DNA from: a virus | Reading direction: 5' to 3' (one strand) | Length of the DNA: 64,000 nucleotides | Virus record (IMG/VR): IMGVR_UViG_3300027759_000045 | Location: 124,001-188,000 of that record | Shown: positions 1-64,000 of the stretch, piece by piece | Layout: the number at the start of each line of letters is the position of its first letter | How positions within the stretch are numbered: the first letter of the stretch is position 1 | Made by a program: the position numbers and the translations under genes | Notes under the pieces: model-generated | Databases searched by the model: none | The model's input: only the letters and a program-made list of their open reading frames with translations | Told to the model about the DNA's origin: nothing

Positions 1-2
1 CT

Positions 3-629
3 CCGCTTGCCAATCGTTTCATCCACCAAGAGATGAAAGTGGACTTTGCCAGTTACCAGGCCTGGGCTGTTCAGCACAACATCCACAAAGACGTTGTGGG
101 CTATTTGAGCTTTGCCAAACAGGACCTGTACGACTTTGACGCCAAGAGTGCCAGCCGTGCCTTTGCTACTCCGCGCTCGTGGACTTTTGTGAGCCAGTTG
201 TTGGATGACGAGGACACAGACAACGACACATTGACCAACTTAATTGCCGGTACAATTGGCGAAGGTCTTGCTGTTAAATTTATGGCTCATCGTAAGATCA
301 GTTCTAAACTGCCCAAGCCCGAGGACATTTTGTCAGGCAAGGTAACCGACCTGTCTGTTAAAGAAGTCAGTGCCATGTACAGTTTGGTTATCTCCATGTG
401 CTATGAGCTCAAAGATGCAGTGGCCCGTAAAGTGCCAGACAAAGAGTTTCATAACATGTCCGACAACTTCCTGGGCTACATGATGAAGAACTTTGAGACA
501 GAACTAGTTGTTATGGGTGCTCGTATTGCTCTTACCACGTACGACCTGCCATTCCAGCCTACCAAGCTGAAGAACTTTGACGAGTTCCATCAAAAGTACG
601 GCAAGTACATTTTGCAAGCCAGATCTTAA
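3..629 (+). CDS. AAA+ ATPase (MoxR-like), C-terminal part, 5' end outside the window
   Basis: The reading frame is open from base 3 and codes PLANRFIHQE before the first ATG at 33, so that ATG is internal and the gene starts left of the window. The visible part is about 208 residues and corresponds to the C-terminal helical lid of a MoxR-type AAA+ ATPase; Walker A and B motifs would lie outside. The segments PLANRFIH and SRAFATPRSW fit the region after sensor 1/arginine finger in phage and bacterial MoxR-like ATPases (family memory, not a search). The next gene, 12 bases downstream, is a VWA/metallopeptidase-like protein, the usual partner of MoxR ATPases, which act together as chaperone-like remodelling pairs. 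The fit of context and sequence makes the call fairly safe; the client is unknown. Confidence 0.8.
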   Translation, partial: PLANRFIHQEMKVDFASYQAWAVQHNIHKDVVGYLSFAKQDLYDFDAKSASRAFATPRSWTFVSQLLDDEDTDNDTLTNLIAGTIGEGLAVKFMAHRKISSKLPKPEDILSGKVTDLSVKEVSAMYSLVISMCYELKDAVARKVPDKEFHNMSDNFLGYMMKNFETELVVMGARIALTTYDLPFQPTKLKNFDEFHQKYGKYILQARS

Positions 630-641
630 TTAAGGAATTGT

Positions 642-1949
642 ATGAGCGCCAAAAAAGGTACCACCGCAGATTCTAAAGACAGCGACAAGTTTAAAGATCT
701 CATTGGTAAAATGGATCCCAAACTGGATCGAGAAGTACGAGAAATCTTGACCACTGCTCGTGTGGGCCTGTTGCTAAAGGCCAGTTTCTTTGGTAACTTG
801 GCAACTCGTTTAAAACTGGTCAACGCAGACGAGTGGTGTCCTACTGCCGCAACAGATGGACGTAATTTCTATTATAACTGTAAGTTTATTAAACTGCTCC
901 GTCCCAAAGAAGTAGAATTCCTGTTTGGACACGAAGTGTTGCATTGTGTATATGACCACTTTGGACGTTGCGGAGAACGAGATCCCATGTTGTGGAATAT
1001 TGCAGACGACTATTGTGTAAATGGTGACTTGAAGAAGCACGGTGTCGGCGAGTTTATCACCAGTGTGCCTTGTTTATACGACAAAAAATATGAAGGTCTC
1101 TGCGCCGAGGAAGTGTACGATATCCTGTATGAGAAAGCAGACAAGATCGACATTGGCAAGTTGATGGACCAGATGATTGACGAGCACCTGGATGGCGAAG
1201 GCGATGACGACAGTGGCGGTTCAGGTGAGGAAGGTGAAGACGGAGACAAAAAAGGCAAGGGTCGTCCTAAACTGAGTGCCGAGGATCGTCAACAGATCAA
1301 GGACGAGATTAAAGAAGCTATGTTGTCGGCTGTGGCCGCAGATGCAGATGGCGCAGGCAACTTGCCCGCAGGCGTTCGTCGTATCTTAAAGGACTTGACA
1401 GAGCCCAAGATGAACTGGCGCGAACTGCTCCGCATGCAGTTAGAAAGCACTATTAAGAGTGACTATACCTGGATGAAAACCGGCCGTAAAGGCTGGGACA
1501 TGGATGCCATCATGCCCGGCATGAAGCTGGAGCCCATGATCGATATTGCAGTGGCAATTGACACGTCTGGATCCATTGGTGAAGCCATGTTGAAGGACTT
1601 CTTAAGTGAGATCCAAGGCATTATGGAATCGTTTCCAGCATACAAGATCCATGTTGTTAGCTTTGATACAGAAACTTATAATCCTGTGCAATACGATAGT
1701 GACAACTTGGACACAATCTGTGACTACGAGCCAGCAGGTGGCGGTGGCACAGATTTTGATTGTGTGTACCAGTATTTAAAACACAACGAGATTGAGCCCA
1801 AACGCTTGGTCATGTTCACAGACGGATACCCATATGGTAGCTGGGGCGACGAGAACTATACAGAAACTGTGTTCATCTTGCATGGTACTAGAACTATTGT
1901 TCCTCCATTCGGGCAATATGCCTACTACGGTGAAGAAGAAGAAAATTGA
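642..1949 (+). CDS. VWA-like protein with N-terminal metallopeptidase-like domain (DUF2201 type)
   Basis: A 435-residue protein with two recognisable parts. Residues about 30-180 hold a zinc-protease-like signature, HEVLH at 97-101, as in the DUF2201 putative metallopeptidase domain. A very acidic, glycine-rich linker follows (about 183-210). The C-terminal part (about 298-420) is a von Willebrand factor A-like domain with the MIDAS motif DTSGS at 307-311 and a later FTDG, so metal binding is likely. Start at 642 is supported by AAGGA just upstream. It lies directly after the MoxR-like ATPase, the standard pairing of such VWA proteins. Known relatives are common in large tailed phages; their role in infection is not settled. 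Catalytic protease activity is not shown by the motif alone. Confidence 0.85.
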   Translation: MSAKKGTTADSKDSDKFKDLIGKMDPKLDREVREILTTARVGLLLKASFFGNLATRLKLVNADEWCPTAATDGRNFYYNCKFIKLLRPKEVEFLFGHEVLHCVYDHFGRCGERDPMLWNIADDYCVNGDLKKHGVGEFITSVPCLYDKKYEGLCAEEVYDILYEKADKIDIGKLMDQMIDEHLDGEGDDDSGGSGEEGEDGDKKGKGRPKLSAEDRQQIKDEIKEAMLSAVAADADGAGNLPAGVRRILKDLTEPKMNWRELLRMQLESTIKSDYTWMKTGRKGWDMDAIMPGMKLEPMIDIAVAIDTSGSIGEAMLKDFLSEIQGIMESFPAYKIHVVSFDTETYNPVQYDSDNLDTICDYEPAGGGGTDFDCVYQYLKHNEIEPKRLVMFTDGYPYGSWGDENYTETVFILHGTRTIVPPFGQYAYYGEEEEN

Positions 1950-1961
1950 GGAGTGCCAGAA

Positions 1962-2102
1962 ATGATTGTTGTATTATTAATTACATTAGCAGTAGTGGTG
2001 AGCATCGTAGTGTTGTTTGCCACAATGCCTCCTACAGGATGCACAGGCGACTGTAATCAAGGTCGTAACTGTACTTGTCAAGACACTAAATGGAGTAAAT
2101 GA
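1962..2102 (+). CDS. small single-pass membrane protein with Cys-rich tail (46 aa)
   Basis: A 46-residue frame that fills the gap between its neighbours. It starts with ATG at 1962 behind the purine-rich stretch GAGGAG (about 10 bases upstream) and ends with TGA at 2100-2102, overlapping the next ATG at 2099. Residues 2-21 are almost entirely Ile, Val, Leu and Ala, one membrane helix; the remaining half is polar with four cysteines spaced TGCTGDC and NCTC. The order suggests an N-terminal anchor or uncleaved signal with a short cysteine tail, perhaps metal-binding or disulphide-bonded. A Gly-Cys after the hydrophobic run could also be read as a lipobox (MPPTGC), but the residues before the Cys are a poor match. 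Function unknown; coding status rests on RBS, overlap and composition. Confidence 0.6.
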   Translation: MIVVLLITLAVVVSIVVLFATMPPTGCTGDCNQGRNCTCQDTKWSK

Positions 2103-2446
2103 TGGGATTCTTTAGTTGGCGCTGTGCCAAATCAGACAAGCCTGTAATGGCAGATGTTGCAGTAAGAAACACGCCGTGGGCATTTGCCTCGGATGTTATT
2201 GTGCTGTTTAAGAACGGCAATCGTGTCACGGGCACCTATGACGGCTACGGCCGAGTTGACGAATTTGAACTAATTGATTATCCTGAAGAACGATGGCGTA
2301 TGGTCATTGGGAAATTTTACAACGGAGAAACATTTGAACAACTGGCGCAGAACAAATACGATCAAGGACAAGGTTTCTTCTACAATGATGAAGACCTAGA
2401 AAAAGAATTTGGTGTAACAAATGAACAATCGTATTGCAGAACTTGA
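2099..2446 (+). CDS. conserved phage hypothetical protein (115 aa)
   Basis: A soluble 115-residue protein beginning MMGFFSWRCAKSDKPV. The N-terminus with GFFSW followed by a polar stretch is a form I recognise from small accessory proteins of large tailed phages, but no function is attached to that family. Aromatic residues are frequent (FFSW, FYNGETF, FFYNDED) and there are no membrane segments. Two in-frame ATGs lie together at 2099 and 2102; either could be the start. The gene overlaps the 46-residue gene before it and the next start at 2421, so it belongs to the tightly packed small-gene run. Function unknown. Confidence 0.65.
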   Translation: MMGFFSWRCAKSDKPVMADVAVRNTPWAFASDVIVLFKNGNRVTGTYDGYGRVDEFELIDYPEERWRMVIGKFYNGETFEQLAQNKYDQGQGFFYNDEDLEKEFGVTNEQSYCRT

Positions 2447-2645
2447 AAAACAATGTTGGAGTCATCGTGTAGAAGGCGCACTGGTAGACGGTCAGTTGCA
2501 CTTTGATACAAAAAAGTTTGCCGAGTTGATTGTGCAGGAATGTATTGATATTATTGCTCCATATACTGTTAGAATGAGCAGACCTGGTGAAGAATACTTG
2601 CATCCTATACTAGAGATTAAAGAACATTTCGGAGTTGAAGAATGA
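2421..2645 (+). CDS. small phage protein, tandem paralogue A (74 aa)
   Basis: A 74-residue protein with the core KKFAELIVQEC at about residues 31-41 and an ending IKEHFGVEE. The next gene codes a protein with the same core (RFAELIVQEC) and the similar ending IKQHFEIN, so the two are tandem paralogues. Small proteins with this FAELIV-x-EC core and EHF tail are frequent in marine and enteric T4-like phages, without known function (recognition from memory). It overlaps the previous gene by 26 bases and the next by 4 (ATGA). No membrane segment or catalytic motif is visible. Confidence 0.65.
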   Translation: MNNRIAELEKQCWSHRVEGALVDGQLHFDTKKFAELIVQECIDIIAPYTVRMSRPGEEYLHPILEIKEHFGVEE

Positions 2646-2845
2646 ACGAACGAATTAAACAACTTTGGGAAGAGGCTGCTAAAACAACTCAAAGTGATTC
2701 TTGGGAAGAGCAGACAAAGTTTATGGAACGGTTCGCCGAGTTGATTGTGCAGGAATGTGTTCAGGTTTGTGAACAAGGTACTGCAACTCAGACTACCAGC
2801 AGTGGTGCCGCTTCTATGATTAAACAACACTTTGAGATCAACTAA
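2642..2845 (+). CDS. small phage protein, tandem paralogue B (67 aa)
   Basis: A 67-residue protein, paralogous to the gene before it: it shares FAELIVQEC at about residues 31-39 and the IKQHF tail. The start ATG at 2642 overlaps the preceding stop (ATGA), a translationally coupled arrangement. The middle is Thr/Ser-rich (GTATQTTSSGAAS) and replaces the less polar middle of paralogue A. No known activity. The duplication suggests either dosage or divergence of a small regulatory or virion-associated protein; the sequence does not decide between these. Confidence 0.65.
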   Translation: MNERIKQLWEEAAKTTQSDSWEEQTKFMERFAELIVQECVQVCEQGTATQTTSSGAASMIKQHFEIN

Positions 2846-2846
2846 T

Positions 2847-3080
2847 ATGGGCTACGCTGAATACTTTGCCGACAAAAACAAAGATACTCCACGTCCAAAG
2901 TTTGATCTTGGGGCCAGAGTATTTGGACGTTTTACTGGAGTGCCATTTATCGGTACCGTAGTAAGAGAACAAGATAAACGTGTGTTAGTGCATACCGATC
3001 TTCCAGTCAAAGTTAAAACTGACATCCACCATGTTATATGGGTTCCAGTCAAGGATGTAAAGCAGTTGGTGGAGTTTTAA
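2847..3080 (+). CDS. small phage protein, possible SH3-like beta fold (77 aa)
   Basis: The start chosen is ATG at 2847, just after the previous stop; an upstream in-frame ATG at 2832 would overlap that gene by 14 bases and adds only MRSTN. The protein begins MGYAEYFADKNK, then has alternating hydrophobic strands (ARVFGRFTGVPFIGTVV, KRVLVHTDLPV, IHHVIWVPVKDV). The pattern G-R-F-x(3)-P-x-x-G-T-V is typical of short SH3-like or KOW-like beta barrels, but this is a shape argument only. It closes the first small-gene cluster; an 87-base intergenic region follows. Function unknown. Confidence 0.6.
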   Translation: MGYAEYFADKNKDTPRPKFDLGARVFGRFTGVPFIGTVVREQDKRVLVHTDLPVKVKTDIHHVIWVPVKDVKQLVEF

Positions 3081-3167
3081 GCAATCAATTTGTCCTAAGT
3101 CACCAATTTTGAGTGCAATACTCAGTAAAAAACTTTTGCACTGCTATCTTTTTTATTAAATATCTAT
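3081..3167 (+). promoter_or_regulatory. intergenic region with inverted repeat, T-run and AT-rich start region
   Basis: The 87 bases hold a perfect 7-base inverted repeat (AGTGCAA at 3112-3118, TTGCACT at 3136-3142, 17-base loop) and a competing 5-base hairpin (TGAGT 3110-3114, ACTCA 3120-3124). CTTTTTT follows a few bases after the second arm, so it could be a weak terminator. TTAAATA at 3156-3162 resembles the T4 late promoter core TATAAATA and lies six bases before the ATG at 3168. No clear Shine-Dalgarno is present. This is the only sizeable gap in the left block, so a regulatory role is likely; which one is inference. Confidence 0.35.
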
Positions 3168-3371
3168 ATGGAAAACAAAGAAATTACTATCTCCGATTTA
3201 AATCTGTTGAAAGATATCGTTGATCTAGCAAGCACTCGCGGTGCGTTTCGGGCCGCAGAAATGAAGGAGATTGGAGAAGTTTACAACAAACTAACCAGTT
3301 TTCTTGACGCAGTAGTAGCACAAGCCAAGGCCCAGGAAGAATCTGCGGCCAGTAACACACAAGGAGAGTAA
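3168..3371 (+). CDS. small conserved phage protein (67 aa)
   Basis: A 67-residue, mostly helical, charged protein: MENKEITISDLNLLKDIVDLAS near the start and an Ala/Gln/Glu-rich tail. The core (LLKDIVDLASTRGAFRAAEM with EVYNKLTSFLD) looks like two amphipathic helices. I recognise this form as a frequent partner gene just before the KHVGKHGDRK-type protein in marine T4-like phages; that is memory, not a search. It ends two bases before the next ATG, with AAGGAG between its last codons and that start, so the two are co-translated. Function unknown. Confidence 0.65.
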   Translation: MENKEITISDLNLLKDIVDLASTRGAFRAAEMKEIGEVYNKLTSFLDAVVAQAKAQEESAASNTQGE

Positions 3372-3373
3372 CA

Positions 3374-4123
3374 ATGGCATTTATGAAACACGTTGGTAAA
3401 CACGGTGACCGTAAGGTCTGTATCTTGTTCCGTCAGGTACCCGGAGAAGATCACATGAGTCTGGTTGTCTATCCTGAAACGCTACAGGCACACTGGCAAG
3501 ATTCTGTGCAAAAGGTATTGGAAAGCACAATCGGTCAAAGCGCAGAAGAATTTGCTGATGCACTACATCGCAGTTACTTCCCAGATGGTCGCCCTATTTT
3601 AGAAACTCTGCACCAAGAACGCATGATCAAGAAAGTGCGTTCCAGTGACATTATTATTACGCCAACTGGCAGTTCAAAAATCCGATTAGACGAACTGAAC
3701 AAAATGTTGAACGAAATGAAAACTGGCGAGGAAGCAATCAAACGCATGGCACTGAATGATGCCAGTCGCGGAATGGTGGCGCCAGAAGTCAAACGCAAAG
3801 CAGAAGCAGAATACAAAGCCGGACAAGCTGCCAAGGCAGCACCAGGTTATGTTGCTCCCCCAGTGCTTCGAGCTGGTGCTGATGGTGCATTGACCGATCG
3901 CGATATTGCTGCCAACATGTTGTCACAGGCACAGGCAATGGAAGCAAATGCCAAGTCAATGATTGCAGAAGCGGCACGTATGAAGAAAGATGCTGAACGC
4001 ATGGATCCCACAGTTAGTCGCCCCAGCAAAAGCAAATCAGTAGCAATCGAAGCAGTTGTGCCTGCCAAGCGCACACGTGGCCCTAACAAAGTTAAGACTG
4101 CTGTTGCTGATGGAACACAATAA
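3374..4123 (+). CDS. conserved phage hypothetical protein (249 aa)
   Basis: A 249-residue protein. Residues 1-85 form a conserved-looking alpha/beta region starting MAFMKHVGKHGDRKVCIL with PGEDHMSLVVYPETL. A second block (about 90-135) has KIRLDELNKMLNEMKTGEEAI. The rest is Ala-rich, likely coiled coil (QAQAMEANAKSMIAEAARMKKDAERM, about 193-218), and the end is basic (AKRTRGPNKVK), which could bind nucleic acid. I know the N-terminal block from T4-like marine phage genomes where it is unannotated. It is preceded by AAGGAG and overlaps the next gene by 14 bases. Confidence 0.7.
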   Translation: MAFMKHVGKHGDRKVCILFRQVPGEDHMSLVVYPETLQAHWQDSVQKVLESTIGQSAEEFADALHRSYFPDGRPILETLHQERMIKKVRSSDIIITPTGSSKIRLDELNKMLNEMKTGEEAIKRMALNDASRGMVAPEVKRKAEAEYKAGQAAKAAPGYVAPPVLRAGADGALTDRDIAANMLSQAQAMEANAKSMIAEAARMKKDAERMDPTVSRPSKSKSVAIEAVVPAKRTRGPNKVKTAVADGTQ

Positions 4124-4412
4124 AGACTTCCTGACTGCTTGGGAACACATTATTGCCGACGTATCCAAAACTGATGTACCGTTAGAATGTATCAAGAAAG
4201 TAATTCTTAAATTTCACGGTGGTCGTCAAAAGACGTTTAACTTGTCTACACTGCAAAAGCAAGGTATGAGTGTGGATGAAATTGAAGTGATGTTGACTCG
4301 TACCCTTGCAGAACTAGACGACGAAATTCGAGACATAGACTTTGTTGTAGATGTTGGTGCTGTGGCCAGCCTGGTTCAGCCCGAAACTAACAAAATTCTA
4401 AATGGTTTATGA
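4110..4412 (+). CDS. conserved phage hypothetical protein (100 aa)
   Basis: The start is taken at ATG 4110 (MEHNKDFLTAWEHI), overlapping the previous gene by 14 bases; a longer frame from 4056 would add an unconvincing leader that lies wholly inside the upstream gene. The 100-residue protein has CIKKVILKFHGGRQKTFNL, then LQKQGMSVDEIEVMLTRTL and ends VVDVGAVASLVQPETNKILNGL. This whole pattern is one I recognise as a very conserved unannotated protein of T4-like marine phages. It overlaps thyX by four bases (ATGA), which suggests co-expression with nucleotide metabolism. No function can be given. Confidence 0.75.
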   Translation: MEHNKDFLTAWEHIIADVSKTDVPLECIKKVILKFHGGRQKTFNLSTLQKQGMSVDEIEVMLTRTLAELDDEIRDIDFVVDVGAVASLVQPETNKILNGL

Positions 4413-5101
4413 AAATACAACTTGTATCGTATAGCCAACCAACCCAGGAGTTTGCTGACCAGGGTGTTGCAGATGCGCAAGAACTTATTGCGTATTGTGC
4501 CCGTGTCAGCAATCCTGCTAATCAACTAAACACAGAAACCAGTGAACGACTAATCCGGTATCTGGTTAAACATCAGCACTGGAGTCCGTTAGAAATGGTT
4601 TCGGCCTGTATGGAAATTACAACCACACGTGACATTGCAAGACAAATCTTGCGACATAGAAGTTTTAGTTTCCAAGAGTTCAGCCAACGTTATGCTGACC
4701 CCACACAGGAACTAGACGAAGCATTTACCCTGCGTGAAGCACGATTCCAAGACACAAAGAATCGTCAGAACAGTGTAGAGTTAGATCTGTCAGATGAACA
4801 GCAACGTTTGATTGCATACGAATGGGAACGTGCTCAGAAACGTGTGCTGTTTAGTGTTAAACAAGAATATTCTTGGGCAATTAAAAATGGCATTGCCAAA
4901 GAGCAGGCCCGTGCTGTGCTACCCGAAGGTCTTACTATTAGCCGTATGTACATGAATGGCACACTGCGTAGCTGGATTCACTACATCGAACTACGTGCAG
5001 CCAATGGCACACAAAAAGAACACATGGAAATTGCAAGAGCTTGCGCTCTAGCCATCACTGCAATCTTTCCAATGGCAGCCAACTTGGTTGCTAACAACTG
5101 A
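4409..5101 (+). CDS. thyX: flavin-dependent thymidylate synthase ThyX
   Basis: ThyX makes dTMP from dUMP using methylene-tetrahydrofolate, FAD and NADPH, supplying thymidylate for phage DNA synthesis. The 230-residue length fits the family. The ThyX signature RHRxxSxxxxSxR is intact at residues 82-94 (RHRSFSFQEFSQR), followed by YA. ARAVLPEGLTISRMYMNGTLRSWIHYIELR (about 170-199) matches the C-terminal substrate-binding part, including the LRSW-x-H-Y-I-x-L-R run. The start overlaps the preceding stop (ATGA). Phage ThyX genes are common and are the one clear nucleotide-metabolism gene here. Confidence 0.97.
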   Translation: MKIQLVSYSQPTQEFADQGVADAQELIAYCARVSNPANQLNTETSERLIRYLVKHQHWSPLEMVSACMEITTTRDIARQILRHRSFSFQEFSQRYADPTQELDEAFTLREARFQDTKNRQNSVELDLSDEQQRLIAYEWERAQKRVLFSVKQEYSWAIKNGIAKEQARAVLPEGLTISRMYMNGTLRSWIHYIELRAANGTQKEHMEIARACALAITAIFPMAANLVANN

Positions 5102-5121
5102 TCCTTGTGCTACACTAGTGT

Positions 5122-5457
5122 ATGGCAATAACAAACACTTATCCAGACGAATACAAACAATGGCAACCTGAACAGGTTAAAATCATTGGAGACCGAGCTG
5201 TAAAGTTTAGTGACGTGTGCGTACACCAGATACGCATGGGCGATGTAGAGGATCCTGATTTGTATGTGGCACAACCTATATATGAATGGCAGGAATCAGA
5301 TGCTGGTAAGTTCATCATGGAACATGCGGTAGAAAAACCTTATTGGACTCGTCAAGCAGATATTGCCAGTTACGGGCACTTGTATCGTATAATGGCTAGA
5401 CTCAGCGAGCAAGATCAAACTTTCTGGACTCTTAAATGGGGAGAATTTAAAAAATGA
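5122..5457 (+). CDS. conserved phage hypothetical protein (111 aa)
   Basis: A 111-residue protein with MGDVEDPDLYVAQPIYEWQESDAGKFIMEHA followed by aromatic-rich KPYWTRQADIASYGHLYRIMARL and an ending FWTLKWGEFKK. I recognise the combination of ...DPDLYAA.PI..W..SE.G.FVM... and a C-terminal ...Y...I.A.L...D.TFW.LKF as a small conserved protein of T4-like marine phages, not functionally described. It lies 20 bases after thyX and overlaps the epimerase by four bases. There are no membrane segments or cysteine clusters. Function unknown. Confidence 0.7.
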   Translation: MAITNTYPDEYKQWQPEQVKIIGDRAVKFSDVCVHQIRMGDVEDPDLYVAQPIYEWQESDAGKFIMEHAVEKPYWTRQADIASYGHLYRIMARLSEQDQTFWTLKWGEFKK

Positions 5458-6422
5458 AAATACTAGTAACAGGCGGACTTGGTCTTATTGGACACAATGT
5501 TGTGCAACGATTAGAAGCACAAGGACACGACGTTGTCATTACCGACACTCGTACCAACTACGGTATTATTCCCCAGGCTGAAGTTGACTACTTGATGTCA
5601 GAACGTTTGAAAAAGATATCAGGCAACAACATATATCACATTGACATTACCGATGCTGACAATGTTGATTGGCTAGTAAATAAACACCAGCCTGAAGTGA
5701 TTATTCACATGGCCAGTTTCCCCCGACAGAAAGTTGTCAATGCTAACCCTGCCTGGGGTAGTCGTGTGATGAGCGAAGGTCTTATTAACATCTGTGAGAG
5801 TGCCAAAAAACACCATGTCAGTCGTGTAGTGTACATTAGCAGTAGCATGGTATACGGCGACTTTGATGATCAAGTTGAAGAGGACTACAATTGCCGACCC
5901 ATTGGCCAATATGGCATCTTAAAATTAACAGGAGAAGACATTGTCAAAGACTACCATCGTCGCGGCGCTTTTGATTACGCTATTATTAGGCCTAGTGCTG
6001 TATACGGCCCCTTGGATGTGGAGGACCGAGTTGTTGCAAAATTTATGCTCACAGCAATGCGAGGCGGCGTTCTCCGAGTTAATGGGGCAGGGGAGACGTT
6101 AGATTTTACCTACGTAGATGATGCCGCTGATGGCATTGTGGCTGCCGCAACACTTGAACACGCACGTAATGATACATACAATATTACCAAATCACATTCA
6201 GTGAGTTTGTTACAAGCCGCAGAAATGATTGTGAAGATTGTGGGCCAAGGCACCATTGAATGTCGCGACAAAGATGCAGACTTTCCCAGTCGCGGTGCAT
6301 TAAATATCACCAAGGCCCGGGCTGTACTAGGATATGATCCCCAAGTGGATGTAGAAGAAGGATTCGAAAATTACTTCAACTGGCTTAACAATTCCGTTTA
6401 CTGGTCTCCGAAAACAGTATAA
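5454..6422 (+). CDS. NAD-dependent epimerase/dehydratase (extended SDR)
   Basis: A 322-residue extended short-chain dehydrogenase/reductase. The Rossmann motif GGLGLIG is at 7-13, the Ser triad member lies in YISSSMVYG (about 127-135) and the catalytic pair is Y153-x3-K157 in YGILK. IIRPSAVYGP (about 177-186) and a late FTYVDDAADG fit the UDP-sugar epimerase/4,6-dehydratase group. The likely substrate is a nucleotide-activated sugar, but specificity cannot be read from the sequence. The next gene is a DegT-type aminotransferase; together they would give an amino sugar. The start is coupled to the previous stop (ATGA). Confidence 0.93.
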   Translation: MKILVTGGLGLIGHNVVQRLEAQGHDVVITDTRTNYGIIPQAEVDYLMSERLKKISGNNIYHIDITDADNVDWLVNKHQPEVIIHMASFPRQKVVNANPAWGSRVMSEGLINICESAKKHHVSRVVYISSSMVYGDFDDQVEEDYNCRPIGQYGILKLTGEDIVKDYHRRGAFDYAIIRPSAVYGPLDVEDRVVAKFMLTAMRGGVLRVNGAGETLDFTYVDDAADGIVAAATLEHARNDTYNITKSHSVSLLQAAEMIVKIVGQGTIECRDKDADFPSRGALNITKARAVLGYDPQVDVEEGFENYFNWLNNSVYWSPKTV

Positions 6423-6480
6423 CAATCTCCGTACAGAGATTCTAGACGTCACCGACGAAGTTCTTCGCGGTGGCCAACTC

Positions 6481-7479
6481 ATGAACGGCAACAATACTGC
6501 AGAGTTTGAATCATGGTTGGCTCGAAAGAACCATGTACGCTATGCAGTAACTTGTCATTCTGGCACACACGCACTTGAGATATTGGCCGGATATTGGGCC
6601 ACGGAATCTCCTGTGCCGCATCCTCCTACTGTGTTAATTCCTGCAATGACTTACGTGGCCACTGCCAATGCATTTATACGTGCAGGATGGGATATACACA
6701 TCATTGACACAGATGCACAGGGATTAATCGATCTTACTAAAATTCCCACAGGCATAAGTTACCAAGCAGTGGTGTTGGTCGGTCTATATGGCGCCGCTGT
6801 CACACATCACGGCAGTGTTCGTACCTGGGAACACTGGATACAACATGATACTCTCGTAATTGAAGATGCTGCCCAACATTGGTTAGCTGCCGACTGCACA
6901 AGGATAGGCAAAGGTGGTGCAGCCATCAGTTTTGATCCTATGAAAAATCTTGCTTGTTATGGCAATGGCGGTGCTGTGGTCACAGACAACTTAGATCTAG
7001 CAGAATATGCTAGATCGTGGCGAGACAATGGTAAACCTACACATAAGAACACAGGAACTAACAGTCGCATGAGCGAATTAGACTGTGCGCACATGTTGGT
7101 TAAATCCAAACACATCGATCGTTGGCAAGCACGTAGACAAAAGATCTCAGACCACTGGGCAGATCGGTTTAAAGACACTGGAATACGTTGTTTAATCAAC
7201 GACACCAATGCACACAATCATGCGTTTCATAAGTTTGTTATTGATGTTGACAAACGAGATATATTAAAAGCCAATCTTGCACTGTGCAAAATTGACACGC
7301 GAGTACACTATGCGACTCCATTGCAAGAAATCAGTTTGTATCGTATGTTTCCAGGACCTGACATGTTGGCAGCAAGTTCTAGTCTAGCTCGGCGTGTACT
7401 AAGCCTGCCTATCTACCCCGAACTTACAGACCTAGAAGTCGAATACATCAGCGATCAGGTTGTAAACTGCGTCGCATAA
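6481..7479 (+). CDS. DegT/DnrJ/EryC1/StrS-family PLP aminotransferase, start codon uncertain
   Basis: PLP-dependent sugar aminotransferase, probably converting a keto-sugar nucleotide to an amino sugar. Seen from ATG 6481: SGTHAL at 27-32, PAMTYVATANAF, EDAAQ at 129-133 (the Asp that binds the PLP ring nitrogen) and SFDPMKNLACYGNGGAV with the PLP lysine at 155. From this ATG the protein lacks the family N-terminus. That N-terminus is coded in the same frame just upstream: from 6391 one reads IPFTGLRKQYNN and later VLRGGQL, the classic DegT opening. No ATG, GTG or TTG exists in that frame between the stop at 6352-6354 and 6481. The true start may be a rare codon (ATT at 6391 or 6370), or an indel may exist. 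The gene ends 32 bases inside the convergent repeat-protein gene. Confidence 0.9.
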   Translation: MNGNNTAEFESWLARKNHVRYAVTCHSGTHALEILAGYWATESPVPHPPTVLIPAMTYVATANAFIRAGWDIHIIDTDAQGLIDLTKIPTGISYQAVVLVGLYGAAVTHHGSVRTWEHWIQHDTLVIEDAAQHWLAADCTRIGKGGAAISFDPMKNLACYGNGGAVVTDNLDLAEYARSWRDNGKPTHKNTGTNSRMSELDCAHMLVKSKHIDRWQARRQKISDHWADRFKDTGIRCLINDTNAHNHAFHKFVIDVDKRDILKANLALCKIDTRVHYATPLQEISLYRMFPGPDMLAASSSLARRVLSLPIYPELTDLEVEYISDQVVNCVA

Positions 7480-10279
7480 ACGCATAACTGGCCAACCAAG
7501 ACCACTCATAGCTCTTCTTCAAGTCTGCAAAGTTGCCGGCTACTTGGTCGTAGTATTCCACAGCATCTTCGGCGCCCCATTGACTCCATTCGGCATTTTT
7601 AGCTTCACCAGCATTGCTGAGCCACATGTTAAGTCTGTATTCACTTTCGACATCGGGTAAACTGGCTTTTAATTTAAGAACTTCACGGAATGCAGTGCGC
7701 CAAGCTGTCCAAGGTGTTTCATTATAATTGGCTACACCACTAAGCACGGGCACAACTTCGTGCGGTTGATCTAATGTAAAGTCCAATCCTGCTCCAGTAT
7801 TCTTCAACACCATTTTTTTGTTGTAGGCAATCATGGCTTGGTGACCATATGTTAATCCATTTACAGGATTGTATGCGTGGAAGATATAGTGTTTGGGTTG
7901 TTGCATACGATCAGGTTGCCAGGTCCAATCAAACATTTGATTCACTTCTAGCTTGGCAAACACAGCAAAGAACCAAGGCGTGGTGCTGGCTCTAGCAGCC
8001 GCATGATACGCTGCCACTCGTCCATTTACACCTTCTACCACATGAACGCGGTTTGTGTACCTTGACTCGTTGGCCAGATATATTGTCATCTGCAAATAAT
8101 TAGATCCAGCATTAGGTTCGCCATTGCTGATAAACACAATGTCCAATGGTTGATCTGTTAACTTGCGATGTGTTCGATCTATGTGTGTGTAGTCATACAA
8201 CTGTGTGCGAATGTCACCTACTGCTACTCTCGGCACAATTACACTAGTGGCACCTGAACTTAGTGGCACAATAGTTTTGGTCTCTTTGCGCCACAAAGGC
8301 ACAGTAAACACATCAGAGCACACAGTGTCTACAGTGGTAAATGTGGCCAATGGACCCGACCATGTTGTGTTTTTAACTACATCAACATGACTGTCTTCTG
8401 TGTGTTGGATCACAGGCATGGGTCTGCGTGGAACACGAATTTTAGGCACATAGTTTACACTGTACCATTCCAGCAGAGCTTTCTTTTCTGCACGAGCCGC
8501 AAATGTAGGAACATGCATATAAAATGTATCTCCAAACTTTTGTTCATTGCTGGCAAATACATGTAGCATGGTACTTTGCCATTTTTCTGGATGCCACGAA
8601 AAGTCAAAGTCTGTGTAGTCACAAATACTGCTACACACCCATACAAACTCATGCTCACCAACAAGACTCTTTGCCAACCGTATCAGAGTATCTCTATAGT
8701 TGTCAAAGTAACGCACCTTCTTTATGGCTCCGGGAACTTGTCCTCCAGCACCATCCAGGTGATCTATTTCAATAACAGGAACTGTGACTGTTTCAATCTT
8801 GATCTCTACATGCTCAAGGTATTTGATTTCTGTTGCGCCTGACACATGATACTGTGGACCACCGGTCTTTTGCCATTGTGTAGCAAACTGATAGATGTAA
8901 GCGGGTTCGCCAGGATCCGGAACCCAAGTGAAGTCCACGTGTTCTTCACGCACACCCTCAGGTAGCACCCACATTGTTTTGTTGGGTAATAGTGCGGCTC
9001 TGGGGTAGTCCATGTACTTGACGGGCAATTCTTGATCCTGGGGCTCAGAACAATAACGCAACATGGGCATTTTCTCTGCAGGCCAGTGTTGATTTCCAAA
9101 CACATATATCATAGGCGGCTCTCCTGGATCGGGCTGCCAAGAGTAGTCGAACTCATAATCATGATGACTGATGTTGTCCCAGTGTAGCTGTGTTTCCGGC
9201 AACTGAGCACGTGGGTAATCCATGTACTTGTGTTCAGTAGCACCAGGCACAGTGTATGTAACAGTGGGCATGATCTCTGCTGAATGCCACTGATTACCAA
9301 ACACGTAGATGTAGGGTGGATCTCCTGGATCTGGAATCCATGAATAATCCCAGTCGCACTGTTGTATAGTGTGCCACTTGTTGTCTTGCCGTACAGGTAA
9401 TTTAGCCCGGGGATAATCCATGTACTTGCGTTCAGTGGCATGGCCCACACAGTATTCCACTGTGGGCATGATCTCTGCTGTGTGCCATTCATTGCCAAAC
9501 ACATATATGTAATCTGGATCTGTAGGATTGGGTCTCCAACTATGATCAAAGTCAGCAATATCGTGCAACACGCCGAAGTCTGCAGGACTAGATGCTACAG
9601 TAGCCACAATATTATCTACATACTTGATTTCTGTGCTGCCAGGCACTGTATAAACTATAGTAGGTTCTAATACTCCAGGATTCCATTGATTGCCAAACAC
9701 ATACGTATAAGGAGGATCAAAAGGATTTGGTTCCCAAGAATAATCAAACTTGCTCACTGCCAGGTTATGCGCAAACAACTGTGGCTGTGGTAATCTCGTT
9801 GTTTTTAAATCCATGTATTTGCGTTCTGTTGCTCCAGGAACAACATACTCTACACTGGCTTTATATTCAGGCGAGTTCCACTGATTACCAAATACATAGA
9901 TATAAGGTGGCTCTGCTGGATCTGGATGCCAGGACCAATCCCATGCCTCTTGATCTATTGTTTCGTGTATTTTCCATGAATCTTCATTGTTAATTCTATG
10001 CAATACTACATCAGTGTGATAGGTTGTGTCTGTATAACCTGCCGCAGGAACAAGATACGTGCCGGAATCTTTTTGCCACTGACTTGCCCATGCATGTCGT
10101 TGGTGTGCTTGCCAAGGCACAGGTTCCCAAAGAAAATCAAAGCCAGAGTAGTCCGATAAGTAATTTACAAACCAAAAGAAACGTGTGCGACTCTGCTGTT
10201 GTGCTTGTTCAATGGTATCTACTGCCTGCTCATGCGCAAACAAATTGGGCTTTTTTCCAGAATAAAATACATCAAACAT
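7448..10279 (-). CDS. 943-aa repeat protein with glycosyltransferase-like C-terminal part
   Basis: A large soluble protein without signal peptide or membrane segment. Six clear copies of a ~66-residue unit cover residues about 113-500, built on FDxSWxPDPxxPPYIYVFGNQW and then GATExKYMDYPRA. Their W-x-P tryptophans lie at 117, 182, 248, 314, 381 and 452. More distant copies occur at the N-terminus (FDFLWEP, near 48-53), after the array (TDFDFSWHPE) and near the C-terminus (MFDWTWQPD). The part after about 720 (LDIVFISNGEPN, RVHVVEGVNGRVAAYHAA, TAWRTAFREVLK) resembles the glycosyltransferase-like protein at 30134-31060. I recognise the YIYVFGNQW units from phage and metagenome proteins placed with glycosyltransferases, but no repeat function is known. 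The ATG shares bases with the divergent ATG at 10278. Confidence 0.75.
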   Translation of the reverse strand: MFDVFYSGKKPNLFAHEQAVDTIEQAQQQSRTRFFWFVNYLSDYSGFDFLWEPVPWQAHQRHAWASQWQKDSGTYLVPAAGYTDTTYHTDVVLHRINNEDSWKIHETIDQEAWDWSWHPDPAEPPYIYVFGNQWNSPEYKASVEYVVPGATERKYMDLKTTRLPQPQLFAHNLAVSKFDYSWEPNPFDPPYTYVFGNQWNPGVLEPTIVYTVPGSTEIKYVDNIVATVASSPADFGVLHDIADFDHSWRPNPTDPDYIYVFGNEWHTAEIMPTVEYCVGHATERKYMDYPRAKLPVRQDNKWHTIQQCDWDYSWIPDPGDPPYIYVFGNQWHSAEIMPTVTYTVPGATEHKYMDYPRAQLPETQLHWDNISHHDYEFDYSWQPDPGEPPMIYVFGNQHWPAEKMPMLRYCSEPQDQELPVKYMDYPRAALLPNKTMWVLPEGVREEHVDFTWVPDPGEPAYIYQFATQWQKTGGPQYHVSGATEIKYLEHVEIKIETVTVPVIEIDHLDGAGGQVPGAIKKVRYFDNYRDTLIRLAKSLVGEHEFVWVCSSICDYTDFDFSWHPEKWQSTMLHVFASNEQKFGDTFYMHVPTFAARAEKKALLEWYSVNYVPKIRVPRRPMPVIQHTEDSHVDVVKNTTWSGPLATFTTVDTVCSDVFTVPLWRKETKTIVPLSSGATSVIVPRVAVGDIRTQLYDYTHIDRTHRKLTDQPLDIVFISNGEPNAGSNYLQMTIYLANESRYTNRVHVVEGVNGRVAAYHAAARASTTPWFFAVFAKLEVNQMFDWTWQPDRMQQPKHYIFHAYNPVNGLTYGHQAMIAYNKKMVLKNTGAGLDFTLDQPHEVVPVLSGVANYNETPWTAWRTAFREVLKLKASLPDVESEYRLNMWLSNAGEAKNAEWSQWGAEDAVEYYDQVAGNFADLKKSYEWSWLASYAFMRRSLQPDR
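8782..9943 (-). repeat. array of six ~66-residue (about 198-base) coding repeats
   Basis: Within the 943-residue protein, the unit FDYSWxPDPxxPPYIYVFGNQW ... PTVxYxVPGATExKYMDYPRAxLP recurs with conserved-tryptophan spacings of 65, 66, 66, 67 and 71 residues. Copies 3 and 4 are most alike (both have AEIMPTV and KYMDYPRA), so they arose most recently or are kept alike by conversion. The copies are diverged at DNA level. Confidence 0.85.
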
Positions 10280-11393
10280 GATAAGAATAGACGAGATTTA
10301 TAATAATACCTTTTGGCCTTGGTTACATAAAAATAAACCAGGTACGAGATTGTTTTTTTGTGATCCGCCGGGAAGAACCGACCCGGATGCTTTATTTAAC
10401 TTGGGCAGTGATGACATTGTAGAAACCGACTACGTGTGGATGCACGATCAAGAACCGTGTTGGACGGAAGAATATCGGCCATTGTTTGATGATGTAGCAA
10501 GACGGAATACGGACTTGTGGTGGCATCAATACAATCAAGTAAAACCAGAACAATTTGGACATGTTGTTGTAAGCGAGCGCGGCGAGTATGTTGAGCAACT
10601 TTGTGCCGCATATGGATGGAAAAGTCACTATTATTTTTACCATGGGTGGGCTTGTCAAGACTGGTTCCGTGGATATGATAAGTCATTCTTAATTCCTCGT
10701 GCAAGAGATCGTGCGCCCACAAAAACTTTTATGAGTCCCAATCGTATCGTAGGCGGCAAGCGTGATCATCGTGTGTTGTTTTTGTATAATATATTCAAAC
10801 AAGGGTTAGAGCATAATCATATCAGTGTGCCACGAGTATGCCAATACGAAAATGTTGACATAAGTGTTGTGGCCAACAAGTATTGTAACACATATCCAGA
10901 TATTTCGCAAGTGTTTGAAAGTGCCGCTTTACCGAGATTGTTTGAAGGAGAAGAGTCACAACAAATGACCAGTTGTTGGCTAGGCAACTATGCAGAAGCA
11001 CAAGACAGTTTGGTATATGTTCCTACCGAAACTGTATACTTTGGCCGCAGAACACACATAACAGAAAAAACATTTAAAGCAATTGCATTAGAAATGCCAT
11101 TTGCATTGGTTGCACCTGCCCACAGTTTGGAGTATATGCGCAGTTACGGATTTAAAACATTTAATGACATATTTGACGAAAGTTACGACACCGAAACTGA
11201 TGACGTACTGCGTGTAGAAAAGGTTACTCGATTATTAAAAGACTTAGACAATCAAAGTGCGAGAGAACGTCAATCAATACATCGTGCATGTTTACCTATA
11301 GTGGAACACAACTTCCGACACTTTTACATGGGCGGATTAACAAATATATTATGGCCGGAACTAACTGGCATGCTCCATGGCTTACGCAAATAA
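10278..11393 (+). CDS. glycosyltransferase-like protein, TEK-motif family (371 aa)
   Basis: A 371-residue protein whose C-terminal third carries HITEKTFKAIALEMPFALVAPAHSLEYMRSYGFKTF (TEK at 262-264), then DESYD and a final EHN. The x-TEK-x3-A-x3-PF-x-V arrangement recalls the donor-binding C-terminal lobe of GT10-type (fucosyltransferase-like) enzymes, where a YxTEK motif is typical; the assignment is by motif only. Three other window genes share it (11377-12564, 24426-25565, 28490-29449). The N-terminal half has MHDQEP (about 55-60) and WWHQYN, likely acceptor side. Its ATG overlaps the divergent start at 10279 and no clear Shine-Dalgarno is visible. It overlaps the next gene by 17 bases. 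Confidence 0.65.
   Translation: MIRIDEIYNNTFWPWLHKNKPGTRLFFCDPPGRTDPDALFNLGSDDIVETDYVWMHDQEPCWTEEYRPLFDDVARRNTDLWWHQYNQVKPEQFGHVVVSERGEYVEQLCAAYGWKSHYYFYHGWACQDWFRGYDKSFLIPRARDRAPTKTFMSPNRIVGGKRDHRVLFLYNIFKQGLEHNHISVPRVCQYENVDISVVANKYCNTYPDISQVFESAALPRLFEGEESQQMTSCWLGNYAEAQDSLVYVPTETVYFGRRTHITEKTFKAIALEMPFALVAPAHSLEYMRSYGFKTFNDIFDESYDTETDDVLRVEKVTRLLKDLDNQSARERQSIHRACLPIVEHNFRHFYMGGLTNILWPELTGMLHGLRK
10295..10302 (-). promoter_or_regulatory. T4-late-like promoter element TATAAATC for the 943-aa gene
   Basis: On the minus strand TATAAATC lies 15 bases before the ATG at 10279, one base off the T4 late consensus TATAAATA, with spacing like the stronger examples at 35931 and 54751. It lies inside the first codons of the divergent plus-strand gene. 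Single-motif evidence only. Confidence 0.35.
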
Positions 11394-12564
11394 CTTTGTT
11401 GCTGACCGCATAGTTCGTAACAAAGCATATCCAGCACTGGCACGTTGGTCGGCACAGCCATACACCTCTGAGTGGAGACAATTTGTACAGCATTGGCCCA
11501 ACACAGTTCCTGCTGAGTTGTACGAACATTTCAACACACACAGCATAGAGTACAAGTTATCTGACTTTAACAATATCGTTACAGGATCTTACTACACAGT
11601 AGGGCTAGGTTTTTTTAACTTTGATGTTGACTACTTTGCCTTAATGACGGAAGTAGTGCGACGTCAGTTACGCCGCGAAGAACTAACTGTGCTGTTTTAC
11701 TATCACGAAGGCGACAATCCATTCCGTATCCGAGATCGACTAGATGAACTGTGTCAAAATCATTTGCTGCCGCCTAACTGCTACCGGTTTGTCAGTGGCA
11801 ATACAGCAGCCAATGGCATTCCAGGCTTTGCATATTTTCCAGATCACGAACTTCTATACTGGCATCGTAATCAACAAATACCCCCAACACCCGTACACTC
11901 AAATAAACGATTGCGCGACTTTACAGTACTAAGCAGAACACACAAATGGTGGCGTGCCACTGTGATGACAGACTTGCATCGTACAGGGTTGTTGAACAAT
12001 AGTTATTGGAGTTACGGAACTGACGTTGCTACAGACGAAGCCGAAACTGACAATCCTATTGAAGTTGACACTCTTGGAATCAGGACAGATATTGAACAAT
12101 TTTTAAGCAACGGCCCGTACACATGCGACACACTTACACCGGAACAACACAACGATCATCACTTAATAGAAACCAATCATTTCACAGATAGTTACTGTAA
12201 CATCATATTAGAAACACATTTTGATGCAGACGGGTCAGGCGGTGCGTTTTTAACTGAAAAAACATTCAAAGCAATCAAACACGGACAACCTTTTGTTGTG
12301 GTGGGCTGTGCAGGATCCTTGTCTGCATTGCGAGACCTAGGATATCGCACATTCGATCACGTTGTGGACAACAGTTACGATACTATACAAGATAATACTG
12401 AACGTTGGATTGCAGTGCGCAACACAATCACTCAATTAAAGTCGCAAAACTTACACGCCTGGTTTGAATCCTGTCGAAGTGATGTTGAACACAATCAACA
12501 GTTATTTTGTAGCACAAAAGCCGGCAGATTAAATACTCTATTAGAAAGAATACACAATGATTAA
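11377..12564 (+). CDS. glycosyltransferase-like protein, TEK-motif family (395 aa)
   Basis: A 395-residue paralogue of the preceding gene in its C-terminal half: AFLTEKTFKAIKHGQPFVVVG (TEK at 293-295), GSLSALRDLGYRTF, then VVDNSYD and VEHNQ. Before this lies YCNIILETHFDADG, typical of this phage family. The N-terminal half differs from its neighbour (VLFYYHEGDNPF at about 105-116, RFVSGNTAANGIPG), suggesting a different acceptor. No membrane segment or signal peptide, so a cytosolic enzyme working on a soluble or lipid-linked acceptor. It overlaps both neighbours. Activity and sugar are inferred only from the family-like motif. Confidence 0.65.
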   Translation: MAYANNFVADRIVRNKAYPALARWSAQPYTSEWRQFVQHWPNTVPAELYEHFNTHSIEYKLSDFNNIVTGSYYTVGLGFFNFDVDYFALMTEVVRRQLRREELTVLFYYHEGDNPFRIRDRLDELCQNHLLPPNCYRFVSGNTAANGIPGFAYFPDHELLYWHRNQQIPPTPVHSNKRLRDFTVLSRTHKWWRATVMTDLHRTGLLNNSYWSYGTDVATDEAETDNPIEVDTLGIRTDIEQFLSNGPYTCDTLTPEQHNDHHLIETNHFTDSYCNIILETHFDADGSGGAFLTEKTFKAIKHGQPFVVVGCAGSLSALRDLGYRTFDHVVDNSYDTIQDNTERWIAVRNTITQLKSQNLHAWFESCRSDVEHNQQLFCSTKAGRLNTLLERIHND

Positions 12565-13576
12565 TTCCTACACCAGTTGGCAACCCTTAGAAGAAGTTAT
12601 TGTAGGTCGTGCATACAGCCCAGACTACTTTGACTTCATTGAAGATCCGCAAGTGCGTAACCAATTACAACAGATCTTACACGAAACAGAAGAAGATTTA
12701 AATAACTTGCAAAAGACAATTGAAACTTATGGTGCTCGTGTACGTAGACCTAATTTGCCGCCCAAGGATCAATTTGTATGGTGGCAAACAGAAAACGGTG
12801 GTGCACCGCTGCCTCCACTGACTCCGCGTGATTGGCAAATCAGTCTAGGACAAAAGTTACTGCGTGTGTTGCCAATGGAAGAACTGGACGACATTTGTGC
12901 AGAATATGCAGACCAAGTGATCAGTCCACACAACGGTCGCTGGGATGCTGACTGCATTCTTAACCAAGCAAGTGCCAGTTGTATTGTACGTGTAGGGCGT
13001 GACGTATTCTTTGACAACAGTGATTATCTAAAGCCAGAACAAACTCGTTGGATTGTGGACAACTGCTTGGGCCCAGAGTATCGTATACACGAAGCAGTAA
13101 CAGACGGCCACGGCGATGCTGTGTTTGCTATTCTCAAGCCTGGTGTTATCTTGTCCAGCAAGCACGATGTTAACTTAGACTTAGCCAAGGACTTTCCAGG
13201 GTGGGAAGTGCTAAAGATTTGGGACTCAAGTATCTGGGCCGCAATGGAAATAGGCAAGTTCAAATACGAACAAAGTCCCGGAGCATGGTATGTGCAAGGG
13301 CAAACGCCCACACAGGAGTTTACCAAGTTTGTAGACACCTACTTGAACAAGTGGACCGGCTTTGTTGCTGAAACAGTATTTGATGTCAACTGTTTAGTGC
13401 TGGATGAAGAAAATGTTATCTTCAGTGCTTACAATAGAGATGTGTTTGATTTCTGTAAACAGCATCGTATTAATCCTATTATCAGTGAACTGCGTCACAG
13501 TTACTTCTGGGACGGTGGCATCAGTTGTTGTACACAGGATTTGACACGCCGAGGCGGTTTAGAAACATATCTATAA
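12557..13576 (+). CDS. amidinotransferase (glycine/inosamine amidinotransferase-like, pentein fold)
   Basis: The protein opens SYTSWQPLEEVIVGRA, the hallmark N-terminus of arginine:glycine and inosamine-phosphate amidinotransferases, which move the amidino group of arginine to an amine. Catalytic candidates are in place: an Asp in RWDAD (130 or 132), the H-x-D pair H185/D187 in GHGDAVFAILKPGVIL (compare HIDATF in animal glycine amidinotransferase) and the nucleophilic Cys in DGGISCCTQDL (C324, with C325 beside it). The 339-residue length fits. The acceptor is unknown; near an aminotransferase and sugar epimerase, an amino sugar or a modified peptide amine is plausible. It ends with TAATG shared with the next gene. 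Confidence 0.88.
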   Translation: MINSYTSWQPLEEVIVGRAYSPDYFDFIEDPQVRNQLQQILHETEEDLNNLQKTIETYGARVRRPNLPPKDQFVWWQTENGGAPLPPLTPRDWQISLGQKLLRVLPMEELDDICAEYADQVISPHNGRWDADCILNQASASCIVRVGRDVFFDNSDYLKPEQTRWIVDNCLGPEYRIHEAVTDGHGDAVFAILKPGVILSSKHDVNLDLAKDFPGWEVLKIWDSSIWAAMEIGKFKYEQSPGAWYVQGQTPTQEFTKFVDTYLNKWTGFVAETVFDVNCLVLDEENVIFSAYNRDVFDFCKQHRINPIISELRHSYFWDGGISCCTQDLTRRGGLETYL

Positions 13577-14607
13577 TGTTTGTCATTCCAATTGCTAACC
13601 AGCACTCGTACAATTCAATACCGCGTAATGCAGATTTAAAATTAACCATTGACAATCACTGCAATGCGCCCAGTCGCCAATTGGTTATAGACTGGAAAGG
13701 TGATTGTTTTGTATGTGGGTGCGAAGCATGGTTACCGATCAGTGTGGGACAAATTTCAGACTTTGATTCATTGGCCAGTGTATGGAATAGTAATACAGCG
13801 TTGGCATTACAAGCAGATATTGATTCCGGTGCATATACACATTGTGCTGTTGATCGGTGTGGTGTGGTACATGCCAGCAAGATAGACAAAACACACGTGG
13901 TCAGTATCAATGTTGACGAAAGTTGTAACCTACGTTGTCCCAGTTGCAGACCTGCGGCAATAATGATCAACTCAGGTCCCGAATATGATCAAAAACTAGC
14001 ACAGGTACAACACATACGCCGATTGTTAGAAGAGTTTGCAGAGCCCTGTCACATTGTGATGAGTGGCAACGGAGATCCATTGGCCAGTGCTATTATGCGT
14101 CCATTGATACGAGAGTTTCGGCCCGGCCACAATCAAACTATTCGGCTGTTCACCAATGGCCTATTGCTAAAAAAACAACTAGATGATTCTCCTATCCTTG
14201 ATCACATCACACAGTATTTTATCAGCATAGATGCAGGCTCTGCTGGTGTGTATGAACGTGTGAGATTAGGCGGGCAATGGTCTCAATTGATTGCTAACCT
14301 AACTTGGTTGCAAGACACTGCTAAACGTACAGGTGCAGAAGTACTGTTAAAGTTTGTGCTACAACAAGACAACTATCAAGACATGCAGAACTTCTGTCGA
14401 CTATGTGTTGATATGGGCTTTAGTGGTGTTATCAATCGACTAGAAGATTGGGGCACCTGGGCCGATTACGCTGTGCATGATGTGATTGGTAACGCCGAAC
14501 ATACAGATCATCTGGCGGCCATGTATTTCTTAACCAGTGCATACTCAGAGTATGCAGGGCGTATACAGTTTAATCCCAGTCTAGAAGAAATGTGTCATGC
14601 CCAATAG
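13576..14607 (+). CDS. radical SAM protein with N-terminal twitch/half-SPASM region
   Basis: The start is ATG 13576 in the TAATG overlap with the amidinotransferase (343 residues); an upstream in-frame ATG at 13525 is less likely. A cysteine-rich N-terminal region (HCNAP, CFVCGCEAW, then HCAVDRCG) resembles a half-SPASM auxiliary-cluster domain, with the familiar spacing element ASVWNS between. The radical SAM cluster motif follows as CNLRCPSC (about 115-122). The normal GGEP motif is altered to GNGDP in VMSGNGDPLAS. It is separated from the other seven radical SAM genes and lies on the opposite strand, next to the amidinotransferase, suggesting a shared substrate. Reaction unknown. Confidence 0.85.
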   Translation: MFVIPIANQHSYNSIPRNADLKLTIDNHCNAPSRQLVIDWKGDCFVCGCEAWLPISVGQISDFDSLASVWNSNTALALQADIDSGAYTHCAVDRCGVVHASKIDKTHVVSINVDESCNLRCPSCRPAAIMINSGPEYDQKLAQVQHIRRLLEEFAEPCHIVMSGNGDPLASAIMRPLIREFRPGHNQTIRLFTNGLLLKKQLDDSPILDHITQYFISIDAGSAGVYERVRLGGQWSQLIANLTWLQDTAKRTGAEVLLKFVLQQDNYQDMQNFCRLCVDMGFSGVINRLEDWGTWADYAVHDVIGNAEHTDHLAAMYFLTSAYSEYAGRIQFNPSLEEMCHAQ

Positions 14608-15385
14608 ACTCAAAACTTCCGCGGCGGTTATCGTCATTGATGCATGGCCAGATCTGGTTGGCCACTGGCCTTATTCAATGTTAAAAAACCTAACAGAGTT
14701 TATTCAACAAGATTTTGTGAAGTGTATAGTAGTCGCATCTTACTCAGAATACACAGTTCACGGAACAACAGCAACGCCGATAGAGTCGCCAATTTGGCAC
14801 AACAGTCGACAGGTTTTCAATCCCGATCTCAATCCTGCTGTTCCGGCCTACACAGGTTCAGCCTGGTTGGCACAAGAACATGCACAGATAATTTCTAACA
14901 ACCATCATGGCCCTGTTGTAAATCAATTTATACTTCATGATACACCGGTCACTAATCCGGCTGTGTTAACTATGTCTCTTAGACAGGATCAGAAAATGTT
15001 TGCGGCCTGGACTCTGGACCAGGTGGTATATTTGCTCAATTCACAGTATCCCGACGTTGAAAATATATATCTGTGTGGTGGATCATTTGAACAGTGTCTA
15101 TCCAATCGACCGGTGGGGGTGAAATCACTGATGGTTGCAATGAATTTAAATCAGTTTAACAATGTTCAACGTTTATTAATTCCACCTAAATGTGTTTACA
15201 CCGACAGTGGCAAATTATTAAATGATGAATTAGAACTGATCGATCCAAACTGGTATTATAATCAAGTACAAGACTTGATTCATGTACAACTCCGACCGTT
15301 GCGTGAACAAACTACTAGTAAAGATGTTCTGGCAGCATTAGATCTTGAACAGATGGCAACCAACAAGCGGCATGGCTTAGACTAG
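14597..15385 (+). CDS. unknown protein, possibly isochorismatase-like fold (262 aa)
   Basis: A 262-residue protein without a confident family. It opens with a hydrophobic strand ending in Asp (AAVIVIDAWPDL, about 8-19), has a helix-rich middle, and IYLCGGSFEQCLSNRPVG at about 156-173. A first strand ending in D and a later G-x-x-x-x-x-C loop recall cysteine hydrolases of the isochorismatase type; the match is weak and the catalytic Lys is not evident. It overlaps the radical SAM gene by 11 bases and is the last plus-strand gene, meeting the minus-strand cluster 22 bases further on. Treat the fold idea as a guess. Confidence 0.5.
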   Translation: MPNRLKTSAAVIVIDAWPDLVGHWPYSMLKNLTEFIQQDFVKCIVVASYSEYTVHGTTATPIESPIWHNSRQVFNPDLNPAVPAYTGSAWLAQEHAQIISNNHHGPVVNQFILHDTPVTNPAVLTMSLRQDQKMFAAWTLDQVVYLLNSQYPDVENIYLCGGSFEQCLSNRPVGVKSLMVAMNLNQFNNVQRLLIPPKCVYTDSGKLLNDELELIDPNWYYNQVQDLIHVQLRPLREQTTSKDVLAALDLEQMATNKRHGLD

Positions 15386-15407
15386 AAACTAAAAAAGACG
15401 TGGGCTA

Positions 15408-16673
15408 TTATAGGTGTGTCAGCCACGGAAACAACAGTTTCCAATCGGTGCCACGACGGCGATCTATTTCAGTTAGATAAACTTTCAAATCAGCAACACG
15501 TTCTGCGTTGCGCGGTCCTGCCACAATCTGTTTCATAATGCCACGCATGTGTTCTTTAGCACTGACTTCGCTGGGATTGCGTTCTCGCATTGCGGCCAAC
15601 AGACGCTCGAAGTCCTGTTCAAACACACCTGGTCCAAATATGTCTGGAACCATTTCAGGCGGTGTCATTACACTCATGAAACTGTAGCTAATAGGATTCC
15701 ACGGGTTTCGACGATCGTTCCATTCGTTTATCTTTTCTACTAGCTCAGGTGCTGTTTTAATTGTCAATGCCGACACTGCACTGTTCACGCACATCACAAC
15801 CCAGTCTTTATCCAGTAGATATTCCCAGTTTTCTGTCCACTCAGCCAAGTCTAGTCCCCACCGCACATACTCTTCTTGTGGTCCCCAGGCATCTATACTA
15901 CCTGTGATTTGCAATCGTTTTAGTGCGCCAGACTCAACCATCTTGCCAAATCGATCAATGTAGGCTCGGAACTTTTTAGGAGGTACCTTTAGGTTGGTAA
16001 TAATGTTGAATGTGAGTTCGGGATTGGGGTGACTCTCCCAGAAGTCCATGCTGATGTCAAATTCATCCTGGAAGAAAGGCTCGCCGCCTAGTATTTGATA
16101 GTAGCGTATGTGTTTGTAACGATCTTTCTCTTCAAGATAACGCCAAAAGTCTGCTAACATGCGCTCATAGTTGGGATTAGATTGTGTGTTATGCCCAAAG
16201 TTTACATTGCCTTGTGTAAACACACCAAATCGTCGGTTCTCTTCTTCCCATTTTGTACTAAAGTGACTGCCGCAATACAAGCAGGCCATGTTGCATACAT
16301 TGTTGAAATATACTTCTAATATGGTAGGTACAACTTCTAATGTAGCTGGATCTTCAAACAACTCGTGTGGAGTGCGATCTAGGTCATGACGAGCATGCAA
16401 TTGATATTGTCTATCGCTCATGCCGCCGGCTGTTTCAATTTTCTCACAGTATTGACAACCACCCTGTGGCCATTCGCCACGCAACATCATTTGCCTGGCT
16501 TCTATTTTGTTTGGCAGGTTATGAAAACTTTCAAAATTATCCGGAGGTATGGGTTGTTGGTCTGTGCGATGGCAACTGGCACTTGTGCCTTGATTTAAGT
16601 ACACAGTACTCCATGCCCACTTGAGCAAGCATCCTGTGTCTGTTTTGATTGGAAATACTTGTTTATCAGTCAT
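15408..16673 (-). CDS. twitch-domain radical SAM protein (421 aa)
   Basis: Last gene of the long minus-strand operon. The N-terminal twitch region has CLLKWAWSTVYLNQG, SASCHR and GGCQYC (residues about 15-80), the KW/SCH subtype also seen at 23087-24445 and 25549-26949. The radical SAM cluster motif is CNMACLYC (about 140-147), and ILGGEPFF gives the SAM-binding GGEP. The C-terminus, RRGTDWKLLFPWL, resembles the RRGxxFxxxFP ends of the other two of this subtype. Such proteins use SAM and Fe-S clusters to modify peptides or small metabolites; the substrate is unknown. Start overlaps the carbamoyltransferase stop (ATGA). Confidence 0.9.
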   Translation of the reverse strand: MTDKQVFPIKTDTGCLLKWAWSTVYLNQGTSASCHRTDQQPIPPDNFESFHNLPNKIEARQMMLRGEWPQGGCQYCEKIETAGGMSDRQYQLHARHDLDRTPHELFEDPATLEVVPTILEVYFNNVCNMACLYCGSHFSTKWEEENRRFGVFTQGNVNFGHNTQSNPNYERMLADFWRYLEEKDRYKHIRYYQILGGEPFFQDEFDISMDFWESHPNPELTFNIITNLKVPPKKFRAYIDRFGKMVESGALKRLQITGSIDAWGPQEEYVRWGLDLAEWTENWEYLLDKDWVVMCVNSAVSALTIKTAPELVEKINEWNDRRNPWNPISYSFMSVMTPPEMVPDIFGPGVFEQDFERLLAAMRERNPSEVSAKEHMRGIMKQIVAGPRNAERVADLKVYLTEIDRRRGTDWKLLFPWLTHL

Positions 16674-18181
16674 GAGCAGACTTTTACTCCGTATAATTGT
16701 TCAAATCTATCTGCGTCTGCACGATCATTTACCATGGGTTCACCACGTATGTTAAGACTTGTGTTAAGCAACATGGGACAACCTGTGTTCTTGTACCATT
16801 CTTCTAGCAGTTGTCTTATTCCGGAGCCATCCTTGGGAACAGTCTGTACCCTACTAGTGCCATCCCTATGAACGATAGCAGGAAATATGTGAGGATGCCT
16901 ACAGCGAGCGATGACTTGCATATACCTACTGTTATGGAAGCCATGAGGCATATCAAAATACATATCAACATGTTCCTCCAAAATGATTGGCGCAAATGGT
17001 CTGAATTGCTGTCGTCTTTTAATATCATTTACACGGTCCTTTATATCTGCACCACGCGGGTCTGCCAATAAACTACGATTGCCTAGAGCTCTAGGGCCAA
17101 ACTCTGCACGACCACTAGCAACACCCACAATTTTATCACGTAGCAAACAAGCCACAACGTCGTTGACAGGATAAGCACCAGGAATATCACTACCCAGATA
17201 GGCGTTGGTCCAATGTATCTGTTTTCCGTATGCCAGTGCTGCTGCCCCCAGGCTACTGCCAGCATCACCAGGACAAGGCATAATCCAAATGTTATCAAAG
17301 TATTCTCCTAGGTTGCGGTTAGCACTACAGTTGAGAGCAACACCGCCCATGTAGACCAAGTTGTTACTCCAGCCAAAGTCCCTGGCTCTACGCATTACTG
17401 AGTTGATCAGCTGTTCTGCTATGGCCTGTGCGCCAGCGGCAATATCAAACTCCGTTAAGCCTTCTAAGTACTGGTTGTCTATGCCGGTGTGCAGATTTTC
17501 ACGAAAGCGTATGGTGTCTACATCTTCTACCAATGCTTGCATTTTAACAGCGTGACCAGCATTGCCATATGCAGCCATGCCCATCAAGATATATTCTTCA
17601 TCTAATGGACGTAGGCCAACGCTGCCAGTAACTGCAGAGTAGAACAGTCCAATTGAATGTGGATAATGTTGTGTCCAAAGTTTTTTATACTTTGCCATGC
17701 CTTTTGAATCATATTCTGCTCCCCAGATAGTTACGGTGTCTAATTCGCCAATTGCATCAATTACAACCACTGTGGCCCTGTTATAGGGGCTGGATTGGAA
17801 TCCAGCGGCGGCGTGACTATGATGATGGGACATATATTTTCTAGGACATTGTAGTAGTCGCTGCCGATGAACAGTATCAGATAAGTGTTTACGCAGATAC
17901 TGATCCAAAGTAAAATTCCCAAAATTAAAGGCTTCCTCATATTGTCCCGAATATAGTTGTTGTAGTTTTTTGACCCACGGACGTTCATAGTATGCAATCA
18001 CATCCGGAGTTGCGTATGACATTGCTTCTGCAATGATTGAATCATTTAGATGTGCGTCGTTTTTGTTTTTGCTGTAGCGTTCTGCATGGCCAGCAAAAAG
18101 GACGCTGCCGTCAGACTGAATTACACTGACGGCAGCATCGTGAAATCCAGCACTGATACCAAAATATGTTTTCAACTTCAT
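16670..18181 (-). CDS. carbamoyltransferase (NodU/CmcH/TobZ family)
   Basis: O-carbamoyltransferase, which uses carbamoyl phosphate and ATP to carbamoylate a hydroxyl of a sugar or antibiotic. Seen: GISAGFHDAAV at 8-18 (opening of the N-terminal kinase-like domain), HHHSHAAAGF (about 118-127) with the metal-binding histidines, VYMGGVALNCSAN, and the C-terminal RAEFGPRALGNRSLLADP and FRPFAP runs. At 503 residues it is slightly shorter than many CmcH proteins but both domains are complete. It is coupled by ATGA overlaps to a 33-residue gene before it and a radical SAM gene after it. In capsule and antibiotic clusters these enzymes decorate glycans, the most likely role here. Confidence 0.93.
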   Translation of the reverse strand: MKLKTYFGISAGFHDAAVSVIQSDGSVLFAGHAERYSKNKNDAHLNDSIIAEAMSYATPDVIAYYERPWVKKLQQLYSGQYEEAFNFGNFTLDQYLRKHLSDTVHRQRLLQCPRKYMSHHHSHAAAGFQSSPYNRATVVVIDAIGELDTVTIWGAEYDSKGMAKYKKLWTQHYPHSIGLFYSAVTGSVGLRPLDEEYILMGMAAYGNAGHAVKMQALVEDVDTIRFRENLHTGIDNQYLEGLTEFDIAAGAQAIAEQLINSVMRRARDFGWSNNLVYMGGVALNCSANRNLGEYFDNIWIMPCPGDAGSSLGAAALAYGKQIHWTNAYLGSDIPGAYPVNDVVACLLRDKIVGVASGRAEFGPRALGNRSLLADPRGADIKDRVNDIKRRQQFRPFAPIILEEHVDMYFDMPHGFHNSRYMQVIARCRHPHIFPAIVHRDGTSRVQTVPKDGSGIRQLLEEWYKNTGCPMLLNTSLNIRGEPMVNDRADADRFEQLYGVKVCS

Positions 18182-18279
18182 TTGTAGATAAAAGGATCTC
18201 GCTTGCGTAGTTCTTTTAGTTTTTTACGATAGCGTATTTCTAAACAAATACGATTGTATAAATTTTTAATCCAGTTCAT
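18178..18279 (-). CDS. 33-aa basic peptide gene before the carbamoyltransferase
   Basis: A 33-residue frame between two larger genes, with AAAGGA seven bases before its ATG at 18279 and a TGA overlapping the next ATG (ATGA). The peptide is strongly basic and helical, opening MNWIKNLYNRI and ending KKLKELRKRDPFIYK. The ending RKRDPFIY is one I recall from very small proteins of marine phages with no known function. Its place between the 355-residue unknown and the carbamoyltransferase makes it a possible small partner, membrane-surface peptide or enzyme substrate; none of these is shown. Coding is supported by RBS, overlap and lack of other use of the gap. Confidence 0.6.
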   Translation of the reverse strand: MNWIKNLYNRICLEIRYRKKLKELRKRDPFIYK

Positions 18280-18280
18280 A

Positions 18281-19330
18281 TCATGTCCTTTGTATTATTT
18301 TAATTTGTTGGTCTGCATAATCTGCATCTGTCCAGTTATAACTGTATGTAGCTGTTGCATTGCTGGTGCGTATTTTATACACATCAAGATGCGTTCCCAA
18401 CATGTTCCATATATCTACATAGTTATCTGTTCCAAAACTACGGATCAAATCTACCTGAGCCACCTGCGGATGTCCAATGGTCAATGTTTTATCGTCTGGA
18501 TCAAATCCATTGTTTATTAACCATGTTCTAAAGTCTGCCAAATGCTTCTTTTGCCAGTCATGTGGGCCAGGATTGTTTGCCCACTCTATATCAAAATCAC
18601 CAGCAGCTTCAAGTTGACTACGCATGGTTGTGGTTGTTAAAGTATCAATGATCATATTGGGATTATAGTTGGCCTCGTCCACAAATACTTCCCAATGGTG
18701 TTTGCCCACAGCCTTATTTACGCCTACAAAAACTCCACCCAGTGGCCTATTGATTGTTTCAATTCCAAACAGTTCATAATCTTGTTTATCTAATAGAAAT
18801 CGTGGTGCGTGTAACCAACACATGAGTTGACTAGGTCGTTGCCATGCAGGTGCATAAAGTGCTTTGCGCATACTGAGAACAAGACTTTCGTATTCATGAC
18901 ATAACAAATTTAATTGTCTTATATGCCATCGTGTAGTAGAATCTGCTTTGGTATAAAAAGGACTCATTGCACCCGATACACCTTGTAAATCTTCAAAGTA
19001 ACGATGTAGATAGTTTAACTTATCATGTATTAACGTTGTATCAGGCGTAATAGTATTAGCAGTTGAGAAATAATCGTCAATTTGATATCCAATGTTGGCA
19101 GCATTAATGGCAGCAATACTACTGTTCATTTGTTCAGTCAAGTATTCTGCGTTGCGCTGACTTTGTGTAAATCCAAAAAAACAGTAATTCTTTTCCAAAT
19201 GATAATTGTCACGGATCAGGGTATTTAATGCGGCAAGCCATTTGTGACTCAGGCTGTTGTCCGCCACATCTATATGCACAGTGAGCAGACTATCTTTTCC
19301 GCGCAGGTCTATTTCAATTTGATCTATCAT
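18281..19330 (-). CDS. unknown protein of radical SAM cluster (349 aa)
   Basis: The start is set at ATG 19330, overlapping the upstream stop (ATGA); an alternative at 19348 adds six residues. I recognise no catalytic family. The visible pattern is DNSLSHKWLAALNTLIRDNYHLEKNYCFFGF near the N-terminus, a helical middle, then WLHAPRFLLDKQDYELFGIETINRPLGGVFVGVN and a C-terminal DDKTLTIGHPQVAQVDL. Trp, His and Asp are frequent. Similar unannotated proteins occur beside twitch radical SAM genes in phage contigs as far as I remember. Its place between a radical SAM gene and a carbamoyltransferase suggests a cluster-specific enzyme or scaffold. Function unknown. Confidence 0.7.
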   Translation of the reverse strand: MIDQIEIDLRGKDSLLTVHIDVADNSLSHKWLAALNTLIRDNYHLEKNYCFFGFTQSQRNAEYLTEQMNSSIAAINAANIGYQIDDYFSTANTITPDTTLIHDKLNYLHRYFEDLQGVSGAMSPFYTKADSTTRWHIRQLNLLCHEYESLVLSMRKALYAPAWQRPSQLMCWLHAPRFLLDKQDYELFGIETINRPLGGVFVGVNKAVGKHHWEVFVDEANYNPNMIIDTLTTTTMRSQLEAAGDFDIEWANNPGPHDWQKKHLADFRTWLINNGFDPDDKTLTIGHPQVAQVDLIRSFGTDNYVDIWNMLGTHLDVYKIRTSNATATYSYNWTDADYADQQIKIIQRT

Positions 19331-20625
19331 TGTATATTCATCCACCATTTTAATACATCAGGCCGGCTGCTCAGTATGTCTGTCATTGTGACTTGTTGTG
19401 TACGTATCTGTTCTAATTTTAACACACGTGCCTTGCCTTTTGCAATACCTGCGGCATACTGATCCGGCCATTGTTCAGCAAACGTAGGGCGTGTGCGTAG
19501 TTGAATTAACATGTCTCGCATCACTTGTGTGCGACATTGCGGTAACATTTCGTCAATCCAATCATGTAGCAATTCACGCGGCAATGCTAACGGACTCATA
19601 ACAATGTCAGGACCGAAACTGAATATCACTTTGGCCAACAGTTCTACTCCATACGTTTGCGCTAACGTTTCCATTGCACCAATCTCAAACATGCCTGGAA
19701 GAGTCAGCGTAAAGTCCAACCGCATCTGTCTACGATTTTTTTGGTACTTTAACCCTTCTTCAAAGTTTTGACAGAACTGTGAATAATCAAGTCCTGTTCT
19801 GATGTATTCTCCGATGTGTCCGGTTCCGTCAAGGCTGGCACAAATCTGCCAGTCACGTATGTTGGTCAAAATGTCACGATATAAATTAACGCCACGATAC
19901 TCAATGCGACTAAGATTGGTGTTATATCTAGCATATAGCTTAGGTCCATCTCCAAGTTCTACAATTCTTTTCATATACCGCCAATGTTGTTCATACATTA
20001 AAGGTTCTCCGCCCACCCAATAAATCTCTTCTACACGGTGTTGTTCTACTGCTTCGGCAAATTCTGACTCAATTTGCTCATCTTGAAACTTGGTTATTTC
20101 TTGACGTATTTCTGTGCGCATCCAATTGTTCTTAGGATTGTGCCAGTTGGTCATGTCATGTGTCTTTTGCTCTGTTTCCCATGCACTACTTAACATGTCT
20201 CCGCAGGTTCTACATTTAAAGTTACACAGGTTTGAGAAACGGTAATCCCAACTAACTGGTTTCATCGTGGTATACCCTGTGCTGTCTGTAGTAGTAACTG
20301 CATCGTCATATTTGTGTTTGAATAAATGCCAAAAATAACTGCGGTAAACATCAGTGTTTAACAGTTTACTATTACACACGTCGCATTCTGGTAATGTTTC
20401 GCCTGCCATCATTCTACGTCGAACTGATCGCATGTGATCACTGTTCCAGTGTTGCTCTAGTGTAACAGGCGTGTACCGGCCAGAGCCTGCAGATGTGTCA
20501 ATATACTGCTCAAAACTCTGTGCAGGTTCTCTGGAAGCGCAACACATACGCCGTTCTGTTTGTGGACTTAGATACGTGTGTGTCCATGGCGCCATGCACA
20601 ATGTATCAGGCTTTGTTGTAGTCAT
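19327..20625 (-). CDS. twitch-domain radical SAM protein (432 aa)
   Basis: N-terminal twitch region of the PW/CC subtype: LCMAPWTHTYLSP (about 9-21), RRMCCAS, LEQHWNSDHMRSVRRRM and ECDVC. The radical SAM motif is CNFKCRTC followed by G and SSAWE; YWVGGEPLM carries the GGEP motif. The N-terminal position of the half-SPASM cysteines is the mirror of the usual order and marks the N-twitch family (NCBI calls these twitch domain-containing radical SAM proteins). Overlaps both neighbours (20 bases upstream, ATGA downstream). Three adjacent genes share this subtype, so they arose by tandem duplication and may act in sequence or on related substrates. Confidence 0.9.
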   Translation of the reverse strand: MTTTKPDTLCMAPWTHTYLSPQTERRMCCASREPAQSFEQYIDTSAGSGRYTPVTLEQHWNSDHMRSVRRRMMAGETLPECDVCNSKLLNTDVYRSYFWHLFKHKYDDAVTTTDSTGYTTMKPVSWDYRFSNLCNFKCRTCGDMLSSAWETEQKTHDMTNWHNPKNNWMRTEIRQEITKFQDEQIESEFAEAVEQHRVEEIYWVGGEPLMYEQHWRYMKRIVELGDGPKLYARYNTNLSRIEYRGVNLYRDILTNIRDWQICASLDGTGHIGEYIRTGLDYSQFCQNFEEGLKYQKNRRQMRLDFTLTLPGMFEIGAMETLAQTYGVELLAKVIFSFGPDIVMSPLALPRELLHDWIDEMLPQCRTQVMRDMLIQLRTRPTFAEQWPDQYAAGIAKGKARVLKLEQIRTQQVTMTDILSSRPDVLKWWMNIQ

Positions 20626-21826
20626 AATTGATCAATGCCGCAAACTCTGGTGCCACATCTGCTAAGTTTTGTTTTCGTTTGTAATCAAAGTCGCGCAGGT
20701 TCATTCGCAACAGATTTCCATCTAGGCTATTGCCACGATTCATAAACTCAGCCGCACTCACAAATTCTTTAAGTATCTTAGGCGGAACGCTTGCAGAGGT
20801 CAGTTGTTTAGTAATTTCTGCTTTGGCCGATTCTGGCAGTGTGCTGATACTAAAGTAATAGGCATCGTGCATCATGTTCCAGTAAATAAAATCAAATCCC
20901 TGTTGTACAAGCCAATTGGCCACTGTTTCGAGATAGTACACATTGAATACATTAATGGTGCAACAGGCCTGCAGAGTAATGTTGCTGTTGCGGCTGCGTA
21001 GTTGACGGAAACGTTCAACATTCTCCACAACTTCTGTCCACACAGCATTAGTGCGTTGATATTCAAAACGTTCAGCAACATCGTCGATGCTGACAGCAAT
21101 CTCTACATGTTTGAAATGTTTCCAGATTGCCTCACCTTCATCTGGATATTGTGTGCCATTGGTATTGTAATGTATTTCGACTTGTGCGGCACGTCCAGTA
21201 TCTACTAACTTTTGTAGCAGTTGGAAATGTTCTTTGATCATAAAAGGCTCGCCGCCAGTAAATTCAATGTAGCGTATGTTGTCCAGGTGCTGGTCTAGGT
21301 CTGTCCAGAACTCTGCGCTTTCTCTAGGCCAGGCACCGTCCTTCAGCATTTGATAAGCAAAGTTGCCACGAGTGTCTTCTGCACGATTATATTTAATTTC
21401 TTCCGCGGCGAACTGGCTACTGCTCCACGAACCACAAATGCGACATTTTAAGTTGCAGATGTTGCCCAGTTTAAGATCAAGGAACATCAATGGCATAGCA
21501 TCCGTGGTCCAGGAAACATCTGTGTCAATCATGTGCTTGAGTCTGTCTAGTGTATGCATACGTTTACTTGTGCGACCTGCACGTTCTTCGTTCCAGCAAC
21601 GCCGGCAGTTTTGCGGCTTTTTGCCAGCAAGAAAGTCTTCACGCAGAGTTTTCATTGCTTGACTATTTTGTATTTCAACTAATCCAGTAGAGGCCAGTTT
21701 ATATTTGTCACCAGCATCGTTGGTAATTTCATCCATGGCCAAACAGCATGGTCGCACAGTGCCAACAGGACTAGCCTCTAGACTGATCCAGGGTAACACG
21801 CAAAAAGTGTCATGTGGTATGTTCAT
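20606..21826 (-). CDS. twitch-domain radical SAM protein (406 aa)
   Basis: Second of three adjacent PW/CC-subtype proteins. FCVLPWISLEASPVG (8-22) and VRPCCLAM provide the first twitch cysteines; KPQNCRRCW the next pair. The radical SAM cluster motif CNLKCRIC is followed by G-SWSS, and FTGGEPFM holds the GGEP motif. IHYNTNGTQYPD matches the strand-4/5 region shared with the neighbouring paralogues (YNTNxT). Length and motif set are complete, so it is likely active. Start overlaps the upstream stop by four bases (ATGA). Substrate unknown; no precursor-peptide gene is obvious next to it. Confidence 0.9.
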   Translation of the reverse strand: MNIPHDTFCVLPWISLEASPVGTVRPCCLAMDEITNDAGDKYKLASTGLVEIQNSQAMKTLREDFLAGKKPQNCRRCWNEERAGRTSKRMHTLDRLKHMIDTDVSWTTDAMPLMFLDLKLGNICNLKCRICGSWSSSQFAAEEIKYNRAEDTRGNFAYQMLKDGAWPRESAEFWTDLDQHLDNIRYIEFTGGEPFMIKEHFQLLQKLVDTGRAAQVEIHYNTNGTQYPDEGEAIWKHFKHVEIAVSIDDVAERFEYQRTNAVWTEVVENVERFRQLRSRNSNITLQACCTINVFNVYYLETVANWLVQQGFDFIYWNMMHDAYYFSISTLPESAKAEITKQLTSASVPPKILKEFVSAAEFMNRGNSLDGNLLRMNLRDFDYKRKQNLADVAPEFAALINYDYNKA

Positions 21827-23106
21827 TTAATTGCTCTTAGTTCAGGTAATACATCAAGCACATGTTCTCGTCTAATGCTGTCAAGCTCGTGCGTCTTGCG
21901 CCAAAAAGTGTCTAGTAGATGTGTGTTGTCAGTGCTGTTCATAAATGTAATAGCACTTTCAAATCCCACAGTGGCACGATTTAATTGATCCAATGGGCGC
22001 AACCATTCTAAGTGTTGCTCATACTTAGATTGTATTTGTTGTTTGTACTCTGCAGGTGCGATGTCGATACGCAAGTATGCAGGGTCTTGAAGTATGTTCA
22101 CGTTGAGATCCTGAGGTTTTAATAAACCTTTTTCTACCCAGTCTCTGTGAAAGTCAGGAAGATGCAGTGCATTCATTATACTCAATGTAGGACTGATATA
22201 AAAGTCTACCCTAGGGCATATTTCCATCATCTGTCTACGATTAGATTCTACCACAGCCCAGTCTGTGCCTTTACGTATATACTCACCTCGTGGACCCGAC
22301 GCATCAAGGCTTGCACCAACTGCCACGCTGTCAAATTTGCGCCAGTAATCAAACACTGTGCGGTCTTTAAGACGTGTCTGTGTAAAGTTAGTATTGTATA
22401 TTAGTCTAACATCAAAGCGACCACGACGTTCTAGTTCTTCTAGAATCCGGTAGTGCTCTTCCATCATCAAGGGTTCGCCGCCGGCAAAGTAAATCTGCTC
22501 CACGTGATCAATATGCTCAATCAGCTGTTCCCACAGATCAGTGGCAAAACGACCAGCATAGTTAAGAGGTTTGTTTTGACTGGCCCAAGCGGATCCTGCT
22601 AATTCTGTTTGATCTTTGTACCAACTTGAACTAAAGATATGCCCACAACTACGGCAACTTAAATTGCAAAGATTACTAAACCGCAGATCCCAATAGGTCA
22701 TTTCAAATTGATCAACATGCCCAGCAGCATCTGTATTGTCTACACGGGCAACATGGTGCCCGTGGTGCTTGTTGGCACTTTTACGTCCACTGAAAAATCC
22801 TGATTCTTCCTGTTCGTAGCAACGGCCACAGGTAGGATTAGGTGTTTCGGCCAGCATGTCAACTCTGAGTTGTTTTTGTTCGGCACTGTTCCATATTTCT
22901 GCCAGTGTGTTTGATCTGCAGTTGCCAATTTGGCCCACACCCATTTCGGCATGACAGCAAGGATATGCTTCGCCTGTGGGATATGCGTGTAAGTGTATCC
23001 AAGGGTAGATGCAAAATGTTTTGGAATCTTTTAATAAAAATTCTTCACGTTCTGAAAGTTCTGTTGGACGTACTAAATCTGTTGAATTATATTTGTATTG
23101 AGTCAT
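21823..23106 (-). CDS. twitch-domain radical SAM protein (427 aa)
   Basis: Third of the adjacent PW/CC-subtype proteins, with the most canonical N-terminus: FCIYPWIHLHAYPTG (31-45), AYPCCHAEMG, a GxxGNCRSNTLAEIWNS element and CGRCYEQEE. CNLSCRSCG is the radical SAM cluster motif, and FAGGEPLM the GGEP motif; IYNTNFTQTRL follows. The WDLRFSNLCNLSC run is typical of the family. It overlaps the previous gene by 20 bases and the next by four. Alternative functions such as a heme-modifying or tRNA-modifying radical SAM are not supported by the twitch arrangement. Confidence 0.92.
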   Translation of the reverse strand: MTQYKYNSTDLVRPTELSEREEFLLKDSKTFCIYPWIHLHAYPTGEAYPCCHAEMGVGQIGNCRSNTLAEIWNSAEQKQLRVDMLAETPNPTCGRCYEQEESGFFSGRKSANKHHGHHVARVDNTDAAGHVDQFEMTYWDLRFSNLCNLSCRSCGHIFSSSWYKDQTELAGSAWASQNKPLNYAGRFATDLWEQLIEHIDHVEQIYFAGGEPLMMEEHYRILEELERRGRFDVRLIYNTNFTQTRLKDRTVFDYWRKFDSVAVGASLDASGPRGEYIRKGTDWAVVESNRRQMMEICPRVDFYISPTLSIMNALHLPDFHRDWVEKGLLKPQDLNVNILQDPAYLRIDIAPAEYKQQIQSKYEQHLEWLRPLDQLNRATVGFESAITFMNSTDNTHLLDTFWRKTHELDSIRREHVLDVLPELRAIK

Positions 23107-24445
23107 ACCATGTTGATAATGTTACGTCTAACGAATAACTGTCTTTAAATGTATCTTTAAAACTTTTTCCGCGACGTTGATCGTACTGTGTGTAAAACTG
23201 CTTAAAATCATTGTGTAACTTAGGCATATCAAATGCGTCTGAATGCGGAGTTTTTACTACATCTAAATAATCAATTAATCTCTGTAGGTGATTAATCTCG
23301 TGTTCGTGCAGTATGTCAGGAACCGCTTTCCATCGCTGTAGGAAATTAGATAAGTCAAGCATGTGACGTGTAAGCAATGCCCGGGGCAATACCAGTGGAC
23401 TTTGAAAACTGGGAAATCTCAATATATTTAATGTAAAGTTAACACGTTCACGACCATACTTTGATTTAAGTTGTACTACGTAATGCAGAAGCATTGGCAA
23501 CGTTGTCAAGCACAATGCATTAATGGTGGCCATTATGTGTACTGCACCCACATGACTGTCTAGTAATTTAACTACATTTTTTTCCCAAGCAGGATAATCT
23601 AGTCCATCTCGAATATATTCAGCGGCAGCGCCAACAGCTTCCATGGATGTGTAAATTTCCACATCCAATCCTTGAGTGCTTTCAATTAATCTATCCACGT
23701 CAACATCTGCACCAAGATTAGAATTAATTGCTAACCGGGTGGTCGATCTACCGGGATTGTTTTTAAACCAGTCAATCAATTTCCATGTCTCGGCACTCAT
23801 TAGCGGTTCGCCGCCGGTGATTCTCAGTTCTTGGAGTGTTTGGTGAAGGTCAGTTTCCCACCATTTAAAAAACGCTTCAACATAGGGATTAGTTTCACCA
23901 AGCCGGTATAGTTGACTGCTAGCGTGAGCATGAGTAAAGTGGTTACGCCCATCAGACACCAGGCCGACATAAGGTCCGCTTCGCTTGATATCATTGACCC
24001 ATGTGCTACTGAAAGCAGGGTTACAATAGCTACAAGCAAATTGGCAAGTGCGATCGAACGCAATTTCAAGTGTGCGAAGATTGACATCTTCGGTGTGTGG
24101 GGTGTTATATGCTTCATCTAAGGCCTTTATAGGATAAATTTTACTTTTGTACACACGGTCTGATACGGAATCTTTGCCCATGTCTTCGATCTTCCAACAG
24201 TATTCACAACCTGAGGGACGTTTCCCTTCCAACATCAGTCGTCGATCATCTTTTTTCTTTGCAGTGTTATGCAATGCAGATGGATTAATTTTTAATTGTT
24301 CAACATCGATTGCGTGTGCTGGAGGGTGATGACAGCTGGTGGTCTGGCCCGAACCTAGCCATATGGTGGCATTGTACCATTTGGCCGCACAAAAACTTGC
24401 ACTCTTGGTGTCTAAAATTTCATGTTTAAAGTCTAAATCGTTCAT
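23087..24445 (-). CDS. twitch-domain radical SAM protein (452 aa)
   Basis: The start is set at ATG 24445 (MNDLDFKHEIL), 20 bases inside the end of the upstream gene; a frame from 24544 would add 33 residues that lie wholly in that gene. KW/SCH subtype: SFCAAKWYNATIWLGSGQ, TSCHHPP, LHNTAKKKDDRRLMLEG, then GCEYCW. The radical SAM motif is CQFACSYC and ITGGEPLM gives GGEP. The C-terminus QRRGKSFKDTFKD parallels the paralogue at 25549-26949 (RRGTDFLTAFPE). The two are separated by one glycosyltransferase-like gene, which suggests a duplicated cassette. Confidence 0.9.
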   Translation of the reverse strand: MNDLDFKHEILDTKSASFCAAKWYNATIWLGSGQTTSCHHPPAHAIDVEQLKINPSALHNTAKKKDDRRLMLEGKRPSGCEYCWKIEDMGKDSVSDRVYKSKIYPIKALDEAYNTPHTEDVNLRTLEIAFDRTCQFACSYCNPAFSSTWVNDIKRSGPYVGLVSDGRNHFTHAHASSQLYRLGETNPYVEAFFKWWETDLHQTLQELRITGGEPLMSAETWKLIDWFKNNPGRSTTRLAINSNLGADVDVDRLIESTQGLDVEIYTSMEAVGAAAEYIRDGLDYPAWEKNVVKLLDSHVGAVHIMATINALCLTTLPMLLHYVVQLKSKYGRERVNFTLNILRFPSFQSPLVLPRALLTRHMLDLSNFLQRWKAVPDILHEHEINHLQRLIDYLDVVKTPHSDAFDMPKLHNDFKQFYTQYDQRRGKSFKDTFKDSYSLDVTLSTWYDSIQI

Positions 24446-25565
24446 TGATAAATTGTTGGAAACGGTTGGGAAATTCTTTGCGAGTCTGTGTGCGCACTTC
24501 TGCAAGATGTTGTTGATTGTATTTACACACATTATAGCATTCATTTAGGAAACTTGCAAGATCTTGTTGGCACAAATCATTAACTATCATTGTTATTCTT
24601 TCCATTCGATCTTGATGATTATCAATAGAATCAAAACTTTCATCAATCACATGTCCAAATGTTTGAAATCCCAACTTGTGTATATCTCGATAAAATCCTA
24701 CACTGGTAGCACAGATCCACGGATGCCCCATGGCCAATGGTTTGGCAATTTTTTCTGTTCTAAAACTATACGGATATTCAAACACAGTTTCAGTTACTAA
24801 ACTAAAGTAGGTGTCAATATACGGAGCAGGTTCTAAATAAATTTCTCCCCATTTGCTGCCAAACAGTTCGTTCTTGGCAAATTTGTGTGGGTAGTCGATC
24901 ACAATACTATTATTTTTAAAAAATTCAAATTCATATTCTGAAGGCAAGTGTTTAATAGATGCAGTTTTTCCCAATAGATCTTGCCTGTTTTCTATTAGTG
25001 TAAAATGCCTGCTGCCACCGGCACGACCATCTAACAGTGTCCAAAGTGCATGATCCAACAGATTCATTTGTCGAAATCTTTCAAGTAGATATTTTCTATG
25101 TGATCTTGCTCGCCCATTTAGAAATAAAAATTTGTAGGGTTTGTTGTGTTTGGCAAAGATTTCATCAGTACGTTGTTGTGCCTGAATGTTTTCATCATAG
25201 TCCAAGATGTGTGTAATAAAATGTTCGTGCAATAGATATGGATATTGAGATTCCATCTCGCCTCCAGTTAGCAACAATAGTTGACCTGACAGTACCAGGT
25301 CCTCAATCTTTAACACATGCAATTGATCCAGTATAGTTTTAGAACCTTCGGCGCTGTTGCCAAATATCACAGTTATGGTTGGATCCTGTGTCATTGATCT
25401 GACACGATCTGTGTGTTCTACCATTTGCTTACGGCCTAATAGATAGATTGAATTGGACTGCGTTTCGTGCAGGCCCAAATCCCAGAATTCATCATCCGAG
25501 TAAGGTTTCATTATACTGTAAACCTCGCTCATTGTGTCAATAATAAACTTACGATTGCCGAGCAT
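24426..25565 (-). CDS. glycosyltransferase-like protein, TEK-motif family (379 aa)
   Basis: A 379-residue protein whose C-terminal half matches the TEK group: FRTEKIAKPLAMGHPWICATSVGFYRDIHKLGFQTF (TEK at 270-272), then DESFDSIDNHQDRMERI. KFLFLNGRARSHRKYLLE (about 145-162) before it is a conserved-looking GT-B type element: N-G-R-x-R-x-H-R. The combination suits a fucosyltransferase-like enzyme with a basic donor-binding site. It lies between two KW/SCH radical SAM genes and overlaps both. A later in-frame ATG at 25532 is possible but would leave a gap in an otherwise overlapping operon. Donor and acceptor unknown. Confidence 0.65.
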   Translation of the reverse strand: MLGNRKFIIDTMSEVYSIMKPYSDDEFWDLGLHETQSNSIYLLGRKQMVEHTDRVRSMTQDPTITVIFGNSAEGSKTILDQLHVLKIEDLVLSGQLLLLTGGEMESQYPYLLHEHFITHILDYDENIQAQQRTDEIFAKHNKPYKFLFLNGRARSHRKYLLERFRQMNLLDHALWTLLDGRAGGSRHFTLIENRQDLLGKTASIKHLPSEYEFEFFKNNSIVIDYPHKFAKNELFGSKWGEIYLEPAPYIDTYFSLVTETVFEYPYSFRTEKIAKPLAMGHPWICATSVGFYRDIHKLGFQTFGHVIDESFDSIDNHQDRMERITMIVNDLCQQDLASFLNECYNVCKYNQQHLAEVRTQTRKEFPNRFQQFINERFRL

Positions 25566-26949
25566 GGTACTCGCATTCTGCCCACCAAGACCGCATTTCA
25601 GGAAAAGCTGTTAAAAAGTCAGTTCCTCTACGCCGATCATGTTCAGCAAAGAAACGATGGAAATCTGCTCGGGCAGTTGAATTATCTTTATGTTGTCCTT
25701 CACGCATCCACGCAACATCACGTTCTAGGCGTTGCACTTCGTAATCTTTAAATCCGTGCAGAGGGTTAGCTTCTGTAACCATGTTGGCCAACATGTAATC
25801 TCTAGCACGTTCTAACTGTTGTGCATAACTTTCTGGAAGTATTTGTAAACTTTGCCAAGCAGGTTCACGTAGTACTGGAGTATCAAACCACACACGTTGA
25901 TAAGTTGTTGAATATGTTTTTCTTAATTCCAAAATCCATTTTAACAGTGCAGGCAAACCAGTGACAGTTAAATTGTTCATAGTAATAATAAACGTCAGAC
26001 TATTGCGATAAGGAATATCACGTAAGAATTCTTCAACATTATTGGCCATGCGACCATAGTCCAGTCCGTGACGTAAGTATTCTGCTTGTGCAGGTATACC
26101 AGAGTCTAGGCTGACGTACTGCATGAAGTGTTCAATGTTGGGCGTACAAAGACGTTTTACATAACTTATGTACTTTTTAAACAGCGCATCTTCCACTGAA
26201 AAGTTTGACGTTACATTCAGGTGTAGTTTAGGATTAGGGTGTTCTAATACATAATCAAACACCCGATAAGTGTTTCGATCCATTAATGGTTCACCACCAG
26301 TCATACGAAAGTGCTCTAGCTGTGGATACAGGGTGGGCCACCATTCCCAAAATGCATCTACATAAGGGTTAGCTTCCCTGACAGGAATAGGTTTGCGATT
26401 GCCTACAAAATGCTCCGGCGCATTGTGTGGTTTACTGGTGGGATATGCACCGTGTCGTTCTACTTCTTCACCCCAACTACTACTGAACTGCGGTGAACAA
26501 TAACTGCACTTTAGATTACAAGCGTGGTTAAAATTAACTTCTACATAACTGGGAACAACGTCATCCTCATTGCCTACACTGTTTTTAATCTTTTCAAAAT
26601 CCACCGCAGCCCAGGCTTCTCCAGAACGATAGTGGCGATCACTCAGTTTGTCCAAGTTTTCCATATTCCAGCAATACTGACACTCCGTGGGCTTTTCACC
26701 GCGAATCATCATCATACGTTGTTGTTTTTTGTGTTCAGTGTTGTGTATTCCACCAGTGTGTTGCAAATCATCTGCAGTGATCTGATGCAACGGCGGGTGG
26801 TAACAACTGTTGTTGAGTCCTGTAGGCAGGTGCAGACTTACCTGTTTCCACTTGGCCAAGCATAATGCAGGACCAAGATCCTCTGCCATCTGTTCAGCAG
26901 AGTTTAAGAATCGACTTTTGTTGTCTACTGTTTCATCACCTTTGTTCAT
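25549..26949 (-). CDS. twitch-domain radical SAM protein (466 aa)
   Basis: The longest radical SAM protein here, KW/SCH subtype: ALCLAKWKQVSLHLPTGL (about 28-45), NNSCYHPP, a GGIHNTEHKKQQRMMMIRGE element, then ECQYCW. CNLKCSYCS with the following PQFSSSWGEEVERHG is the radical SAM cluster region and RMTGGEPLM the GGEP motif. The end, RRGTDFLTAFPEMRSWW, matches its paralogues. It follows an SGNH-hydrolase-like gene with a 14-base overlap. All cluster ligands are intact, so the enzyme is probably active; substrate unknown. Confidence 0.92.
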   Translation of the reverse strand: MNKGDETVDNKSRFLNSAEQMAEDLGPALCLAKWKQVSLHLPTGLNNSCYHPPLHQITADDLQHTGGIHNTEHKKQQRMMMIRGEKPTECQYCWNMENLDKLSDRHYRSGEAWAAVDFEKIKNSVGNEDDVVPSYVEVNFNHACNLKCSYCSPQFSSSWGEEVERHGAYPTSKPHNAPEHFVGNRKPIPVREANPYVDAFWEWWPTLYPQLEHFRMTGGEPLMDRNTYRVFDYVLEHPNPKLHLNVTSNFSVEDALFKKYISYVKRLCTPNIEHFMQYVSLDSGIPAQAEYLRHGLDYGRMANNVEEFLRDIPYRNSLTFIITMNNLTVTGLPALLKWILELRKTYSTTYQRVWFDTPVLREPAWQSLQILPESYAQQLERARDYMLANMVTEANPLHGFKDYEVQRLERDVAWMREGQHKDNSTARADFHRFFAEHDRRRGTDFLTAFPEMRSWWAECEYHARQS

Positions 26950-27634
26950 GTAACCATTTCTTCACTGTTGGTTGCAGAAATTCTGCAAATTCTTTGTTAG
27001 CTTGCGGAGTAGGATGTTCATGGCAAAAATATCCGTGTTCTTCCCACCAACACCATTCTTTGATCTGTTCGTCCCAGGCAAAGGTTGCGGCTCGGCCCGG
27101 TACAATTCCATTGCTGTGCATACGCCAGCCCACGTCTGACGCACCCCAGCCATGCTGGAACCATTTGCTATCTAGCTGTGTGGCAATCCACTTTTGCCAG
27201 CTTGCACACAGTACATCAAATCCAAATGCCTGTGCTAGTAACGGATCAACGTCACTGAGCCCGCCAATAAAGGTAATGGGATTGTTCACACGATCACGTA
27301 TCTCACTCATTATAGCATGATTCAGTGCTGTACGTATACTGAACATGTCTTCTTTTTCAATCCATTCATGCGGCGGGGCATTCTTTATGCGCCCATAATC
27401 ACGTCCGGGTTCGGTCCATATCCATACTACAGGAACGTTGTCGGGCACACGCATGGCAACCAGTCTATCCAAACAGGCTAGATTACCCTGCCCCGGAGCC
27501 AAACAGTGCTGATAAGGCCAAGGCCAGTGATCTGCCAGTCGTTCATCGCCGGGCAATGGCTGTTGATTACCTTTGTCATAATTGTCATTAGTAAAGCCTT
27601 TTAGTGCCCAACTGTCCCCGGCAAAGATATACAT
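26936..27634 (-). CDS. SGNH/GDSL-hydrolase-like protein (232 aa)
   Basis: A 232-residue protein with the N-terminal FAGDSWA (4-10), which places a Ser after Gly-Asp as in SGNH/GDSL esterases, a later IGGLSDVD (block III-like), and a C-terminal HEHPTPQANKEFA that supplies the likely catalytic His (x-HPTPxAN, as DxxHPxxxG in the family). Such enzymes remove or transfer acyl groups on sugars or lipids; here O-deacetylation of a glycan is plausible. No signal peptide, so it acts inside the cell. It overlaps the upstream radical SAM stop by one base (TAATG) and the downstream radical SAM start by 14. Confidence 0.75.
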   Translation of the reverse strand: MYIFAGDSWALKGFTNDNYDKGNQQPLPGDERLADHWPWPYQHCLAPGQGNLACLDRLVAMRVPDNVPVVWIWTEPGRDYGRIKNAPPHEWIEKEDMFSIRTALNHAIMSEIRDRVNNPITFIGGLSDVDPLLAQAFGFDVLCASWQKWIATQLDSKWFQHGWGASDVGWRMHSNGIVPGRAATFAWDEQIKEWCWWEEHGYFCHEHPTPQANKEFAEFLQPTVKKWLHEQR

Positions 27635-28497
27635 TACTTTAGATCCTTTTTCTGTTGTGCAAAGATTTGATCACCATTGTACTGTTCTGGACAAAACTTA
27701 CACTGATCAATGGGCTGGTCTAGACTGTTCACAAACTGCTGTTTAGCTGTGCCACTGTCAGTGATCTTCAAGGGTCTGTAACTCAGCATGAGTTCACGGT
27801 CCTCTGCGCTGAGTGTGAGTGAGTGCTGTTGATCAAATTCGGGCAACACTGCCGCAACACCGCACTTGTACAGCTCACCACGTATGAAATGGTGGCAGGT
27901 TTTCATGTGGCAAATGTCATGTGCTCGAGCTACGTCACTTTGGTGCAGTGTTAGTGCGCCGTCTGTTTTGACAATGGCACCTTGGTGGAACCACCAATTG
28001 TATTCTATTTTGATGCGTACCCCACGTGCATCAGTAATGGTCATGTACTGTTGATAGGGGTTGTCTGTGTTAAACGTCACAGTGTGCGGGGCTTGACCAA
28101 AGTCTCGAACCTTTTGTATGATTTCTGATTTGTGCTGTTTGTTGTGTATGCCAACCCACAGCTCAATGTTGCGATGTTGCTCTAGTATGGGATAAAGATC
28201 GGCATGTCGATCCAATCTAAAGCCATTGCTGATAATTCTTATTTTCTTTCCAGGCCATAGTTGATTTATGCCCTGCACCCAGGCCAAGAACGTGGGGTTC
28301 AGTAGCGGCTCGCCGCCCAGGATGCCAATACTGCCAATATCAACTTGTTCGGCCCACTGCTGATATACTTCAGCATAGTCACTCCAGCGTTGATAGCCCG
28401 TGAAGTTGTAGTCATTGAAACGATTGCAACCTGCGCATGCTAGATTGCAAACATTAATGATATAAAACTCTGCGTAGGGTATGTGTAGCTTAGGCAT
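27634..28497 (-). CDS. radical SAM protein without twitch region (287 aa)
   Basis: A shorter radical SAM protein that opens almost directly with the domain: FYIINVCNLACAGCNRF (cluster motif CNLACAGC at about 17-24) and SIGILGGEPLL for GGEP. RIISNGFRL fits strand 4. The C-terminal third has extra cysteines (ICHMKTCHHFIRGELYKCG, then QCKFC), which may hold an auxiliary cluster in the usual C-terminal position. It therefore differs in layout from the six N-twitch proteins in the operon and is probably an independent lineage. Reaction unknown. Confidence 0.88.
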   Translation of the reverse strand: MPKLHIPYAEFYIINVCNLACAGCNRFNDYNFTGYQRWSDYAEVYQQWAEQVDIGSIGILGGEPLLNPTFLAWVQGINQLWPGKKIRIISNGFRLDRHADLYPILEQHRNIELWVGIHNKQHKSEIIQKVRDFGQAPHTVTFNTDNPYQQYMTITDARGVRIKIEYNWWFHQGAIVKTDGALTLHQSDVARAHDICHMKTCHHFIRGELYKCGVAAVLPEFDQQHSLTLSAEDRELMLSYRPLKITDSGTAKQQFVNSLDQPIDQCKFCPEQYNGDQIFAQQKKDLK

Positions 28498-29449
28498 GTA
28501 GGTCTTGCATTTGAATTCGTTTCAACAACTGATAGTTGTGTTCCAGCACTGATTGCATGTCTGCGTACATGGCGTCTAGTTCAGCAAGGCTTTTTTCAGC
28601 CAATTGCTCTATTAAGCGCACAATTTCTTTTAGTTGATAGTCTGGTGGATCTTCGCTGTAGCCTTCATCCCACCAGGCGTCAAATGTGCGAAATCCCAGG
28701 GCACGTAATCTAGACAGAAACTTCTGTGGCCCATGCACAACAAATGGTGTGCGCATCAGCATGGGGCGCCAGATCTTTTCATCAATATAAAATGTGTCCC
28801 CTGACCAGTAAGTTAAATTCACAATTTCCACAAAGAAGTTGGGATACGCTTTGGTAATGTTTAGTGTGACAGGATTACAAATGGGATATTGATCAATACT
28901 GTCAATTGTCAGCGGTGAGTGTTGCAGTAATTCCACAGCGTCTTGAACTTCTGCCCAGGAATGATTGTTGAACATCATGTCTTCCACGCCAATAAAAGGC
29001 CTGTGATACTGATTGGTCACTTGGGTGTGATAAGTCTGCATGGTTCGATCGCGATGATGTGCATACAAGTAACTGCCCAGATACAGTCGGGGCTGATTGC
29101 CATGCCCAATAAAGTGTCCAAAATGCTTGGCAATTGTTTTGTTGCTAGCAGGCGGACTATATTGTTGTGCGGCTGTGAGATATACCATTTGCGGTTTTAT
29201 AACAATGTTGTAACGGTCATGTGTTTCGGCCAAGTTACAAGTTGTGATATAAATGTCACTGGCACTGTAATTGAAACGACTGCACATATTATCCAGCAAA
29301 TCATACAGGCCCAGGCTGCGAGCACAGGGTCCTTCGCGTTTGGTACCAATATCAATGCGCGGCACGGCCTGTGACATGGCATGGGCAATGTCAATAATCA
29401 GTTGATCACGGTTCCAAATTGTGCTGTCACTGTTGGCAAATTCAATCAT
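28490..29449 (-). CDS. glycosyltransferase-like protein, DEK variant of the TEK family (319 aa)
   Basis: A 319-residue protein sharing the C-terminal pattern of the TEK group: FYIDEKIWRPMLMRTPFVVHGPQKFLSRLRALGFRTFD, then DEGYSEDP and LEHNYQLL. The motif reads DEK (223-225) in place of TEK, and IW is nearer to classical GT10 wording (ITEKLW). FNNHSWAEV and FFVEIVNLTYWSGDTF occupy the positions of donor-lobe strands in its paralogues. Between an SDR epimerase and a radical SAM gene, overlapping both. Possible fucosyltransferase-like enzyme; whether the T-to-D change keeps activity cannot be told. Confidence 0.62.
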   Translation of the reverse strand: MIEFANSDSTIWNRDQLIIDIAHAMSQAVPRIDIGTKREGPCARSLGLYDLLDNMCSRFNYSASDIYITTCNLAETHDRYNIVIKPQMVYLTAAQQYSPPASNKTIAKHFGHFIGHGNQPRLYLGSYLYAHHRDRTMQTYHTQVTNQYHRPFIGVEDMMFNNHSWAEVQDAVELLQHSPLTIDSIDQYPICNPVTLNITKAYPNFFVEIVNLTYWSGDTFYIDEKIWRPMLMRTPFVVHGPQKFLSRLRALGFRTFDAWWDEGYSEDPPDYQLKEIVRLIEQLAEKSLAELDAMYADMQSVLEHNYQLLKRIQMQDLHA

Positions 29450-30134
29450 TCATGTACTCCGCCACATGCTCAAATACTTCTGACTTTGACAGTACGTATT
29501 GACCAAATGGTGCGCAACTGTGTAAATCATAAGGCGGTACAGCATTGTTGGTCAACGCAACATCTGCGCAGAATCTCTGCATTATTTCTGCGTCAGACAC
29601 AGGCTCACTTACCAAATTGATTTCTCTAATGTCATGTTCAATCACTGTGGCAATGTCCCTGCACAGTCTTGACAGCGGATAATACTGCCTGACCACAGCA
29701 CCGTTGACACGATCCAAGTATTGACGATGGCGAATATCAAACAATAGATTTTTACTGATTGCAGGGTGAATCAAGGTACACAGTCTAATAACATGACAGC
29801 ATTCAAATTGAGTCAGGGCAAAATGTTCCAATGCCAGTCTGTTGCTGCCATACACAGAATCTGGTGCGTACACAGCGTCCACTGATCCGATCAGTACAAA
29901 TCTATTGGCCCTAACTGTGCGCAAGTTATCAGCAAGATATCCAATGCTGTCTGTGTCCCACTGTGGTTGTTGATTGGCCCGCAAGCGATTGCCTGATAGT
30001 GCCGCACAGTACACAGTGTCAAAATTACAATGTTGTATCTGCTCTATATTGGCAGAGTTGTAGGTTTGGTCAAATTCGAGGTTGGCACCTAACACTGTGC
30101 CAATCAAACCAGTGTGACCTATCAACACGTTCAT
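29442..30134 (-). CDS. NAD-dependent epimerase/dehydratase-like SDR with YxxxR
   Basis: The start is ATG 30134 in a TAATG overlap with the upstream stop; a TTG six bases earlier is possible. The Rossmann motif GHTGLIG is at 6-12, VLIGSVDAVY holds the active-site Ser region, and the catalytic Tyr is in YGSNR, where Arg stands in the place of the usual Lys (YxxxK). At 230 residues it is shorter than the 5454 epimerase and lacks much of the substrate domain. It may be an altered-activity SDR or a degenerate one. Neighbours are glycosyltransferase-like genes, so sugar-nucleotide chemistry is the best guess. Confidence 0.75.
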   Translation of the reverse strand: MNVLIGHTGLIGTVLGANLEFDQTYNSANIEQIQHCNFDTVYCAALSGNRLRANQQPQWDTDSIGYLADNLRTVRANRFVLIGSVDAVYAPDSVYGSNRLALEHFALTQFECCHVIRLCTLIHPAISKNLLFDIRHRQYLDRVNGAVVRQYYPLSRLCRDIATVIEHDIREINLVSEPVSDAEIMQRFCADVALTNNAVPPYDLHSCAPFGQYVLSKSEVFEHVAEYMND

Positions 30135-31060
30135 TACCAACCTTCTTGCTTCCTGATCACATCAATTTCTCGAACCATAACGCCTTGATTGTGCCAACCG
30201 ATACGATAATGATGTTTGAAAAACTTGCTGGCTTCGTCTTCGTACCAGACCATTGGCAAGTCTAACTGTGTACTTAGTTCTTCGGCTACGCGACCTAACA
30301 ATAGTTCCGGCTCAGTGTCTTTGACTGTGTCCCACAACTCGTTTAACGAATCAAACCATTGCACTTGTTTATGATCCCAATTGGTCAGCATGGTCATGTA
30401 CGTGCCCATTCGAGCACCAGCAATGGCCCATACTCCATGTTCAGCATCACGACCCACATTGTGCCACACAGTCAAGTTGTCTAAGTTGCGCTGATGTACA
30501 CGCTGTTTAAATTCTGCCACTGTGGGACGCACACCTTTGTTCAGGCACATCTTTACACCTTCGCGGAATCCTGCTCGCCAAGCATGAAAAGCTGAACCAT
30601 TGGGATATGTTGTACTATAGCAATCGTGCATGGCCCAATATAAGGGATCAAAACAAAACTCTACTTCGGTGGCGGCTGTGCCATCTGTGTTTTCATGTGT
30701 TTTCATTTCGTTGACAAATGTGCGTGTCCATGAACTCATGCCACCGTTGCCATACATCAAGCCATTGATGTTGTTACACGCTCTCCAACGGAACACTGCA
30801 CGTTCATAATCTGTAGTAGGAAATGTTAGTGTTTGATTGAAGAATTCAGGATGCGGCATATTATCGCCGTCGATCAAAATAAAACGTTCTGTTTCACTTG
30901 CGGCAGCGGCAGCTTTGTGTGCGGCATCTGATCCTTTGACTCCGTCAACACGTTTGGCCCAAGGCACCATGTTGCGAATTCGAACCCAGAATTCTTCCTT
31001 CTGTGGTTCGTCGTAGGTCAAGTAGATGCAGTCTAGGTCTGCTACATCAATTTGATTCAT
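30134..31060 (-). CDS. glycosyltransferase-like protein (308 aa)
   Basis: The N-terminal part is GT-A-like: LDCIYLTYDEP (about 9-19), WAKRVDGVKGSDAAHKAAAAAS and RFILIDGDNMP, where the D-G-D would be the DxD metal/nucleotide-sugar motif (about 62-64). The later FHAWRAGFREGVKMCL corresponds to TAWRTAFREVLKLKA in the 943-residue repeat protein, and the VDGVKG...AAHKAAAAA run matches VEGVNGRVAAYHAAARA there, so the two share a domain. The present protein has none of the repeat units. It overlaps both neighbours. Sugar and acceptor unknown. Confidence 0.7.
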   Translation of the reverse strand: MNQIDVADLDCIYLTYDEPQKEEFWVRIRNMVPWAKRVDGVKGSDAAHKAAAAASETERFILIDGDNMPHPEFFNQTLTFPTTDYERAVFRWRACNNINGLMYGNGGMSSWTRTFVNEMKTHENTDGTAATEVEFCFDPLYWAMHDCYSTTYPNGSAFHAWRAGFREGVKMCLNKGVRPTVAEFKQRVHQRNLDNLTVWHNVGRDAEHGVWAIAGARMGTYMTMLTNWDHKQVQWFDSLNELWDTVKDTEPELLLGRVAEELSTQLDLPMVWYEDEASKFFKHHYRIGWHNQGVMVREIDVIRKQEGW

Positions 31061-31394
31061 TTGATTTTAAACTCCATTTAATATGCGGTTGGTCTTCTGC
31101 AACAACAACAGAAACATTCTCAATTGAACATGGTGTTCCGGTTGTGCTGGGCGTTAACTTACTCGTGGGTCTTTTGTACACAACTGGCACTAATTTGCCG
31201 TCAACAACTCGAACATTGAACCTACTGAGTTGATATGTTTCTGCATCAATCTCTATATAATTACCTGGCAAGTCTTCCATGCTGTAAGATACTGGCTCAC
31301 CACGCTCATTGTAGTATAATCTAAAAAAAATAGGCACAGGGTCCGGTGCAGGCTCTGCCAGTGCCAGCCAAAAATTTTCAGTTGTTTCATTCAT
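31047..31394 (-). CDS. small conserved phage protein (115 aa)
   Basis: The start is set at ATG 31394 (MNETTENFWLAL), which overlaps the preceding stop; an upstream in-frame ATG at 31442 would lie deep in that gene. The protein is beta-rich: PIFFRLYYNERGEPVSYSMEDLPGNYIEID, then FNVRVVDGKLVPV. The pattern FRLYYNExGxPxxYSMExLPGxYIxID is one I know from small phage proteins encoded near fibre and glycosyltransferase genes, function unknown. No membrane segments. It overlaps the next gene by 14 bases. Confidence 0.65.
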   Translation of the reverse strand: MNETTENFWLALAEPAPDPVPIFFRLYYNERGEPVSYSMEDLPGNYIEIDAETYQLSRFNVRVVDGKLVPVVYKRPTSKLTPSTTGTPCSIENVSVVVAEDQPHIKWSLKSNESN

Positions 31395-31701
31395 CTGTAG
31401 GCGGAATACCGTTTGAGTGTCGGTCTGTTGTTTTGTCAACATCTTGGAAAAGTCGTTTTTCCTGTGCTGTCAGTGTGTCTTTGTGTGTTCTGCGAGGATT
31501 ACCGCACAATGGACATTGTGGATTACCACAGTCCATCACATGATGTTTGGCCAATCGGTGTGGTTCTTTTACTGCTAGATCTTTGTTGGTCATGCCGTGT
31601 GCTTTGGCAATCTTAACTTGTCGGGCCACTGCATTTTCATCTTTTAATAGACGTTTACTTTTTTTAAATTTATCTTCTTCTTTACTCAAAGCAATCTCCA
31701 A
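31387..31701 (-). CDS. small phage protein with CxxC-type metal site (104 aa)
   Basis: A basic, helical 104-residue protein with one likely zinc site, DCGNPQCPLCGNPRR (about 57-71), followed by HKDTLTAQEKRLFQD. The N-terminal half is lysine-rich (KFKKSKRLLKDENAVARQVKIAKAHGM). The CGNP-x-CxxCxNPR ... LTxQExRxxQD pattern is a familiar small protein of T4-like marine phages, but its role is not known; RNA or DNA binding would suit it. It overlaps its neighbours by 16 and 8 bases. Confidence 0.7.
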   Translation of the reverse strand: MEIALSKEEDKFKKSKRLLKDENAVARQVKIAKAHGMTNKDLAVKEPHRLAKHHVMDCGNPQCPLCGNPRRTHKDTLTAQEKRLFQDVDKTTDRHSNGIPPTDE

Positions 31702-32459
31702 TCTTTATTATGATAATGCACAAGTCCCCATTGTGCTACTGTGTTGATCCGCACACCCGGATCGGTATTTTCCCACACTAGTTCTTCGGTCCAATCATCA
31801 GTATGTGTAGGAATTACATGTTGTTTCATGTGTACAATGGTTGGTCCAAGGCCTGCGGGCAGTGTGACCAGTTCTGGACCAATGATCAGTGCGGCCATGG
31901 CATATACCACATCTGTACTGGGAATTTCTTCTGGAAACTTTAACAAAGTCTTGTAGGAACTCCAGTTTGAAAAGATTTTCTCTACTAGATTAAAAAAATC
32001 CTGTGCTGTTTTGCTCACACGCCAGTAGGTTATTGCGTTGTACACATCGGGCAGGCAGTTGTCGTCAAACAGTCGACGATAGTATCTACTGGCTGCAGGC
32101 CGATCATAAAAGTCTCTGCAACCCTGACTGATCACAACATCACGCTTTTCAAACATGGTCCACCAGTGATCAACAGGGCTGGCAGCAATCATGTCTGCTT
32201 CTAGTTTGATTGTTTGTCTATACGGACTGGCGCGGAACACCTGCCAGTCATTGGCATAGCCACCTTGGTCTCCGTACGGCAGTTCAACCACATGAGTAAA
32301 CAATGACCAGTCACACCTGTTGTTAGTTAATATGGCTATGTTAGCGTCAGGATGCCATTGACGTATGCTCATGGCCAGCTGTTCTGCACAGTCAGTATAG
32401 CTGACTGTGTCTGTGTTTACAGCCGGAATCAAATATCCACGTTCAGAGAGGATTGGCAA
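31686..32459 (-). CDS. glycosyltransferase-like protein, GT8-like fold (257 aa)
   Basis: A 257-residue protein with the order expected of a small GT-A enzyme: YTDCAEQLAMSIRQWHPDANIAILTNN (about 21-47), PYRQTIKLEADMIAAS with E-x-D in place of the DxD motif (about 81-83), then DVYNAITYWRVSKTAQDFF and a final VHYHNKDWRLL. The C-terminal N-K-x-W-R is typical of this phage group. A neighbouring gene (32443-33240) has a parallel layout, so both descend from one ancestor. Acts in the cytosol. Donor and acceptor unknown. Overlaps both neighbours by about 16 bases. Confidence 0.68.
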   Translation of the reverse strand: MPILSERGYLIPAVNTDTVSYTDCAEQLAMSIRQWHPDANIAILTNNRCDWSLFTHVVELPYGDQGGYANDWQVFRASPYRQTIKLEADMIAASPVDHWWTMFEKRDVVISQGCRDFYDRPAASRYYRRLFDDNCLPDVYNAITYWRVSKTAQDFFNLVEKIFSNWSSYKTLLKFPEEIPSTDVVYAMAALIIGPELVTLPAGLGPTIVHMKQHVIPTHTDDWTEELVWENTDPGVRINTVAQWGLVHYHNKDWRLL

Positions 32460-33240
32460 CTATTGCTCCTAATTGTTGTTTGCCCATGGCATGGAAATCC
32501 TGTGTTAGCGTGATCCATCGTGCTTTTTTATCTGGTGTCGAAAAGTCTACTCTATATGAATCTATATCAAGTTGAGTCAATCGATGTTCTGGTGTGATGC
32601 TGGCCAGTGTTCCAGGAATCTCATCAACACACAGTGTGTGTCCATTTAAAGTATTTAACGCAATACTAAGTGCATGATCATTTCTGTAGGTCGCAACAGG
32701 ATTCTTATACAGGTTCCTGTAATGTGTCCAATTATCACGAATCATTTGCATTGAATCAAACAGTAATTCTGAGGCTGTGCTCCGACGGAACATCATCACA
32801 GTGGCCCACCACATGGGCATACGATGATTGCCAAAGTAGTTTAAATCTTCAAATGTTTGTAATCCTGTTACATCCCAGGCCCGGCGATAGCACATGAAAT
32901 CTTGACGGCTGTTTAATACAGTACGCAGTTGAGCACTGGTAATGACATAATCAGCATCGAGTACTAGCGTTTGATCCCAGGGACTTAATTGGTACGCATC
33001 CATACGATTGGTGTTATGCCAAGTTACATTGGTATCATAATCTGAAAAATAACGTTGACCACCACCTTGTGCTTGAGTGTTTACGACATAATCAAAGTCA
33101 CCTAGCGGGTTTTCATAATCAGTTACAACAGCCACAGGGATTCCAAGATGCCTGTGTATGTTTTTGGCAGACCATGCTGCCATAGAAAGATAATCAGTTT
33201 GCTCGTTGTTAAATGCAAATATTAATGCACCAGTGGTCAT
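32443..33240 (-). CDS. glycosyltransferase-like protein, GT8-like fold (265 aa)
   Basis: A 265-residue protein opening GALIFAFNNEQTDYLSMAAWSAKNIHRHLGIPVAVVTD, the usual beginning of a nucleotide-sugar transferase of the GT8 type, followed by WDQTLVLDADYVI (about 88-100) with the D-A-D metal motif. WWATVMMFRRSTAS and NDHALSIAL correspond to acceptor-side elements. Of the two adjacent paralogues this one has the intact DxD. It follows the first gene of the operon with an ATGA overlap. Role: probable sugar transfer within the surface-modification module; specificity unknown. Confidence 0.72.
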   Translation of the reverse strand: MTTGALIFAFNNEQTDYLSMAAWSAKNIHRHLGIPVAVVTDYENPLGDFDYVVNTQAQGGGQRYFSDYDTNVTWHNTNRMDAYQLSPWDQTLVLDADYVITSAQLRTVLNSRQDFMCYRRAWDVTGLQTFEDLNYFGNHRMPMWWATVMMFRRSTASELLFDSMQMIRDNWTHYRNLYKNPVATYRNDHALSIALNTLNGHTLCVDEIPGTLASITPEHRLTQLDIDSYRVDFSTPDKKARWITLTQDFHAMGKQQLGAIVANPL

Positions 33241-33542
33241 CGTTGTTTATTAAGTTCTTCGTATTCGATCAACCAAGCATTCATTTGCTCTTGCCAGCGT
33301 TGCATGGCCAGACCACGCAGTTCTTCAGGCCGAACCAGTACCGGAGTTTCATACAAGTCTAACAGCACTGCATCACCTGGAGGCACAGTGGCCAAGATGT
33401 TTAAGAGTTCAGGGCCGGCACACCACATGCCGCTAGCGTGTGCAAATACCAGCTTGGCTTGATATTTTTCTTTTAGCAATCGTCGGGCGGCCACGTGATC
33501 AAAACGGGCACGACCGTGTGCAATTAGTTGTTCAGTATTCAT
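33237..33542 (-). CDS. conserved phage hypothetical protein, first gene of the long operon (101 aa)
   Basis: A 101-residue protein: MNTEQLIAHGRARFDHVAARRLLKEKYQAKLVFAHASGMWCAGPELL, then DAVLLDLYETPVLVRPEELRGLAMQRWQEQMNAWLIEYEEL. The two-part layout (helical N-terminus with F-x-H-x(3)-R..L-KEKY-x-A-K-L, strand pair, long C-terminal helix) is a conserved unannotated family of T4-like marine phages, as I remember it. It opens the 20-gene run and lies only seven bases after a good sigma70-type -10 box, so its message would be nearly leaderless. Function unknown. Confidence 0.7.
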   Translation of the reverse strand: MNTEQLIAHGRARFDHVAARRLLKEKYQAKLVFAHASGMWCAGPELLNILATVPPGDAVLLDLYETPVLVRPEELRGLAMQRWQEQMNAWLIEYEELNKQR

Positions 33543-33549
33543 ATTGTTT

Positions 33550-33578
33550 ATTATACAGGAAGTGTAGATAAAAGTAAA
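33550..33578 (-). promoter_or_regulatory. sigma70-like promoter, TTTACT-17-TATAAT, ahead of the 20-gene operon
   Basis: On the minus strand a perfect -10 box TATAAT (33550-33555) is preceded at exactly 17 bases by TTTACT (33573-33578; four of six matches to TTGACA). The ATG at 33542 is only seven bases after the -10 box, so a transcript from here would be leaderless or start internally. The -35 lies in the arm of the terminator hairpin. TATAAT could also serve as a weak late-type element. Confidence 0.45.
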
Positions 33579-33596
33579 GGGCCCGGAGGCCCTTTT
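33576..33596 (-). terminator. rho-independent-type hairpin after the tail-fibre genes
   Basis: An 8-base perfect stem AAAGGGCC (33576-33583) / GGCCCTTT (33588-33595). On the minus strand the loop is TCCG, a UNCG-type stable tetraloop, and the stem is followed by ACTTTTATC. On the plus strand it ends in TTTT, so it may work both ways. It closes the structural block whose last gene ends at 33617 and separates it from the enzyme operon. Confidence 0.8.
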
Positions 33597-33616
33597 GGTA
33601 AACCGCTACAGTTCAA

Positions 33617-34612
33617 TTATGCAACTGCGGCTGCAATAGTTGGTGTGCCCCAAGCGGCGCTGGTTAGGTAAGTTGAGCTTGGTACAAACAGCGTGACCAA
33701 TGTGGTAGGCGCTGTTCCAAAAGTTGTAAATGGTGATGCAGTGGCAGTACCGCCTGTGATAACGTCACTGGAACCTGTGCCAGAACCACCTGGATCAACC
33801 CAGGTTGTGGTGATTACTAGTTGTGTTCCGGTGCCTGCTGTTTTGGCATTTACTGCAATAAACTGTCCGGTGTACGGAGCAGTATCTGCAAATTGTTTAT
33901 AAATTAGTGTGTCGGTTGTTAACAAGTTATACCAACCAGTTGCGGTAGTCAATGTAACTGGTGTACCAGTTCCACCTACCTTGGTAGTACCGGTATAATT
34001 GGCGGCAGCAATTGCCTGTGGGCTTAGTACACTGCCGGCAGTGATATAAATGTCGCCAACCAGTGTGTTGGCCAAGTCATTCCATTCTGCATCGGCCAAG
34101 TTGCCTGTTGATGTTTTGTTGGTTTCCCACTTGATGCGTCCGCCTGCGTTGAAGAAGTACCGAGCAGCATTGGCGCTGGCCCAGGTTATGGTATGTGTAA
34201 AAGTAATTGTCCACGGAGTTGATCCAGAACCTGTGTCAGTTGTTTTACTAGTGCTGCCAGTAAAACTAGTTGTTTGTGCGCCACTGGCAGCGGCATTGCC
34301 GCGAGCAGCAGTGAGATTTGTCACGTCGGTGTTTAAGTTGGCTAAAATTGCAATGGTGTTGCCAACAACAGGGTTTGATCTGCTGGTGATGGTGGTGCCT
34401 TGATGACTGGCCATAGCCGAAATTTTACTGTTCAATGTAGACCATTGGGAAGCAGTGATTGTTGCGGCTGCACTCACTGTGCTCAATGCAGTTTCGCCAT
34501 AGCCAGCTGTGGTGGCGCCTGTGGACCAAATCCCGTTTACGTTTGCTCCGTTGGTACTAACAAATCCGTTATAATCGGTTGCTAGTATTGTGCTGCCTAC
34601 AGTATATGTCAT
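33617..34612 (-). CDS. tail/fibre-region structural protein (331 aa)
   Basis: A 331-residue low-charge protein rich in Thr, Ser, Ala and Gly, without cysteines, as in phage fibre or decoration proteins. It opens TYTVGSTILATDYNGF, has a helical TASQWSTLNSKISAMASHQG and a middle with repeated Thr/Ser strands (SFTGSTSKTTDTGSGSTPWTITFTHTITW). ARYFFNAGGRIKWE is a phrase often seen in T4-like marine fibre-region proteins. It is the last gene before the terminator hairpin and follows another fibre protein by 12 bases. Exact position in the virion unknown. Confidence 0.7.
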   Translation of the reverse strand: MTYTVGSTILATDYNGFVSTNGANVNGIWSTGATTAGYGETALSTVSAAATITASQWSTLNSKISAMASHQGTTITSRSNPVVGNTIAILANLNTDVTNLTAARGNAAASGAQTTSFTGSTSKTTDTGSGSTPWTITFTHTITWASANAARYFFNAGGRIKWETNKTSTGNLADAEWNDLANTLVGDIYITAGSVLSPQAIAAANYTGTTKVGGTGTPVTLTTATGWYNLLTTDTLIYKQFADTAPYTGQFIAVNAKTAGTGTQLVITTTWVDPGGSGTGSSDVITGGTATASPFTTFGTAPTTLVTLFVPSSTYLTSAAWGTPTIAAAVA

Positions 34613-34624
34613 GTTGTTATCCTA

Positions 34625-35908
34625 TTAATTAATTTTTACAATTGCTTCTACTGTGCCTTGCTCAGTGGATGCCTTGTTGTCCAAGGATCTGCCAATAACA
34701 TTAAACGCTGTAGCTTCGCCAGGTTGAGCGGCTCGAGCAAGTCCGTTGCCGGCAGATACCAGCCTATCTCCTTTGCGTACAACACCGATGGTGTTGACCG
34801 GAACGCGACCTGTCATCGCAACAGGGGGGTGAGTTTCGTCAGTTCCAGCAACGGCATTCATTAAATAGGCTGCTCGTGTACTTATGACTCCAAACACACT
34901 TTCGCTTAATTCGTCGGTAACTCTGGTAATTTCGTTGGCGCCGCCTAGTTCAACCACTGTTCCTGCTGTCAACACTTCATCAGCGGCAAAGCGTTCTGCA
35001 ACGTCAGCGTAGTTGGCATAGATGCCGTTTGCACCCGACACAATACCAGTTGCACCATTGATCAACATTACCTGTGTTGGTGTACCTGCAATGTTGACAT
35101 TGAATGCAATGTTACCATTGGTAGTTTGATTATAAAGTATTGCCGCTGTTCCAGTGACACCAATACGGAAATCTTGATTTACACCAACTGCAAGTCCAGT
35201 ATTGTTTAACACACCAAACGTGCCTGTGGTAGTTTGATTGGTATTTCTTAACAAGAAGCCTGTTGAGTCAATACCGTCGAGCAATTGTGAATCTGTTGCT
35301 GTGCCCTGGAACAAGGGAACTTGTGCTCCTACCAGTGTGCTTAATGTAATGCCTGGGCGTACTGTTGTGAATCCTGTAAGCGGTACTTGTGGAGTAAACG
35401 CAGCATCTTTGCTGATAATGCCAACAATTGAATTTTCAACATACAATTCAATCACCACGTGACTGACAGAAGTGTTGTCTGTAATAGTAGCAACAATGGC
35501 ACCTGTGGTGCCTGTGCCTGCTGTGAACTGCGGACCAACCAACAAGAAGACAGTGCCTGTCCACACTTTTAACTGTGCATTTACAGTGTCATACCACAGA
35601 TCACCTGTCACATTGCCTGTTGGAGCAGTAGATGATGCGGTTGCGCCTGAAATAACTTTGAACGCAGCGCCACTGTAAACTTTCATCAATCCATTGGCTT
35701 TGTCCCACCAAAGTTGGCCGGTTAACGGCGCAGTTGGGGCAGTTGTGTTGGACGCATTCTCCAACAGGTGGATAAAGTTTTCGTCTAAAAATTCACCGTA
35801 GCCAGCGTAATTTTTACCAACTAGTACCATGTTACTAGAAGTGTTAATGGTACCATCTGCAATAGTAGCAAACAAGGTACCGTCAGTTAGATTGATTGTA
35901 TATGCCAT
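34625..35908 (-). CDS. tail fibre protein with C-terminal autoprocessing-like domain (427 aa)
   Basis: Fibre-like throughout. The N-terminus has two similar beta units, PLTGQLWWDKANGLMKVYSG and NVTGDLWYDTVNAQLKVWTG (about 60-120), the usual short-fibre wording GDLWxDTxxxxLxVWxG. The middle is Thr/Gly-rich. From about 300 the sequence YADVAERFAADEVLTAGTVVELGG ... GVISTRAAYLMN ... MTGRVPVNTIGVVRKGDRLV follows the C-terminal domain common on phage fibres and grouped with peptidase G2/intramolecular-chaperone regions (name from memory). GGAG lies ten bases before the ATG and a consensus late promoter before that, so it is expressed late. Confidence 0.8.
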   Translation of the reverse strand: MAYTINLTDGTLFATIADGTINTSSNMVLVGKNYAGYGEFLDENFIHLLENASNTTAPTAPLTGQLWWDKANGLMKVYSGAAFKVISGATASSTAPTGNVTGDLWYDTVNAQLKVWTGTVFLLVGPQFTAGTGTTGAIVATITDNTSVSHVVIELYVENSIVGIISKDAAFTPQVPLTGFTTVRPGITLSTLVGAQVPLFQGTATDSQLLDGIDSTGFLLRNTNQTTTGTFGVLNNTGLAVGVNQDFRIGVTGTAAILYNQTTNGNIAFNVNIAGTPTQVMLINGATGIVSGANGIYANYADVAERFAADEVLTAGTVVELGGANEITRVTDELSESVFGVISTRAAYLMNAVAGTDETHPPVAMTGRVPVNTIGVVRKGDRLVSAGNGLARAAQPGEATAFNVIGRSLDNKASTEQGTVEAIVKIN

Positions 35909-35930
35909 TTGTGTCTTACTCCGTTAATTG

Positions 35931-35938
35931 TATTTATA
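35931..35938 (-). promoter_or_regulatory. T4-type late promoter TATAAATA (fibre gene)
   Basis: A perfect T4 late consensus TATAAATA on the minus strand, 22 bases before the ATG at 35908 with a GGAG ribosome site between. Late promoters are read by host polymerase with the phage sigma gp55, so their presence implies that system in this phage. Confidence 0.75.
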
Positions 35939-35955
35939 ATGCAATTATATCTCTA

Positions 35956-35963
35956 TATTTATG
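35956..35963 (-). promoter_or_regulatory. second late-type element CATAAATA
   Basis: CATAAATA on the minus strand, 25 bases upstream of the TATAAATA box and overlapping the stop codon of the previous gene. It may be a tandem late promoter; the upstream copy would give a leader of about 40 bases. Confidence 0.45.
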
Positions 35964-36579
35964 CCGCACTAAGGTTTGTCAATGTCTGGATACGAATTGT
36001 GTAATCAATCTGTATCTGTCTATTCAAACTCTTTTGCACTGGATGAAATATTACATGGGTGATAAGACGCAAATTATCTGCTGATCCATTCCATGTTTTA
36101 AGCCCTAATTCGTCAAACACGTACTCACCGTTGAAGTTTGTACTGTTATCAAATGCCTGTTGTCCGGCTGGTTCGCCATAGTCCAACAAACATGTTACTA
36201 AAATATCTGTGTAAACTTTACCAGATGTGTGTAGCACTGTCATTTTATTGTTGGCAGTGTCAGTGTCGGCAGCAGAGTTGTCATCGACCACTTTGGCATA
36301 AGTTTCATTATACAATGCGGCATTTTGTCCTGTTGTGTTGGGCGGCAAATAGGTAATAATACCTGTGGGGTCCACACTGGATCCACCGTTGCCAAATGCC
36401 ATTTCATATATCCAGCCGCCGCCCTGGGCACTTGTGCGATTGCTCAGCGTTTGTGCCATGGCATAGGATATATTTTCGTAGTGTATTGCGTTCTTTTTAT
36501 CTACCAGTACTTCGCCAGTGACTGGGTTGTGGATTTTTACAAATCCTTCAATTTTGGCTAGTCCGGGCTGAATTATCAT
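35959..36579 (-). CDS. tail/baseplate-region structural protein (206 aa)
   Basis: A 206-residue protein. Its N-terminal element is KIEGFVKIHNPVTGEVLVDKK (about 9-29) followed by NAIHYENISYAMAQTLSNR; the rest is beta-rich (WIYEMAFGNGG, YVFDELGLKTW) and ends LNRQIQIDYTIRIQTL. I recognise this as a recurrent virion protein of T4-like marine phages found between the giant baseplate gene and the fibres. The preceding 45-residue gene repeats the N-terminal element, overlapping by ATGA. Likely a tail-peripheral component; the location is inferred from the gene order. Confidence 0.75.
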   Translation of the reverse strand: MIIQPGLAKIEGFVKIHNPVTGEVLVDKKNAIHYENISYAMAQTLSNRTSAQGGGWIYEMAFGNGGSSVDPTGIITYLPPNTTGQNAALYNETYAKVVDDNSAADTDTANNKMTVLHTSGKVYTDILVTCLLDYGEPAGQQAFDNSTNFNGEYVFDELGLKTWNGSADNLRLITHVIFHPVQKSLNRQIQIDYTIRIQTLTNLSAA

Positions 36580-36713
36580 GCTCGCTTCTCCACTATAACT
36601 TCCTTGGTTTTTGGGTCAAAAATACGAATATGTCCTTCAACAGAGATGGATCCTGTTTCAGTGGGTTTCTTAGCCGGTGTTGGTGGCTGTTGAGGTCGTG
36701 CGCTTTGATTCAT
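36576..36713 (-). CDS. 45-aa mini-protein, paralogue of the next gene's N-terminus
   Basis: A 45-residue frame (ATG at 36713, TGA overlapping the next ATG at 36579) below usual gene-calling size. The first half is Pro-rich (SARPQQPPTPAKKPTE); the second, EGHIRIFDPKTKEVIVEKR, matches EGFVKIHNPVTGEVLVDKK in the next protein, position by position. A late-type promoter lies directly upstream. It is thus probably real: a shortened duplicate of the N-terminal module, which may assemble at the same site as the 206-residue protein. Confidence 0.7.
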   Translation of the reverse strand: MNQSARPQQPPTPAKKPTETGSISVEGHIRIFDPKTKEVIVEKRA

Positions 36714-36717
36714 ACTT

Positions 36718-36725
36718 TATTTATC
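36718..36725 (-). promoter_or_regulatory. T4-type late promoter GATAAATA (mini-gene and tail genes)
   Basis: GATAAATA on the minus strand, four bases before the ATG at 36713 and just after the stop of the giant gene. One base from consensus. Because it is so close to this ATG, a transcript from it would start inside or after the 45-residue gene's start, and it may mainly serve the 206-residue gene. Confidence 0.5.
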
Positions 36726-36729
36726 TTGT

Positions 36730-39700
36730 TTAATCACCCCGTAAAAACCTTGCGGCCTGTGTTTCGGTGTCTTGCAATGCCACACCGTTGCTGGCTGTGC
36801 CTGCGCCGGGAGCATACCAGGTCACGCCTCTACGCACTAGAATAGTTACCTCAACTCCTTCTGGAGGTGCAACTTCGAACAATACAGCCACTGGGTTAGT
36901 AGATATAACACTAAATCCTGAAATTAATTGTATGCCACCAACATATACCTCAACCTGATTAGTTGGGTCGCCGGCGCCATAATCATAAGAACCGGGCTCT
37001 CCAGTCACAGTGCCAACATCATACGGTAGAAAATCGAATCCCTCAGCACTATCATACGTCAGAGTAATATTTGGTGCATAGAATATTGTGTCTGTTCCAT
37101 TTGCAATTATGGAATCACTAACAATGTAATTCTGAAACTGTGGTGGCAGTAAATTGCCACGTCCAATATTGTACACATCTGTGTCAGTTGCATGGTCTGC
37201 AACGCCTGTGCCAGCTGTGCCTCTGCGCAGTCCACTGACTGTGTTGGCCGCAGTGTCACGGTTACGATACATGATACGTTCACCATTTACAGTTAGTAAT
37301 CCCCATATGTTTGTTGCCAAATTGGGTTCATTCAGTGCAGCCGCATTGTGTACATAAATGATGTCATCGGTGGTACTGAGTGGTTCTACTAGATATGTGG
37401 TAGTAGCAGGAGTAATACGGTATGTTGCTTGCACTCCGCGCATGTCTTGGAATATGCGGAATGCCATTGCTTCGGGTGCAATGCTGTCAGTAAACTCAGT
37501 GATCATCACCACATCTGTGGCAGACATGACATAACCGTTGGCCAACACTATTGTGTTGTCAACAATAGTAAATCCATCGTTAACAAATATCTGGAGTCCA
37601 TTCAGTGTTACCCACAAGCGTTCAGGGTTAAGAATTGTTCTATTCAGATATAAATTATTGCGTGTAACACTTTGCACTATGGAATAATCATACGATCCAG
37701 ATTCATTGGTTACTAGTCCAACATCATAATCAGTAGTATCGTAAGGCTCCACAGCTAATGCAGTTCCAGATTCAGGACCAACATAAACTTGTGTTAGTAT
37801 ATCTTGTTGACGAGTATCATTCCAACTGGTCACTGCAATGATGTCACCATTAGATGGGATCATTCCAGTAAATGTATTGAATAACAATTGAGTGCCAACA
37901 ACTGATGCTTGTGTGCCTGTTGTGACATAAATTAAAATCTTTTCGCCTAAGGTCAATGTCTCAGTGAACATTACAGCACGTGGAGTGACAGGATCATACG
38001 GCTCAACTACAAAGTCTACTCCCAACACTTGCGGAATATTATTTACATACACATGAACTTCGTTGTTTGCAATAAGTGATTGTGAAAAACCCAGTCGTTG
38101 TGGTAACAGATAATCTGTTGTGCCGTCTGCTAGATATTCAATGCCTGCAGAAGTTCTAGCACGGACACCATTAAAAGTAACAACTATGTTGTCTGGGTTG
38201 GTGTACTCCATGCTGTTGGTCAAGTCGTACTCTAGTACACCTGACACACCTGTAATATACTGTGTAACTGGCACAGACCAACTGTAATCAATTTCGGTGC
38301 CATCTATTGTGGTTGGACCAATGGCACTGATCATCAGGTAATCATTGATACTGTAAGGTACAGCAAACACCACTTCAGTGCTGGTAGTACTGTAAGGCAC
38401 AAATGTGTAATCTGTGGTCAATTCGCCATTGGCAAAAATTACAAATTGGGTAATCAACGAGTACTCCACTGGTACCACAACTGAACTGCCAATTTCTGCG
38501 CCATTGTACGACCGCTTGAACAGTTGATTACCGCCGCCAATTTCATACAAGGTGATTGCTATTTCGCTGCCAACCGACACACCGGAATTCAAGGTGATAG
38601 TTTGTTCTGCCCAGTTTGCTGTGTAATCCACGTCAACGATCAAGTTGAGCCCTAGAGTTTGATTTGCAACTAACATTGTTGCAGGAACAGGAGCAATGCC
38701 AGCAAAACTTAAAGTTTCACCTGCTGAGGTAACTGTAAATTTGCGTACTTCTATACGGAAACCGTGACCGTCACGTGCCCAGTCAGCCCCTGGTGTGGTG
38801 TAAACACGCATGTCAAGTGTGTCAAATTCACTACCGGGCACCAGCTCTTCGGGTGCATAGCTGCTGAACACATCAATGTATTCACCGCCTTCAACGTTGA
38901 TACTAGTTGGTCGTGTGCCCAGGTAAGGATCTGTGTATGGACTTTCAAAGATAGTGTCCAGTATGGACTGATCAAATGTTGGACGACCTTCTGGTCCATA
39001 TGTTAAGTTATCAAACGGGGTTGAATCAAACGGTGCTACATCAAACCCAGGATATTGGTCGTAACCAACACCAAACACCTGCACACCTGGATACTCAACG
39101 CCATCAATCAACAATGGTAAACTCAATCCAGGCTGATTAACAGTGGGGGTGTAAAAGCCCATGGTACGATCAACACCGGACAGTGTGCTGGCACTTACTA
39201 AGGTCCAGTTGGTTGGATCAAATGTAGCACTTTGAACTCCAAAACTATCATCACTGGTTGCTTGCCACACACGGTTTGCATATCTAACTTGTGTTCCATC
39301 TTCGTAGGTTACATTTGGTTGCCATTCTTGAATAGTGGACACGTACTGGTATCTGTCATATTTCATTGTGGTTTTTATCTGACGTACCAGGTCGTTGCCC
39401 ATGACCACTGCCGCAGTGGCGCCAGATCCATTGCCACCTACAAAAGTTATGATTGGAGTAGTAATGTACCCACTACCGTAATTCACAATGTCAATACTTA
39501 CTATTTGTCCTGCACTGTTGACAATAGCAGTCATTTCTGCAGGAATGACAGCGTCACCAGTGATGGTAATTGTTGGCGTGACAGTGTATCCTGAACCAGT
39601 GTTGGTGATAACAACCGACTGAACTGTTAACGTGTAGTTATTATACCAGTCTGCCCAAGGAGTTTCTGCCCATATCTCAGCGTTTGATGCAGTATCTGCA

Positions 39701-42700
39701 TTGGGGTTGGTTGGACTGTTTGCAGTTGACTGTGTGTATGGCAACAGTACCGGTGCAATAAATTGAGGTACAGTTAAGGTTTCATCAAAGAACGCAGGAT
39801 TATCAAAGTCAGTCAATGCACCTGGATACTCATCGTTGCCAGTGTACTGCAAGTTGAACTCACGAATTTGTACATGATACGGTTTGACTTCTTGAATGTA
39901 ATTTAATACAAAGTCCTGATTGTCTTGACGATATGACTGGTACGGCAGCAACGAACGAATTTTATGGTTAACATCAATCAGACTGGTTTTTAGCAGCCAT
40001 CCTGGCGCAGAAAACTCACTCATGACAAACTCAAACATCAACATCAATGAACGATTACGATTGATTGCTAATTCGTCAATGAACAATTGCTGATTGACTG
40101 CCTGAACAATCTTGCGTGTTTCAATCACTGGTTCCTGATCGAAGTACTGTGCATCAAACACTTCGACGTCGAATCCAAAATTACCAAGTGAGTAATTCCA
40201 TAACGTTGCACTGAACTCAATGGTTCCGTCTTCAAGTCCCACGCGATCCCAACTTGTCAGTGTACGCTGATAAATTTCAAATTTACCTGCAGGTGCATTA
40301 GTTACTTTGACACTTGAGCCAACAGGTGCAACAGTGAATGTTATCCCGGATAGTTCTGCATAATTTGTAACAGTGGCAACAGGATTCACTGTGCTGTTGT
40401 AACCAGGCGTATACCAATTGATATAACTCCAATAACGGCTGGTATCGTAATTTTGTACACGTATTAGTCTGAGTTCTTTGGATCCAACTAGCGGTCCAGT
40501 AACAACATCATATATGGTCCAGAAGCCAAAGTTGCTGGAGTCTGTTGCTACCAAATATCGATAACCGTAGGGCACAACCGATAAGTTTTGGTAACCCAGT
40601 TCTGTCAAGTCAGCAACACGTGAGTTCCAATTGACAAATGTAGCAGTGCCTGTGCCTTCACCTGGACCGGTGGCCACAAACAAAACTCCAATTGTGTTAC
40701 TGGCTGCTCCGATTGCAGTAAAATTAGTAGTGCCAACATACGAAATTGTGTAGGTGTCACCGGTGTTGAATGTTCCAGCATAGTATGTCTGAGTTGCAGT
40801 TGGTTCAGCATCTTTACTGTTCAACAGTGTAAAACTCTTTGTTTCAGATATTGGATAATTTGCCAGTATTCGGTTGGCATATCCAAAATAGTTTTTCAAT
40901 GCTGCAAATCGATCAACAAACATGCTTTGTCGAGGTCTAAACTCAACACCGTAACGTTCTGCAGGACTTAGACTGGGATCTGGTACCTGAGACCCCAAGG
41001 CGTTGATGCCACTCAGACTATCTTGTAATTTTAAATACAAGCCAGCACTTAAGAAACTGTCAGCAACACCATCTGCAATCAATTCGTATTCTTGGTGTAC
41101 ATTGTCATCATTTTTAATACGGTCATACTCAATGTGCAAGATTGTATCTTGCGCACTGATCAAACTGATCACATTATAAATTGCAACAGTGCTGGCATTC
41201 AGTGGTGCCAGGTAAGAAATTCCACTGGCACGCGGATTAAAAATGTAATTGGCAATGGCATTTGTGCTTAATTTTTTGTTTGCTACGGTGGCCACTGTGG
41301 ATATATTACGTACCCAGAAATAATAACGAGTTGCAAAAATATTATCAGTATTAAGCTCAGAACGGGCTGTGTAACTCAACACACTCAGCGGAGTGCCTGG
41401 TCCTGCGTAGGCGGCAGGTGTTACATCACTTTCAATCCACTGATAAATGTCTACACTACTGCCCGGAAACGTCTGACTCCATCGACGACTTGCATATACA
41501 ATATCATCTTGATTGGGATCAATAAAGCGTACTGAATTAGTGTCCCACCAAATTTCTCCAATTCTTGCGGCAGCCCAGGGATTGCCAACGTTGCGTATAG
41601 GACCAATATTGTAATTGGCAGGATCCACTGCACCAATGTAATCAATGTTTTCTCTTGCAACACCAAGAATTTTACCTTGCAATGGATCAATAAAATCCAA
41701 ATACGATGTAATAGTGGATTCTAACTTGTCATACATGTAAACAGAATTTAACAATGCAATATCAACCACTGGCTGTTGTACATGTTTCACTGTCCAGGCC
41801 GGTGTTCTGTTGGCATTTTCAAACACGCTGACACGGCCATAGTTGGCATTACTGCTGTCTCCAAAATCACTTCCGGGTGATCCAATCAATAATCTGCCTG
41901 TCACATAGCTGACAGCAGTGCCGTATTGGTCCAGTTCAACAATGTTGTTGTCGTACATTTGTTGTCCAAATACAAATTGTCCTGGGTTAGTGACAGAATC
42001 AGTTGCGCTTGGAAGATAATCAAATGTGTATGTTACACCACTTTGCACGACCACAGTGGAGAACACTGTACTACGGTCGTCAAAATAAGTTGTGTTGTCA
42101 TCAAATGTAACTGGTTGGTACAAGTTACCTCTTGGCGCACCAACCACCAGGGTTGTTGCGGTTGTATCGATAACTACTTCAGCACCAAAATTTGCATCAA
42201 CAGTTGGTGCAGGGCTTGTTATGGTCTGTGTATAAACATAATCCACAAATCCAAAGTCAGCAAATACTGTTCCAACTACACCTGGCAGCACAGTTAACCG
42301 TGTGTTTGATAACACAGCCGCTGAATTTATAACATTCAGTGTTAATATTCCCTGTACCACACGTATGGTAGATTGTGCAGTGGGAGCGGTAATAAAACTA
42401 ATAATGCCAGTGCTGTTGTTGTACGTGTAATCAGTGTTAAAAATTTGCACTACGTTATCAACATACACCAATGGATTGTAAATGGCATATTTTGAATAAG
42501 TTACGCCAATGTCATATGTTTTTACAGCACCGTTGCTGACAAAGAATAGATCGCCTGCGGCAGAGGCTCGTACATTAGGCACACCAACGCCTTCGTTGGC
42601 AGTGTTAATGGCAGTAACTAGCCCGGCCACAGTGTTATTGGGACTAGCTGGTATTGCTATTTCATAGTTGTCAATACGCAGTGTGTCGCCACTTGTTAAC

Positions 42701-45700
42701 ACAGGGTTTGGAATCTGAGATGATATTACTCCGTACACACGAGATTGATTTACACTGCGTTGTACACTGCCGGCGCCCGGTAACACTGTGCCATCAATTG
42801 GTGCGCCAATGTAGATACTACAATTATTTGAGCACAGGTCAACTGAACTACCAAAACTTGCTTGATCAAATGGGGTGTTGATTGTGATCTGTTGTACTAA
42901 CTGGAAAATATTGCTTTCAATTTCAATTATGTCGCCCACTGCTAATGTTACAGTATCTTCCAATATTACGTTGCCGCCGGCGACTGTAAATTGTCCGCCC
43001 AATATTTGATCAGCATCTGTCAAGAACGCATTATTAAGCGTCACAGATACCGGAGTGTTGTATCCAGCGGGCAGTGCAAAAGTTGTCACGTCTGTTTCGC
43101 CAATGCCAACCTGATATCTTGCAACACTGCGATCGTACACGTATGTGCTGCCATTGATTAAAGAATTGTTTACATCTGTTGGTGCACCAATTACTATTTG
43201 TTGTCCATCTGTTGCTGTTGCTACACTTGTTCCAAATCCAGAACCTGCTGGACCAGTTATAGTTTCAACATACATGAAATATGAACCGGTTTCAACATCA
43301 ATCTTGACACCGGCAGCTGGTACTGTAACAAAAGTTAATGTGGTTCCTGCAAATGTGTAATCAAGATAGGGACGTTGTAGTACGTTGCTAACTTTGACAT
43401 TGAACGAATTCAGATTTGTAGCAGTGTACAATGTTGTGCTTAGATCAAACACAGATGTATTTGAAATCCCTGCACCAGAATATGTAAATTCAGTAATTGC
43501 CCCAAGCCCGTCAACTGCTGTTACCGTAATAATTAAATCATTTGCAGGTGATGTGCCGCCACCAATGGTGGCTGCGTTAATTGTAAGTGTGTCCCCATCT
43601 GCGTAGAATGCACCACGACTGGTTATGGTAGGGGTGTATGTTCCACGAATTCTCTCAACTGTGAACATTGCAAGTATACCAGAACCGTCTGTGGAGTCTT
43701 GTTCAACATCATAGTACGTGTTGGAATCCAGTGATGACAGCATGTTTCGTATTATCACAATTGGCAAATCTTGAAGCGGCGGAGTAGTAAATATTACTGA
43801 TGTCGAGTTTAAATTATAATCAACTCCGTACTGCTGGGTAGCGTTGTTGACCAGCACAGTGATCTGACCTGGGTGTACTAGATCAAACACTAAATTATCA
43901 CTGTAATTAAATGTAGTAGTCGCGCTGTTACCAATGTACGTGACTTCTTGAATTTCTAAATCAACACGACCATATGCATACACTGCGTCTTGATCTGGTG
44001 CACCAATGTATGCCCAACGTTCATCTCGGCTGATTGCTACAGCAGATCCAAAACTGCCAGCACTGGTCAGATAATCTGGTGCAATCAACAGTTGCGTTTG
44101 TAGGAATTCATTGCTGGCAGGTGCTCGATACAGTATCACTGCATACCCAGCACCGCTGTTGCTTTGAGGAGCGCCAACAATGGCCCAAGATTGGTAACCA
44201 ATATCCAATGCACTGCCATATCCTGCTGTGTCGGCAGCTCCTAGTTGTATCAATGGGCTTGCTTCATACAAATTAAGTTGCCCACGCAGGTACGGGTAAA
44301 TTGCACCAACACCACTGTCGTACAATGGCGCACCAACCAATGCCGCAATGTTTTCGTATGCCTGAGCAACACTTGAACCATACCCACTGTTCAGCACTGG
44401 ATCAGTTGACTCAAGTGCATAGCCGGCTGCAAAAACATCTTGTTTTTCAAGCACTGTCCACAATCCAGCACCGTTGTTATCTACCCAGGCCATAGCACCC
44501 GGAATCAAGTCGTTGGCAAAAGACAACGTGCCAATGTCACTGGCTTGAGCAACACGCATGGTGTCAAGATAAAATCCTATTCCTGATCCAGTTATGACAG
44601 TTTGATTACCGTTCGGGAATGTGTACGCCACAGTAAGTGTGGTCGGAGTAGGCGTAGTCAGTACGCGATATACGCCGTTGAAGGCATCATTGAAGAATCG
44701 AACAATTAATATATCGCCTAGAGATAAATTATGTATCTGAGTGAATGACACTAGACTGGCACCATCAAGGTTGTCAGTCACACGAGTAATTCTGCCAGGT
44801 ACCTGGGTGGCACGATATATGTTCCAATCATAACTGTTGGTTTTGGCCACCCATATTTTTGTACCATTACCAATGGTGTCTAAGTTGGCAGCAATAGTAC
44901 CAGGATCATCCAAGGAAAATACTGTTATATCAACATCATTGATGTTGACGTAGCCTGCACTTGGCAACGCAGTGTCAGTTATTTGAGTAGTAGTAGTTGG
45001 CAAAAAGTCTGGGGAAGTTAATTTATAACTTTCGCGCCACACGTCATTCAACAACACAGTTTGGTTTGCCAAACTTGATTCACCAGGTTGAATTATCTGC
45101 ACAGTGGCTGGATCACTTTGTAACAATGGTTCGTTTAGTCGCAACTCAACATAACTGCGATTTGCGTTTGCTCCGTATGTGCCGCGTAGCACTGCCCAGT
45201 TTTCGTAGATTTGATAATCTGCAGACTCTTTTTCAAGGCGGGCACCAGTGAACAACTCAGCACTTAGTATTGTTCCTTTGGCACCAATAAATTGTTGGTA
45301 CAGGTTAACTTGACTGACATCGTCAAGATTCAACGCAACCATATACTCTCTTGGCTGGAATCCGATTAATCCAAAACTCAATAGATCGTTATCGCCTTCA
45401 AGGTTTGCAGTTTGTGTGTTGTAACTGTTCTCCAACTGGTCTGCTTTGTTTGCAATGTTGGGCAACAGGCCTTTTTGTATCTTGGTATAGTCACTCTTGA
45501 CCCAGTCAGAATAGGCAAATTCTCGCTTGGGCTGAATAATATCCTGTGCAGACCAATAGAGGTTTTTGTACAGAACAATTTCGCCCTTGGCATACTTGAT
45601 ATTCGGCGCCCATTCTTTCACATTGTCTCGGTTAAGCACAAAGCCTTGTGCATTTAATGTGCCGTTCCATTCGGTGGTTGTAATAGCACTGACGTAGACA

Positions 45701-48700
45701 CGATTCTGTCGTGCGCCAGTGGGAGGATTATAAATTAAGTCGGCAAAAACACTGACGTTGTTGAGTATTACAATGTCTTCGTAGTTAACAAATTGTAATT
45801 TAACATAAGAAATTGCCTGGTTGTTTGTGCCATTTATTGTGAATCTGTTTTCTAATCGTTCAATTACCAAATTTCTAGCATCAAACGGCGTACGATTTTG
45901 ATCCAGCAACATGTTTTCTGGATTCTGCACACTGATGCTGTCAACCACTGCTCCGGGTCGGTCAGCAGTCAATTGCAGTGCGGCTGGATTTAAATTGATT
46001 AAACTGTTGACAGCCCAGCCTTGGTTTGCCCAATAAAGAAACTCGCTGGCCATCTGTTTCCAGTCCAGCGTGTAGCCGTTTTCTCGTGTGTCGAACACTA
46101 GACCCTGAGTGGTCAAGTATTGTCCATAGCTCAACAAGAAGTCAACCACACTTGATTGGTTGGTGAATACAAATCCATATGGAACTTGTACAATATCATT
46201 TGTGTATTGCCGCGGAACACGCACTGTGCTGCCGCCGGCGCTGATAGTTTGTAACTCGCCACTGGCGCGACTTGCATAAATGTCAAAGTACGGATCAGTT
46301 GTGCTGTAGCCAAATACTGCATATCCTGTATCAGTCGATTGAACAATCACTGCACTGTATGCCACACTGGCAAACGGTGAGTTTTTATACAACATCAAGT
46401 CATAACTTTCGTCGGGCAACAGTAAACTTGAATTCAAACTGTTAGGACTAGAACGTTCTGTGTATATTTTGAGATATTGTTTATCTGTGAAACTTGCAGT
46501 TCTCCAACACAACCGCACGTCAAGATTTGCCAGTGCTTCTTCCAGTGCCTGTGTTGAATTGATACCCAGCTGTTGATTGTAGTCAACGATCCAGTTGATA
46601 TAACTGGCCTTGCTGACAGGTGTAACAACACCGGTTGATATGTTAACGTTGCCGCCGTATACCTGGACGCCACTGGCATCTAGTCGATATCGACCATTGT
46701 ACAAATACTGTTCAAATTCTGTACTGTACTTGTAAAGATCTCGGTCTGCAAACAAACTAAAGAATTTTGCTGGGCGTGTCAGTGCCAACAGGCGCATCAC
46801 AGCAAATGGATAACTACTGCTGGTCCACCATGCGGCCTCAACAGGGCCGCCGTCGCCAACAACCCAGCTCTTACGGAATGCATTGGGATTGTATTGTCCA
46901 ACCACACTGTCCAATGGAGCCAGTAACTGGCCTTCTGTGCCTGTGGGTATAAAATAAGTTGACAAGTTTGGTCTTACGAAGTCGGGTTTAATATAATATC
47001 CGTCTGGATCAGCAACAATACCCGCCTGTATATCGTCCCATAACACCAAGTTATCCTGTGTGTATGGCGCAGGGCCATAGCGTGTTTCCCACCATGCAGG
47101 CTGTTGGCTAAAGCCCAACATTTCCCACGGAGTATAATTGGGACTCAGTGTATCATAGAAATATCTACTGATGCCGCGCCAGGCTCCCAGTAATGGCAAA
47201 TCTTTTTCTTTATCGCCGGCTTGGCTATAGTTGTAGGTAAATGGGTTGTTGGCAATGTACTGCTGTGTTTTATAATCTAGTTTGTTTTGTCCTACCCAGG
47301 TCAAGAAACTTTCGCCTAGGATGGTTGTGATCTCGGCCTGCGTGTAATCAGTTGTGCGGAAATATCCTGGAATGACTTCTTCGGGTGGGATTGGTACTGG
47401 GTTACCTTCGGTCTTTAAATTGTTAAAAATTCTGCGTTCAAATTCCAATAAAATATCATCGCGCATGTCACCAAAGGCAGCGGTAATACTGCCATCATGC
47501 CCACGGATAACAACAGTTGGGTTTACATAGTTTTCATCCAGGAACATTTCAGGTTTGTATGCCTGATATAGACCCATTTTGGTAGGAGTATTAGGAACAT
47601 AATTTCCAGCAGTGTCTGCATATTCACGAACAGTAACTACATCGCCAACTGCCAACGGAACAGTGACAGTGAGTGTCGGTCCATCTGTTGCCACTGTGTA
47701 GTCATAGTTTAGTGTCAGCAGGGTGTTGTTCAAAAACACCAATAACCCTAAGAAGTTTGCAGAAGTAAACGAGTGTGTTTGTAGTGTGTCAAATATGCCA
47801 ACAGTGATCGGTGTCACTGTGTATACAGTGTCTGTGTAGACATTGCCACTGGGCAACATATCGCTGTAATAGAAACTGTTTACATTGGTTTTACCAATGT
47901 TTAAATCAGTAACCACAGAGTCAAGAATTTCGCTTGTTGTTAAATTGCCCCATTCGCCGCGAATGGTATTTTCTAACAGTCTGTTTTTAAACTTGGTGTA
48001 TTCTCTATCGTTAAACTCCATTGACTTAAATACGTTGTACTCACTGCTTCTCATAAAGAAGCCAGCCAGAGTCAATGGTGCGCTTTGTTCCAGTATAGTT
48101 GTGCCGTACCGACCAATGTTGCCTAGGTCTCGTGTGTTGTTTGCGCCGTTGATATCACCAGTGAAGGTAATTAAGTTTTCGGCAATACTTTCATAATGTG
48201 TTCGTATAGTGCCCAACGTAAAGTACGGACTGTTAACGTTAAACGGGTTATTTGCCAAGTTGATTGGCACTTGATAAAAACCATTGTCGCTTGGCTCCGT
48301 ACTTAATACCCGAACTTCAATGATTGATCCTGGCGTGTAGATGTTATTCAATACAATTGTGGTTGTAGCATTGGTTCTGGTTACTGTGTATTCTGCAGGC
48401 AGTATATACTTGTTGGCCACAAAAAGTTGTATTGGTGGAACAACTGTGTTCTCGGGTATATTGATATTGAATCGTAATGGAGATCCATCGTAGGTGAACT
48501 GAAATTGTTGACGAATCAAACTTGGAGTCGCAGCCACTTTCCAACCAAGTTCTCGTTCGTAGACGACTCGACTGGCATATTGATACGAGTAACCTTCACT
48601 TATATTAACAGTCTTCGAAGTGTTTTGTTCAGCATAGATAAACTGGTCTGTGTAAAAATTATTATCAAATACAATGTCACCAATGTTGTTTATACTTAGA

Positions 48701-51297
48701 TAACGCAGTGGCAATCCTAACACAGTGTCTGCGGCACCCTGGCCAGTGGCATAACTGAATAACTTACTGCCGACAAATGTAGAACTGGGGTACTTGGCAC
48801 GGTCGCTGAAACTAATTCCAGCAGAATCATACACATTAAACAATGGCGCTTGGTTCGTGGCTGTCTTTTGTTGTGCTCTAATCCAAGTAACACCATCATA
48901 ATAATAACTGGTTCCTTGTGTTGTTAGTCCGCTGAGTGTGACTACGGTTTGGTCAATCAACACAGTTGAGTCATCTGCAGGAACTAGATTAATGATAGGT
49001 TGTGCAATCAAGGGCGCCACAGTGTCAGGTATAATAAAATTTACAACGTAAACTTTATTTCTGACGTCTGGATCAGTGTCTGCTGCGAAAATAACACGGG
49101 TGCCGTTGACAAATTCGTATCCGTCAATGCCGTAGCCCAGTGATCCGTTGATGGTACTCAGTGCATCGGTGATATTGAAATCAACAATATTGACCGGAAG
49201 TTTTCCTTGTGTTCCAAAATCATATAATCGTGTTCCTGCATTGAATTCTATAATAGGACGTTTAGCACGTTGAGAGTTGCTTAAAATTGGTGTTGTGTTG
49301 TTATAAGCCGCAGATGCATTGATGATATCAATATGGAACCAGCGATTACTGCGTGTCCAGGCATTTAAATCTGGACTGGCACGTCCGATTGTGAGATACT
49401 CTGGAATCAGTGGTGAACTCAACGAAGCATCATAGTTTCCAACATCAAATGCTAGACTATCAAAAGGAATAGATTCATTTTCAGTGTATGGCTCGGGTGT
49501 AATAAAATCACTGACCAGTAGTAATCTAATAGCTGTGCCTACACCTTCAACATAGTATTCTTGATTTTCGTACTCAGCTGGTATTGTGCTGCCACGAAAT
49601 TGAACCTTGAGTCCATTGGTGAACACCACACCATTTGAACTGGTATAGTTGGGTTTTCCAATGATATCGTTGATGTATGTTGTGGTTGCATTGGTTTGAT
49701 CAAGTAAACGAATTTGTCCAAAAATTCCAGGGTCTGTGCCGTCTTGATAATACAATACATCTTTGATTGCTGTCAGCAACGGAATTTCTTCAAAGTACCC
49801 AGAAGCATCTTTATACCAACCAGTATTCGAATACTGTGTACCAAAGGCAATAGTAAACTTTTCTAACTCGGCCACCGGCAATACTGGATTTAATTGAATG
49901 TACTGCTGCCCTCCTGATGATGTCACGTATGTTATTTGCCATACACTGTAACGGTCAGACTGCGTGAGTGGAATTGCCTGTGCAAATGCTGTGCTATCAA
50001 AACTACCAATTCCTGTACCAGACGCAGGCAATGGATCAAATTGACTAACAACTTCCCACCCATCGTCGCCAGTGGTTGTGTTGAGGAATACTAGTGTGCG
50101 GCCATTTAAATTTGTAATTCCATCAATCCCCGACGGATACTCTGCAAAAAATTCAGAAAGAAAAACATTGTTGATCTGACTAAATGTCAGATTAGTGGCA
50201 AGGTCAACAGGAGCAATGCTAGTTAATCCATAGTAAAAACTCTGTGCAGTGGCAGCAGGAACACTGAATGTCACTGTTCCAAGATCTTCACCGTTGTTGG
50301 TTACACCCAACACATCTCTACTAGAAATGTTAGGTGCATAAGGCAGTACACCTTCGACGCCAGGATCAGTCTGAATCCAGAATCCAGGGCCTGTGCCCGG
50401 AGTTCCGTCAACAATTGTCAGCACGCCTTGCATGTTAAACTGCGTTTCACTTGCGTAGTACAAGGTGTCGGGTGCGTCTTGTGGAACGGTAAATGTAATG
50501 TTGCCAGTGTTTGCACCGTTGCGACTTACACCAGTATTGTATTGATCAATGCGGCCTTGCGACGGAGTTGTTTTAATCCAGAATGGTGATACTACACCAA
50601 GATTTAAATTGAACACATAGGTGTTGCCACGCACCAGTGTCAGTGATGGATTTGGCAAGTAATCAATAATGTATGCTGATGTTGTGGCCGCTGTTACACG
50701 ATAATTTACTGTTTCTGTTGCATTCTGTGCCACAGTAAATGTGTAGTTGCCGTTGCGCAATAGCGTAATTGTAGGATTACTGCCGGTATAGTTTGAAAAT
50801 GTATATACACCATTTTCTCTTGTGACAGTATAATCTGCAGTCAATGGAACTGCTGTACCACCTACATCAACTGACAACGGGCCACCGGGTAGCCAATAGT
50901 ATTGGCTGTAGTTTACAAACTTGTCCCAGTTAATCTGCGGATCCCAGGTATAGTATTCGCTGGTATAAAGTCGCTGGCTTTGATCAACAAACGCACCTTG
51001 TGTGCCCAACGCATCGGTAATGCCTGGATAGGTAACTGCGTCTTTGATCACTGTGGAATCAGTTTTTCTGAATACAACGCCAGGTTCTAATTGATAGTCT
51101 CGACGAGATTCAGTAGGTTCTACAACATATCTATCGTCGGCATTTACACCTGGTCCCACACGTCGTCCAACATATCCTTGTGTCTTTTTAAACTGCGGTT
51201 CTTGAACCAACTGGTCCAGGGTGGCAGCTAAAAATTGCTTGTTTGTGGAGGTTTGGAATATTTCTGGTAGAAAATCTACTGTTCTCACTGTGGCCAT
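36730..51297 (-). CDS. giant virion (baseplate-region) protein, 4855 aa
   Basis: A single uninterrupted frame of 14.6 kb. The N-terminus (RTVDFLPEIFQTSTNKQFLAATLDQL, later GYVGRRVGPGVN and DYQLEPGVV) is the conserved opening of very large structural proteins that follow gp6 in marine T4-like phages; the place is that of T4 gp7, though sequence identity with T4 gp7 is not evident. The body is a chain of beta modules of the type VNNxxQxxGxDYxxxxxxIxFxxxPxxGxxIxI. Seven FG-GAP-like blades lie in the middle. A segment EWQPNVTYEDGTQVRYANRVWQATSD resembles a chitin-binding-like CBM5/12 module, which could touch the host glycan. The C-terminus, TQAARFLRGD, looks like a conserved ending. No signal peptide or membrane segment. 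Probably a baseplate wedge or host-contact protein. Confidence 0.85.
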   Translation of the reverse strand: MATVRTVDFLPEIFQTSTNKQFLAATLDQLVQEPQFKKTQGYVGRRVGPGVNADDRYVVEPTESRRDYQLEPGVVFRKTDSTVIKDAVTYPGITDALGTQGAFVDQSQRLYTSEYYTWDPQINWDKFVNYSQYYWLPGGPLSVDVGGTAVPLTADYTVTRENGVYTFSNYTGSNPTITLLRNGNYTFTVAQNATETVNYRVTAATTSAYIIDYLPNPSLTLVRGNTYVFNLNLGVVSPFWIKTTPSQGRIDQYNTGVSRNGANTGNITFTVPQDAPDTLYYASETQFNMQGVLTIVDGTPGTGPGFWIQTDPGVEGVLPYAPNISSRDVLGVTNNGEDLGTVTFSVPAATAQSFYYGLTSIAPVDLATNLTFSQINNVFLSEFFAEYPSGIDGITNLNGRTLVFLNTTTGDDGWEVVSQFDPLPASGTGIGSFDSTAFAQAIPLTQSDRYSVWQITYVTSSGGQQYIQLNPVLPVAELEKFTIAFGTQYSNTGWYKDASGYFEEIPLLTAIKDVLYYQDGTDPGIFGQIRLLDQTNATTTYINDIIGKPNYTSSNGVVFTNGLKVQFRGSTIPAEYENQEYYVEGVGTAIRLLLVSDFITPEPYTENESIPFDSLAFDVGNYDASLSSPLIPEYLTIGRASPDLNAWTRSNRWFHIDIINASAAYNNTTPILSNSQRAKRPIIEFNAGTRLYDFGTQGKLPVNIVDFNITDALSTINGSLGYGIDGYEFVNGTRVIFAADTDPDVRNKVYVVNFIIPDTVAPLIAQPIINLVPADDSTVLIDQTVVTLSGLTTQGTSYYYDGVTWIRAQQKTATNQAPLFNVYDSAGISFSDRAKYPSSTFVGSKLFSYATGQGAADTVLGLPLRYLSINNIGDIVFDNNFYTDQFIYAEQNTSKTVNISEGYSYQYASRVVYERELGWKVAATPSLIRQQFQFTYDGSPLRFNINIPENTVVPPIQLFVANKYILPAEYTVTRTNATTTIVLNNIYTPGSIIEVRVLSTEPSDNGFYQVPINLANNPFNVNSPYFTLGTIRTHYESIAENLITFTGDINGANNTRDLGNIGRYGTTILEQSAPLTLAGFFMRSSEYNVFKSMEFNDREYTKFKNRLLENTIRGEWGNLTTSEILDSVVTDLNIGKTNVNSFYYSDMLPSGNVYTDTVYTVTPITVGIFDTLQTHSFTSANFLGLLVFLNNTLLTLNYDYTVATDGPTLTVTVPLAVGDVVTVREYADTAGNYVPNTPTKMGLYQAYKPEMFLDENYVNPTVVIRGHDGSITAAFGDMRDDILLEFERRIFNNLKTEGNPVPIPPEEVIPGYFRTTDYTQAEITTILGESFLTWVGQNKLDYKTQQYIANNPFTYNYSQAGDKEKDLPLLGAWRGISRYFYDTLSPNYTPWEMLGFSQQPAWWETRYGPAPYTQDNLVLWDDIQAGIVADPDGYYIKPDFVRPNLSTYFIPTGTEGQLLAPLDSVVGQYNPNAFRKSWVVGDGGPVEAAWWTSSSYPFAVMRLLALTRPAKFFSLFADRDLYKYSTEFEQYLYNGRYRLDASGVQVYGGNVNISTGVVTPVSKASYINWIVDYNQQLGINSTQALEEALANLDVRLCWRTASFTDKQYLKIYTERSSPNSLNSSLLLPDESYDLMLYKNSPFASVAYSAVIVQSTDTGYAVFGYSTTDPYFDIYASRASGELQTISAGGSTVRVPRQYTNDIVQVPYGFVFTNQSSVVDFLLSYGQYLTTQGLVFDTRENGYTLDWKQMASEFLYWANQGWAVNSLINLNPAALQLTADRPGAVVDSISVQNPENMLLDQNRTPFDARNLVIERLENRFTINGTNNQAISYVKLQFVNYEDIVILNNVSVFADLIYNPPTGARQNRVYVSAITTTEWNGTLNAQGFVLNRDNVKEWAPNIKYAKGEIVLYKNLYWSAQDIIQPKREFAYSDWVKSDYTKIQKGLLPNIANKADQLENSYNTQTANLEGDNDLLSFGLIGFQPREYMVALNLDDVSQVNLYQQFIGAKGTILSAELFTGARLEKESADYQIYENWAVLRGTYGANANRSYVELRLNEPLLQSDPATVQIIQPGESSLANQTVLLNDVWRESYKLTSPDFLPTTTTQITDTALPSAGYVNINDVDITVFSLDDPGTIAANLDTIGNGTKIWVAKTNSYDWNIYRATQVPGRITRVTDNLDGASLVSFTQIHNLSLGDILIVRFFNDAFNGVYRVLTTPTPTTLTVAYTFPNGNQTVITGSGIGFYLDTMRVAQASDIGTLSFANDLIPGAMAWVDNNGAGLWTVLEKQDVFAAGYALESTDPVLNSGYGSSVAQAYENIAALVGAPLYDSGVGAIYPYLRGQLNLYEASPLIQLGAADTAGYGSALDIGYQSWAIVGAPQSNSGAGYAVILYRAPASNEFLQTQLLIAPDYLTSAGSFGSAVAISRDERWAYIGAPDQDAVYAYGRVDLEIQEVTYIGNSATTTFNYSDNLVFDLVHPGQITVLVNNATQQYGVDYNLNSTSVIFTTPPLQDLPIVIIRNMLSSLDSNTYYDVEQDSTDGSGILAMFTVERIRGTYTPTITSRGAFYADGDTLTINAATIGGGTSPANDLIITVTAVDGLGAITEFTYSGAGISNTSVFDLSTTLYTATNLNSFNVKVSNVLQRPYLDYTFAGTTLTFVTVPAAGVKIDVETGSYFMYVETITGPAGSGFGTSVATATDGQQIVIGAPTDVNNSLINGSTYVYDRSVARYQVGIGETDVTTFALPAGYNTPVSVTLNNAFLTDADQILGGQFTVAGGNVILEDTVTLAVGDIIEIESNIFQLVQQITINTPFDQASFGSSVDLCSNNCSIYIGAPIDGTVLPGAGSVQRSVNQSRVYGVISSQIPNPVLTSGDTLRIDNYEIAIPASPNNTVAGLVTAINTANEGVGVPNVRASAAGDLFFVSNGAVKTYDIGVTYSKYAIYNPLVYVDNVVQIFNTDYTYNNSTGIISFITAPTAQSTIRVVQGILTLNVINSAAVLSNTRLTVLPGVVGTVFADFGFVDYVYTQTITSPAPTVDANFGAEVVIDTTATTLVVGAPRGNLYQPVTFDDNTTYFDDRSTVFSTVVVQSGVTYTFDYLPSATDSVTNPGQFVFGQQMYDNNIVELDQYGTAVSYVTGRLLIGSPGSDFGDSSNANYGRVSVFENANRTPAWTVKHVQQPVVDIALLNSVYMYDKLESTITSYLDFIDPLQGKILGVARENIDYIGAVDPANYNIGPIRNVGNPWAAARIGEIWWDTNSVRFIDPNQDDIVYASRRWSQTFPGSSVDIYQWIESDVTPAAYAGPGTPLSVLSYTARSELNTDNIFATRYYFWVRNISTVATVANKKLSTNAIANYIFNPRASGISYLAPLNASTVAIYNVISLISAQDTILHIEYDRIKNDDNVHQEYELIADGVADSFLSAGLYLKLQDSLSGINALGSQVPDPSLSPAERYGVEFRPRQSMFVDRFAALKNYFGYANRILANYPISETKSFTLLNSKDAEPTATQTYYAGTFNTGDTYTISYVGTTNFTAIGAASNTIGVLFVATGPGEGTGTATFVNWNSRVADLTELGYQNLSVVPYGYRYLVATDSSNFGFWTIYDVVTGPLVGSKELRLIRVQNYDTSRYWSYINWYTPGYNSTVNPVATVTNYAELSGITFTVAPVGSSVKVTNAPAGKFEIYQRTLTSWDRVGLEDGTIEFSATLWNYSLGNFGFDVEVFDAQYFDQEPVIETRKIVQAVNQQLFIDELAINRNRSLMLMFEFVMSEFSAPGWLLKTSLIDVNHKIRSLLPYQSYRQDNQDFVLNYIQEVKPYHVQIREFNLQYTGNDEYPGALTDFDNPAFFDETLTVPQFIAPVLLPYTQSTANSPTNPNADTASNAEIWAETPWADWYNNYTLTVQSVVITNTGSGYTVTPTITITGDAVIPAEMTAIVNSAGQIVSIDIVNYGSGYITTPIITFVGGNGSGATAAVVMGNDLVRQIKTTMKYDRYQYVSTIQEWQPNVTYEDGTQVRYANRVWQATSDDSFGVQSATFDPTNWTLVSASTLSGVDRTMGFYTPTVNQPGLSLPLLIDGVEYPGVQVFGVGYDQYPGFDVAPFDSTPFDNLTYGPEGRPTFDQSILDTIFESPYTDPYLGTRPTSINVEGGEYIDVFSSYAPEELVPGSEFDTLDMRVYTTPGADWARDGHGFRIEVRKFTVTSAGETLSFAGIAPVPATMLVANQTLGLNLIVDVDYTANWAEQTITLNSGVSVGSEIAITLYEIGGGNQLFKRSYNGAEIGSSVVVPVEYSLITQFVIFANGELTTDYTFVPYSTTSTEVVFAVPYSINDYLMISAIGPTTIDGTEIDYSWSVPVTQYITGVSGVLEYDLTNSMEYTNPDNIVVTFNGVRARTSAGIEYLADGTTDYLLPQRLGFSQSLIANNEVHVYVNNIPQVLGVDFVVEPYDPVTPRAVMFTETLTLGEKILIYVTTGTQASVVGTQLLFNTFTGMIPSNGDIIAVTSWNDTRQQDILTQVYVGPESGTALAVEPYDTTDYDVGLVTNESGSYDYSIVQSVTRNNLYLNRTILNPERLWVTLNGLQIFVNDGFTIVDNTIVLANGYVMSATDVVMITEFTDSIAPEAMAFRIFQDMRGVQATYRITPATTTYLVEPLSTTDDIIYVHNAAALNEPNLATNIWGLLTVNGERIMYRNRDTAANTVSGLRRGTAGTGVADHATDTDVYNIGRGNLLPPQFQNYIVSDSIIANGTDTIFYAPNITLTYDSAEGFDFLPYDVGTVTGEPGSYDYGAGDPTNQVEVYVGGIQLISGFSVISTNPVAVLFEVAPPEGVEVTILVRRGVTWYAPGAGTASNGVALQDTETQAARFLRGD
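41810..44395 (-). repeat. seven FG-GAP-like blades inside the giant protein
   Basis: Seven units of the form G-[YFS]-G-x-x-[VL] ... [IV]-G-[AS]-P are read in order: GYGSSV/ALVGAP, GYGSAL/AIVGAP, SFGSAV/AYIGAP, GFGTSV/IVIGAP, SFGSSV/IYIGAP, NFGAEV/LVVGAP and QYGTAV/LLIGSP. FG-GAP units form seven-bladed propellers in integrins. Between blades 3-6 other beta modules are inserted, so the propeller, if formed, is split by insertions. Confidence 0.7.
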
Positions 51298-54200
51298 TAA
51301 ATTACTCCGCTGCCAGGGGCAGTTCTAAGATTTGTGCTGGTCAATGCTTCTATTACCTGAATGTCTGCCACAGTGGCTGCGTTAACAAAAATTTGATTAG
51401 GTGCTGACCGTATTTCGTACAAGTCACCAAAACTCTTTTGTGGGCTTATTGGAACCAACACAACTGAACTTACCACATCGCCGATGTTTTGATGCAGGTA
51501 TCCGGATAGTTCTGAGAAGTAGAACGTATCGCCGAAATTCCAATTTTCAATTGCAAAATAACTGTTGATAAAGGACACCACCAAACTCTTTATTTCGCTA
51601 ACGGATGCTGTGGATCCACTGGCACGAATCACCTTAATAGTTGCACGTAGTTCTGGTGCGGCCTTGAGGCCAAACAATGGTTTAAAGTCAACTGAGTTAA
51701 TGATCATGTTGTCTGAAATCATTTTATAGTCTTGTAGTCCTGCATACTCAGTAGTTAGTGTATCTAAAGATGGTGGTTCTGGCTCTGGAACTGTTCCTGT
51801 TGAGTCTACAATGTAGTTTCTATATGCTGTGTAGTATGCCTGCGTGACCACATAGACATCGATAATGTTGGTTGATCCTGGATCAATACGATTGGTCAAC
51901 GAACTGTTGTGTCTGTATTGGAAAAACAGGTCTTGTCTGCCAACGCGAGTTATGTAATCACGTGTTGTTACCAGTTCAGTGGTGCCGGTGGCAGTCAACG
52001 ACAGGATATAAAATGCTGGCGATGTTGTGTATGACAGTGTTGTGGTATCGTAAACACCGTATGCATAGAACACTTGTCCAACTATGTACTGTGATTTTAC
52101 CACTTCGATGTCACTCTGGGTGGCATACTGAGAATTTATAACTCCAGGTTCTACCAATACGTACCGTTGTAGATTGTTAAAGTCGACAATTTGTTGAAAG
52201 AACACATTTTTAGTTGTGGGGTTCACAGTGGGTGCAACAATTGTGTCAAAGAAGTCTGGATCATCTGGGACGCCGTCGGCATCGTTGTCTTGCCAGGAAA
52301 CCAGCACTTGATAGTCATCAACATAGCCGTCTGGTTGAACTGGTTGGTCAATGATCCGCATGGAAACGTCGCTTTCAAGCGGTAAATTTGAGTCTGGTCT
52401 GCTGTTGGTTTTTAACACTTTGACAAAGTCACGGATGGTGGTTCCGGTACGACTATCATAAATTTGTTCGTCACCGTAGAAGAAGAAGCGTGTCTGTAGC
52501 ACACTGCCAAAATAATAGTTCAGCGCACGGCTTGTAACTGTGTACGATTCGCCGTCGGTTATAAACTGCAAGAACCAGCTGGCATCTAAGTTTGCGCCAG
52601 TGGTGTCACCTTCGTATGTTTGGCTCCAGGTAGCATCAATAGCAAGATTATTTGCAGTTATTAAATACCAGGTTTTGGTTAGATTATTATAACCCAGTCC
52701 AAAGTTACGATACAATTCAATCTGTGCGGCAGCACTGTTACGCACATCTGTTCCTAGGTCTGTTACAAACAATGGAATAACTTGACTGCATACTGCGCCA
52801 GTGGGCACAAAATTATTAAGCACCACAGGTCCAACTCCGTTGCTAAAATTGCCAAGACCTTGATTTGTTCCGTCATTGTATATTGCCATGGCTGACGCCC
52901 AGATTATTAACTTTTCATCTGCTCGAGTTGGTGTGCCCAACACTAATGTATTATTGGCATCAAAGTAATAGCCCGAAGGAGGAACAAACTTAATCAAACT
53001 GCCAGTTTGAACATATTGCATGTTATTGCTGGCGTATTGTCCAACTGGTACAGGATTTCCTGCAGAATTTTTAAAATAACCTGTTGTTTCATTGGCCAGA
53101 GTTGTGCTTTCGTTCCAGGTCACTGCCAGTGGCAACAACGACAGGCGAGGGAAATTAGCATAGTAAAATTGTTTAGCAGGACTGTTGGCCAAGTTGACTT
53201 CAACTTGATTGGTGAGAACATCACCAATTTCATTGGTTGTCAGCCACGTGAATAGGAACGTAGGCAACGCATTATATTCGTACAAGGCACCATCACTGGA
53301 GAATGTGTTGGTACTTGAATATTTTCCAGTATTGTCAACTAGGTCAAGGTATCGACTTGTGCCAATTGACGCACGGTTCAGTGCTTTAGATTTAATAATT
53401 GAATTGTACTGAGTGAACGGAAAGTTGTTGTAGTCCTCACCATTGACCATGCGATTCTGTGTGTAGTACCGGGCCGGTGCACGTTGCTTGATATCATCAA
53501 TGGTTTCGCGAGCAAGAGCATTGCTCACTGGCTCAGTGATACCACATGTCATTGTGAGTGTTTCTAGTTGTCCAGTACGGCTGACATAACTGATGCTCAA
53601 TAAAACATTTTGCATCTCTTCAGGATTGATAATGTACTGCAATCCGTTTGATGCACGAACATAAGCACGGAAAGTGCCAACAGGAATTTCTGAGAATACA
53701 CCATCACCAAAGTTCATGGTAATTTGATCATTGGCTCTGCTGGTAACCGAGTATATTGATCGTAGCGTTGTGAGCTGTTCGGCTGCGGCAGTGTACACAC
53801 TTTCAACAAACTCCCACTCACGACTTATGTTGCCCACATTGTCTAATTGATATAGCCAACGGTCAGTGTTATTGACGCCTTCAATATTGATGTTGACTGC
53901 ACGGTTAGAAATTCGTTCAGGCAAGTTAAAATCTTGGTTTTGTAGCACACCTTGTTTGAACAAGAAAAAGAATCCGGTGTTGGCAGAAGCAAATCCCAGT
54001 TGGTCATTACGAAACAACACATTAAATTGTCCGTTAGGACGTGGACTAGGTTCGTATACATAGCCGCGGCCACTGGCTGTGGCACTGACTGCTTCAAATG
54101 GCATGTTGACACCATCCACAACAGAACTGTAAGGGATCACCGGCAAGAAGCCTGGCAACAAGTTGATTGTGTATTCGTCTGTACGAATTCCGTTAATGGT

Positions 54201-54731
54201 AGTTCTGTTGCCAGGACGGCCTGTGCGTTGTGTGTTGACCAATGCGGCATTTAAGATAGCAGTAAATTGTTCTTGCCAGTCAAAGTTAGTTGGGTCGGCC
54301 CAGTTAACAGTGATATTGCTCAGGTTAATGCCGTTGTAGTCCACAATGTTTTCTGTGGTTTGAATTGAAAATACTTTAAGGTATCCAGATGCTTCTGTGT
54401 TACGCTTGGGAGTGTAGCTGACCAAATTGGCAAGTTTAACCACACTGTCACGACGTTCAGCAGTGTCTAAATAATTTTCACGTGTGTTGAGATCAGTACG
54501 GAAGGCCAGTGCTTGACCCATAAACGCCATCACATCTAGTAGAGCAATAAATTCACTTGACTCAATGTAATCGTTGAATGTTTCTGGATAGTACAGTCGT
54601 ATGTAGTCAACAAAACTCTTGCGAAGAGTTTCAAAGTCATAACTTTGGAAGTTGGCTTCTTGGTAGGTTTGATAGATTCTTTTCCAATCCTCAACACCAA
54701 ATACCGCAGTTTGTCTAGTAGTTTTTGCCAT
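51297..54731 (-). CDS. baseplate wedge protein gp6-like (1144 aa)
   Basis: Homologue of T4 gp6, the core wedge protein that forms the iris-like ring of the baseplate. The N-terminus EDWKRIYQTYQEANFQSYDFETLRKSFVDYIRLYYPETFNDYIESSEFIALLDVMAFMGQALAFRTDLNTRENYLDTAE (seen at about residues 15-93) is a very clear match to gp6 of cyanophage and marine T4-like phages. At 1144 residues it is longer than T4 gp6, as usual in the marine group. It overlaps the giant gene's start by one base (TAATG), so both are co-translated, and has its own late promoter (CATAAATA). Confidence 0.93.
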   Translation of the reverse strand: MAKTTRQTAVFGVEDWKRIYQTYQEANFQSYDFETLRKSFVDYIRLYYPETFNDYIESSEFIALLDVMAFMGQALAFRTDLNTRENYLDTAERRDSVVKLANLVSYTPKRNTEASGYLKVFSIQTTENIVDYNGINLSNITVNWADPTNFDWQEQFTAILNAALVNTQRTGRPGNRTTINGIRTDEYTINLLPGFLPVIPYSSVVDGVNMPFEAVSATASGRGYVYEPSPRPNGQFNVLFRNDQLGFASANTGFFFLFKQGVLQNQDFNLPERISNRAVNINIEGVNNTDRWLYQLDNVGNISREWEFVESVYTAAAEQLTTLRSIYSVTSRANDQITMNFGDGVFSEIPVGTFRAYVRASNGLQYIINPEEMQNVLLSISYVSRTGQLETLTMTCGITEPVSNALARETIDDIKQRAPARYYTQNRMVNGEDYNNFPFTQYNSIIKSKALNRASIGTSRYLDLVDNTGKYSSTNTFSSDGALYEYNALPTFLFTWLTTNEIGDVLTNQVEVNLANSPAKQFYYANFPRLSLLPLAVTWNESTTLANETTGYFKNSAGNPVPVGQYASNNMQYVQTGSLIKFVPPSGYYFDANNTLVLGTPTRADEKLIIWASAMAIYNDGTNQGLGNFSNGVGPVVLNNFVPTGAVCSQVIPLFVTDLGTDVRNSAAAQIELYRNFGLGYNNLTKTWYLITANNLAIDATWSQTYEGDTTGANLDASWFLQFITDGESYTVTSRALNYYFGSVLQTRFFFYGDEQIYDSRTGTTIRDFVKVLKTNSRPDSNLPLESDVSMRIIDQPVQPDGYVDDYQVLVSWQDNDADGVPDDPDFFDTIVAPTVNPTTKNVFFQQIVDFNNLQRYVLVEPGVINSQYATQSDIEVVKSQYIVGQVFYAYGVYDTTTLSYTTSPAFYILSLTATGTTELVTTRDYITRVGRQDLFFQYRHNSSLTNRIDPGSTNIIDVYVVTQAYYTAYRNYIVDSTGTVPEPEPPSLDTLTTEYAGLQDYKMISDNMIINSVDFKPLFGLKAAPELRATIKVIRASGSTASVSEIKSLVVSFINSYFAIENWNFGDTFYFSELSGYLHQNIGDVVSSVVLVPISPQKSFGDLYEIRSAPNQIFVNAATVADIQVIEALTSTNLRTAPGSGVI

Positions 54732-54750
54732 AATAATCCATCTTGTAGAT

Positions 54751-54758
54751 TATTTATG
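54751..54758 (-). promoter_or_regulatory. T4-type late promoter CATAAATA (gp6-like gene)
   Basis: CATAAATA on the minus strand, 19 bases before the gp6-like ATG at 54731, in the 53-base gap after the gp25-like gene. The spacing equals that of the consensus copy at 35931. The T4 late sites often carry variation at the first base. Confidence 0.65.
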
Positions 54759-54784
54759 GCGAAAATAAACCACCCAGTTTATGT

Positions 54785-55159
54785 TTAGACGTAGCCTGCA
54801 GTTTGATTTTGCTGATCAAAAAACAGTGATAAGAACTGTGTTGTTTGTCCCGGCACTGTGTTTACTGCAAGTTGTATGAGTATACCGTTGTCTTGTGGAA
54901 ATAGTTCAGCAGATTCAATATAGATTCTTGGGTCTAGGCCAGCCACACGTTGTATTTCTGCCAGTATTGCTCGTTCAGTGTCTTGTGTTTGATTTTCAAA
55001 CAGATAACTCCAAATCACTGTGCCGTATCCCGGACGGCCAACCAATTGCCCTTGCTGTATATTAAATGCATTCAACAAGTCGCGCTTGATCAATTCAAAG
55101 TCCACAAGTGTAAACTTCTTTGGCTGGTTGATTGTGTTGAATCCTACAAATGTTGTCAT
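54785..55159 (-). CDS. baseplate wedge protein gp25-like (124 aa)
   Basis: Member of the GpW/gp25 family (lysozyme-like fold, no catalysis), a wedge component that contacts gp6 and the sheath. Seen: DFELIKRDLLNAFNIQQGQLVGRPGYGTVIWSYLFE (about 20-55) with the typical GxRxxxPxFG-like site here as GRPGYGT, then ILAEIQRVAGLDPRI. The 124-residue length matches T4 gp25 (132). It comes directly before the gp6-like gene, as in many contractile systems. GTAAATA at 55165-55171 lies only five bases ahead of the ATG and is a doubtful promoter. Confidence 0.92.
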   Translation of the reverse strand: MTTFVGFNTINQPKKFTLVDFELIKRDLLNAFNIQQGQLVGRPGYGTVIWSYLFENQTQDTERAILAEIQRVAGLDPRIYIESAELFPQDNGILIQLAVNTVPGQTTQFLSLFFDQQNQTAGYV

Positions 55160-55167
55160 AGTAATAT

Positions 55168-56523
55168 TTACCCTAATCTAGATTTGATTGCAGCCAATGG
55201 ATCAGGCGATTGTCCTAGTCTTAGCAGTGTGTTTGAATCTGTTCCTGTATAAGGTAATTTACCCAGTGCACCGCTTATGGCACCGCCTGCGCCGGTTACA
55301 CTGCTTAGAGCAGATGTGGCGCCGCTTATGGCACCGTTTAGTGATGCTGTTACACTTCCTAGGCCGCCGGCACCAGACGCCCTGGCCAACAATCCGCCAG
55401 CATCTAGACCACCAGACAGCAAGCCTTTAGCTTTGCTTGCGGCATCAGTCAATGCAGATGTGTCAACTGCTTGTGGGCTGAAGTCTGGCAATCCTATTTT
55501 ATCACTGCCAACTAGTTTGGCAGTGGCCGCATTTAATGTAGACCTATCAATGGTTCCTTTGAATCCTGCGGCCGGAACAATGCCGGCCACTGCGGCCGGT
55601 AATTTAGTGTCGCTGAAATTAACTGCAAACTCTCCTTGTTTGGCCAGTGAGTCCATCTGAGTTGTCAGCCCAGATGTTAATTTACTGGCAGCGCCTCCGA
55701 GTGCTCCGGCGGCACCTCCAACTGCTCCGGATAATGCGCCTGTGGCACCACCAAGTGCTCCGGATAGTGCTCCGGTGGCACCTCCAAGTGCTCCACCAAT
55801 ACCTCCAGACAATACATTGGCTACACCCGATGCACCGCCAGATAGTGCTCCAGATATTCCTGCTATTGCACCAGTGGCGCCAGATGTAGTTTTGGCCCAT
55901 TCAACTGCTGTGCCAACTCCATATTTACTGGCATTGGCCAATAGTCCACCAAGTTGCGCTGTGCCGTTATTGGCCAATGATGAAACACTGCCAAGATTGC
56001 TGGTGATACCACCAAGTGCTCCAGATAATGCCCCAGTGGCACCTCCAACTGCTCCGGACAATGCGCTGGTGGCACCGCCAAGTGCTCCGGACAATGCTCC
56101 AGTGGCACTGCCGAGTGCTCCAGACAATGCGCCGGCGGCGCCGCCCAGGCCTCCTGCCAATCCGCCCAATGCCCCAGTGGCACTGCCAAGTGCGCCCGAT
56201 AACCCACTGGTTAAACTAGATAAGCTGCCAGAAGCCAGACTGCTCAATTCTTTGGGGAGTTCTACTAGACCGGCAGTGGGCGATATTAAACTTTTTCCAG
56301 CATTTGCAGCCGCATTATATAACAGGCCGGTTGGTGCTTTTAAATCTGTGCCAGGCGTTACAATTTCTCCAGTTTTGACCAAGGTGTCAAAACTAGATTT
56401 CATTAGGCCAAACTGTATTTTATCCTGCAGTGGAGGATTTTTTAACAGGTCGGTTACTGCAGACACTCCATCTTTGCCGGTCCATACACTGGGACTTTTT
56501 AATACATCAGTTAATCCAATCAT
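55168..56523 (-). CDS. Gly/Ala-repeat structural protein (451 aa)
   Basis: Residues 1-50 (DVLKSPSVWTGKDGVSAVTDLLKNPPLQDKIQFGLM) form a conserved-looking helical domain. Two arrays of 11-residue repeats ([GA]ALSGALGGATG) follow at about 101-178 and 236-281, separated by LGGLLANASKYGVGTAVEWAK, which seems to be a piece of the conserved core. The C-terminal 170 residues are ordinary. The phrases VWTGKDGV and KYGVG..EW I recall from phage baseplate/tail proteins of one longer chain, of which the preceding 176-residue gene would be the front part. Expected to be secreted only as part of the virion; no signal peptide. Function unknown. Confidence 0.7.
   Translation of the reverse strand: MIGLTDVLKSPSVWTGKDGVSAVTDLLKNPPLQDKIQFGLMKSSFDTLVKTGEIVTPGTDLKAPTGLLYNAAANAGKSLISPTAGLVELPKELSSLASGSLSSLTSGLSGALGSATGALGGLAGGLGGAAGALSGALGSATGALSGALGGATSALSGAVGGATGALSGALGGITSNLGSVSSLANNGTAQLGGLLANASKYGVGTAVEWAKTTSGATGAIAGISGALSGGASGVANVLSGGIGGALGGATGALSGALGGATGALSGAVGGAAGALGGAASKLTSGLTTQMDSLAKQGEFAVNFSDTKLPAAVAGIVPAAGFKGTIDRSTLNAATAKLVGSDKIGLPDFSPQAVDTSALTDAASKAKGLLSGGLDAGGLLARASGAGGLGSVTASLNGAISGATSALSSVTGAGGAISGALGKLPYTGTDSNTLLRLGQSPDPLAAIKSRLG
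55681..56223 (-). repeat. two blocks of 33-base Gly/Ala coding repeats
   Basis: Blocks at 55990-56223 and 55681-55818 code runs of the 11-residue unit ALSGALGGATG with small changes (S/G, L/V, G/S). The bases repeat too (GGTGCCAC, GGAGCACTTGG types), so slippage or recombination could change copy number. These blocks also leave a long open frame on the plus strand, which is not a gene. Confidence 0.8.
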
Positions 56524-57050
56524 TGTGCTTGTCCTAAAAATCTAGCAGTGGTGCCGCATTTTAAATATCCAGCATCTTCCAGCTGTTGTGAACTCAGTCC
56601 ATATTTGCCAACACCCAGTTCATCAGTCACAACGTCGGCAGGTTGGCACACACTGGCCGCAACAGCGGCCATAACGGCCTGCACTTGCGATGTTGATAGT
56701 GGACCGATGCCTTCTGTCACAGTTGATTGACCCACATAGTCTGCCACTGTGATACCATTGTTGATGGGTACATTGGCCAGAACAGGCAACGAAGATATTA
56801 TGCCGCTGTTATAAATTGCCAGTAACGGTGTATCTGGAACACCTGCTGTGCCACGATCAAGACGAGATTGAGTGAATTGAATTGTTGTGTTTTCTCGAGA
56901 CTGTAATTGATCTCCTGATCTTAGCCCAACAAATGCGCCAGCGGCCAACTGTTGAAGATATATTTTCTCTGCTTGCACTAATGTAGAACCTGCAGGGCCG
57001 TCAAGTGTGACGAATTGTCCGTTTGGCAATGCAAATGTAAACTTAACCAT
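56520..57050 (-). CDS. tail/baseplate-region protein (176 aa), possible front half of the 451-aa protein
   Basis: The N-terminus MVKFTFALPNGQFVTLDGPAGSTLVQAEKIYLQQLAAGAFVGL is a phrase known to me from proteins next to gp5 in T4-like marine phages. The end, GVGKYGLSSQQLEDAGYLKCGT, resembles the KYGxxxxQLExxGxxKxGT element of cell-wall-associated phage tail proteins. The stop overlaps the next ATG (ATGA), in a different frame, and in that gene the text goes on with DVLKSPSVWTGKDGV, which fits as the continuation of one ancestral protein. Overlaps the spike gene by eight bases. Exact role unknown. Confidence 0.7.
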   Translation of the reverse strand: MVKFTFALPNGQFVTLDGPAGSTLVQAEKIYLQQLAAGAFVGLRSGDQLQSRENTTIQFTQSRLDRGTAGVPDTPLLAIYNSGIISSLPVLANVPINNGITVADYVGQSTVTEGIGPLSTSQVQAVMAAVAASVCQPADVVTDELGVGKYGLSSQQLEDAGYLKCGTTARFLGQAQ

Positions 57051-58572
57051 TTGAACTACCTGTTACTGTTCCGCTCCAACCTGACGGCAATGGCGGAGTA
57101 TTGGGCGGAGTAGTTGGTTGCCCTTCTTCCATGGCCACTTCAACTTCTACACCTTGATTATGGAATGGCCATGGTTCGTGTGTGGGAGCTCGTGTCACAA
57201 TACTTTCCAATCCTGTAGCAGAAATCTGCCAACCTGTGGCATTGTTAAACTCAGTGTCGGGCATTATGCGTTTTTCTAGTTTGACAGGAGGTTCTACATT
57301 TTCAGCAGATCCGCCGTTGAGATCAATTCCTCCAGCTCGTAATACCATTGCACCACCTGCGTTCCATGATCCGTTGTTGCTGACCATTGCAAGACTGCCG
57401 TCGGCACGTACACCAATGCGGGCTTTGCTGTAAAGAGTCATTTCAGTGTTGCTGGCCAGGGTTATTGTTCTTTCACTTTCTAGCGTTGTGCCGGTCATGC
57501 TTTTCATATTGATTGTGCCGCCAGCAAACATGTTGATATCTTTGTCTGCATGTAGATTAATTGTGCCTTGTGTGCGAACATTAACTGAGTTTGTGGCGTA
57601 CACATCAATTGTGCCTTCTTGTCCAAATTCTAACCAGGCTTGGCCATTGGCATGAATGATGTAGAAAAAGTTGCCGTCGTCACTCATGGTGATTTGATGT
57701 CCGCCAGCAGTGCGAATTCGCACTAGTTGATCGTCACCTTCTAAATTGCCGTCATCCAGCACAATGCTGTGACCACCTTTGCGTCCAATCACAGTGACGT
57801 CTGCCGCACTGATTGACCCAGCGGCAATGCGTTTTTTAATGTCAGATTCAGTTATACCGCCTTGGTATACTGCACGTCCCGGAGTGCTTACTCCAAACAC
57901 AGCACTGGGACTTTCTCGCTGACTGGTTGATCCTATCGGTCCACGTTGTGTATCGCCCAGTGTGCCTTGCTGGAACATTTCTGCAGCCAGAAAACTGTGT
58001 ACTGGCTTTGGCTGGTTAAAGAACTGTGGGTTATCATCAATTTTAGAATTGTTTGGATTGATTTCGGTCACTGGCAACACTGTGGCGCCATTGTAATAGC
58101 TTTTTTGATCACTGTTTTGCAAGTCAAACGCCTTGCTGGATCCGATTGCAGGAACCATGTGCGTTATGCCTGCGTTTGGAATGCAACCTATGTAGTATCC
58201 AAAGTTGGGATCACCGCCGGCAAATACACACAGCACACTTACTCCAATGTCCGGAGGAGTAAACCACATGCCGTAACTTTGTGGATTACCATCAAGGTAT
58301 CCGCCCACACTAGTGGTGTCGCCTTTCTTGCCAGGGCTTGGTGGAGTTGATCCATAAAATCCCGGGGCATAACCAACTGTGCGCCATAATGTTTTATTCT
58401 CAGGGTCTCCTCCACCAAATTGCTCAATGTAAACTTGTAGTCGCCCTTGTCTGGTAGGGTCAACATTATTTTTTACCACTCCAACAAATGGTCCAAACTG
58501 CGAAGGTATGCCGCCGCGGTCAAGTTTATAATTGGGCGCAACGCCTTTGGTTCTAATAATATTATCTGCCAT
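57043..58572 (-). CDS. gp5-like baseplate hub/spike protein without lysozyme domain (509 aa)
   Basis: Central spike protein. Residues about 25-135 form the gp5 N-terminal OB-fold: FVGVVKNNVDPTRQGRLQVYI, LWRTVGYAPGFYGSTP and WFTPPDIGVSVLCVFAGGDPNFGYYIGCIP. About 180-240 contains the conserved GPIGSTSQRESPSAVFGVSTPGR. From about 255 the chain is a beta-helix spike with repeats such as GHSIVLDDG, VRIRTAGGHQITMSDDG, INLHADKDINMFAGGTINM. T4 gp5 has a lysozyme domain between OB-fold and helix; none is present, as usual in cyanophage-type gp5. The likely job is membrane puncture. Overlaps neighbours by 1 and 8 bases. Confidence 0.9.
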   Translation of the reverse strand: MADNIIRTKGVAPNYKLDRGGIPSQFGPFVGVVKNNVDPTRQGRLQVYIEQFGGGDPENKTLWRTVGYAPGFYGSTPPSPGKKGDTTSVGGYLDGNPQSYGMWFTPPDIGVSVLCVFAGGDPNFGYYIGCIPNAGITHMVPAIGSSKAFDLQNSDQKSYYNGATVLPVTEINPNNSKIDDNPQFFNQPKPVHSFLAAEMFQQGTLGDTQRGPIGSTSQRESPSAVFGVSTPGRAVYQGGITESDIKKRIAAGSISAADVTVIGRKGGHSIVLDDGNLEGDDQLVRIRTAGGHQITMSDDGNFFYIIHANGQAWLEFGQEGTIDVYATNSVNVRTQGTINLHADKDINMFAGGTINMKSMTGTTLESERTITLASNTEMTLYSKARIGVRADGSLAMVSNNGSWNAGGAMVLRAGGIDLNGGSAENVEPPVKLEKRIMPDTEFNNATGWQISATGLESIVTRAPTHEPWPFHNQGVEVEVAMEEGQPTTPPNTPPLPSGWSGTVTGSSNG

Positions 58573-60140
58573 TATGTTTCTCTGTTGATTTTTTGTACTG
58601 GTGTTGTTGATGTGGTGTTGGCCGCATTTGCATTGGTTTGAGCTGCTCTGGCAGCATTGGCCTGTGCGGCACGCTCACGCAAACTACCAGGCCTAATGTT
58701 AGGATTGCCTAGTTGCGTTCCTTGTGCCAGTATTGGATTTCCTGTGGCTGCTCCACCGCCGGTGTTGCTAAATGGCGGAGGAGGAGGCAATGCAGGTGGG
58801 CGCACAGCTGGGGGTGGCGGTGGGGTAGCATCGGCTCGTTCTACTGTGGCGGCCGCTGTGGCGATTTTGGCGGGAGCATCTGGAATTAACACATCAACTT
58901 GCACCCCTTTGATGTCCTGTTCAAATTTGCCTTTGCTAAATTTGCTAGTAACTTCTGTTGCCACGTATGTATAGATGGCCTGAGGTGCACCAGAAACATT
59001 TGGATTTGCCAGCCCAGTTCCTGTTAAGTCATAATCTACACCAGGACTCCATTGTAGGTCAAAAATAATTTGCTGTGCATCAAAATTAATTGAGCCGTCA
59101 GCATTAAACGGATTAAAATTATAGTTCAATGAACTGATACCAGTGGCCGCTTCTCCTTGCTGTAGCCAGGCTGGATCGCCAACAATGGTCAACTCACATT
59201 TGGCAATATCAGTTGGGCTATACAAATAGTCGGCAGCAGATGCACCTATTGAATTTGTCAGTCCTTCGGCACCTTGACTGCTACTGCCAGCCACTGCGGC
59301 CTGGTATTCACGTCCGGGTGTGTTTCTATTATTTTTTGTGTTGGAATCAGTGAGAATTTTTGGATTGTTGAATGTGTTTTTATATAAACTATTGAACTTT
59401 TGTTCGAATCTTAGAACTGATGTGTTTTGCCCAGTGAACCAATACTTGTAACTTTTGTGGCGTCCACGTATTTTACTCTCTGGAAAATATTCACTTTGCA
59501 TACTGTTTATAGGATATGCAGAAATTACATACTTGATATTATACGCATCATCTCCACGTTTTTCGTCAAAGGCAATAGGTGTAGTTTCTACAGAAATTTT
59601 ATACCACATTAAATTACCCAGGGGTTTTTGTGGTTTTGTCTCTTGAGAGACTTCATCAACAATATAAGCAGCCTGATCAGCAATGTATGTGCTGTTTTTT
59701 AATATTTCATCTAAGACAGTTATGATTGGTTGACCAGCAGTGATTCCAAATGTTCTAACATCATAATCAGCCGAGTTGCTTTCAGGATTCACTTTGTCAG
59801 CAGGATTTTTTGCCTGTTGCATTGGAAGTTTTGCTTTGTTGGGTTTTCCGCCTTTGGTAACAAGAGCGTCACCCAGTGCTGCCGGGGCAAACTCCACACT
59901 GTAAATGTTTGCCACTTTAAACACGCCTTCTTTTACTAAATCTGCTTCGGTCTTATTCAAAAATTCCATCAACCCAACTGCAATATTTTTCTTTACACTG
60001 GGGGCTGCATTGGCCTTGGGTGGTGCAGCCGCAGGTGCCGCTGGTGCGGCAGCCGCACTATCGTTAATGGATCGTACGCCAGGTTCCGCACTGCCGTCGT
60101 CGCCTACGTAATTTCCAAGGGTGTCGTATATTCCTGCCAT
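58572..60140 (-). CDS. baseplate hub-like structural protein (522 aa)
   Basis: A 522-residue virion protein next to the spike gene. After an Ala/Pro-rich leader it has VKKNIAVGLMEFLNKTEADLVKEGVFKVANIYSVEFAPAALGDALV, a phrase I associate with marine T4-like hub-region proteins, then WYKISVETTPIAFDEKRGDDAYNIKYVISAYPINSMQSEYFP and FEQKFNSLYKNTF. The C-terminal 90 residues are Pro/Ala/Asn-rich and probably disordered. The position (between gp53-like and gp5-like genes) suits the gp27-type hub ring. A clear AAGGAAAA ribosome site precedes the ATG. Assignment as hub is from context. Confidence 0.65.
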   Translation of the reverse strand: MAGIYDTLGNYVGDDGSAEPGVRSINDSAAAAPAAPAAAPPKANAAPSVKKNIAVGLMEFLNKTEADLVKEGVFKVANIYSVEFAPAALGDALVTKGGKPNKAKLPMQQAKNPADKVNPESNSADYDVRTFGITAGQPIITVLDEILKNSTYIADQAAYIVDEVSQETKPQKPLGNLMWYKISVETTPIAFDEKRGDDAYNIKYVISAYPINSMQSEYFPESKIRGRHKSYKYWFTGQNTSVLRFEQKFNSLYKNTFNNPKILTDSNTKNNRNTPGREYQAAVAGSSSQGAEGLTNSIGASAADYLYSPTDIAKCELTIVGDPAWLQQGEAATGISSLNYNFNPFNADGSINFDAQQIIFDLQWSPGVDYDLTGTGLANPNVSGAPQAIYTYVATEVTSKFSKGKFEQDIKGVQVDVLIPDAPAKIATAAATVERADATPPPPPAVRPPALPPPPPFSNTGGGAATGNPILAQGTQLGNPNIRPGSLRERAAQANAARAAQTNANAANTTSTTPVQKINRET

Positions 60141-60149
60141 ATGTTTTCC

Positions 60150-61589
60150 TTAAAAATTCCCGGGGGCAAATGACATGCCGCTGTCATTTACTAGATTATA
60201 ATCTGAACCGGTAGCCATCAAGGCTGTAGGACTAACTGTATCCTTAAGAGGTGGTGCTGCCGGAGGTGTGGATGGCTTGGCTGGTGTAGGAGTGGTTGTT
60301 CTTCCATCCGCTGGCGACACCTCGGCTAGTGCAACTCCTTTGGTCAACAGGTCTTTTACAGTGCCGCCCGAAATTTGAATACTTGATTTAACCACACCTA
60401 AACTACTGCCAAGCCCGACCTGGTACGGAACTGGTTGAGCTTGTATTTGATATTCAACCAACTTGTTAGACACAGAGAACTGAATGTCTTTCAACCTAAA
60501 AGGTATAATTTTTTCTACAACAGCACTTTTATTATCAGAGTCACTGGCCTGAACAATTTTTCCATTTTCGTCATAGCCGTAAAAGCGTATGACCAATGCA
60601 AAGTATGCTGATATGGGCTTGATGCTGTCATTTTTGTATAGTGTTGTTACTGCTTGTGCAAGGTTATTGATAAGTGTTATACTTGCTGTTTCAGTCACTG
60701 TAAAACTCAATTCTACTGCATTGTGTGCCAGGCCACTGCCCTTGCCTGTGATTTTACTTTTTAGTACAAAATTATCAAAGTAGTAATCTAAGCCAAAGAA
60801 TGGATTTCTTCCTGCAGACTTTGAAACACCGGCCACTGCGCCACTGCTGTTCAAGTCAGGTTGTACACCTTCAACTGTGGACGGTGCACCACCACTTTGT
60901 ATCAACAGGTTGTACTGACTCACTGCTATCTTGCTGGTTTTTTGTAAGGTAGTGTATTGTTCTGGAGTCATCAAATACCAACCAATGTTGTAGGTGTAAC
61001 TGGCATACTGGTCTAACACATTGTTCCTGGGTGTAAATGTTGATTGGTTGGTCTGGGCAGCTGATATAATTTGTTTGGTGTTGGCCGCTGTGACACCATC
61101 CTCACCAGTGGCACCCACACCAGGTTCGCCACCGGGACGGCCTTCTGAATCGTTGCCGGTGTTGGCTGGCGGAACACTTTGTGTTTCTGTCAGGGTCTTT
61201 ACCGGCGGGTTGGTTCCGGTTTCGGTATTCTGTGCCAAGGTGGCAGCTTCGGTAGTGGTCAATCGACCTGTGCTGGCCGGAGCCGGTGCAGGATTCTGTG
61301 TGGCACCGGCGGCGCTGTTAGCAACATCTGCGGCTGCTGACTGTGCAGGGGGTTCATCAGGAATGGCCGCTATCTGTGCTTGAACATCAGTTGCTCGTTG
61401 TTCTAATGTGGCTATTCTCTCTTGGGTTCTTGCTATAGTTGCTTCTTGCGATGTAATTAAATCAGCCAGTGCAGGATTGGCGCGACTTTCTGCCAAAAAT
61501 CCCCCAAGCCGCGTAAGTTCACCTTGCAACTTAACAATTTCTTGCTGTATCTGGGTAAGTTCAGATTGTAGCTCTGCTCTGGTTGCCAT
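60150..61589 (-). CDS. baseplate hub-region structural protein with N-terminal coiled coil (479 aa)
   Basis: Residues 1-95 are a long coiled coil (LQSELTQIQQEIVKLQGELTRLGGF, EATIARTQERIATLEQRATDVQAQIAAI). A Pro/Ala-rich linker follows to about 190, then NVLDQYASYTYNIGWYLMTPEQYTTL, AGRNPFFGLDYYFDNFVLKSKI, NAVELSFTVTETASITLINNL and FALVIRFYGYDENG. That run NVLxxYxSYTYNI ... FYxDNxxL ... LSFxVxEPxxxxLxxxL ... FxGYD is widely seen in marine T4-like virion proteins. It and the 522-residue protein look like halves of a longer chain in relatives (memory). Probably hub or hub-assembly. Confidence 0.65.
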   Translation of the reverse strand: MATRAELQSELTQIQQEIVKLQGELTRLGGFLAESRANPALADLITSQEATIARTQERIATLEQRATDVQAQIAAIPDEPPAQSAAADVANSAAGATQNPAPAPASTGRLTTTEAATLAQNTETGTNPPVKTLTETQSVPPANTGNDSEGRPGGEPGVGATGEDGVTAANTKQIISAAQTNQSTFTPRNNVLDQYASYTYNIGWYLMTPEQYTTLQKTSKIAVSQYNLLIQSGGAPSTVEGVQPDLNSSGAVAGVSKSAGRNPFFGLDYYFDNFVLKSKITGKGSGLAHNAVELSFTVTETASITLINNLAQAVTTLYKNDSIKPISAYFALVIRFYGYDENGKIVQASDSDNKSAVVEKIIPFRLKDIQFSVSNKLVEYQIQAQPVPYQVGLGSSLGVVKSSIQISGGTVKDLLTKGVALAEVSPADGRTTTPTPAKPSTPPAAPPLKDTVSPTALMATGSDYNLVNDSGMSFAPGNF

Positions 61590-61592
61590 GGT

Positions 61593-61892
61593 TTAAAATC
61601 CCAGCACTGAACGCAGTGTGCTCAACTTGGGCACGTAGATAAAAGTATCTATCACAAAATCCAACGGAGGTTTGGTCAGTGTGTTGGGATTGCGTTGATA
61701 AAACACCCACCATAGGCCTGAGTTGTCGTACAGGTCAAATGCCAACAGGTCTGGACGATACTGATAGGTCTGATTGATTGTGAATGGCAGGTCATCCGTT
61801 TGGCTGGGTATTGGTCTGTTGACCATGGTGTCCAAAAAGAACTGACTGTACCCTGTGGTATAGTACGGACTGGTTGCGTTGTAGGTTGCCAT
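61593..61892 (-). CDS. gp53-like baseplate wedge protein (99 aa)
   Basis: A 99-residue protein with YQYRPDLLAFDLYDNSGLWWVFYQRNPN (about 42-69) and PPLDFVIDTFIYVP. The motif R-x-D-x-L-A-x-x-x-Y-x-x-x-x-L-W-W-V-x-x-x-x-N is the LysM-like signature of T4 gp53-type and other phage baseplate wedge proteins; T4 gp53 is about twice as long, so this is a short form. The gene ends four bases ahead of the coiled-coil protein's start and begins with an overlap of one base with the structural gene upstream. Confidence 0.8.
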   Translation of the reverse strand: MATYNATSPYYTTGYSQFFLDTMVNRPIPSQTDDLPFTINQTYQYRPDLLAFDLYDNSGLWWVFYQRNPNTLTKPPLDFVIDTFIYVPKLSTLRSVLGF

Positions 61893-64000
61893 TACCAGAA
61901 TCCTCCTTTGAGTAGGTCACCATTGGCATACTGACGTAGGCTGAACTGTTGGCTCTGTTGCTTGCGGCTTTGAACCGGCAGCAGTGATATGCTTATGTTC
62001 ATCTTTGTTGGCACATAGGTGGGACTGTTTTGACCAAATGATGCAGGTGCTGGTGGTTTGCTCATGCCACCTTTGGGTAATCCGGCGTTGGCCAAACGGT
62101 TGATGGCTCCACCTAGTACATTGCCCAGTATGCCACCACCCCAGGTTGTGCCAGGGCCTGTGGGATTGGTGCTTTGACGTTTGTTCAGCATGTTACTGTT
62201 GTTGACATTGGGACTGCGAGCACGTATATAGTCCACATCTACAGGCAGGTCGTAGGTAAAAGACTGCACCACACAGGGATGTTCGTTGAATTGGTATTCA
62301 CCCAGTCCGGTTAGATACACCAATGGAGGTGGTGTGCCACGTTGAGGATCTTGACCATAGAACATTTTTGTCACTGATTTAAAAAAGTGTATCACTGCCA
62401 ACAGATATTCAGCCTCTGTTGTGCTTTGTGCAGTAAATGGACAACTCAGTGTGACTGGTTCAACTGAACTGCTTTGATAGTAGTAGCCTTTGTAGTTGCT
62501 GTGTGTTAGATCATAACTTGCATAGTTGGCCTTGTACGAAGTGCCAATTGTGGGTGTGTAAGGAAATATAATTCCTGTGCCTTTTAGTGGCTGTAATATT
62601 CCAGGTTCTGGGGCATTGTACAAATAATCAGCACCTGGTGCTAGTCGTAACTTAACACGCCAATCACCGTTGTTGGGATTTCTGCGCTGGTTGGCAATGG
62701 TGTTCTGTGCTCGTGCCTTGTCCAAGGTGCCTTGTTTTATGGCAGCATTGAGATTGGTACGCTCTTCTTCTTCTTCAGGATTGGCGGCAAAGTCTCCAGA
62801 AGGTTGTATTGTGACTGGATCGTCGGCACCCACAGCCTCGGGATTGAATACATTTTCAGTAACCCCGGCAGTTCCAGTTGGATCAAAAATATTTTCTGCA
62901 TTTGGGTCAACTGTGGGTTCAACTTCTATGGCTTCTGTGGCTAGTATTCGTCGATTCTCTGCTTGTTCTAGTTCCAGTGCGTCTGCTTCCTCATCTGTCA
63001 TTACAGGCACATCTGTGGGTTCAAACTCTGTTGCTTCTTGTTCTGCTAGTGCTTGTTCTGCTTCGAATCTTGCCTGTTCAAATGGATCTGAGTTGGGCTC
63101 AACGTTGGCAGGATCAAATACTGATTCTTCTCCGGCGTTGATTGTCTCTCCTGGATCAAAAACATTCTCACCAGGATCAACTGTGGGGTCAACTTCTATG
63201 GCTTCTGTGGACAAGACACGACGATTTTCAGCTTGTTGTGCATCAAGTGCATCAGCTTCCTCATCTGTTAGAAATGCCACATCTCCAGGATCAAATTCTC
63301 GTGGTTCTCCGTCGAGTTCAAGTCCTGCTTCAAATCTTGCCTGTTCAAATGGATCCGAGTTAGGATCAACATTGTTGGGATCAAATACTGATTCTTCTCC
63401 GGCGTTGAATGTATTGCCTGGATCAAACACATTTTCAACTGCGTCAGCAGTTTTACCTGGTGCGTCGCCTCTGAAATACGTTCCACCGGTTTCTTCATTG
63501 ATTGCAAACCCGGGCTGTAGATTGCCATCGTCGTCATATGCAGGAAATTGACTTGGGTCACTTGCAGGATTTAATTCAGCAGCACTTTTTGGTACTGCTG
63601 TGCTGGCTGGTAAAACATCTTTTGTGCTTTTGAAAATTGAACCAATTGAACTTGCCAAGGATAACGCAGCCAATGGATTGGCTGCCGCTGCCCCCAGTGC
63701 CGCTGCCCCCAGTGTGTTTAGTAATCCAGATGAATTGCTTAATAAACTGCCCGAGCTGGGCGCTGGCGTTGACACATTGTATGGCAGTTGTTTGGCACCA
63801 GGATCAACCAGTGGACTTACGCCGCCATTACGATTGCCAGCTGATGCAACCGAGTCAGGAACACCCAGGCCGGTAGCTGGTGGAGTTTTTCCAGAGGCCG
63901 AAGTCACTGCCGCAGTGGCATTGTTTGTGGCCAACTGTGTAGCTTTTACTGCTGTGGTGGCAGCTTCAACTGCCGCCAGTGCCGCAGGAGACGGTGTTCG
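61892..64000 (-). CDS. baseplate-region virion protein with acidic tandem repeats, 5' end outside the window
   Basis: The frame stays open to the right edge, coding 22 further residues beyond the TTG at 63934, so the start is off the window. The visible 702 residues have an Ala/Ser-rich front, an acidic repeat region (counting from 63934, residues about 167-375) and a folded C-terminal domain: DWRVKLRLAPGADYLYN, GIIFPYTPTIGTSYKANYASYDLTHSNY, EAEYLLAVIHFFKSVTKMFYGQD, PPPLVYLTGLGEYQFNEHPCVV. This last domain I know as a conserved virion protein near gp53 in T4-like marine phages, likely in the hub or the tube-baseplate junction. It overlaps the gp53-like gene by one base (TAATG). Exact role unknown. 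Confidence 0.75.
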   Translation of the reverse strand, partial: RTPSPAALAAVEAATTAVKATQLATNNATAAVTSASGKTPPATGLGVPDSVASAGNRNGGVSPLVDPGAKQLPYNVSTPAPSSGSLLSNSSGLLNTLGAAALGAAAANPLAALSLASSIGSIFKSTKDVLPASTAVPKSAAELNPASDPSQFPAYDDDGNLQPGFAINEETGGTYFRGDAPGKTADAVENVFDPGNTFNAGEESVFDPNNVDPNSDPFEQARFEAGLELDGEPREFDPGDVAFLTDEEADALDAQQAENRRVLSTEAIEVDPTVDPGENVFDPGETINAGEESVFDPANVEPNSDPFEQARFEAEQALAEQEATEFEPTDVPVMTDEEADALELEQAENRRILATEAIEVEPTVDPNAENIFDPTGTAGVTENVFNPEAVGADDPVTIQPSGDFAANPEEEEERTNLNAAIKQGTLDKARAQNTIANQRRNPNNGDWRVKLRLAPGADYLYNAPEPGILQPLKGTGIIFPYTPTIGTSYKANYASYDLTHSNYKGYYYQSSSVEPVTLSCPFTAQSTTEAEYLLAVIHFFKSVTKMFYGQDPQRGTPPPLVYLTGLGEYQFNEHPCVVQSFTYDLPVDVDYIRARSPNVNNSNMLNKRQSTNPTGPGTTWGGGILGNVLGGAINRLANAGLPKGGMSKPPAPASFGQNSPTYVPTKMNISISLLPVQSRKQQSQQFSLRQYANGDLLKGGFW
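62896..63436 (-). repeat. two tandem ~90-residue acidic repeats and a partial third
   Basis: Unit 1 (63170-63436) and unit 2 (62897-63169) both read ENVFDPG, NAGEESVFDP, PNSDPFEQARFEA, TDEEADAL, QAENRRxL, TEAIEVxPTVDP. A partial third begins ENIFDP. The bases are highly alike, so the duplication is recent. A 293-codon open frame on the plus strand (62670-63551) is the shadow of it. Confidence 0.85.

Follow-up and report, generated by a model that had tools for sequence, protein, structure and literature searches.

A phage protein with a length-variable repeat array and a DxD-less terminal domain, probably related throughout to the GT-A glycosyltransferase fold

How a phage protein came to be built largely of regularly spaced, aromatic-rich repeats joined to a sugar-transfer-like region, and what such a protein might do, is the question raised by a gene in a 346,856-bp IMG/VR virus record (IMGVR_UViG_3300027759_000045). 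The stretch of this record that we analyzed, hereafter the window, is 64,000 nucleotides long (positions 124,001 to 188,000), and its relevant features are collected in Table 1. The gene has an ATG start and is read in the opposite direction from the two neighbours that it overlaps. Since dN/dS within the array was 0.07-0.11 between relatives, we consider the reading frame to be real and under purifying selection. An earlier note had described nine FDxSWxP units in the encoded protein, six of them in an array of near-constant spacing, and both points were borne out: motifs of this type lie at residues 47, 113, 178, 244, 310, 377, 448, 557 and 783. The second to the seventh of them (113 to 448) make up the array, in which successive motifs are 65, 66, 66, 67 and 71 residues apart, and self-comparison of the protein peaked at an offset of 66.

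Table 1. Features of the array gene, its neighbours and a homologue of its C-terminal domain (positions in the window)
Feature	Position	Strand	Remarks
NAD-dependent sugar epimerase/dehydratase	5454..6422	(+)	syntenic neighbour
DegT/DnrJ/EryC1/StrS aminotransferase	6481..7479	(+)	convergent; 32-bp overlap with the 3' end of the array gene
Array gene, whole	7448..10279	(-)	943 aa: N-module, six-unit array, middle module, C-terminal GT-A domain, helical tail
C-terminal helical tail (AWRTAFRE...)	7451..7714	(-)	part common to the 30134-31060 protein
C-terminal GT-A domain, residues 706-855	7715..8164	(-)	FAK replaces DxD
Lys776 codon	7952..7954	(-)	invariant (135/135); aligns with the DxD motif's second Asp
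Connecting segment, residues 616-705	8165..8434	(-)	
Middle degenerate GT-A-like module, residues 498-615	8435..8788	(-)	CSS in DxD slot; structural alignment and hhalign
Array unit 6 (C-terminal unit), residues 437-494	8798..8971	(-)	79 bits, iterated unit profile
Array unit 5, residues 367-429	8993..9181	(-)	69 bits, iterated unit profile
Array unit 4, residues 302-359	9203..9376	(-)	96 bits, iterated unit profile
Array unit 3, residues 237-293	9401..9571	(-)	86 bits, iterated unit profile
Array unit 2, residues 168-227	9599..9778	(-)	88 bits, iterated unit profile
Array unit 1, residues 102-162	9794..9976	(-)	94 bits, iterated unit profile
N-terminal cap module, residues 1-97	9989..10279	(-)	minimal GT-A-like; VNY in DxD slot; hhalign to middle module E 8e-12
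Divergent neighbour, no family match	10278..11393	(+)	homologue in 90/95 relatives' loci
Neighbour with TEKTFKxI motif common to 10278-11393	11377..12564	(+)	synteny conserved
Carbamoyltransferase	16670..18181	(-)	of all neighbours, the one retained most often in the two clades
Homologue of the C-terminal domain, 308 aa	30134..31060	(-)	intact IDGDN (DxD) motif

A profile built from the six units matched each of those same six at 94-115 bits (E 1e-27 to 3e-34); the last unit carries YQFATQxQKTGG in place of YVFGNQW. The array repeats are old, their DNA being 60-75% identical between units and the gene containing no DNA tandem repeat detectable by TRF. The non-array modules share many of the aromatic and Pro residues conserved in the units, and for this reason these residues probably serve the structure and not sugar binding.

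The repeat had been said to have no recognised function, and our searches placed it in no known family. The window protein had no match above cut-off in Pfam, PHROGs or NCBIfam and no sequence match in the PDB, where one search returned two chance hits only; no relatives were found among cultured phages in INPHARED (three queries) or in 84,980 bacterial and archaeal genomes, and no confident match to a known domain of unrelated role emerged. Weak matches to Pfam LAG1-DNAbind in 13 of 15 relatives (best E 1.1e-5; 13.9 bits for the window protein against a gathering threshold of 25) were set aside as a summed chance match, because a 20-residue stretch was matched repeatedly. UreE_C was matched in three of the 15 relatives (best E 3.8e-5) and suggests no role. 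Relatives were instead found by the hundreds in IMG/VR (456 confirmed stretches, of which the best 80 were kept), together with a second clade at approximately 35% identity. A structure search of BFVD additionally returned two uncharacterised proteins from uncultured Caudovirales phages (UniProt A0A6J5L5L5 and A0A6J5LK21), which are direct relatives of the array protein at 34-41% identity over about 1000 columns and have no annotated function.

Structure prediction gave an ordered protein, and the possibility of a disordered array raised by the earlier note was thus not borne out. The AlphaFold2 model of all 943 residues had a mean pLDDT of 86 and a pTM of 0.48, while three array units modelled alone reached a pLDDT of 95.8 and a pTM of 0.85; the units are predicted to pack in a fixed geometry, as a rigid array. 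AlphaFold2 models of perfect-repeat proteins can be confident yet wrong (PMC11795689), a worry that is lessened, though not removed, by the natural and divergent alignments available here, units within one protein being about 48% identical. The three-unit model had no PDB fold match by Foldseek (best E 5.8) and matched none among eight chains by VIA, which does not amount to proof of a new fold. In the C-terminal part of the model, residues 709-852 adopt a GT-A fold, with a VIA Z of 11.4 to B4GALNT1 (rmsd 2.9 over 140 residues) and many further GT-A rows at Z 9-11. The larger region from residue 495 or 499 to 852 aligned to two-domain GT proteins with an rmsd of about 13 Å, and because this value is high the match holds domain by domain.

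The same fold appears to account for the repeat itself. When iterated on relatives, the unit profile also matched the N-terminal module (45 bits), the middle module (49 bits) and, weakly, the C-terminal domain (14 bits), and in single hhalign comparisons the unit was linked to the three at E 1.5e-6, 7e-7 and 4e-5, respectively. A bridging module in L018 (336-458) matched almost the whole of the unit profile (48 bits) and, at the same time, the complete middle GT-A-like profile (62.6 bits). On the basis of these profile links and of the double match in L018, the unit corresponds by sequence homology to the portion of a GT-A domain beyond the DxD strand, a segment common to the unit and the N-terminal, middle and C-terminal modules. 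Each unit is therefore best read, at the level of sequence profiles, as a GT-A half-module without the nucleotide-binding Rossmann half. To our knowledge, it is uncommon for folded tandem repeats to derive from a portion of an enzyme domain, and we found no solved structure or paper describing a repeat of GT-A half-domains; a literature search for phage tandem pseudo-glycosyltransferases, within incomplete open-access coverage, likewise found nothing relevant. It is conceivable, if doubtful, that this is a new repeat architecture, in which the second half of GT-A has become a stand-alone 66-residue repeat forming a rigid rod that ends in a GT-A domain with Lys for DxD, and that phages shuffle the array to program glycan length or composition. 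If this were right, it would trace a path from enzyme to scaffold of which an intermediate, the L018 bridge module, is still present.

The C-terminal domain had been linked to the glycosyltransferase-like protein encoded at 30134-31060, and the link proved sound both by BLASTP (E 3e-4 over residues 712-903) and by hhalign using the relatives' profile (E 1.9e-11, 156 columns); the assignment of that homologue as a transferase is based on its motif and a sub-threshold Pfam match (E 0.096). Where the homologue has IDGDN, the array protein has VFAKL. Across 135 unique relatives the slot reads FAK in 110, NAK in 12, PAK in seven and otherwise in six. In place of the first Asp stands F in most cases, or else N, P or W; every one of the 135 C-terminal domains has Lys at the position of the second, and none has DxD. 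By pattern, DxD was absent from all 659 module slots examined; in the N-terminal and middle modules the distance from the slot to FDF is unchanged. The NPxNGLxYG segment is retained. Because DxD is lacking, we do not claim the array protein as an active member of a GT family.

Loss of DxD does not, on the other hand, prove loss of catalysis, because the GT-A enzymes BoGT6a (with NXN) and GT14 are metal-independent and active without it (PMC3961637). An active, metal-independent glycosyltransferase, in which Lys776 would partly replace the metal and the array would bind an acceptor polymer and make the enzyme processive, is the chief alternative, though an unlikely one. The invariance of the lysine and the retention of NPxNGLxYG exceed what would be expected of a decaying pseudoenzyme, and the gene lies within a sugar cassette; however, the residues that replace the first Asp are not isosteric with it, and the metal-replacing basic residues of BoGT6a and C2GnT-L are located near the C-terminus and not in the DxD slot (PMC3961637). 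The invariant Lys in this slot would allow a pseudoenzyme to be told cleanly from a metal-independent enzyme.

Copy number, which the earlier note had proposed to compare among related phages, varies widely: 104 complete relatives are 596-2717 aa long and contain 0-28 strong units, with start-to-start spacings mostly of 63-73 residues. Relatives whose C-termini are 99.6% identical have 10 and seven units, and others at 91.8% identity have 12 and three. In the pair L141 and L181, the 5.7-kb flank is 95% identical, the N-cap 87% identical in DNA and the last three units 83-94% identical, while the upstream units are no more similar than paralogous units generally. The C-terminal GT-A domain is kept in 149 unit-bearing proteins, and all 31 that are without it lie at a contig edge. 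Array length and content thus turn over rapidly between fixed ends. It seems to us highly improbable that the variation in copy number stems mostly from faulty assembly of tandem repeats. The relatives are known from metagenomic contigs, among which the few arrays with 94-99% DNA identity between units (L174 and L282, the latter with higher-order repeats of about four units each) could be mis-assembled; the units of the window, by comparison, are too divergent in DNA to collapse, array lengths are in frame with tight spacing, and the replaced units of L141 and L181 are different sequences and not lost copies. The exchange of units between near-identical phages points to strong selection on the glycan or partner that is handled.

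In the clade of the window, the gene order is thyX, a small gene, the epimerase, the DegT aminotransferase, the array gene, the divergent gene, a second transferase-like gene, an amidinotransferase-like gene and the carbamoyltransferase, and this order is kept in most of 95 loci. Most neighbours differ in the second clade, where 59 of 76 loci nevertheless have a carbamoyltransferase close to the array gene; these 76 loci include a few first-clade members recovered again. Two other roles suggested by the surroundings were considered and rejected. A DNA-glycosylation cassette is not favoured, because a thymidylate-synthase-family (PF00303) gene is absent from the 347-kb record, controls being positive. 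The idea of a RiPP precursor, with many radical SAM/SPASM genes nearby, is at odds with units that are predicted to fold and appear homologous to parts of GT-A domains; nor do the radical SAM genes constantly accompany the array gene. Tet_JBP had no match in the record, but its control also matched nowhere, and the search is uninformative. The glycan cluster adjoins a tail-gene module.

This last position bears on the view that the protein forms a length-variable rod on the virion or at a surface, with a lectin-like GT-A head and an array under diversifying turnover, comparable to the bacterial Periscope Proteins (PMC8201768). A rigid array with fixed ends, a range of 0-28 units and fast changes in number and content between near-identical phages would all suit such a rod; yet the gene is located among sugar-biosynthesis genes and not in a structural operon, its product matches no structural family, and its N-terminus (MFDVFYSGKKPN) has, by eye, no likeness to a signal sequence, nor was an anchor noticed. 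A periscope-like rod explains the turnover in length but not the sugar cassette, and we consider this alternative rather improbable.

We tentatively favour a role as a glycan-handling scaffold and read the protein as a GT-A superfamily member of variable length, catalytically dead or at most metal-independent. The observations counted in support are the homology between modules, the GT-A fold, the loss of DxD, the rigid array predicted, the sugar cassette, the turnover of the array, purifying selection, and the presence of the C-terminal GT-A domain in all unit-bearing proteins that are not truncated at a contig edge. In such a scaffold the rod would hold the growing glycan, the transferases and carbamoyltransferase of the cassette, or both; the terminal GT-A domain would bind a sugar donor or acceptor; and the number and type of units would match a fast-changing glycan or set of partners. 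The array protein would then be the length-variable part of glycan cassettes in a large group of uncultured phages. These results are compatible with the glycan-binding ruler or multi-site scaffold suggested in the earlier note, beyond which they add the probable derivation of the units from GT-A, a C-terminal domain without DxD in every relative, and the rapid exchange of the array.

Among known systems, the nearest folds are those of the GT-A glycosyltransferases B4GALNT1, WrtF, CHSY3-CHPF, LH3 and Mimivirus R699, with which residues 709-852 have their fold in common. The array protein differs from these in that no module has DxD, Lys occupying the slot of the C-terminal domain, and in its array of half-modules, which is absent there. 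BoGT6a and GT14 have also lost DxD, whereas the slot of the array protein reads x-A-K and the basic residues that serve the diphosphate in those enzymes lie near the C-terminus (PMC3961637). A functional parallel may be CHPF and CHPF2, the DxD-less GT-A partners of chondroitin polymerase, which likewise place DxD-less GT-A domains beside active transferases; they have no array, and their stabilising role is experimental, whereas that of the array protein is inferred (PMC12748766). The Periscope Proteins resemble it in having a rigid array of folded repeats whose copy number differs between close relatives, but are bacterial surface adhesins with unrelated domains, whereas the array protein is encoded by a phage gene in a sugar cassette (PMC8201768). 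Their near-identical repeats are unlike the units of the window, at 60-75% DNA identity; just a handful of relatives, L174 and L282 among them, offer a counterpart.

The array protein carries a C-terminal GT-A domain in which distinct alleles of the first Rossmann helix region have been swapped among its relatives on metagenomic contigs. Compared with the nearest of these, the array of tandem units is 91% identical (dN/dS 0.08) and the GT-A region 75% identical (dN/dS ~0.2). In one relative, L282, the array (positions 3-8843) comprises 30 units with higher-order repeats of ~4 units, which share 94-97% DNA identity and arose either through a recent duplication of several units at once or through misassembly.

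Features in window coordinates
Feature	Position	Remark
DegT/StrS aminotransferase	6481-7479	
First Rossmann helix region, GT-A domain	8027-8119	residues ~721-751
TEKTFKxIxxxxPFxxxG-like motif proteins	10278-11393, 11377-12564	
The same motif, variant form	24426-25565, 28490-29449	
Amidinotransferase-like gene	12557-13576	phrog_25854 match
Radical SAM or radical-SAM-like genes	13525, 15408, 19327, 20606, 21823, 23087, 25549, 27634	
Carbamoyltransferase	16670-18181	
4855-aa ORF	36730-51297	adjoins baseplate genes

The 4855-aa ORF is possibly a giant tail-fibre or structural protein.

Window 13525-28497 contains approximately eight genes of the radical SAM or radical-SAM-like type, some of which also carry SPASM, a density that is unusual for a phage; Pfam detects only some of them, and the remainder were assigned by eye. 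The motif common to four unassigned proteins looks like a transferase C-terminal motif, and those tested gave no convincing Pfam match.

The carbamoyltransferase gene is packed among the radical SAM genes. Together with the DegT/StrS aminotransferase gene and the phrog_25854-matching gene, which we take to be amidinotransferase-like in function, it resembles a guanidino/carbamoyl amino-sugar tailoring set.

What the first reader, a model, noticed from the sequence alone, without database searches (positions are those of the whole stretch)
13576..28497. Eight radical SAM genes in about 15 kb of a phage genome
Eight proteins have an intact CxxxCxxC cluster motif: six with an N-terminal twitch (half-SPASM) region in the minus operon, one cousin on the plus strand and one core-only form. 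The six split into two subtypes by their N-terminal cysteine wording: FCxxPW...CC (19327, 20606, 21823) and C-x-x-KW...SCH (15408, 23087, 25549). Tandem duplication and retention of all cluster ligands suggest successive reactions on one substrate. Phages often carry one or two such enzymes; eight with glycan enzymes suggests an undescribed tailoring pathway.
Basis: partly seen in the sequence, partly recalled or inferred. Interest (0 to 1): 0.85.

Follow-up and report, generated by a model that had tools for sequence, protein, structure and literature searches.

The report
Phage module of five radical enzymes
A lineage of very large, mostly uncultured water phages carries, right after its tail genes, a fixed set of five different radical SAM enzymes (with up to 16 more elsewhere in the genome) plus, in many of them, iron-sulphur supply genes, which points to an undescribed multi-step chemical decoration pathway, most likely of a sugar-type molecule.

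Summary
All eight genes are present with intact CxxxCxxC motifs; six are N-terminal-twitch radical SAM proteins (NF033640, 224-403 bits, cut-off 170). Two details are wrong: the 'core-only' enzyme has a conserved C-terminal four-cysteine set, and 25549 reads SCYH, not SCH. Eight is an undercount: the complete 346,856-bp genome has 21 (16 N-twitch).

Five of the six (19327, 20606, 21823, 23087, 25549) form a module kept in the same order and strand in relatives. Each is its own clade; all seven ligand cysteines are invariant in 84-115 distinct sequences per gene; dN/dS is 0.04-0.10. They are ancient, non-interchangeable enzymes. The number is normal for this uncultured clade (7-21 per genome) but rare elsewhere: three of 50,697 catalogued phage records match.

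The module follows the tail-fibre genes behind a conserved hairpin and promoter-like box, with glycosyltransferase-like genes, a NodU/TobZ-type carbamoyltransferase and an AGAT/StrB-type amidinotransferase. The phage also encodes IscU, IscA and a ferredoxin.

Most likely these enzymes tailor a phage-made sugar or cyclitol decoration in several radical steps; modification of a tail protein is the main rival. A 12-radical-SAM marine phage with iron-sulphur genes was reported in 2017: new variant of a known kind.

The parts
25549..26949 (-). core N-twitch radical SAM enzyme 1 (SCYH subtype), 466 aa
   Evidence: NF033640 302 bits; 7 ligand Cys invariant in 115 distinct sequences; own clade
24426..25565 (-). 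glycosyltransferase-like protein of unknown family, 379 aa; one of about seven paralogues in the genome
   Evidence: conserved in 135 of 160 loci; paralogues; no Pfam or PDB sequence match: function inferred only
23087..24544 (-). core N-twitch radical SAM enzyme 2 (SCH subtype), 485 aa
   Evidence: NF033640 291 bits; invariant ligands in 110 sequences
21823..23106 (-). core N-twitch radical SAM enzyme 3 (CC subtype), 427 aa
   Evidence: NF033640 403 bits; invariant ligands in 84 sequences; its profile aligns all four twitch Cys with BtrN; model pLDDT 83 with radical SAM matches in PDB
20606..21826 (-). core N-twitch radical SAM enzyme 4 (CC subtype), 406 aa
   Evidence: NF033640 351 bits; invariant ligands in 95 sequences
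19327..20625 (-). core N-twitch radical SAM enzyme 5 (CC subtype), 432 aa
   Evidence: NF033640 283 bits; invariant ligands in 85 sequences
18281..19348 (-). conserved partner protein, 355 aa, fold without PDB match, phage-only family
   Evidence: about 115 of 160 loci; AlphaFold pLDDT 85.5; no PDB match, 10 viral fold matches with E below 0.001
16670..18181 (-). carbamoyltransferase of the NodU/TobZ type, 503 aa
   Evidence: PF16861 1.6e-48 and PF02543 3.7e-31; PHROG Nol-like carbamoyltransferase; 89 of 160 loci
15408..16673 (-). accessory N-twitch radical SAM enzyme (SCH subtype), 421 aa
   Evidence: NF033640 224 bits; only 6 orthologues at 50% identity or more in the loci
27634..28497 (-). 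accessory radical SAM enzyme with C-terminal four-cysteine (twitch-like) set, 287 aa
   Evidence: PF04055 5.1e-9; C196, C212, C266, C269 shared with two paralogues
13576..14607 (+). accessory radical SAM enzyme with N-terminal SPASM match
   Evidence: PF04055 and PF13186 over cut-off
12557..13576 (+). amidinotransferase (AGAT/StrB/SxtG-like), 339 aa
   Evidence: profile of its family hits PDB AGAT 1.4e-27, SxtG 1e-21, StrB 3.9e-19
28490..29449 (-). glycosyltransferase-like paralogue of 24426 (accessory)
   Evidence: phmmer within genome; 63 loci
10278..12564 (+). two glycosyltransferase-like paralogues of 24426 (10278-11393, 11377-12564)
   Evidence: phmmer within genome
30134..31060 (-). conserved glycosyltransferase-2-like protein, 308 aa
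   Evidence: 156 loci, median 75% identity; Glyco_tranf_2_3 at 0.0024 in 4 of 17 members
31047..31442 (-). small conserved protein, 131 aa, unknown
   Evidence: 146 loci; no Pfam match
31686..33240 (-). two related conserved proteins (31686-32459, 32443-33240) with GT-A-like acidic motifs; assignment weak
   Evidence: related to each other; no Pfam match; 147-150 loci
33237..33542 (-). first gene of the transcription unit, 101 aa, unknown
   Evidence: conserved in 126 loci
33550..33595 (-). terminator-like hairpin (33595-33576) followed by TTTACT-17-TATAAT promoter-like box (33578-33550)
   Evidence: hairpin in 70 of 80 distinct homologous spacers; TATAAT in 36 of 80 against 4.6 in shuffles
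33617..59589 (-). upstream tail block: fibre-like genes, 4855-aa tail protein, baseplate wedge (51297-54731), gp25-like, gp5-like
   Evidence: PHROGs; tail gene upstream on the same strand in 86 of 86 informative loci

Best explanation
A clade-specific biosynthetic module fixed directly behind the tail genes of a jumbo-myovirus lineage. Shown: five ancient, non-interchangeable N-twitch radical SAM enzymes, each kept as a single orthologue with all cluster ligands, in fixed order, with glycosyltransferase-like genes, a carbamoyltransferase and an amidinotransferase; and phage-encoded IscU, IscA and ferredoxin elsewhere in the same genome. Inferred: (1) each enzyme uses a core [4Fe-4S] cluster to make a 5'-deoxyadenosyl radical and an auxiliary, fully cysteine-ligated cluster of the BtrN type to take or give an electron; (2) together they carry out successive oxidation, deoxygenation or epimerisation steps on one sugar or cyclitol assembled by the neighbouring transferases and decorated with carbamoyl and amidino groups; (3) IscU, IscA and ferredoxin supply clusters and electrons for some 20 radical enzymes; (4) the product is a glycan-like decoration placed on the virion tail or on the host envelope. 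A separate promoter-like box leans slightly towards expression apart from the late tail genes, hence towards the host envelope, but this is weak.
For: One-to-one orthologues and fixed order; invariant ligands; dN/dS 0.036-0.095; six separate clades. Twitch profile aligns all four Cys with BtrN, an aminocyclitol dehydrogenase. Carbamoyltransferase, AGAT/StrB/SxtG-like amidinotransferase, GT2-like match, NAD-dependent epimerase at window 5454-6422. IscU 6.6e-55 and present in 9 of 16 records; IscA 1.2e-18 and ferredoxin with DUF3470 3.5e-18. In two relatives IscU also lies next to a radical SAM gene (G008, G009).
Against: Substrate unknown; most glycosyltransferase assignments rest on weak matches or motifs. 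The BtrN match is weak by itself (whole E 6.8e-5) and its twitch stretch alone is not significant (i-Evalue 0.062). Position behind tail genes also fits protein modification, and cultured relatives Atu_ph07 and Phosso have peptide-maturase-like radical SAM genes in the same place. Carbamoyltransferase and amidinotransferase were not found in all loci (89 and 51 of 160, some of them cut short).
Confidence: 0.5

Rival explanations
1. Protein modification: the enzymes install radical modifications on a tail or fibre protein encoded just upstream, with the 355-aa partner (18281) or small proteins (31047, 33237) helping or serving as substrate.
For: Tail gene upstream in 86 of 86 loci. The cultured relatives Atu_ph07 and Phosso carry four C-terminal-SPASM-like radical SAM genes behind the giant tail gene, flanking a protein that ends in CHSSCHASCHNSRSRR, and one of those enzymes resembles DynA/DarE/PapB peptide maturases.
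Against: The CH tail is absent from all 15 clade genomes tested; the Atu_ph07 enzymes are not N-twitch (none over cut-off). No Cys-rich C-terminal tail on the fibre proteins. Core genes lie with transferases, not with a short precursor peptide.
Confidence: 0.25
2. DNA hypermodification: transferases, carbamoyltransferase and radical SAM enzymes elaborate a modified base of the phage genome.
For: Phage glycosyltransferases can modify DNA; carbamoyltransferase next to transferases would fit (established knowledge of phage base modification).
Against: No thymidylate-synthase-type enzyme in the genome with a working control; no TET/JBP match, though that control was silent. Module lies with tail genes, not replication genes.
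Confidence: 0.08
3. Small-molecule or nucleotide product inside the cell (viperin-like or cofactor chemistry), used to steer the host or block rival phages.
For: Viperin and MoaA appear among weak profile matches.
Against: Whole-length match is to NF033640; viperin models score far below their own cut-off; no nucleotide genes in the module.
Confidence: 0.07
4. Gene-family expansion without pathway meaning: the copies are redundant morons amplified by duplication.
For: Ten further, less conserved N-twitch genes are scattered over the genome with long branches.
Against: Five core genes kept one per locus with invariant ligands, fixed order and low dN/dS.
Confidence: 0.04

Closest known systems
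NF033640 N_Twi_rSAM (twitch domain-containing radical SAM protein, NCBIfam)
   Same: Sixteen proteins of this genome score above the curated cut-off over the full length; same N-twitch plus core architecture.
   Different: I know of no reaction assigned to the family; five fixed members in one operon is not part of its name or model; two scans of 84,980 bacterial and archaeal genomes with core members found no close relative.
Marine T4-like virus TARA_ERS488813_N000010 with 12 radical SAM genes and an A-type Fe-S carrier (Nishimura et al. 2017, PMC5332604)
   Same: Many radical SAM genes together with Fe-S assembly genes in one large phage.
   Different: 183 kb marine genome; no conserved syntenic five-enzyme module, glycan genes or orthology described in the passages read.
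Host recognition cluster of pelagimyophages (PMC7029224)
   Same: Variable island near tail genes with glycosyltransferases and radical SAM cassettes.
   Different: There radical SAM genes are described as variable cassettes; here five are fixed in order across the clade.
BtrN (butirosin aminocyclitol dehydrogenase)
   Same: All four auxiliary-cluster cysteines align at nearly the same spacing.
   Different: Twitch is C-terminal in BtrN, N-terminal here; core match weak; substrate residues not tested.
Vibrio phages K566 and K567
   Same: Six NF033640 matches in K566 (two over the cut-off), several adjacent; K567 has the same tblastn matches.
   Different: No orthologues of the five core enzymes: they branch apart; 22-25% identity.

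Membership tests
Radical SAM superfamily | CxxxCxxC core motif | tested here: met
   all eight proteins; invariant in 84-115 orthologues of each core gene
Radical SAM superfamily | reductive SAM cleavage with a [4Fe-4S] cluster | not testable with these tools
   needs purified protein
NF033640 N_Twi_rSAM | full-length profile score of at least 170 bits | tested here: met
   six genes in the window, 224-403 bits; sixteen in the genome
NF033640 N_Twi_rSAM | same, for 13576-14607 and 27634-28497 | tested here: not met
   35 bits and 19.7 bits
Twitch auxiliary cluster domain | four cysteine ligands C-x17/18-C-x~42-C-x2-C | tested here: met
   sequence level only: invariant in orthologues, aligned with BtrN; cluster itself not shown
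BtrN family | core domain followed by C-terminal twitch | tested here: not met
   twitch precedes the core
Peptide-maturase SPASM families (DarE, DynA, PapB) | equivalog score with C-terminal SPASM | tested here: not met
   no match near cut-off for the six
NodU/TobZ carbamoyltransferases (16670-18181) | both Pfam halves above cut-off | tested here: met
   PF02543 and PF16861
AGAT/StrB amidinotransferases (12557-13576) | profile match to solved members with invariant His, Asp and C-terminal Cys | tested here: met
   E 1.4e-27 to AGAT; H185, D187, C324 invariant; activity not shown
Phages with many radical SAM genes plus Fe-S assembly genes (2017 report) | ten or more radical SAM genes and an A-type carrier or IscU | tested here: met
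   21 radical SAM matches, IscU, IscA
Pelagimyophage host recognition cluster | location between VrlC and neck gp14 | tested here: inconclusive
   module follows giant tail protein and fibres; VrlC and gp14 homology not tested

The most novel reading that the evidence does not exclude
The five core enzymes act in sequence on one phage-made molecule, giving a sugar or cyclitol with a structure not known from cells, and the phage runs its own iron-sulphur and electron supply for it: a viral biosynthetic pathway built on radical chemistry and found only in viruses.
Probability: 0.3. Interest if true: 0.85.

Novelty: new variant of a known kind. Interest (0 to 1): 0.62.

Why it matters
Radical SAM enzymes are oxygen-sensitive and costly in iron and reducing power, so a phage that fixes five different ones in one operon, carries up to 21 in all and brings its own IscU, IscA and ferredoxin must gain a product that matters to it. 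Relatives of the core enzymes occur in hundreds of uncultured phage contigs, so the product may be common in nature. It offers a defined set of five orthologous enzyme families with no assigned reaction, and it makes the question of what phages do with radical SAM genes directly testable.

Tried and rejected
Recent tandem duplication: rejected (19-33% identity, separate clades). Decaying copies: rejected. One-off oddity of this genome: rejected. Core-only form for 27634: rejected. Contaminating bacterial DNA or a misjoined contig: disfavoured, since the record has a 134-bp direct terminal repeat, tail genes beside the module, and the same order recurs in many independent assemblies. CH-tail peptide as substrate in this clade: not found in 15 genomes. 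Bacterial close relatives: none by two scans of genome contigs, which use exact 7-8-residue peptides and would miss distant ones. T4-type late promoter (TATAAATA): one match in the window, below the chance mean, though it lies just upstream of a fibre gene. Foldseek with the 21823 model gave general radical SAM folds (CteB, BlsE, SkfB, viperin, anSME) with TM-scores of about 0.3-0.5, too broad to name a reaction.
Full report
What is there. The window is bases 124001-188000 of a 346,856-bp IMG/VR virus record whose ends share an exact 134-bp repeat, so the genome is probably complete. All eight radical SAM ORFs of the finding exist with intact CxxxCxxC. Six pass the NF033640 N-twitch cut-off. 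The plus-strand gene 13576-14607 has a radical SAM core and an N-terminal SPASM match. The gene at 27634-28497 was called core-only, but it shares four further cysteines (196, 212, 266, 269) with its two paralogues in the genome, in a spacing like a C-terminal twitch. Across the genome there are 21 matches to NF033640, 16 of them above the cut-off, and 19 to PF04055.

The fixed unit is five enzymes. Relatives were sought in IMG/VR with 21823 and 25549 as queries; 202 and 570 stretches encoded a relative, of which the best 80 each were kept. In those 160 loci, 19327, 20606, 21823, 23087 and 25549 have orthologues at 50% identity or more in 121-160 loci, practically one per locus (21823 reached two in at least one locus), in the same order and on the same strand in the loci printed. 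Fourteen long relatives (192-364 kb) each show the five in a block, judged by position and score, and 7-19 NF033640 matches in all. Selection caveat: the loci were found through 21823 or 25549, so presence of those two is by construction, but presence and order of the other three are not; and keeping the best 80 favours close relatives. Some contigs gave a locus in both scans, so the 160 loci are fewer than 160 genomes.

The copies are old and not interchangeable. The six window paralogues are 19-33% identical to 21823. In 84-115 distinct sequences per core gene all three core cysteines and all four twitch cysteines are invariant. Each core enzyme also has one more invariant cysteine (two in 25549) at a place of its own, which may be catalytic; this is inference. 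Median dN/dS against orthologues is 0.036-0.095.

How unusual it is. tblastn with 21823 or 20606 against 50,697 phage records found three records: Vibrio phages K566 and K567 and a 7,955-bp marine single-cell virus contig. By the baseplate wedge protein, the nearest catalogued phages are the Rak2/CBB-like jumbo myoviruses and Atu_ph07/Phosso (34-35% identity). Ten records picked from that search have no NF033640 protein over the cut-off and 0-4 PF04055 matches. In CBB no radical SAM gene is annotated in the 20 kb either side of the wedge gene. So the trait is ordinary within its clade and rare outside it.

Setting. The module lies at the 3' side of the tail block: baseplate wedge (PHROG match 8.9e-276), gp25-like and gp5-like proteins, a 4855-aa tail protein and fibre-like proteins. 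In 86 of 86 loci with enough upstream sequence a tail gene of this block lies upstream on the same strand. Between the last fibre gene and the module is a terminator-like hairpin and a TTTACT-17-TATAAT box. Homologous spacers keep a stable hairpin in 70 of 80 cases and TATAAT in 36 of 80 against 4.6 expected from shuffles. The module is therefore probably its own transcription unit. The phage uses strong sigma-70-like boxes before many other genes. This weakens the simple argument that the enzymes are made late with the tail.

Neighbours. 16670-18181 is a carbamoyltransferase with both Pfam halves. 12557-13576 belongs to the amidinotransferases by profile (AGAT 1.4e-27, SxtG, HsvA, StrB). 30134 has a weak GT2 match in 4 of 17 family members. 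24426, 28490, 10278 and 11377 are members of one family with at least three more copies in the genome, without Pfam match; I call them glycosyltransferase-like only by motif and company. 18281 is a 355-aa protein conserved in about 115 of 160 loci; its model (pLDDT 85.5) has no PDB match and ten phage-only matches in BFVD.

Iron-sulphur supply. The genome encodes IscU (PF01592, 6.6e-55), an IscA-type carrier (PF01521, 1.2e-18) and a ferredoxin with DUF3470 (3.5e-18). IscU and IscA are adjacent and flanked by radical SAM genes 289908 and 292947 of the genome. IscU occurs in 9 of 16 records tested. Fe-S genes together with many radical SAM genes in phages were reported in 2017 for a 183-kb marine virus with 12 radical SAM genes (PMC5332604), so the combination as such is not new.

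Mechanism. The twitch part of the 21823-led profile aligns its four cysteines with those of BtrN, an enzyme that oxidises an aminocyclitol (established knowledge). Together with carbamoyl and amidino transfer and sugar-type genes, the simplest reading is successive radical steps on a sugar or cyclitol. Shown: the enzymes, their conservation, their order, their company. Inferred: cluster content, reaction type, a common substrate, and the place of the product. Protein modification of the tail is the strongest rival, because cultured relatives have peptide-maturase-like radical SAM genes at the same place, but those are of another family and their apparent target tail is absent from this clade. 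DNA modification is less likely: no thymidylate-synthase-type gene; the TET search is uninformative because its control was silent.

Verdict. Observation confirmed with corrections; interpretation partly supported. New variant of a known kind: an N-twitch radical SAM family already named, and a phage type already noted for many such genes, but with a fixed five-enzyme module that I found described nowhere in the library searched.

Noticed in passing
L218:13119-14009 (Atu_ph07 gp170); L219:10415-11335 (Phosso); L220-L299: Phage proteins that end exactly in CHx[ST]CHx[ST]CHx[ST]RxRR. At least 120 IMG/VR stretches match (scan stopped at its limit); in the 80 loci kept, 99 of 99 such ORFs end at the motif (the search pattern had a T after it, which favours a stop), and 59 of 79 loci hold a radical SAM homologue of the Atu_ph07 enzymes, 46 of them within 200 bp and 58 on the same strand. 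No Pfam or NCBIfam name for the tail proteins tried; one flanking enzyme resembles DynA/PapB/DarE peptide maturases. Looks like a widespread RiPP-like modification of a phage protein. Atu_ph07 gp170 sits at the edge of a virion-protein cluster (CDS 170-215) found by mass spectrometry (PMC6102473).
   Followed up: partly
G000:C1:291406-292102 and 84080-84412: Phage-encoded IscU, IscA and ferredoxin in the same genome as 21 radical SAM genes.
   Followed up: partly
G000:C1:36108-37085: TctC-type substrate-binding protein (PF03401, 4.7e-19), a family abundant in Burkholderiales by general knowledge; a possible hint at the host.
   Followed up: no
window 7448-10279: 943-aa minus-strand protein with six WxPDPxxPPYIYVFGNQW-like repeats, unique in the genome and without Pfam or PHROG match; function unknown.
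   Followed up: partly
window 18281-19348: Invariant residues H115, E119, C150, H151, E152 and C56 in a phage-only fold suggest a metal site.
   Followed up: no
G000:C1:325975-326892: Second amidinotransferase-like gene by motif (GGGFHCVTLDTRR); no Pfam match.
   Followed up: no
G000:C1:93001-93876: QueE-like gene in which the third cysteine of CxxxCxxC is missing (CNFKCAGF); weak PF04055 match only.
   Followed up: no
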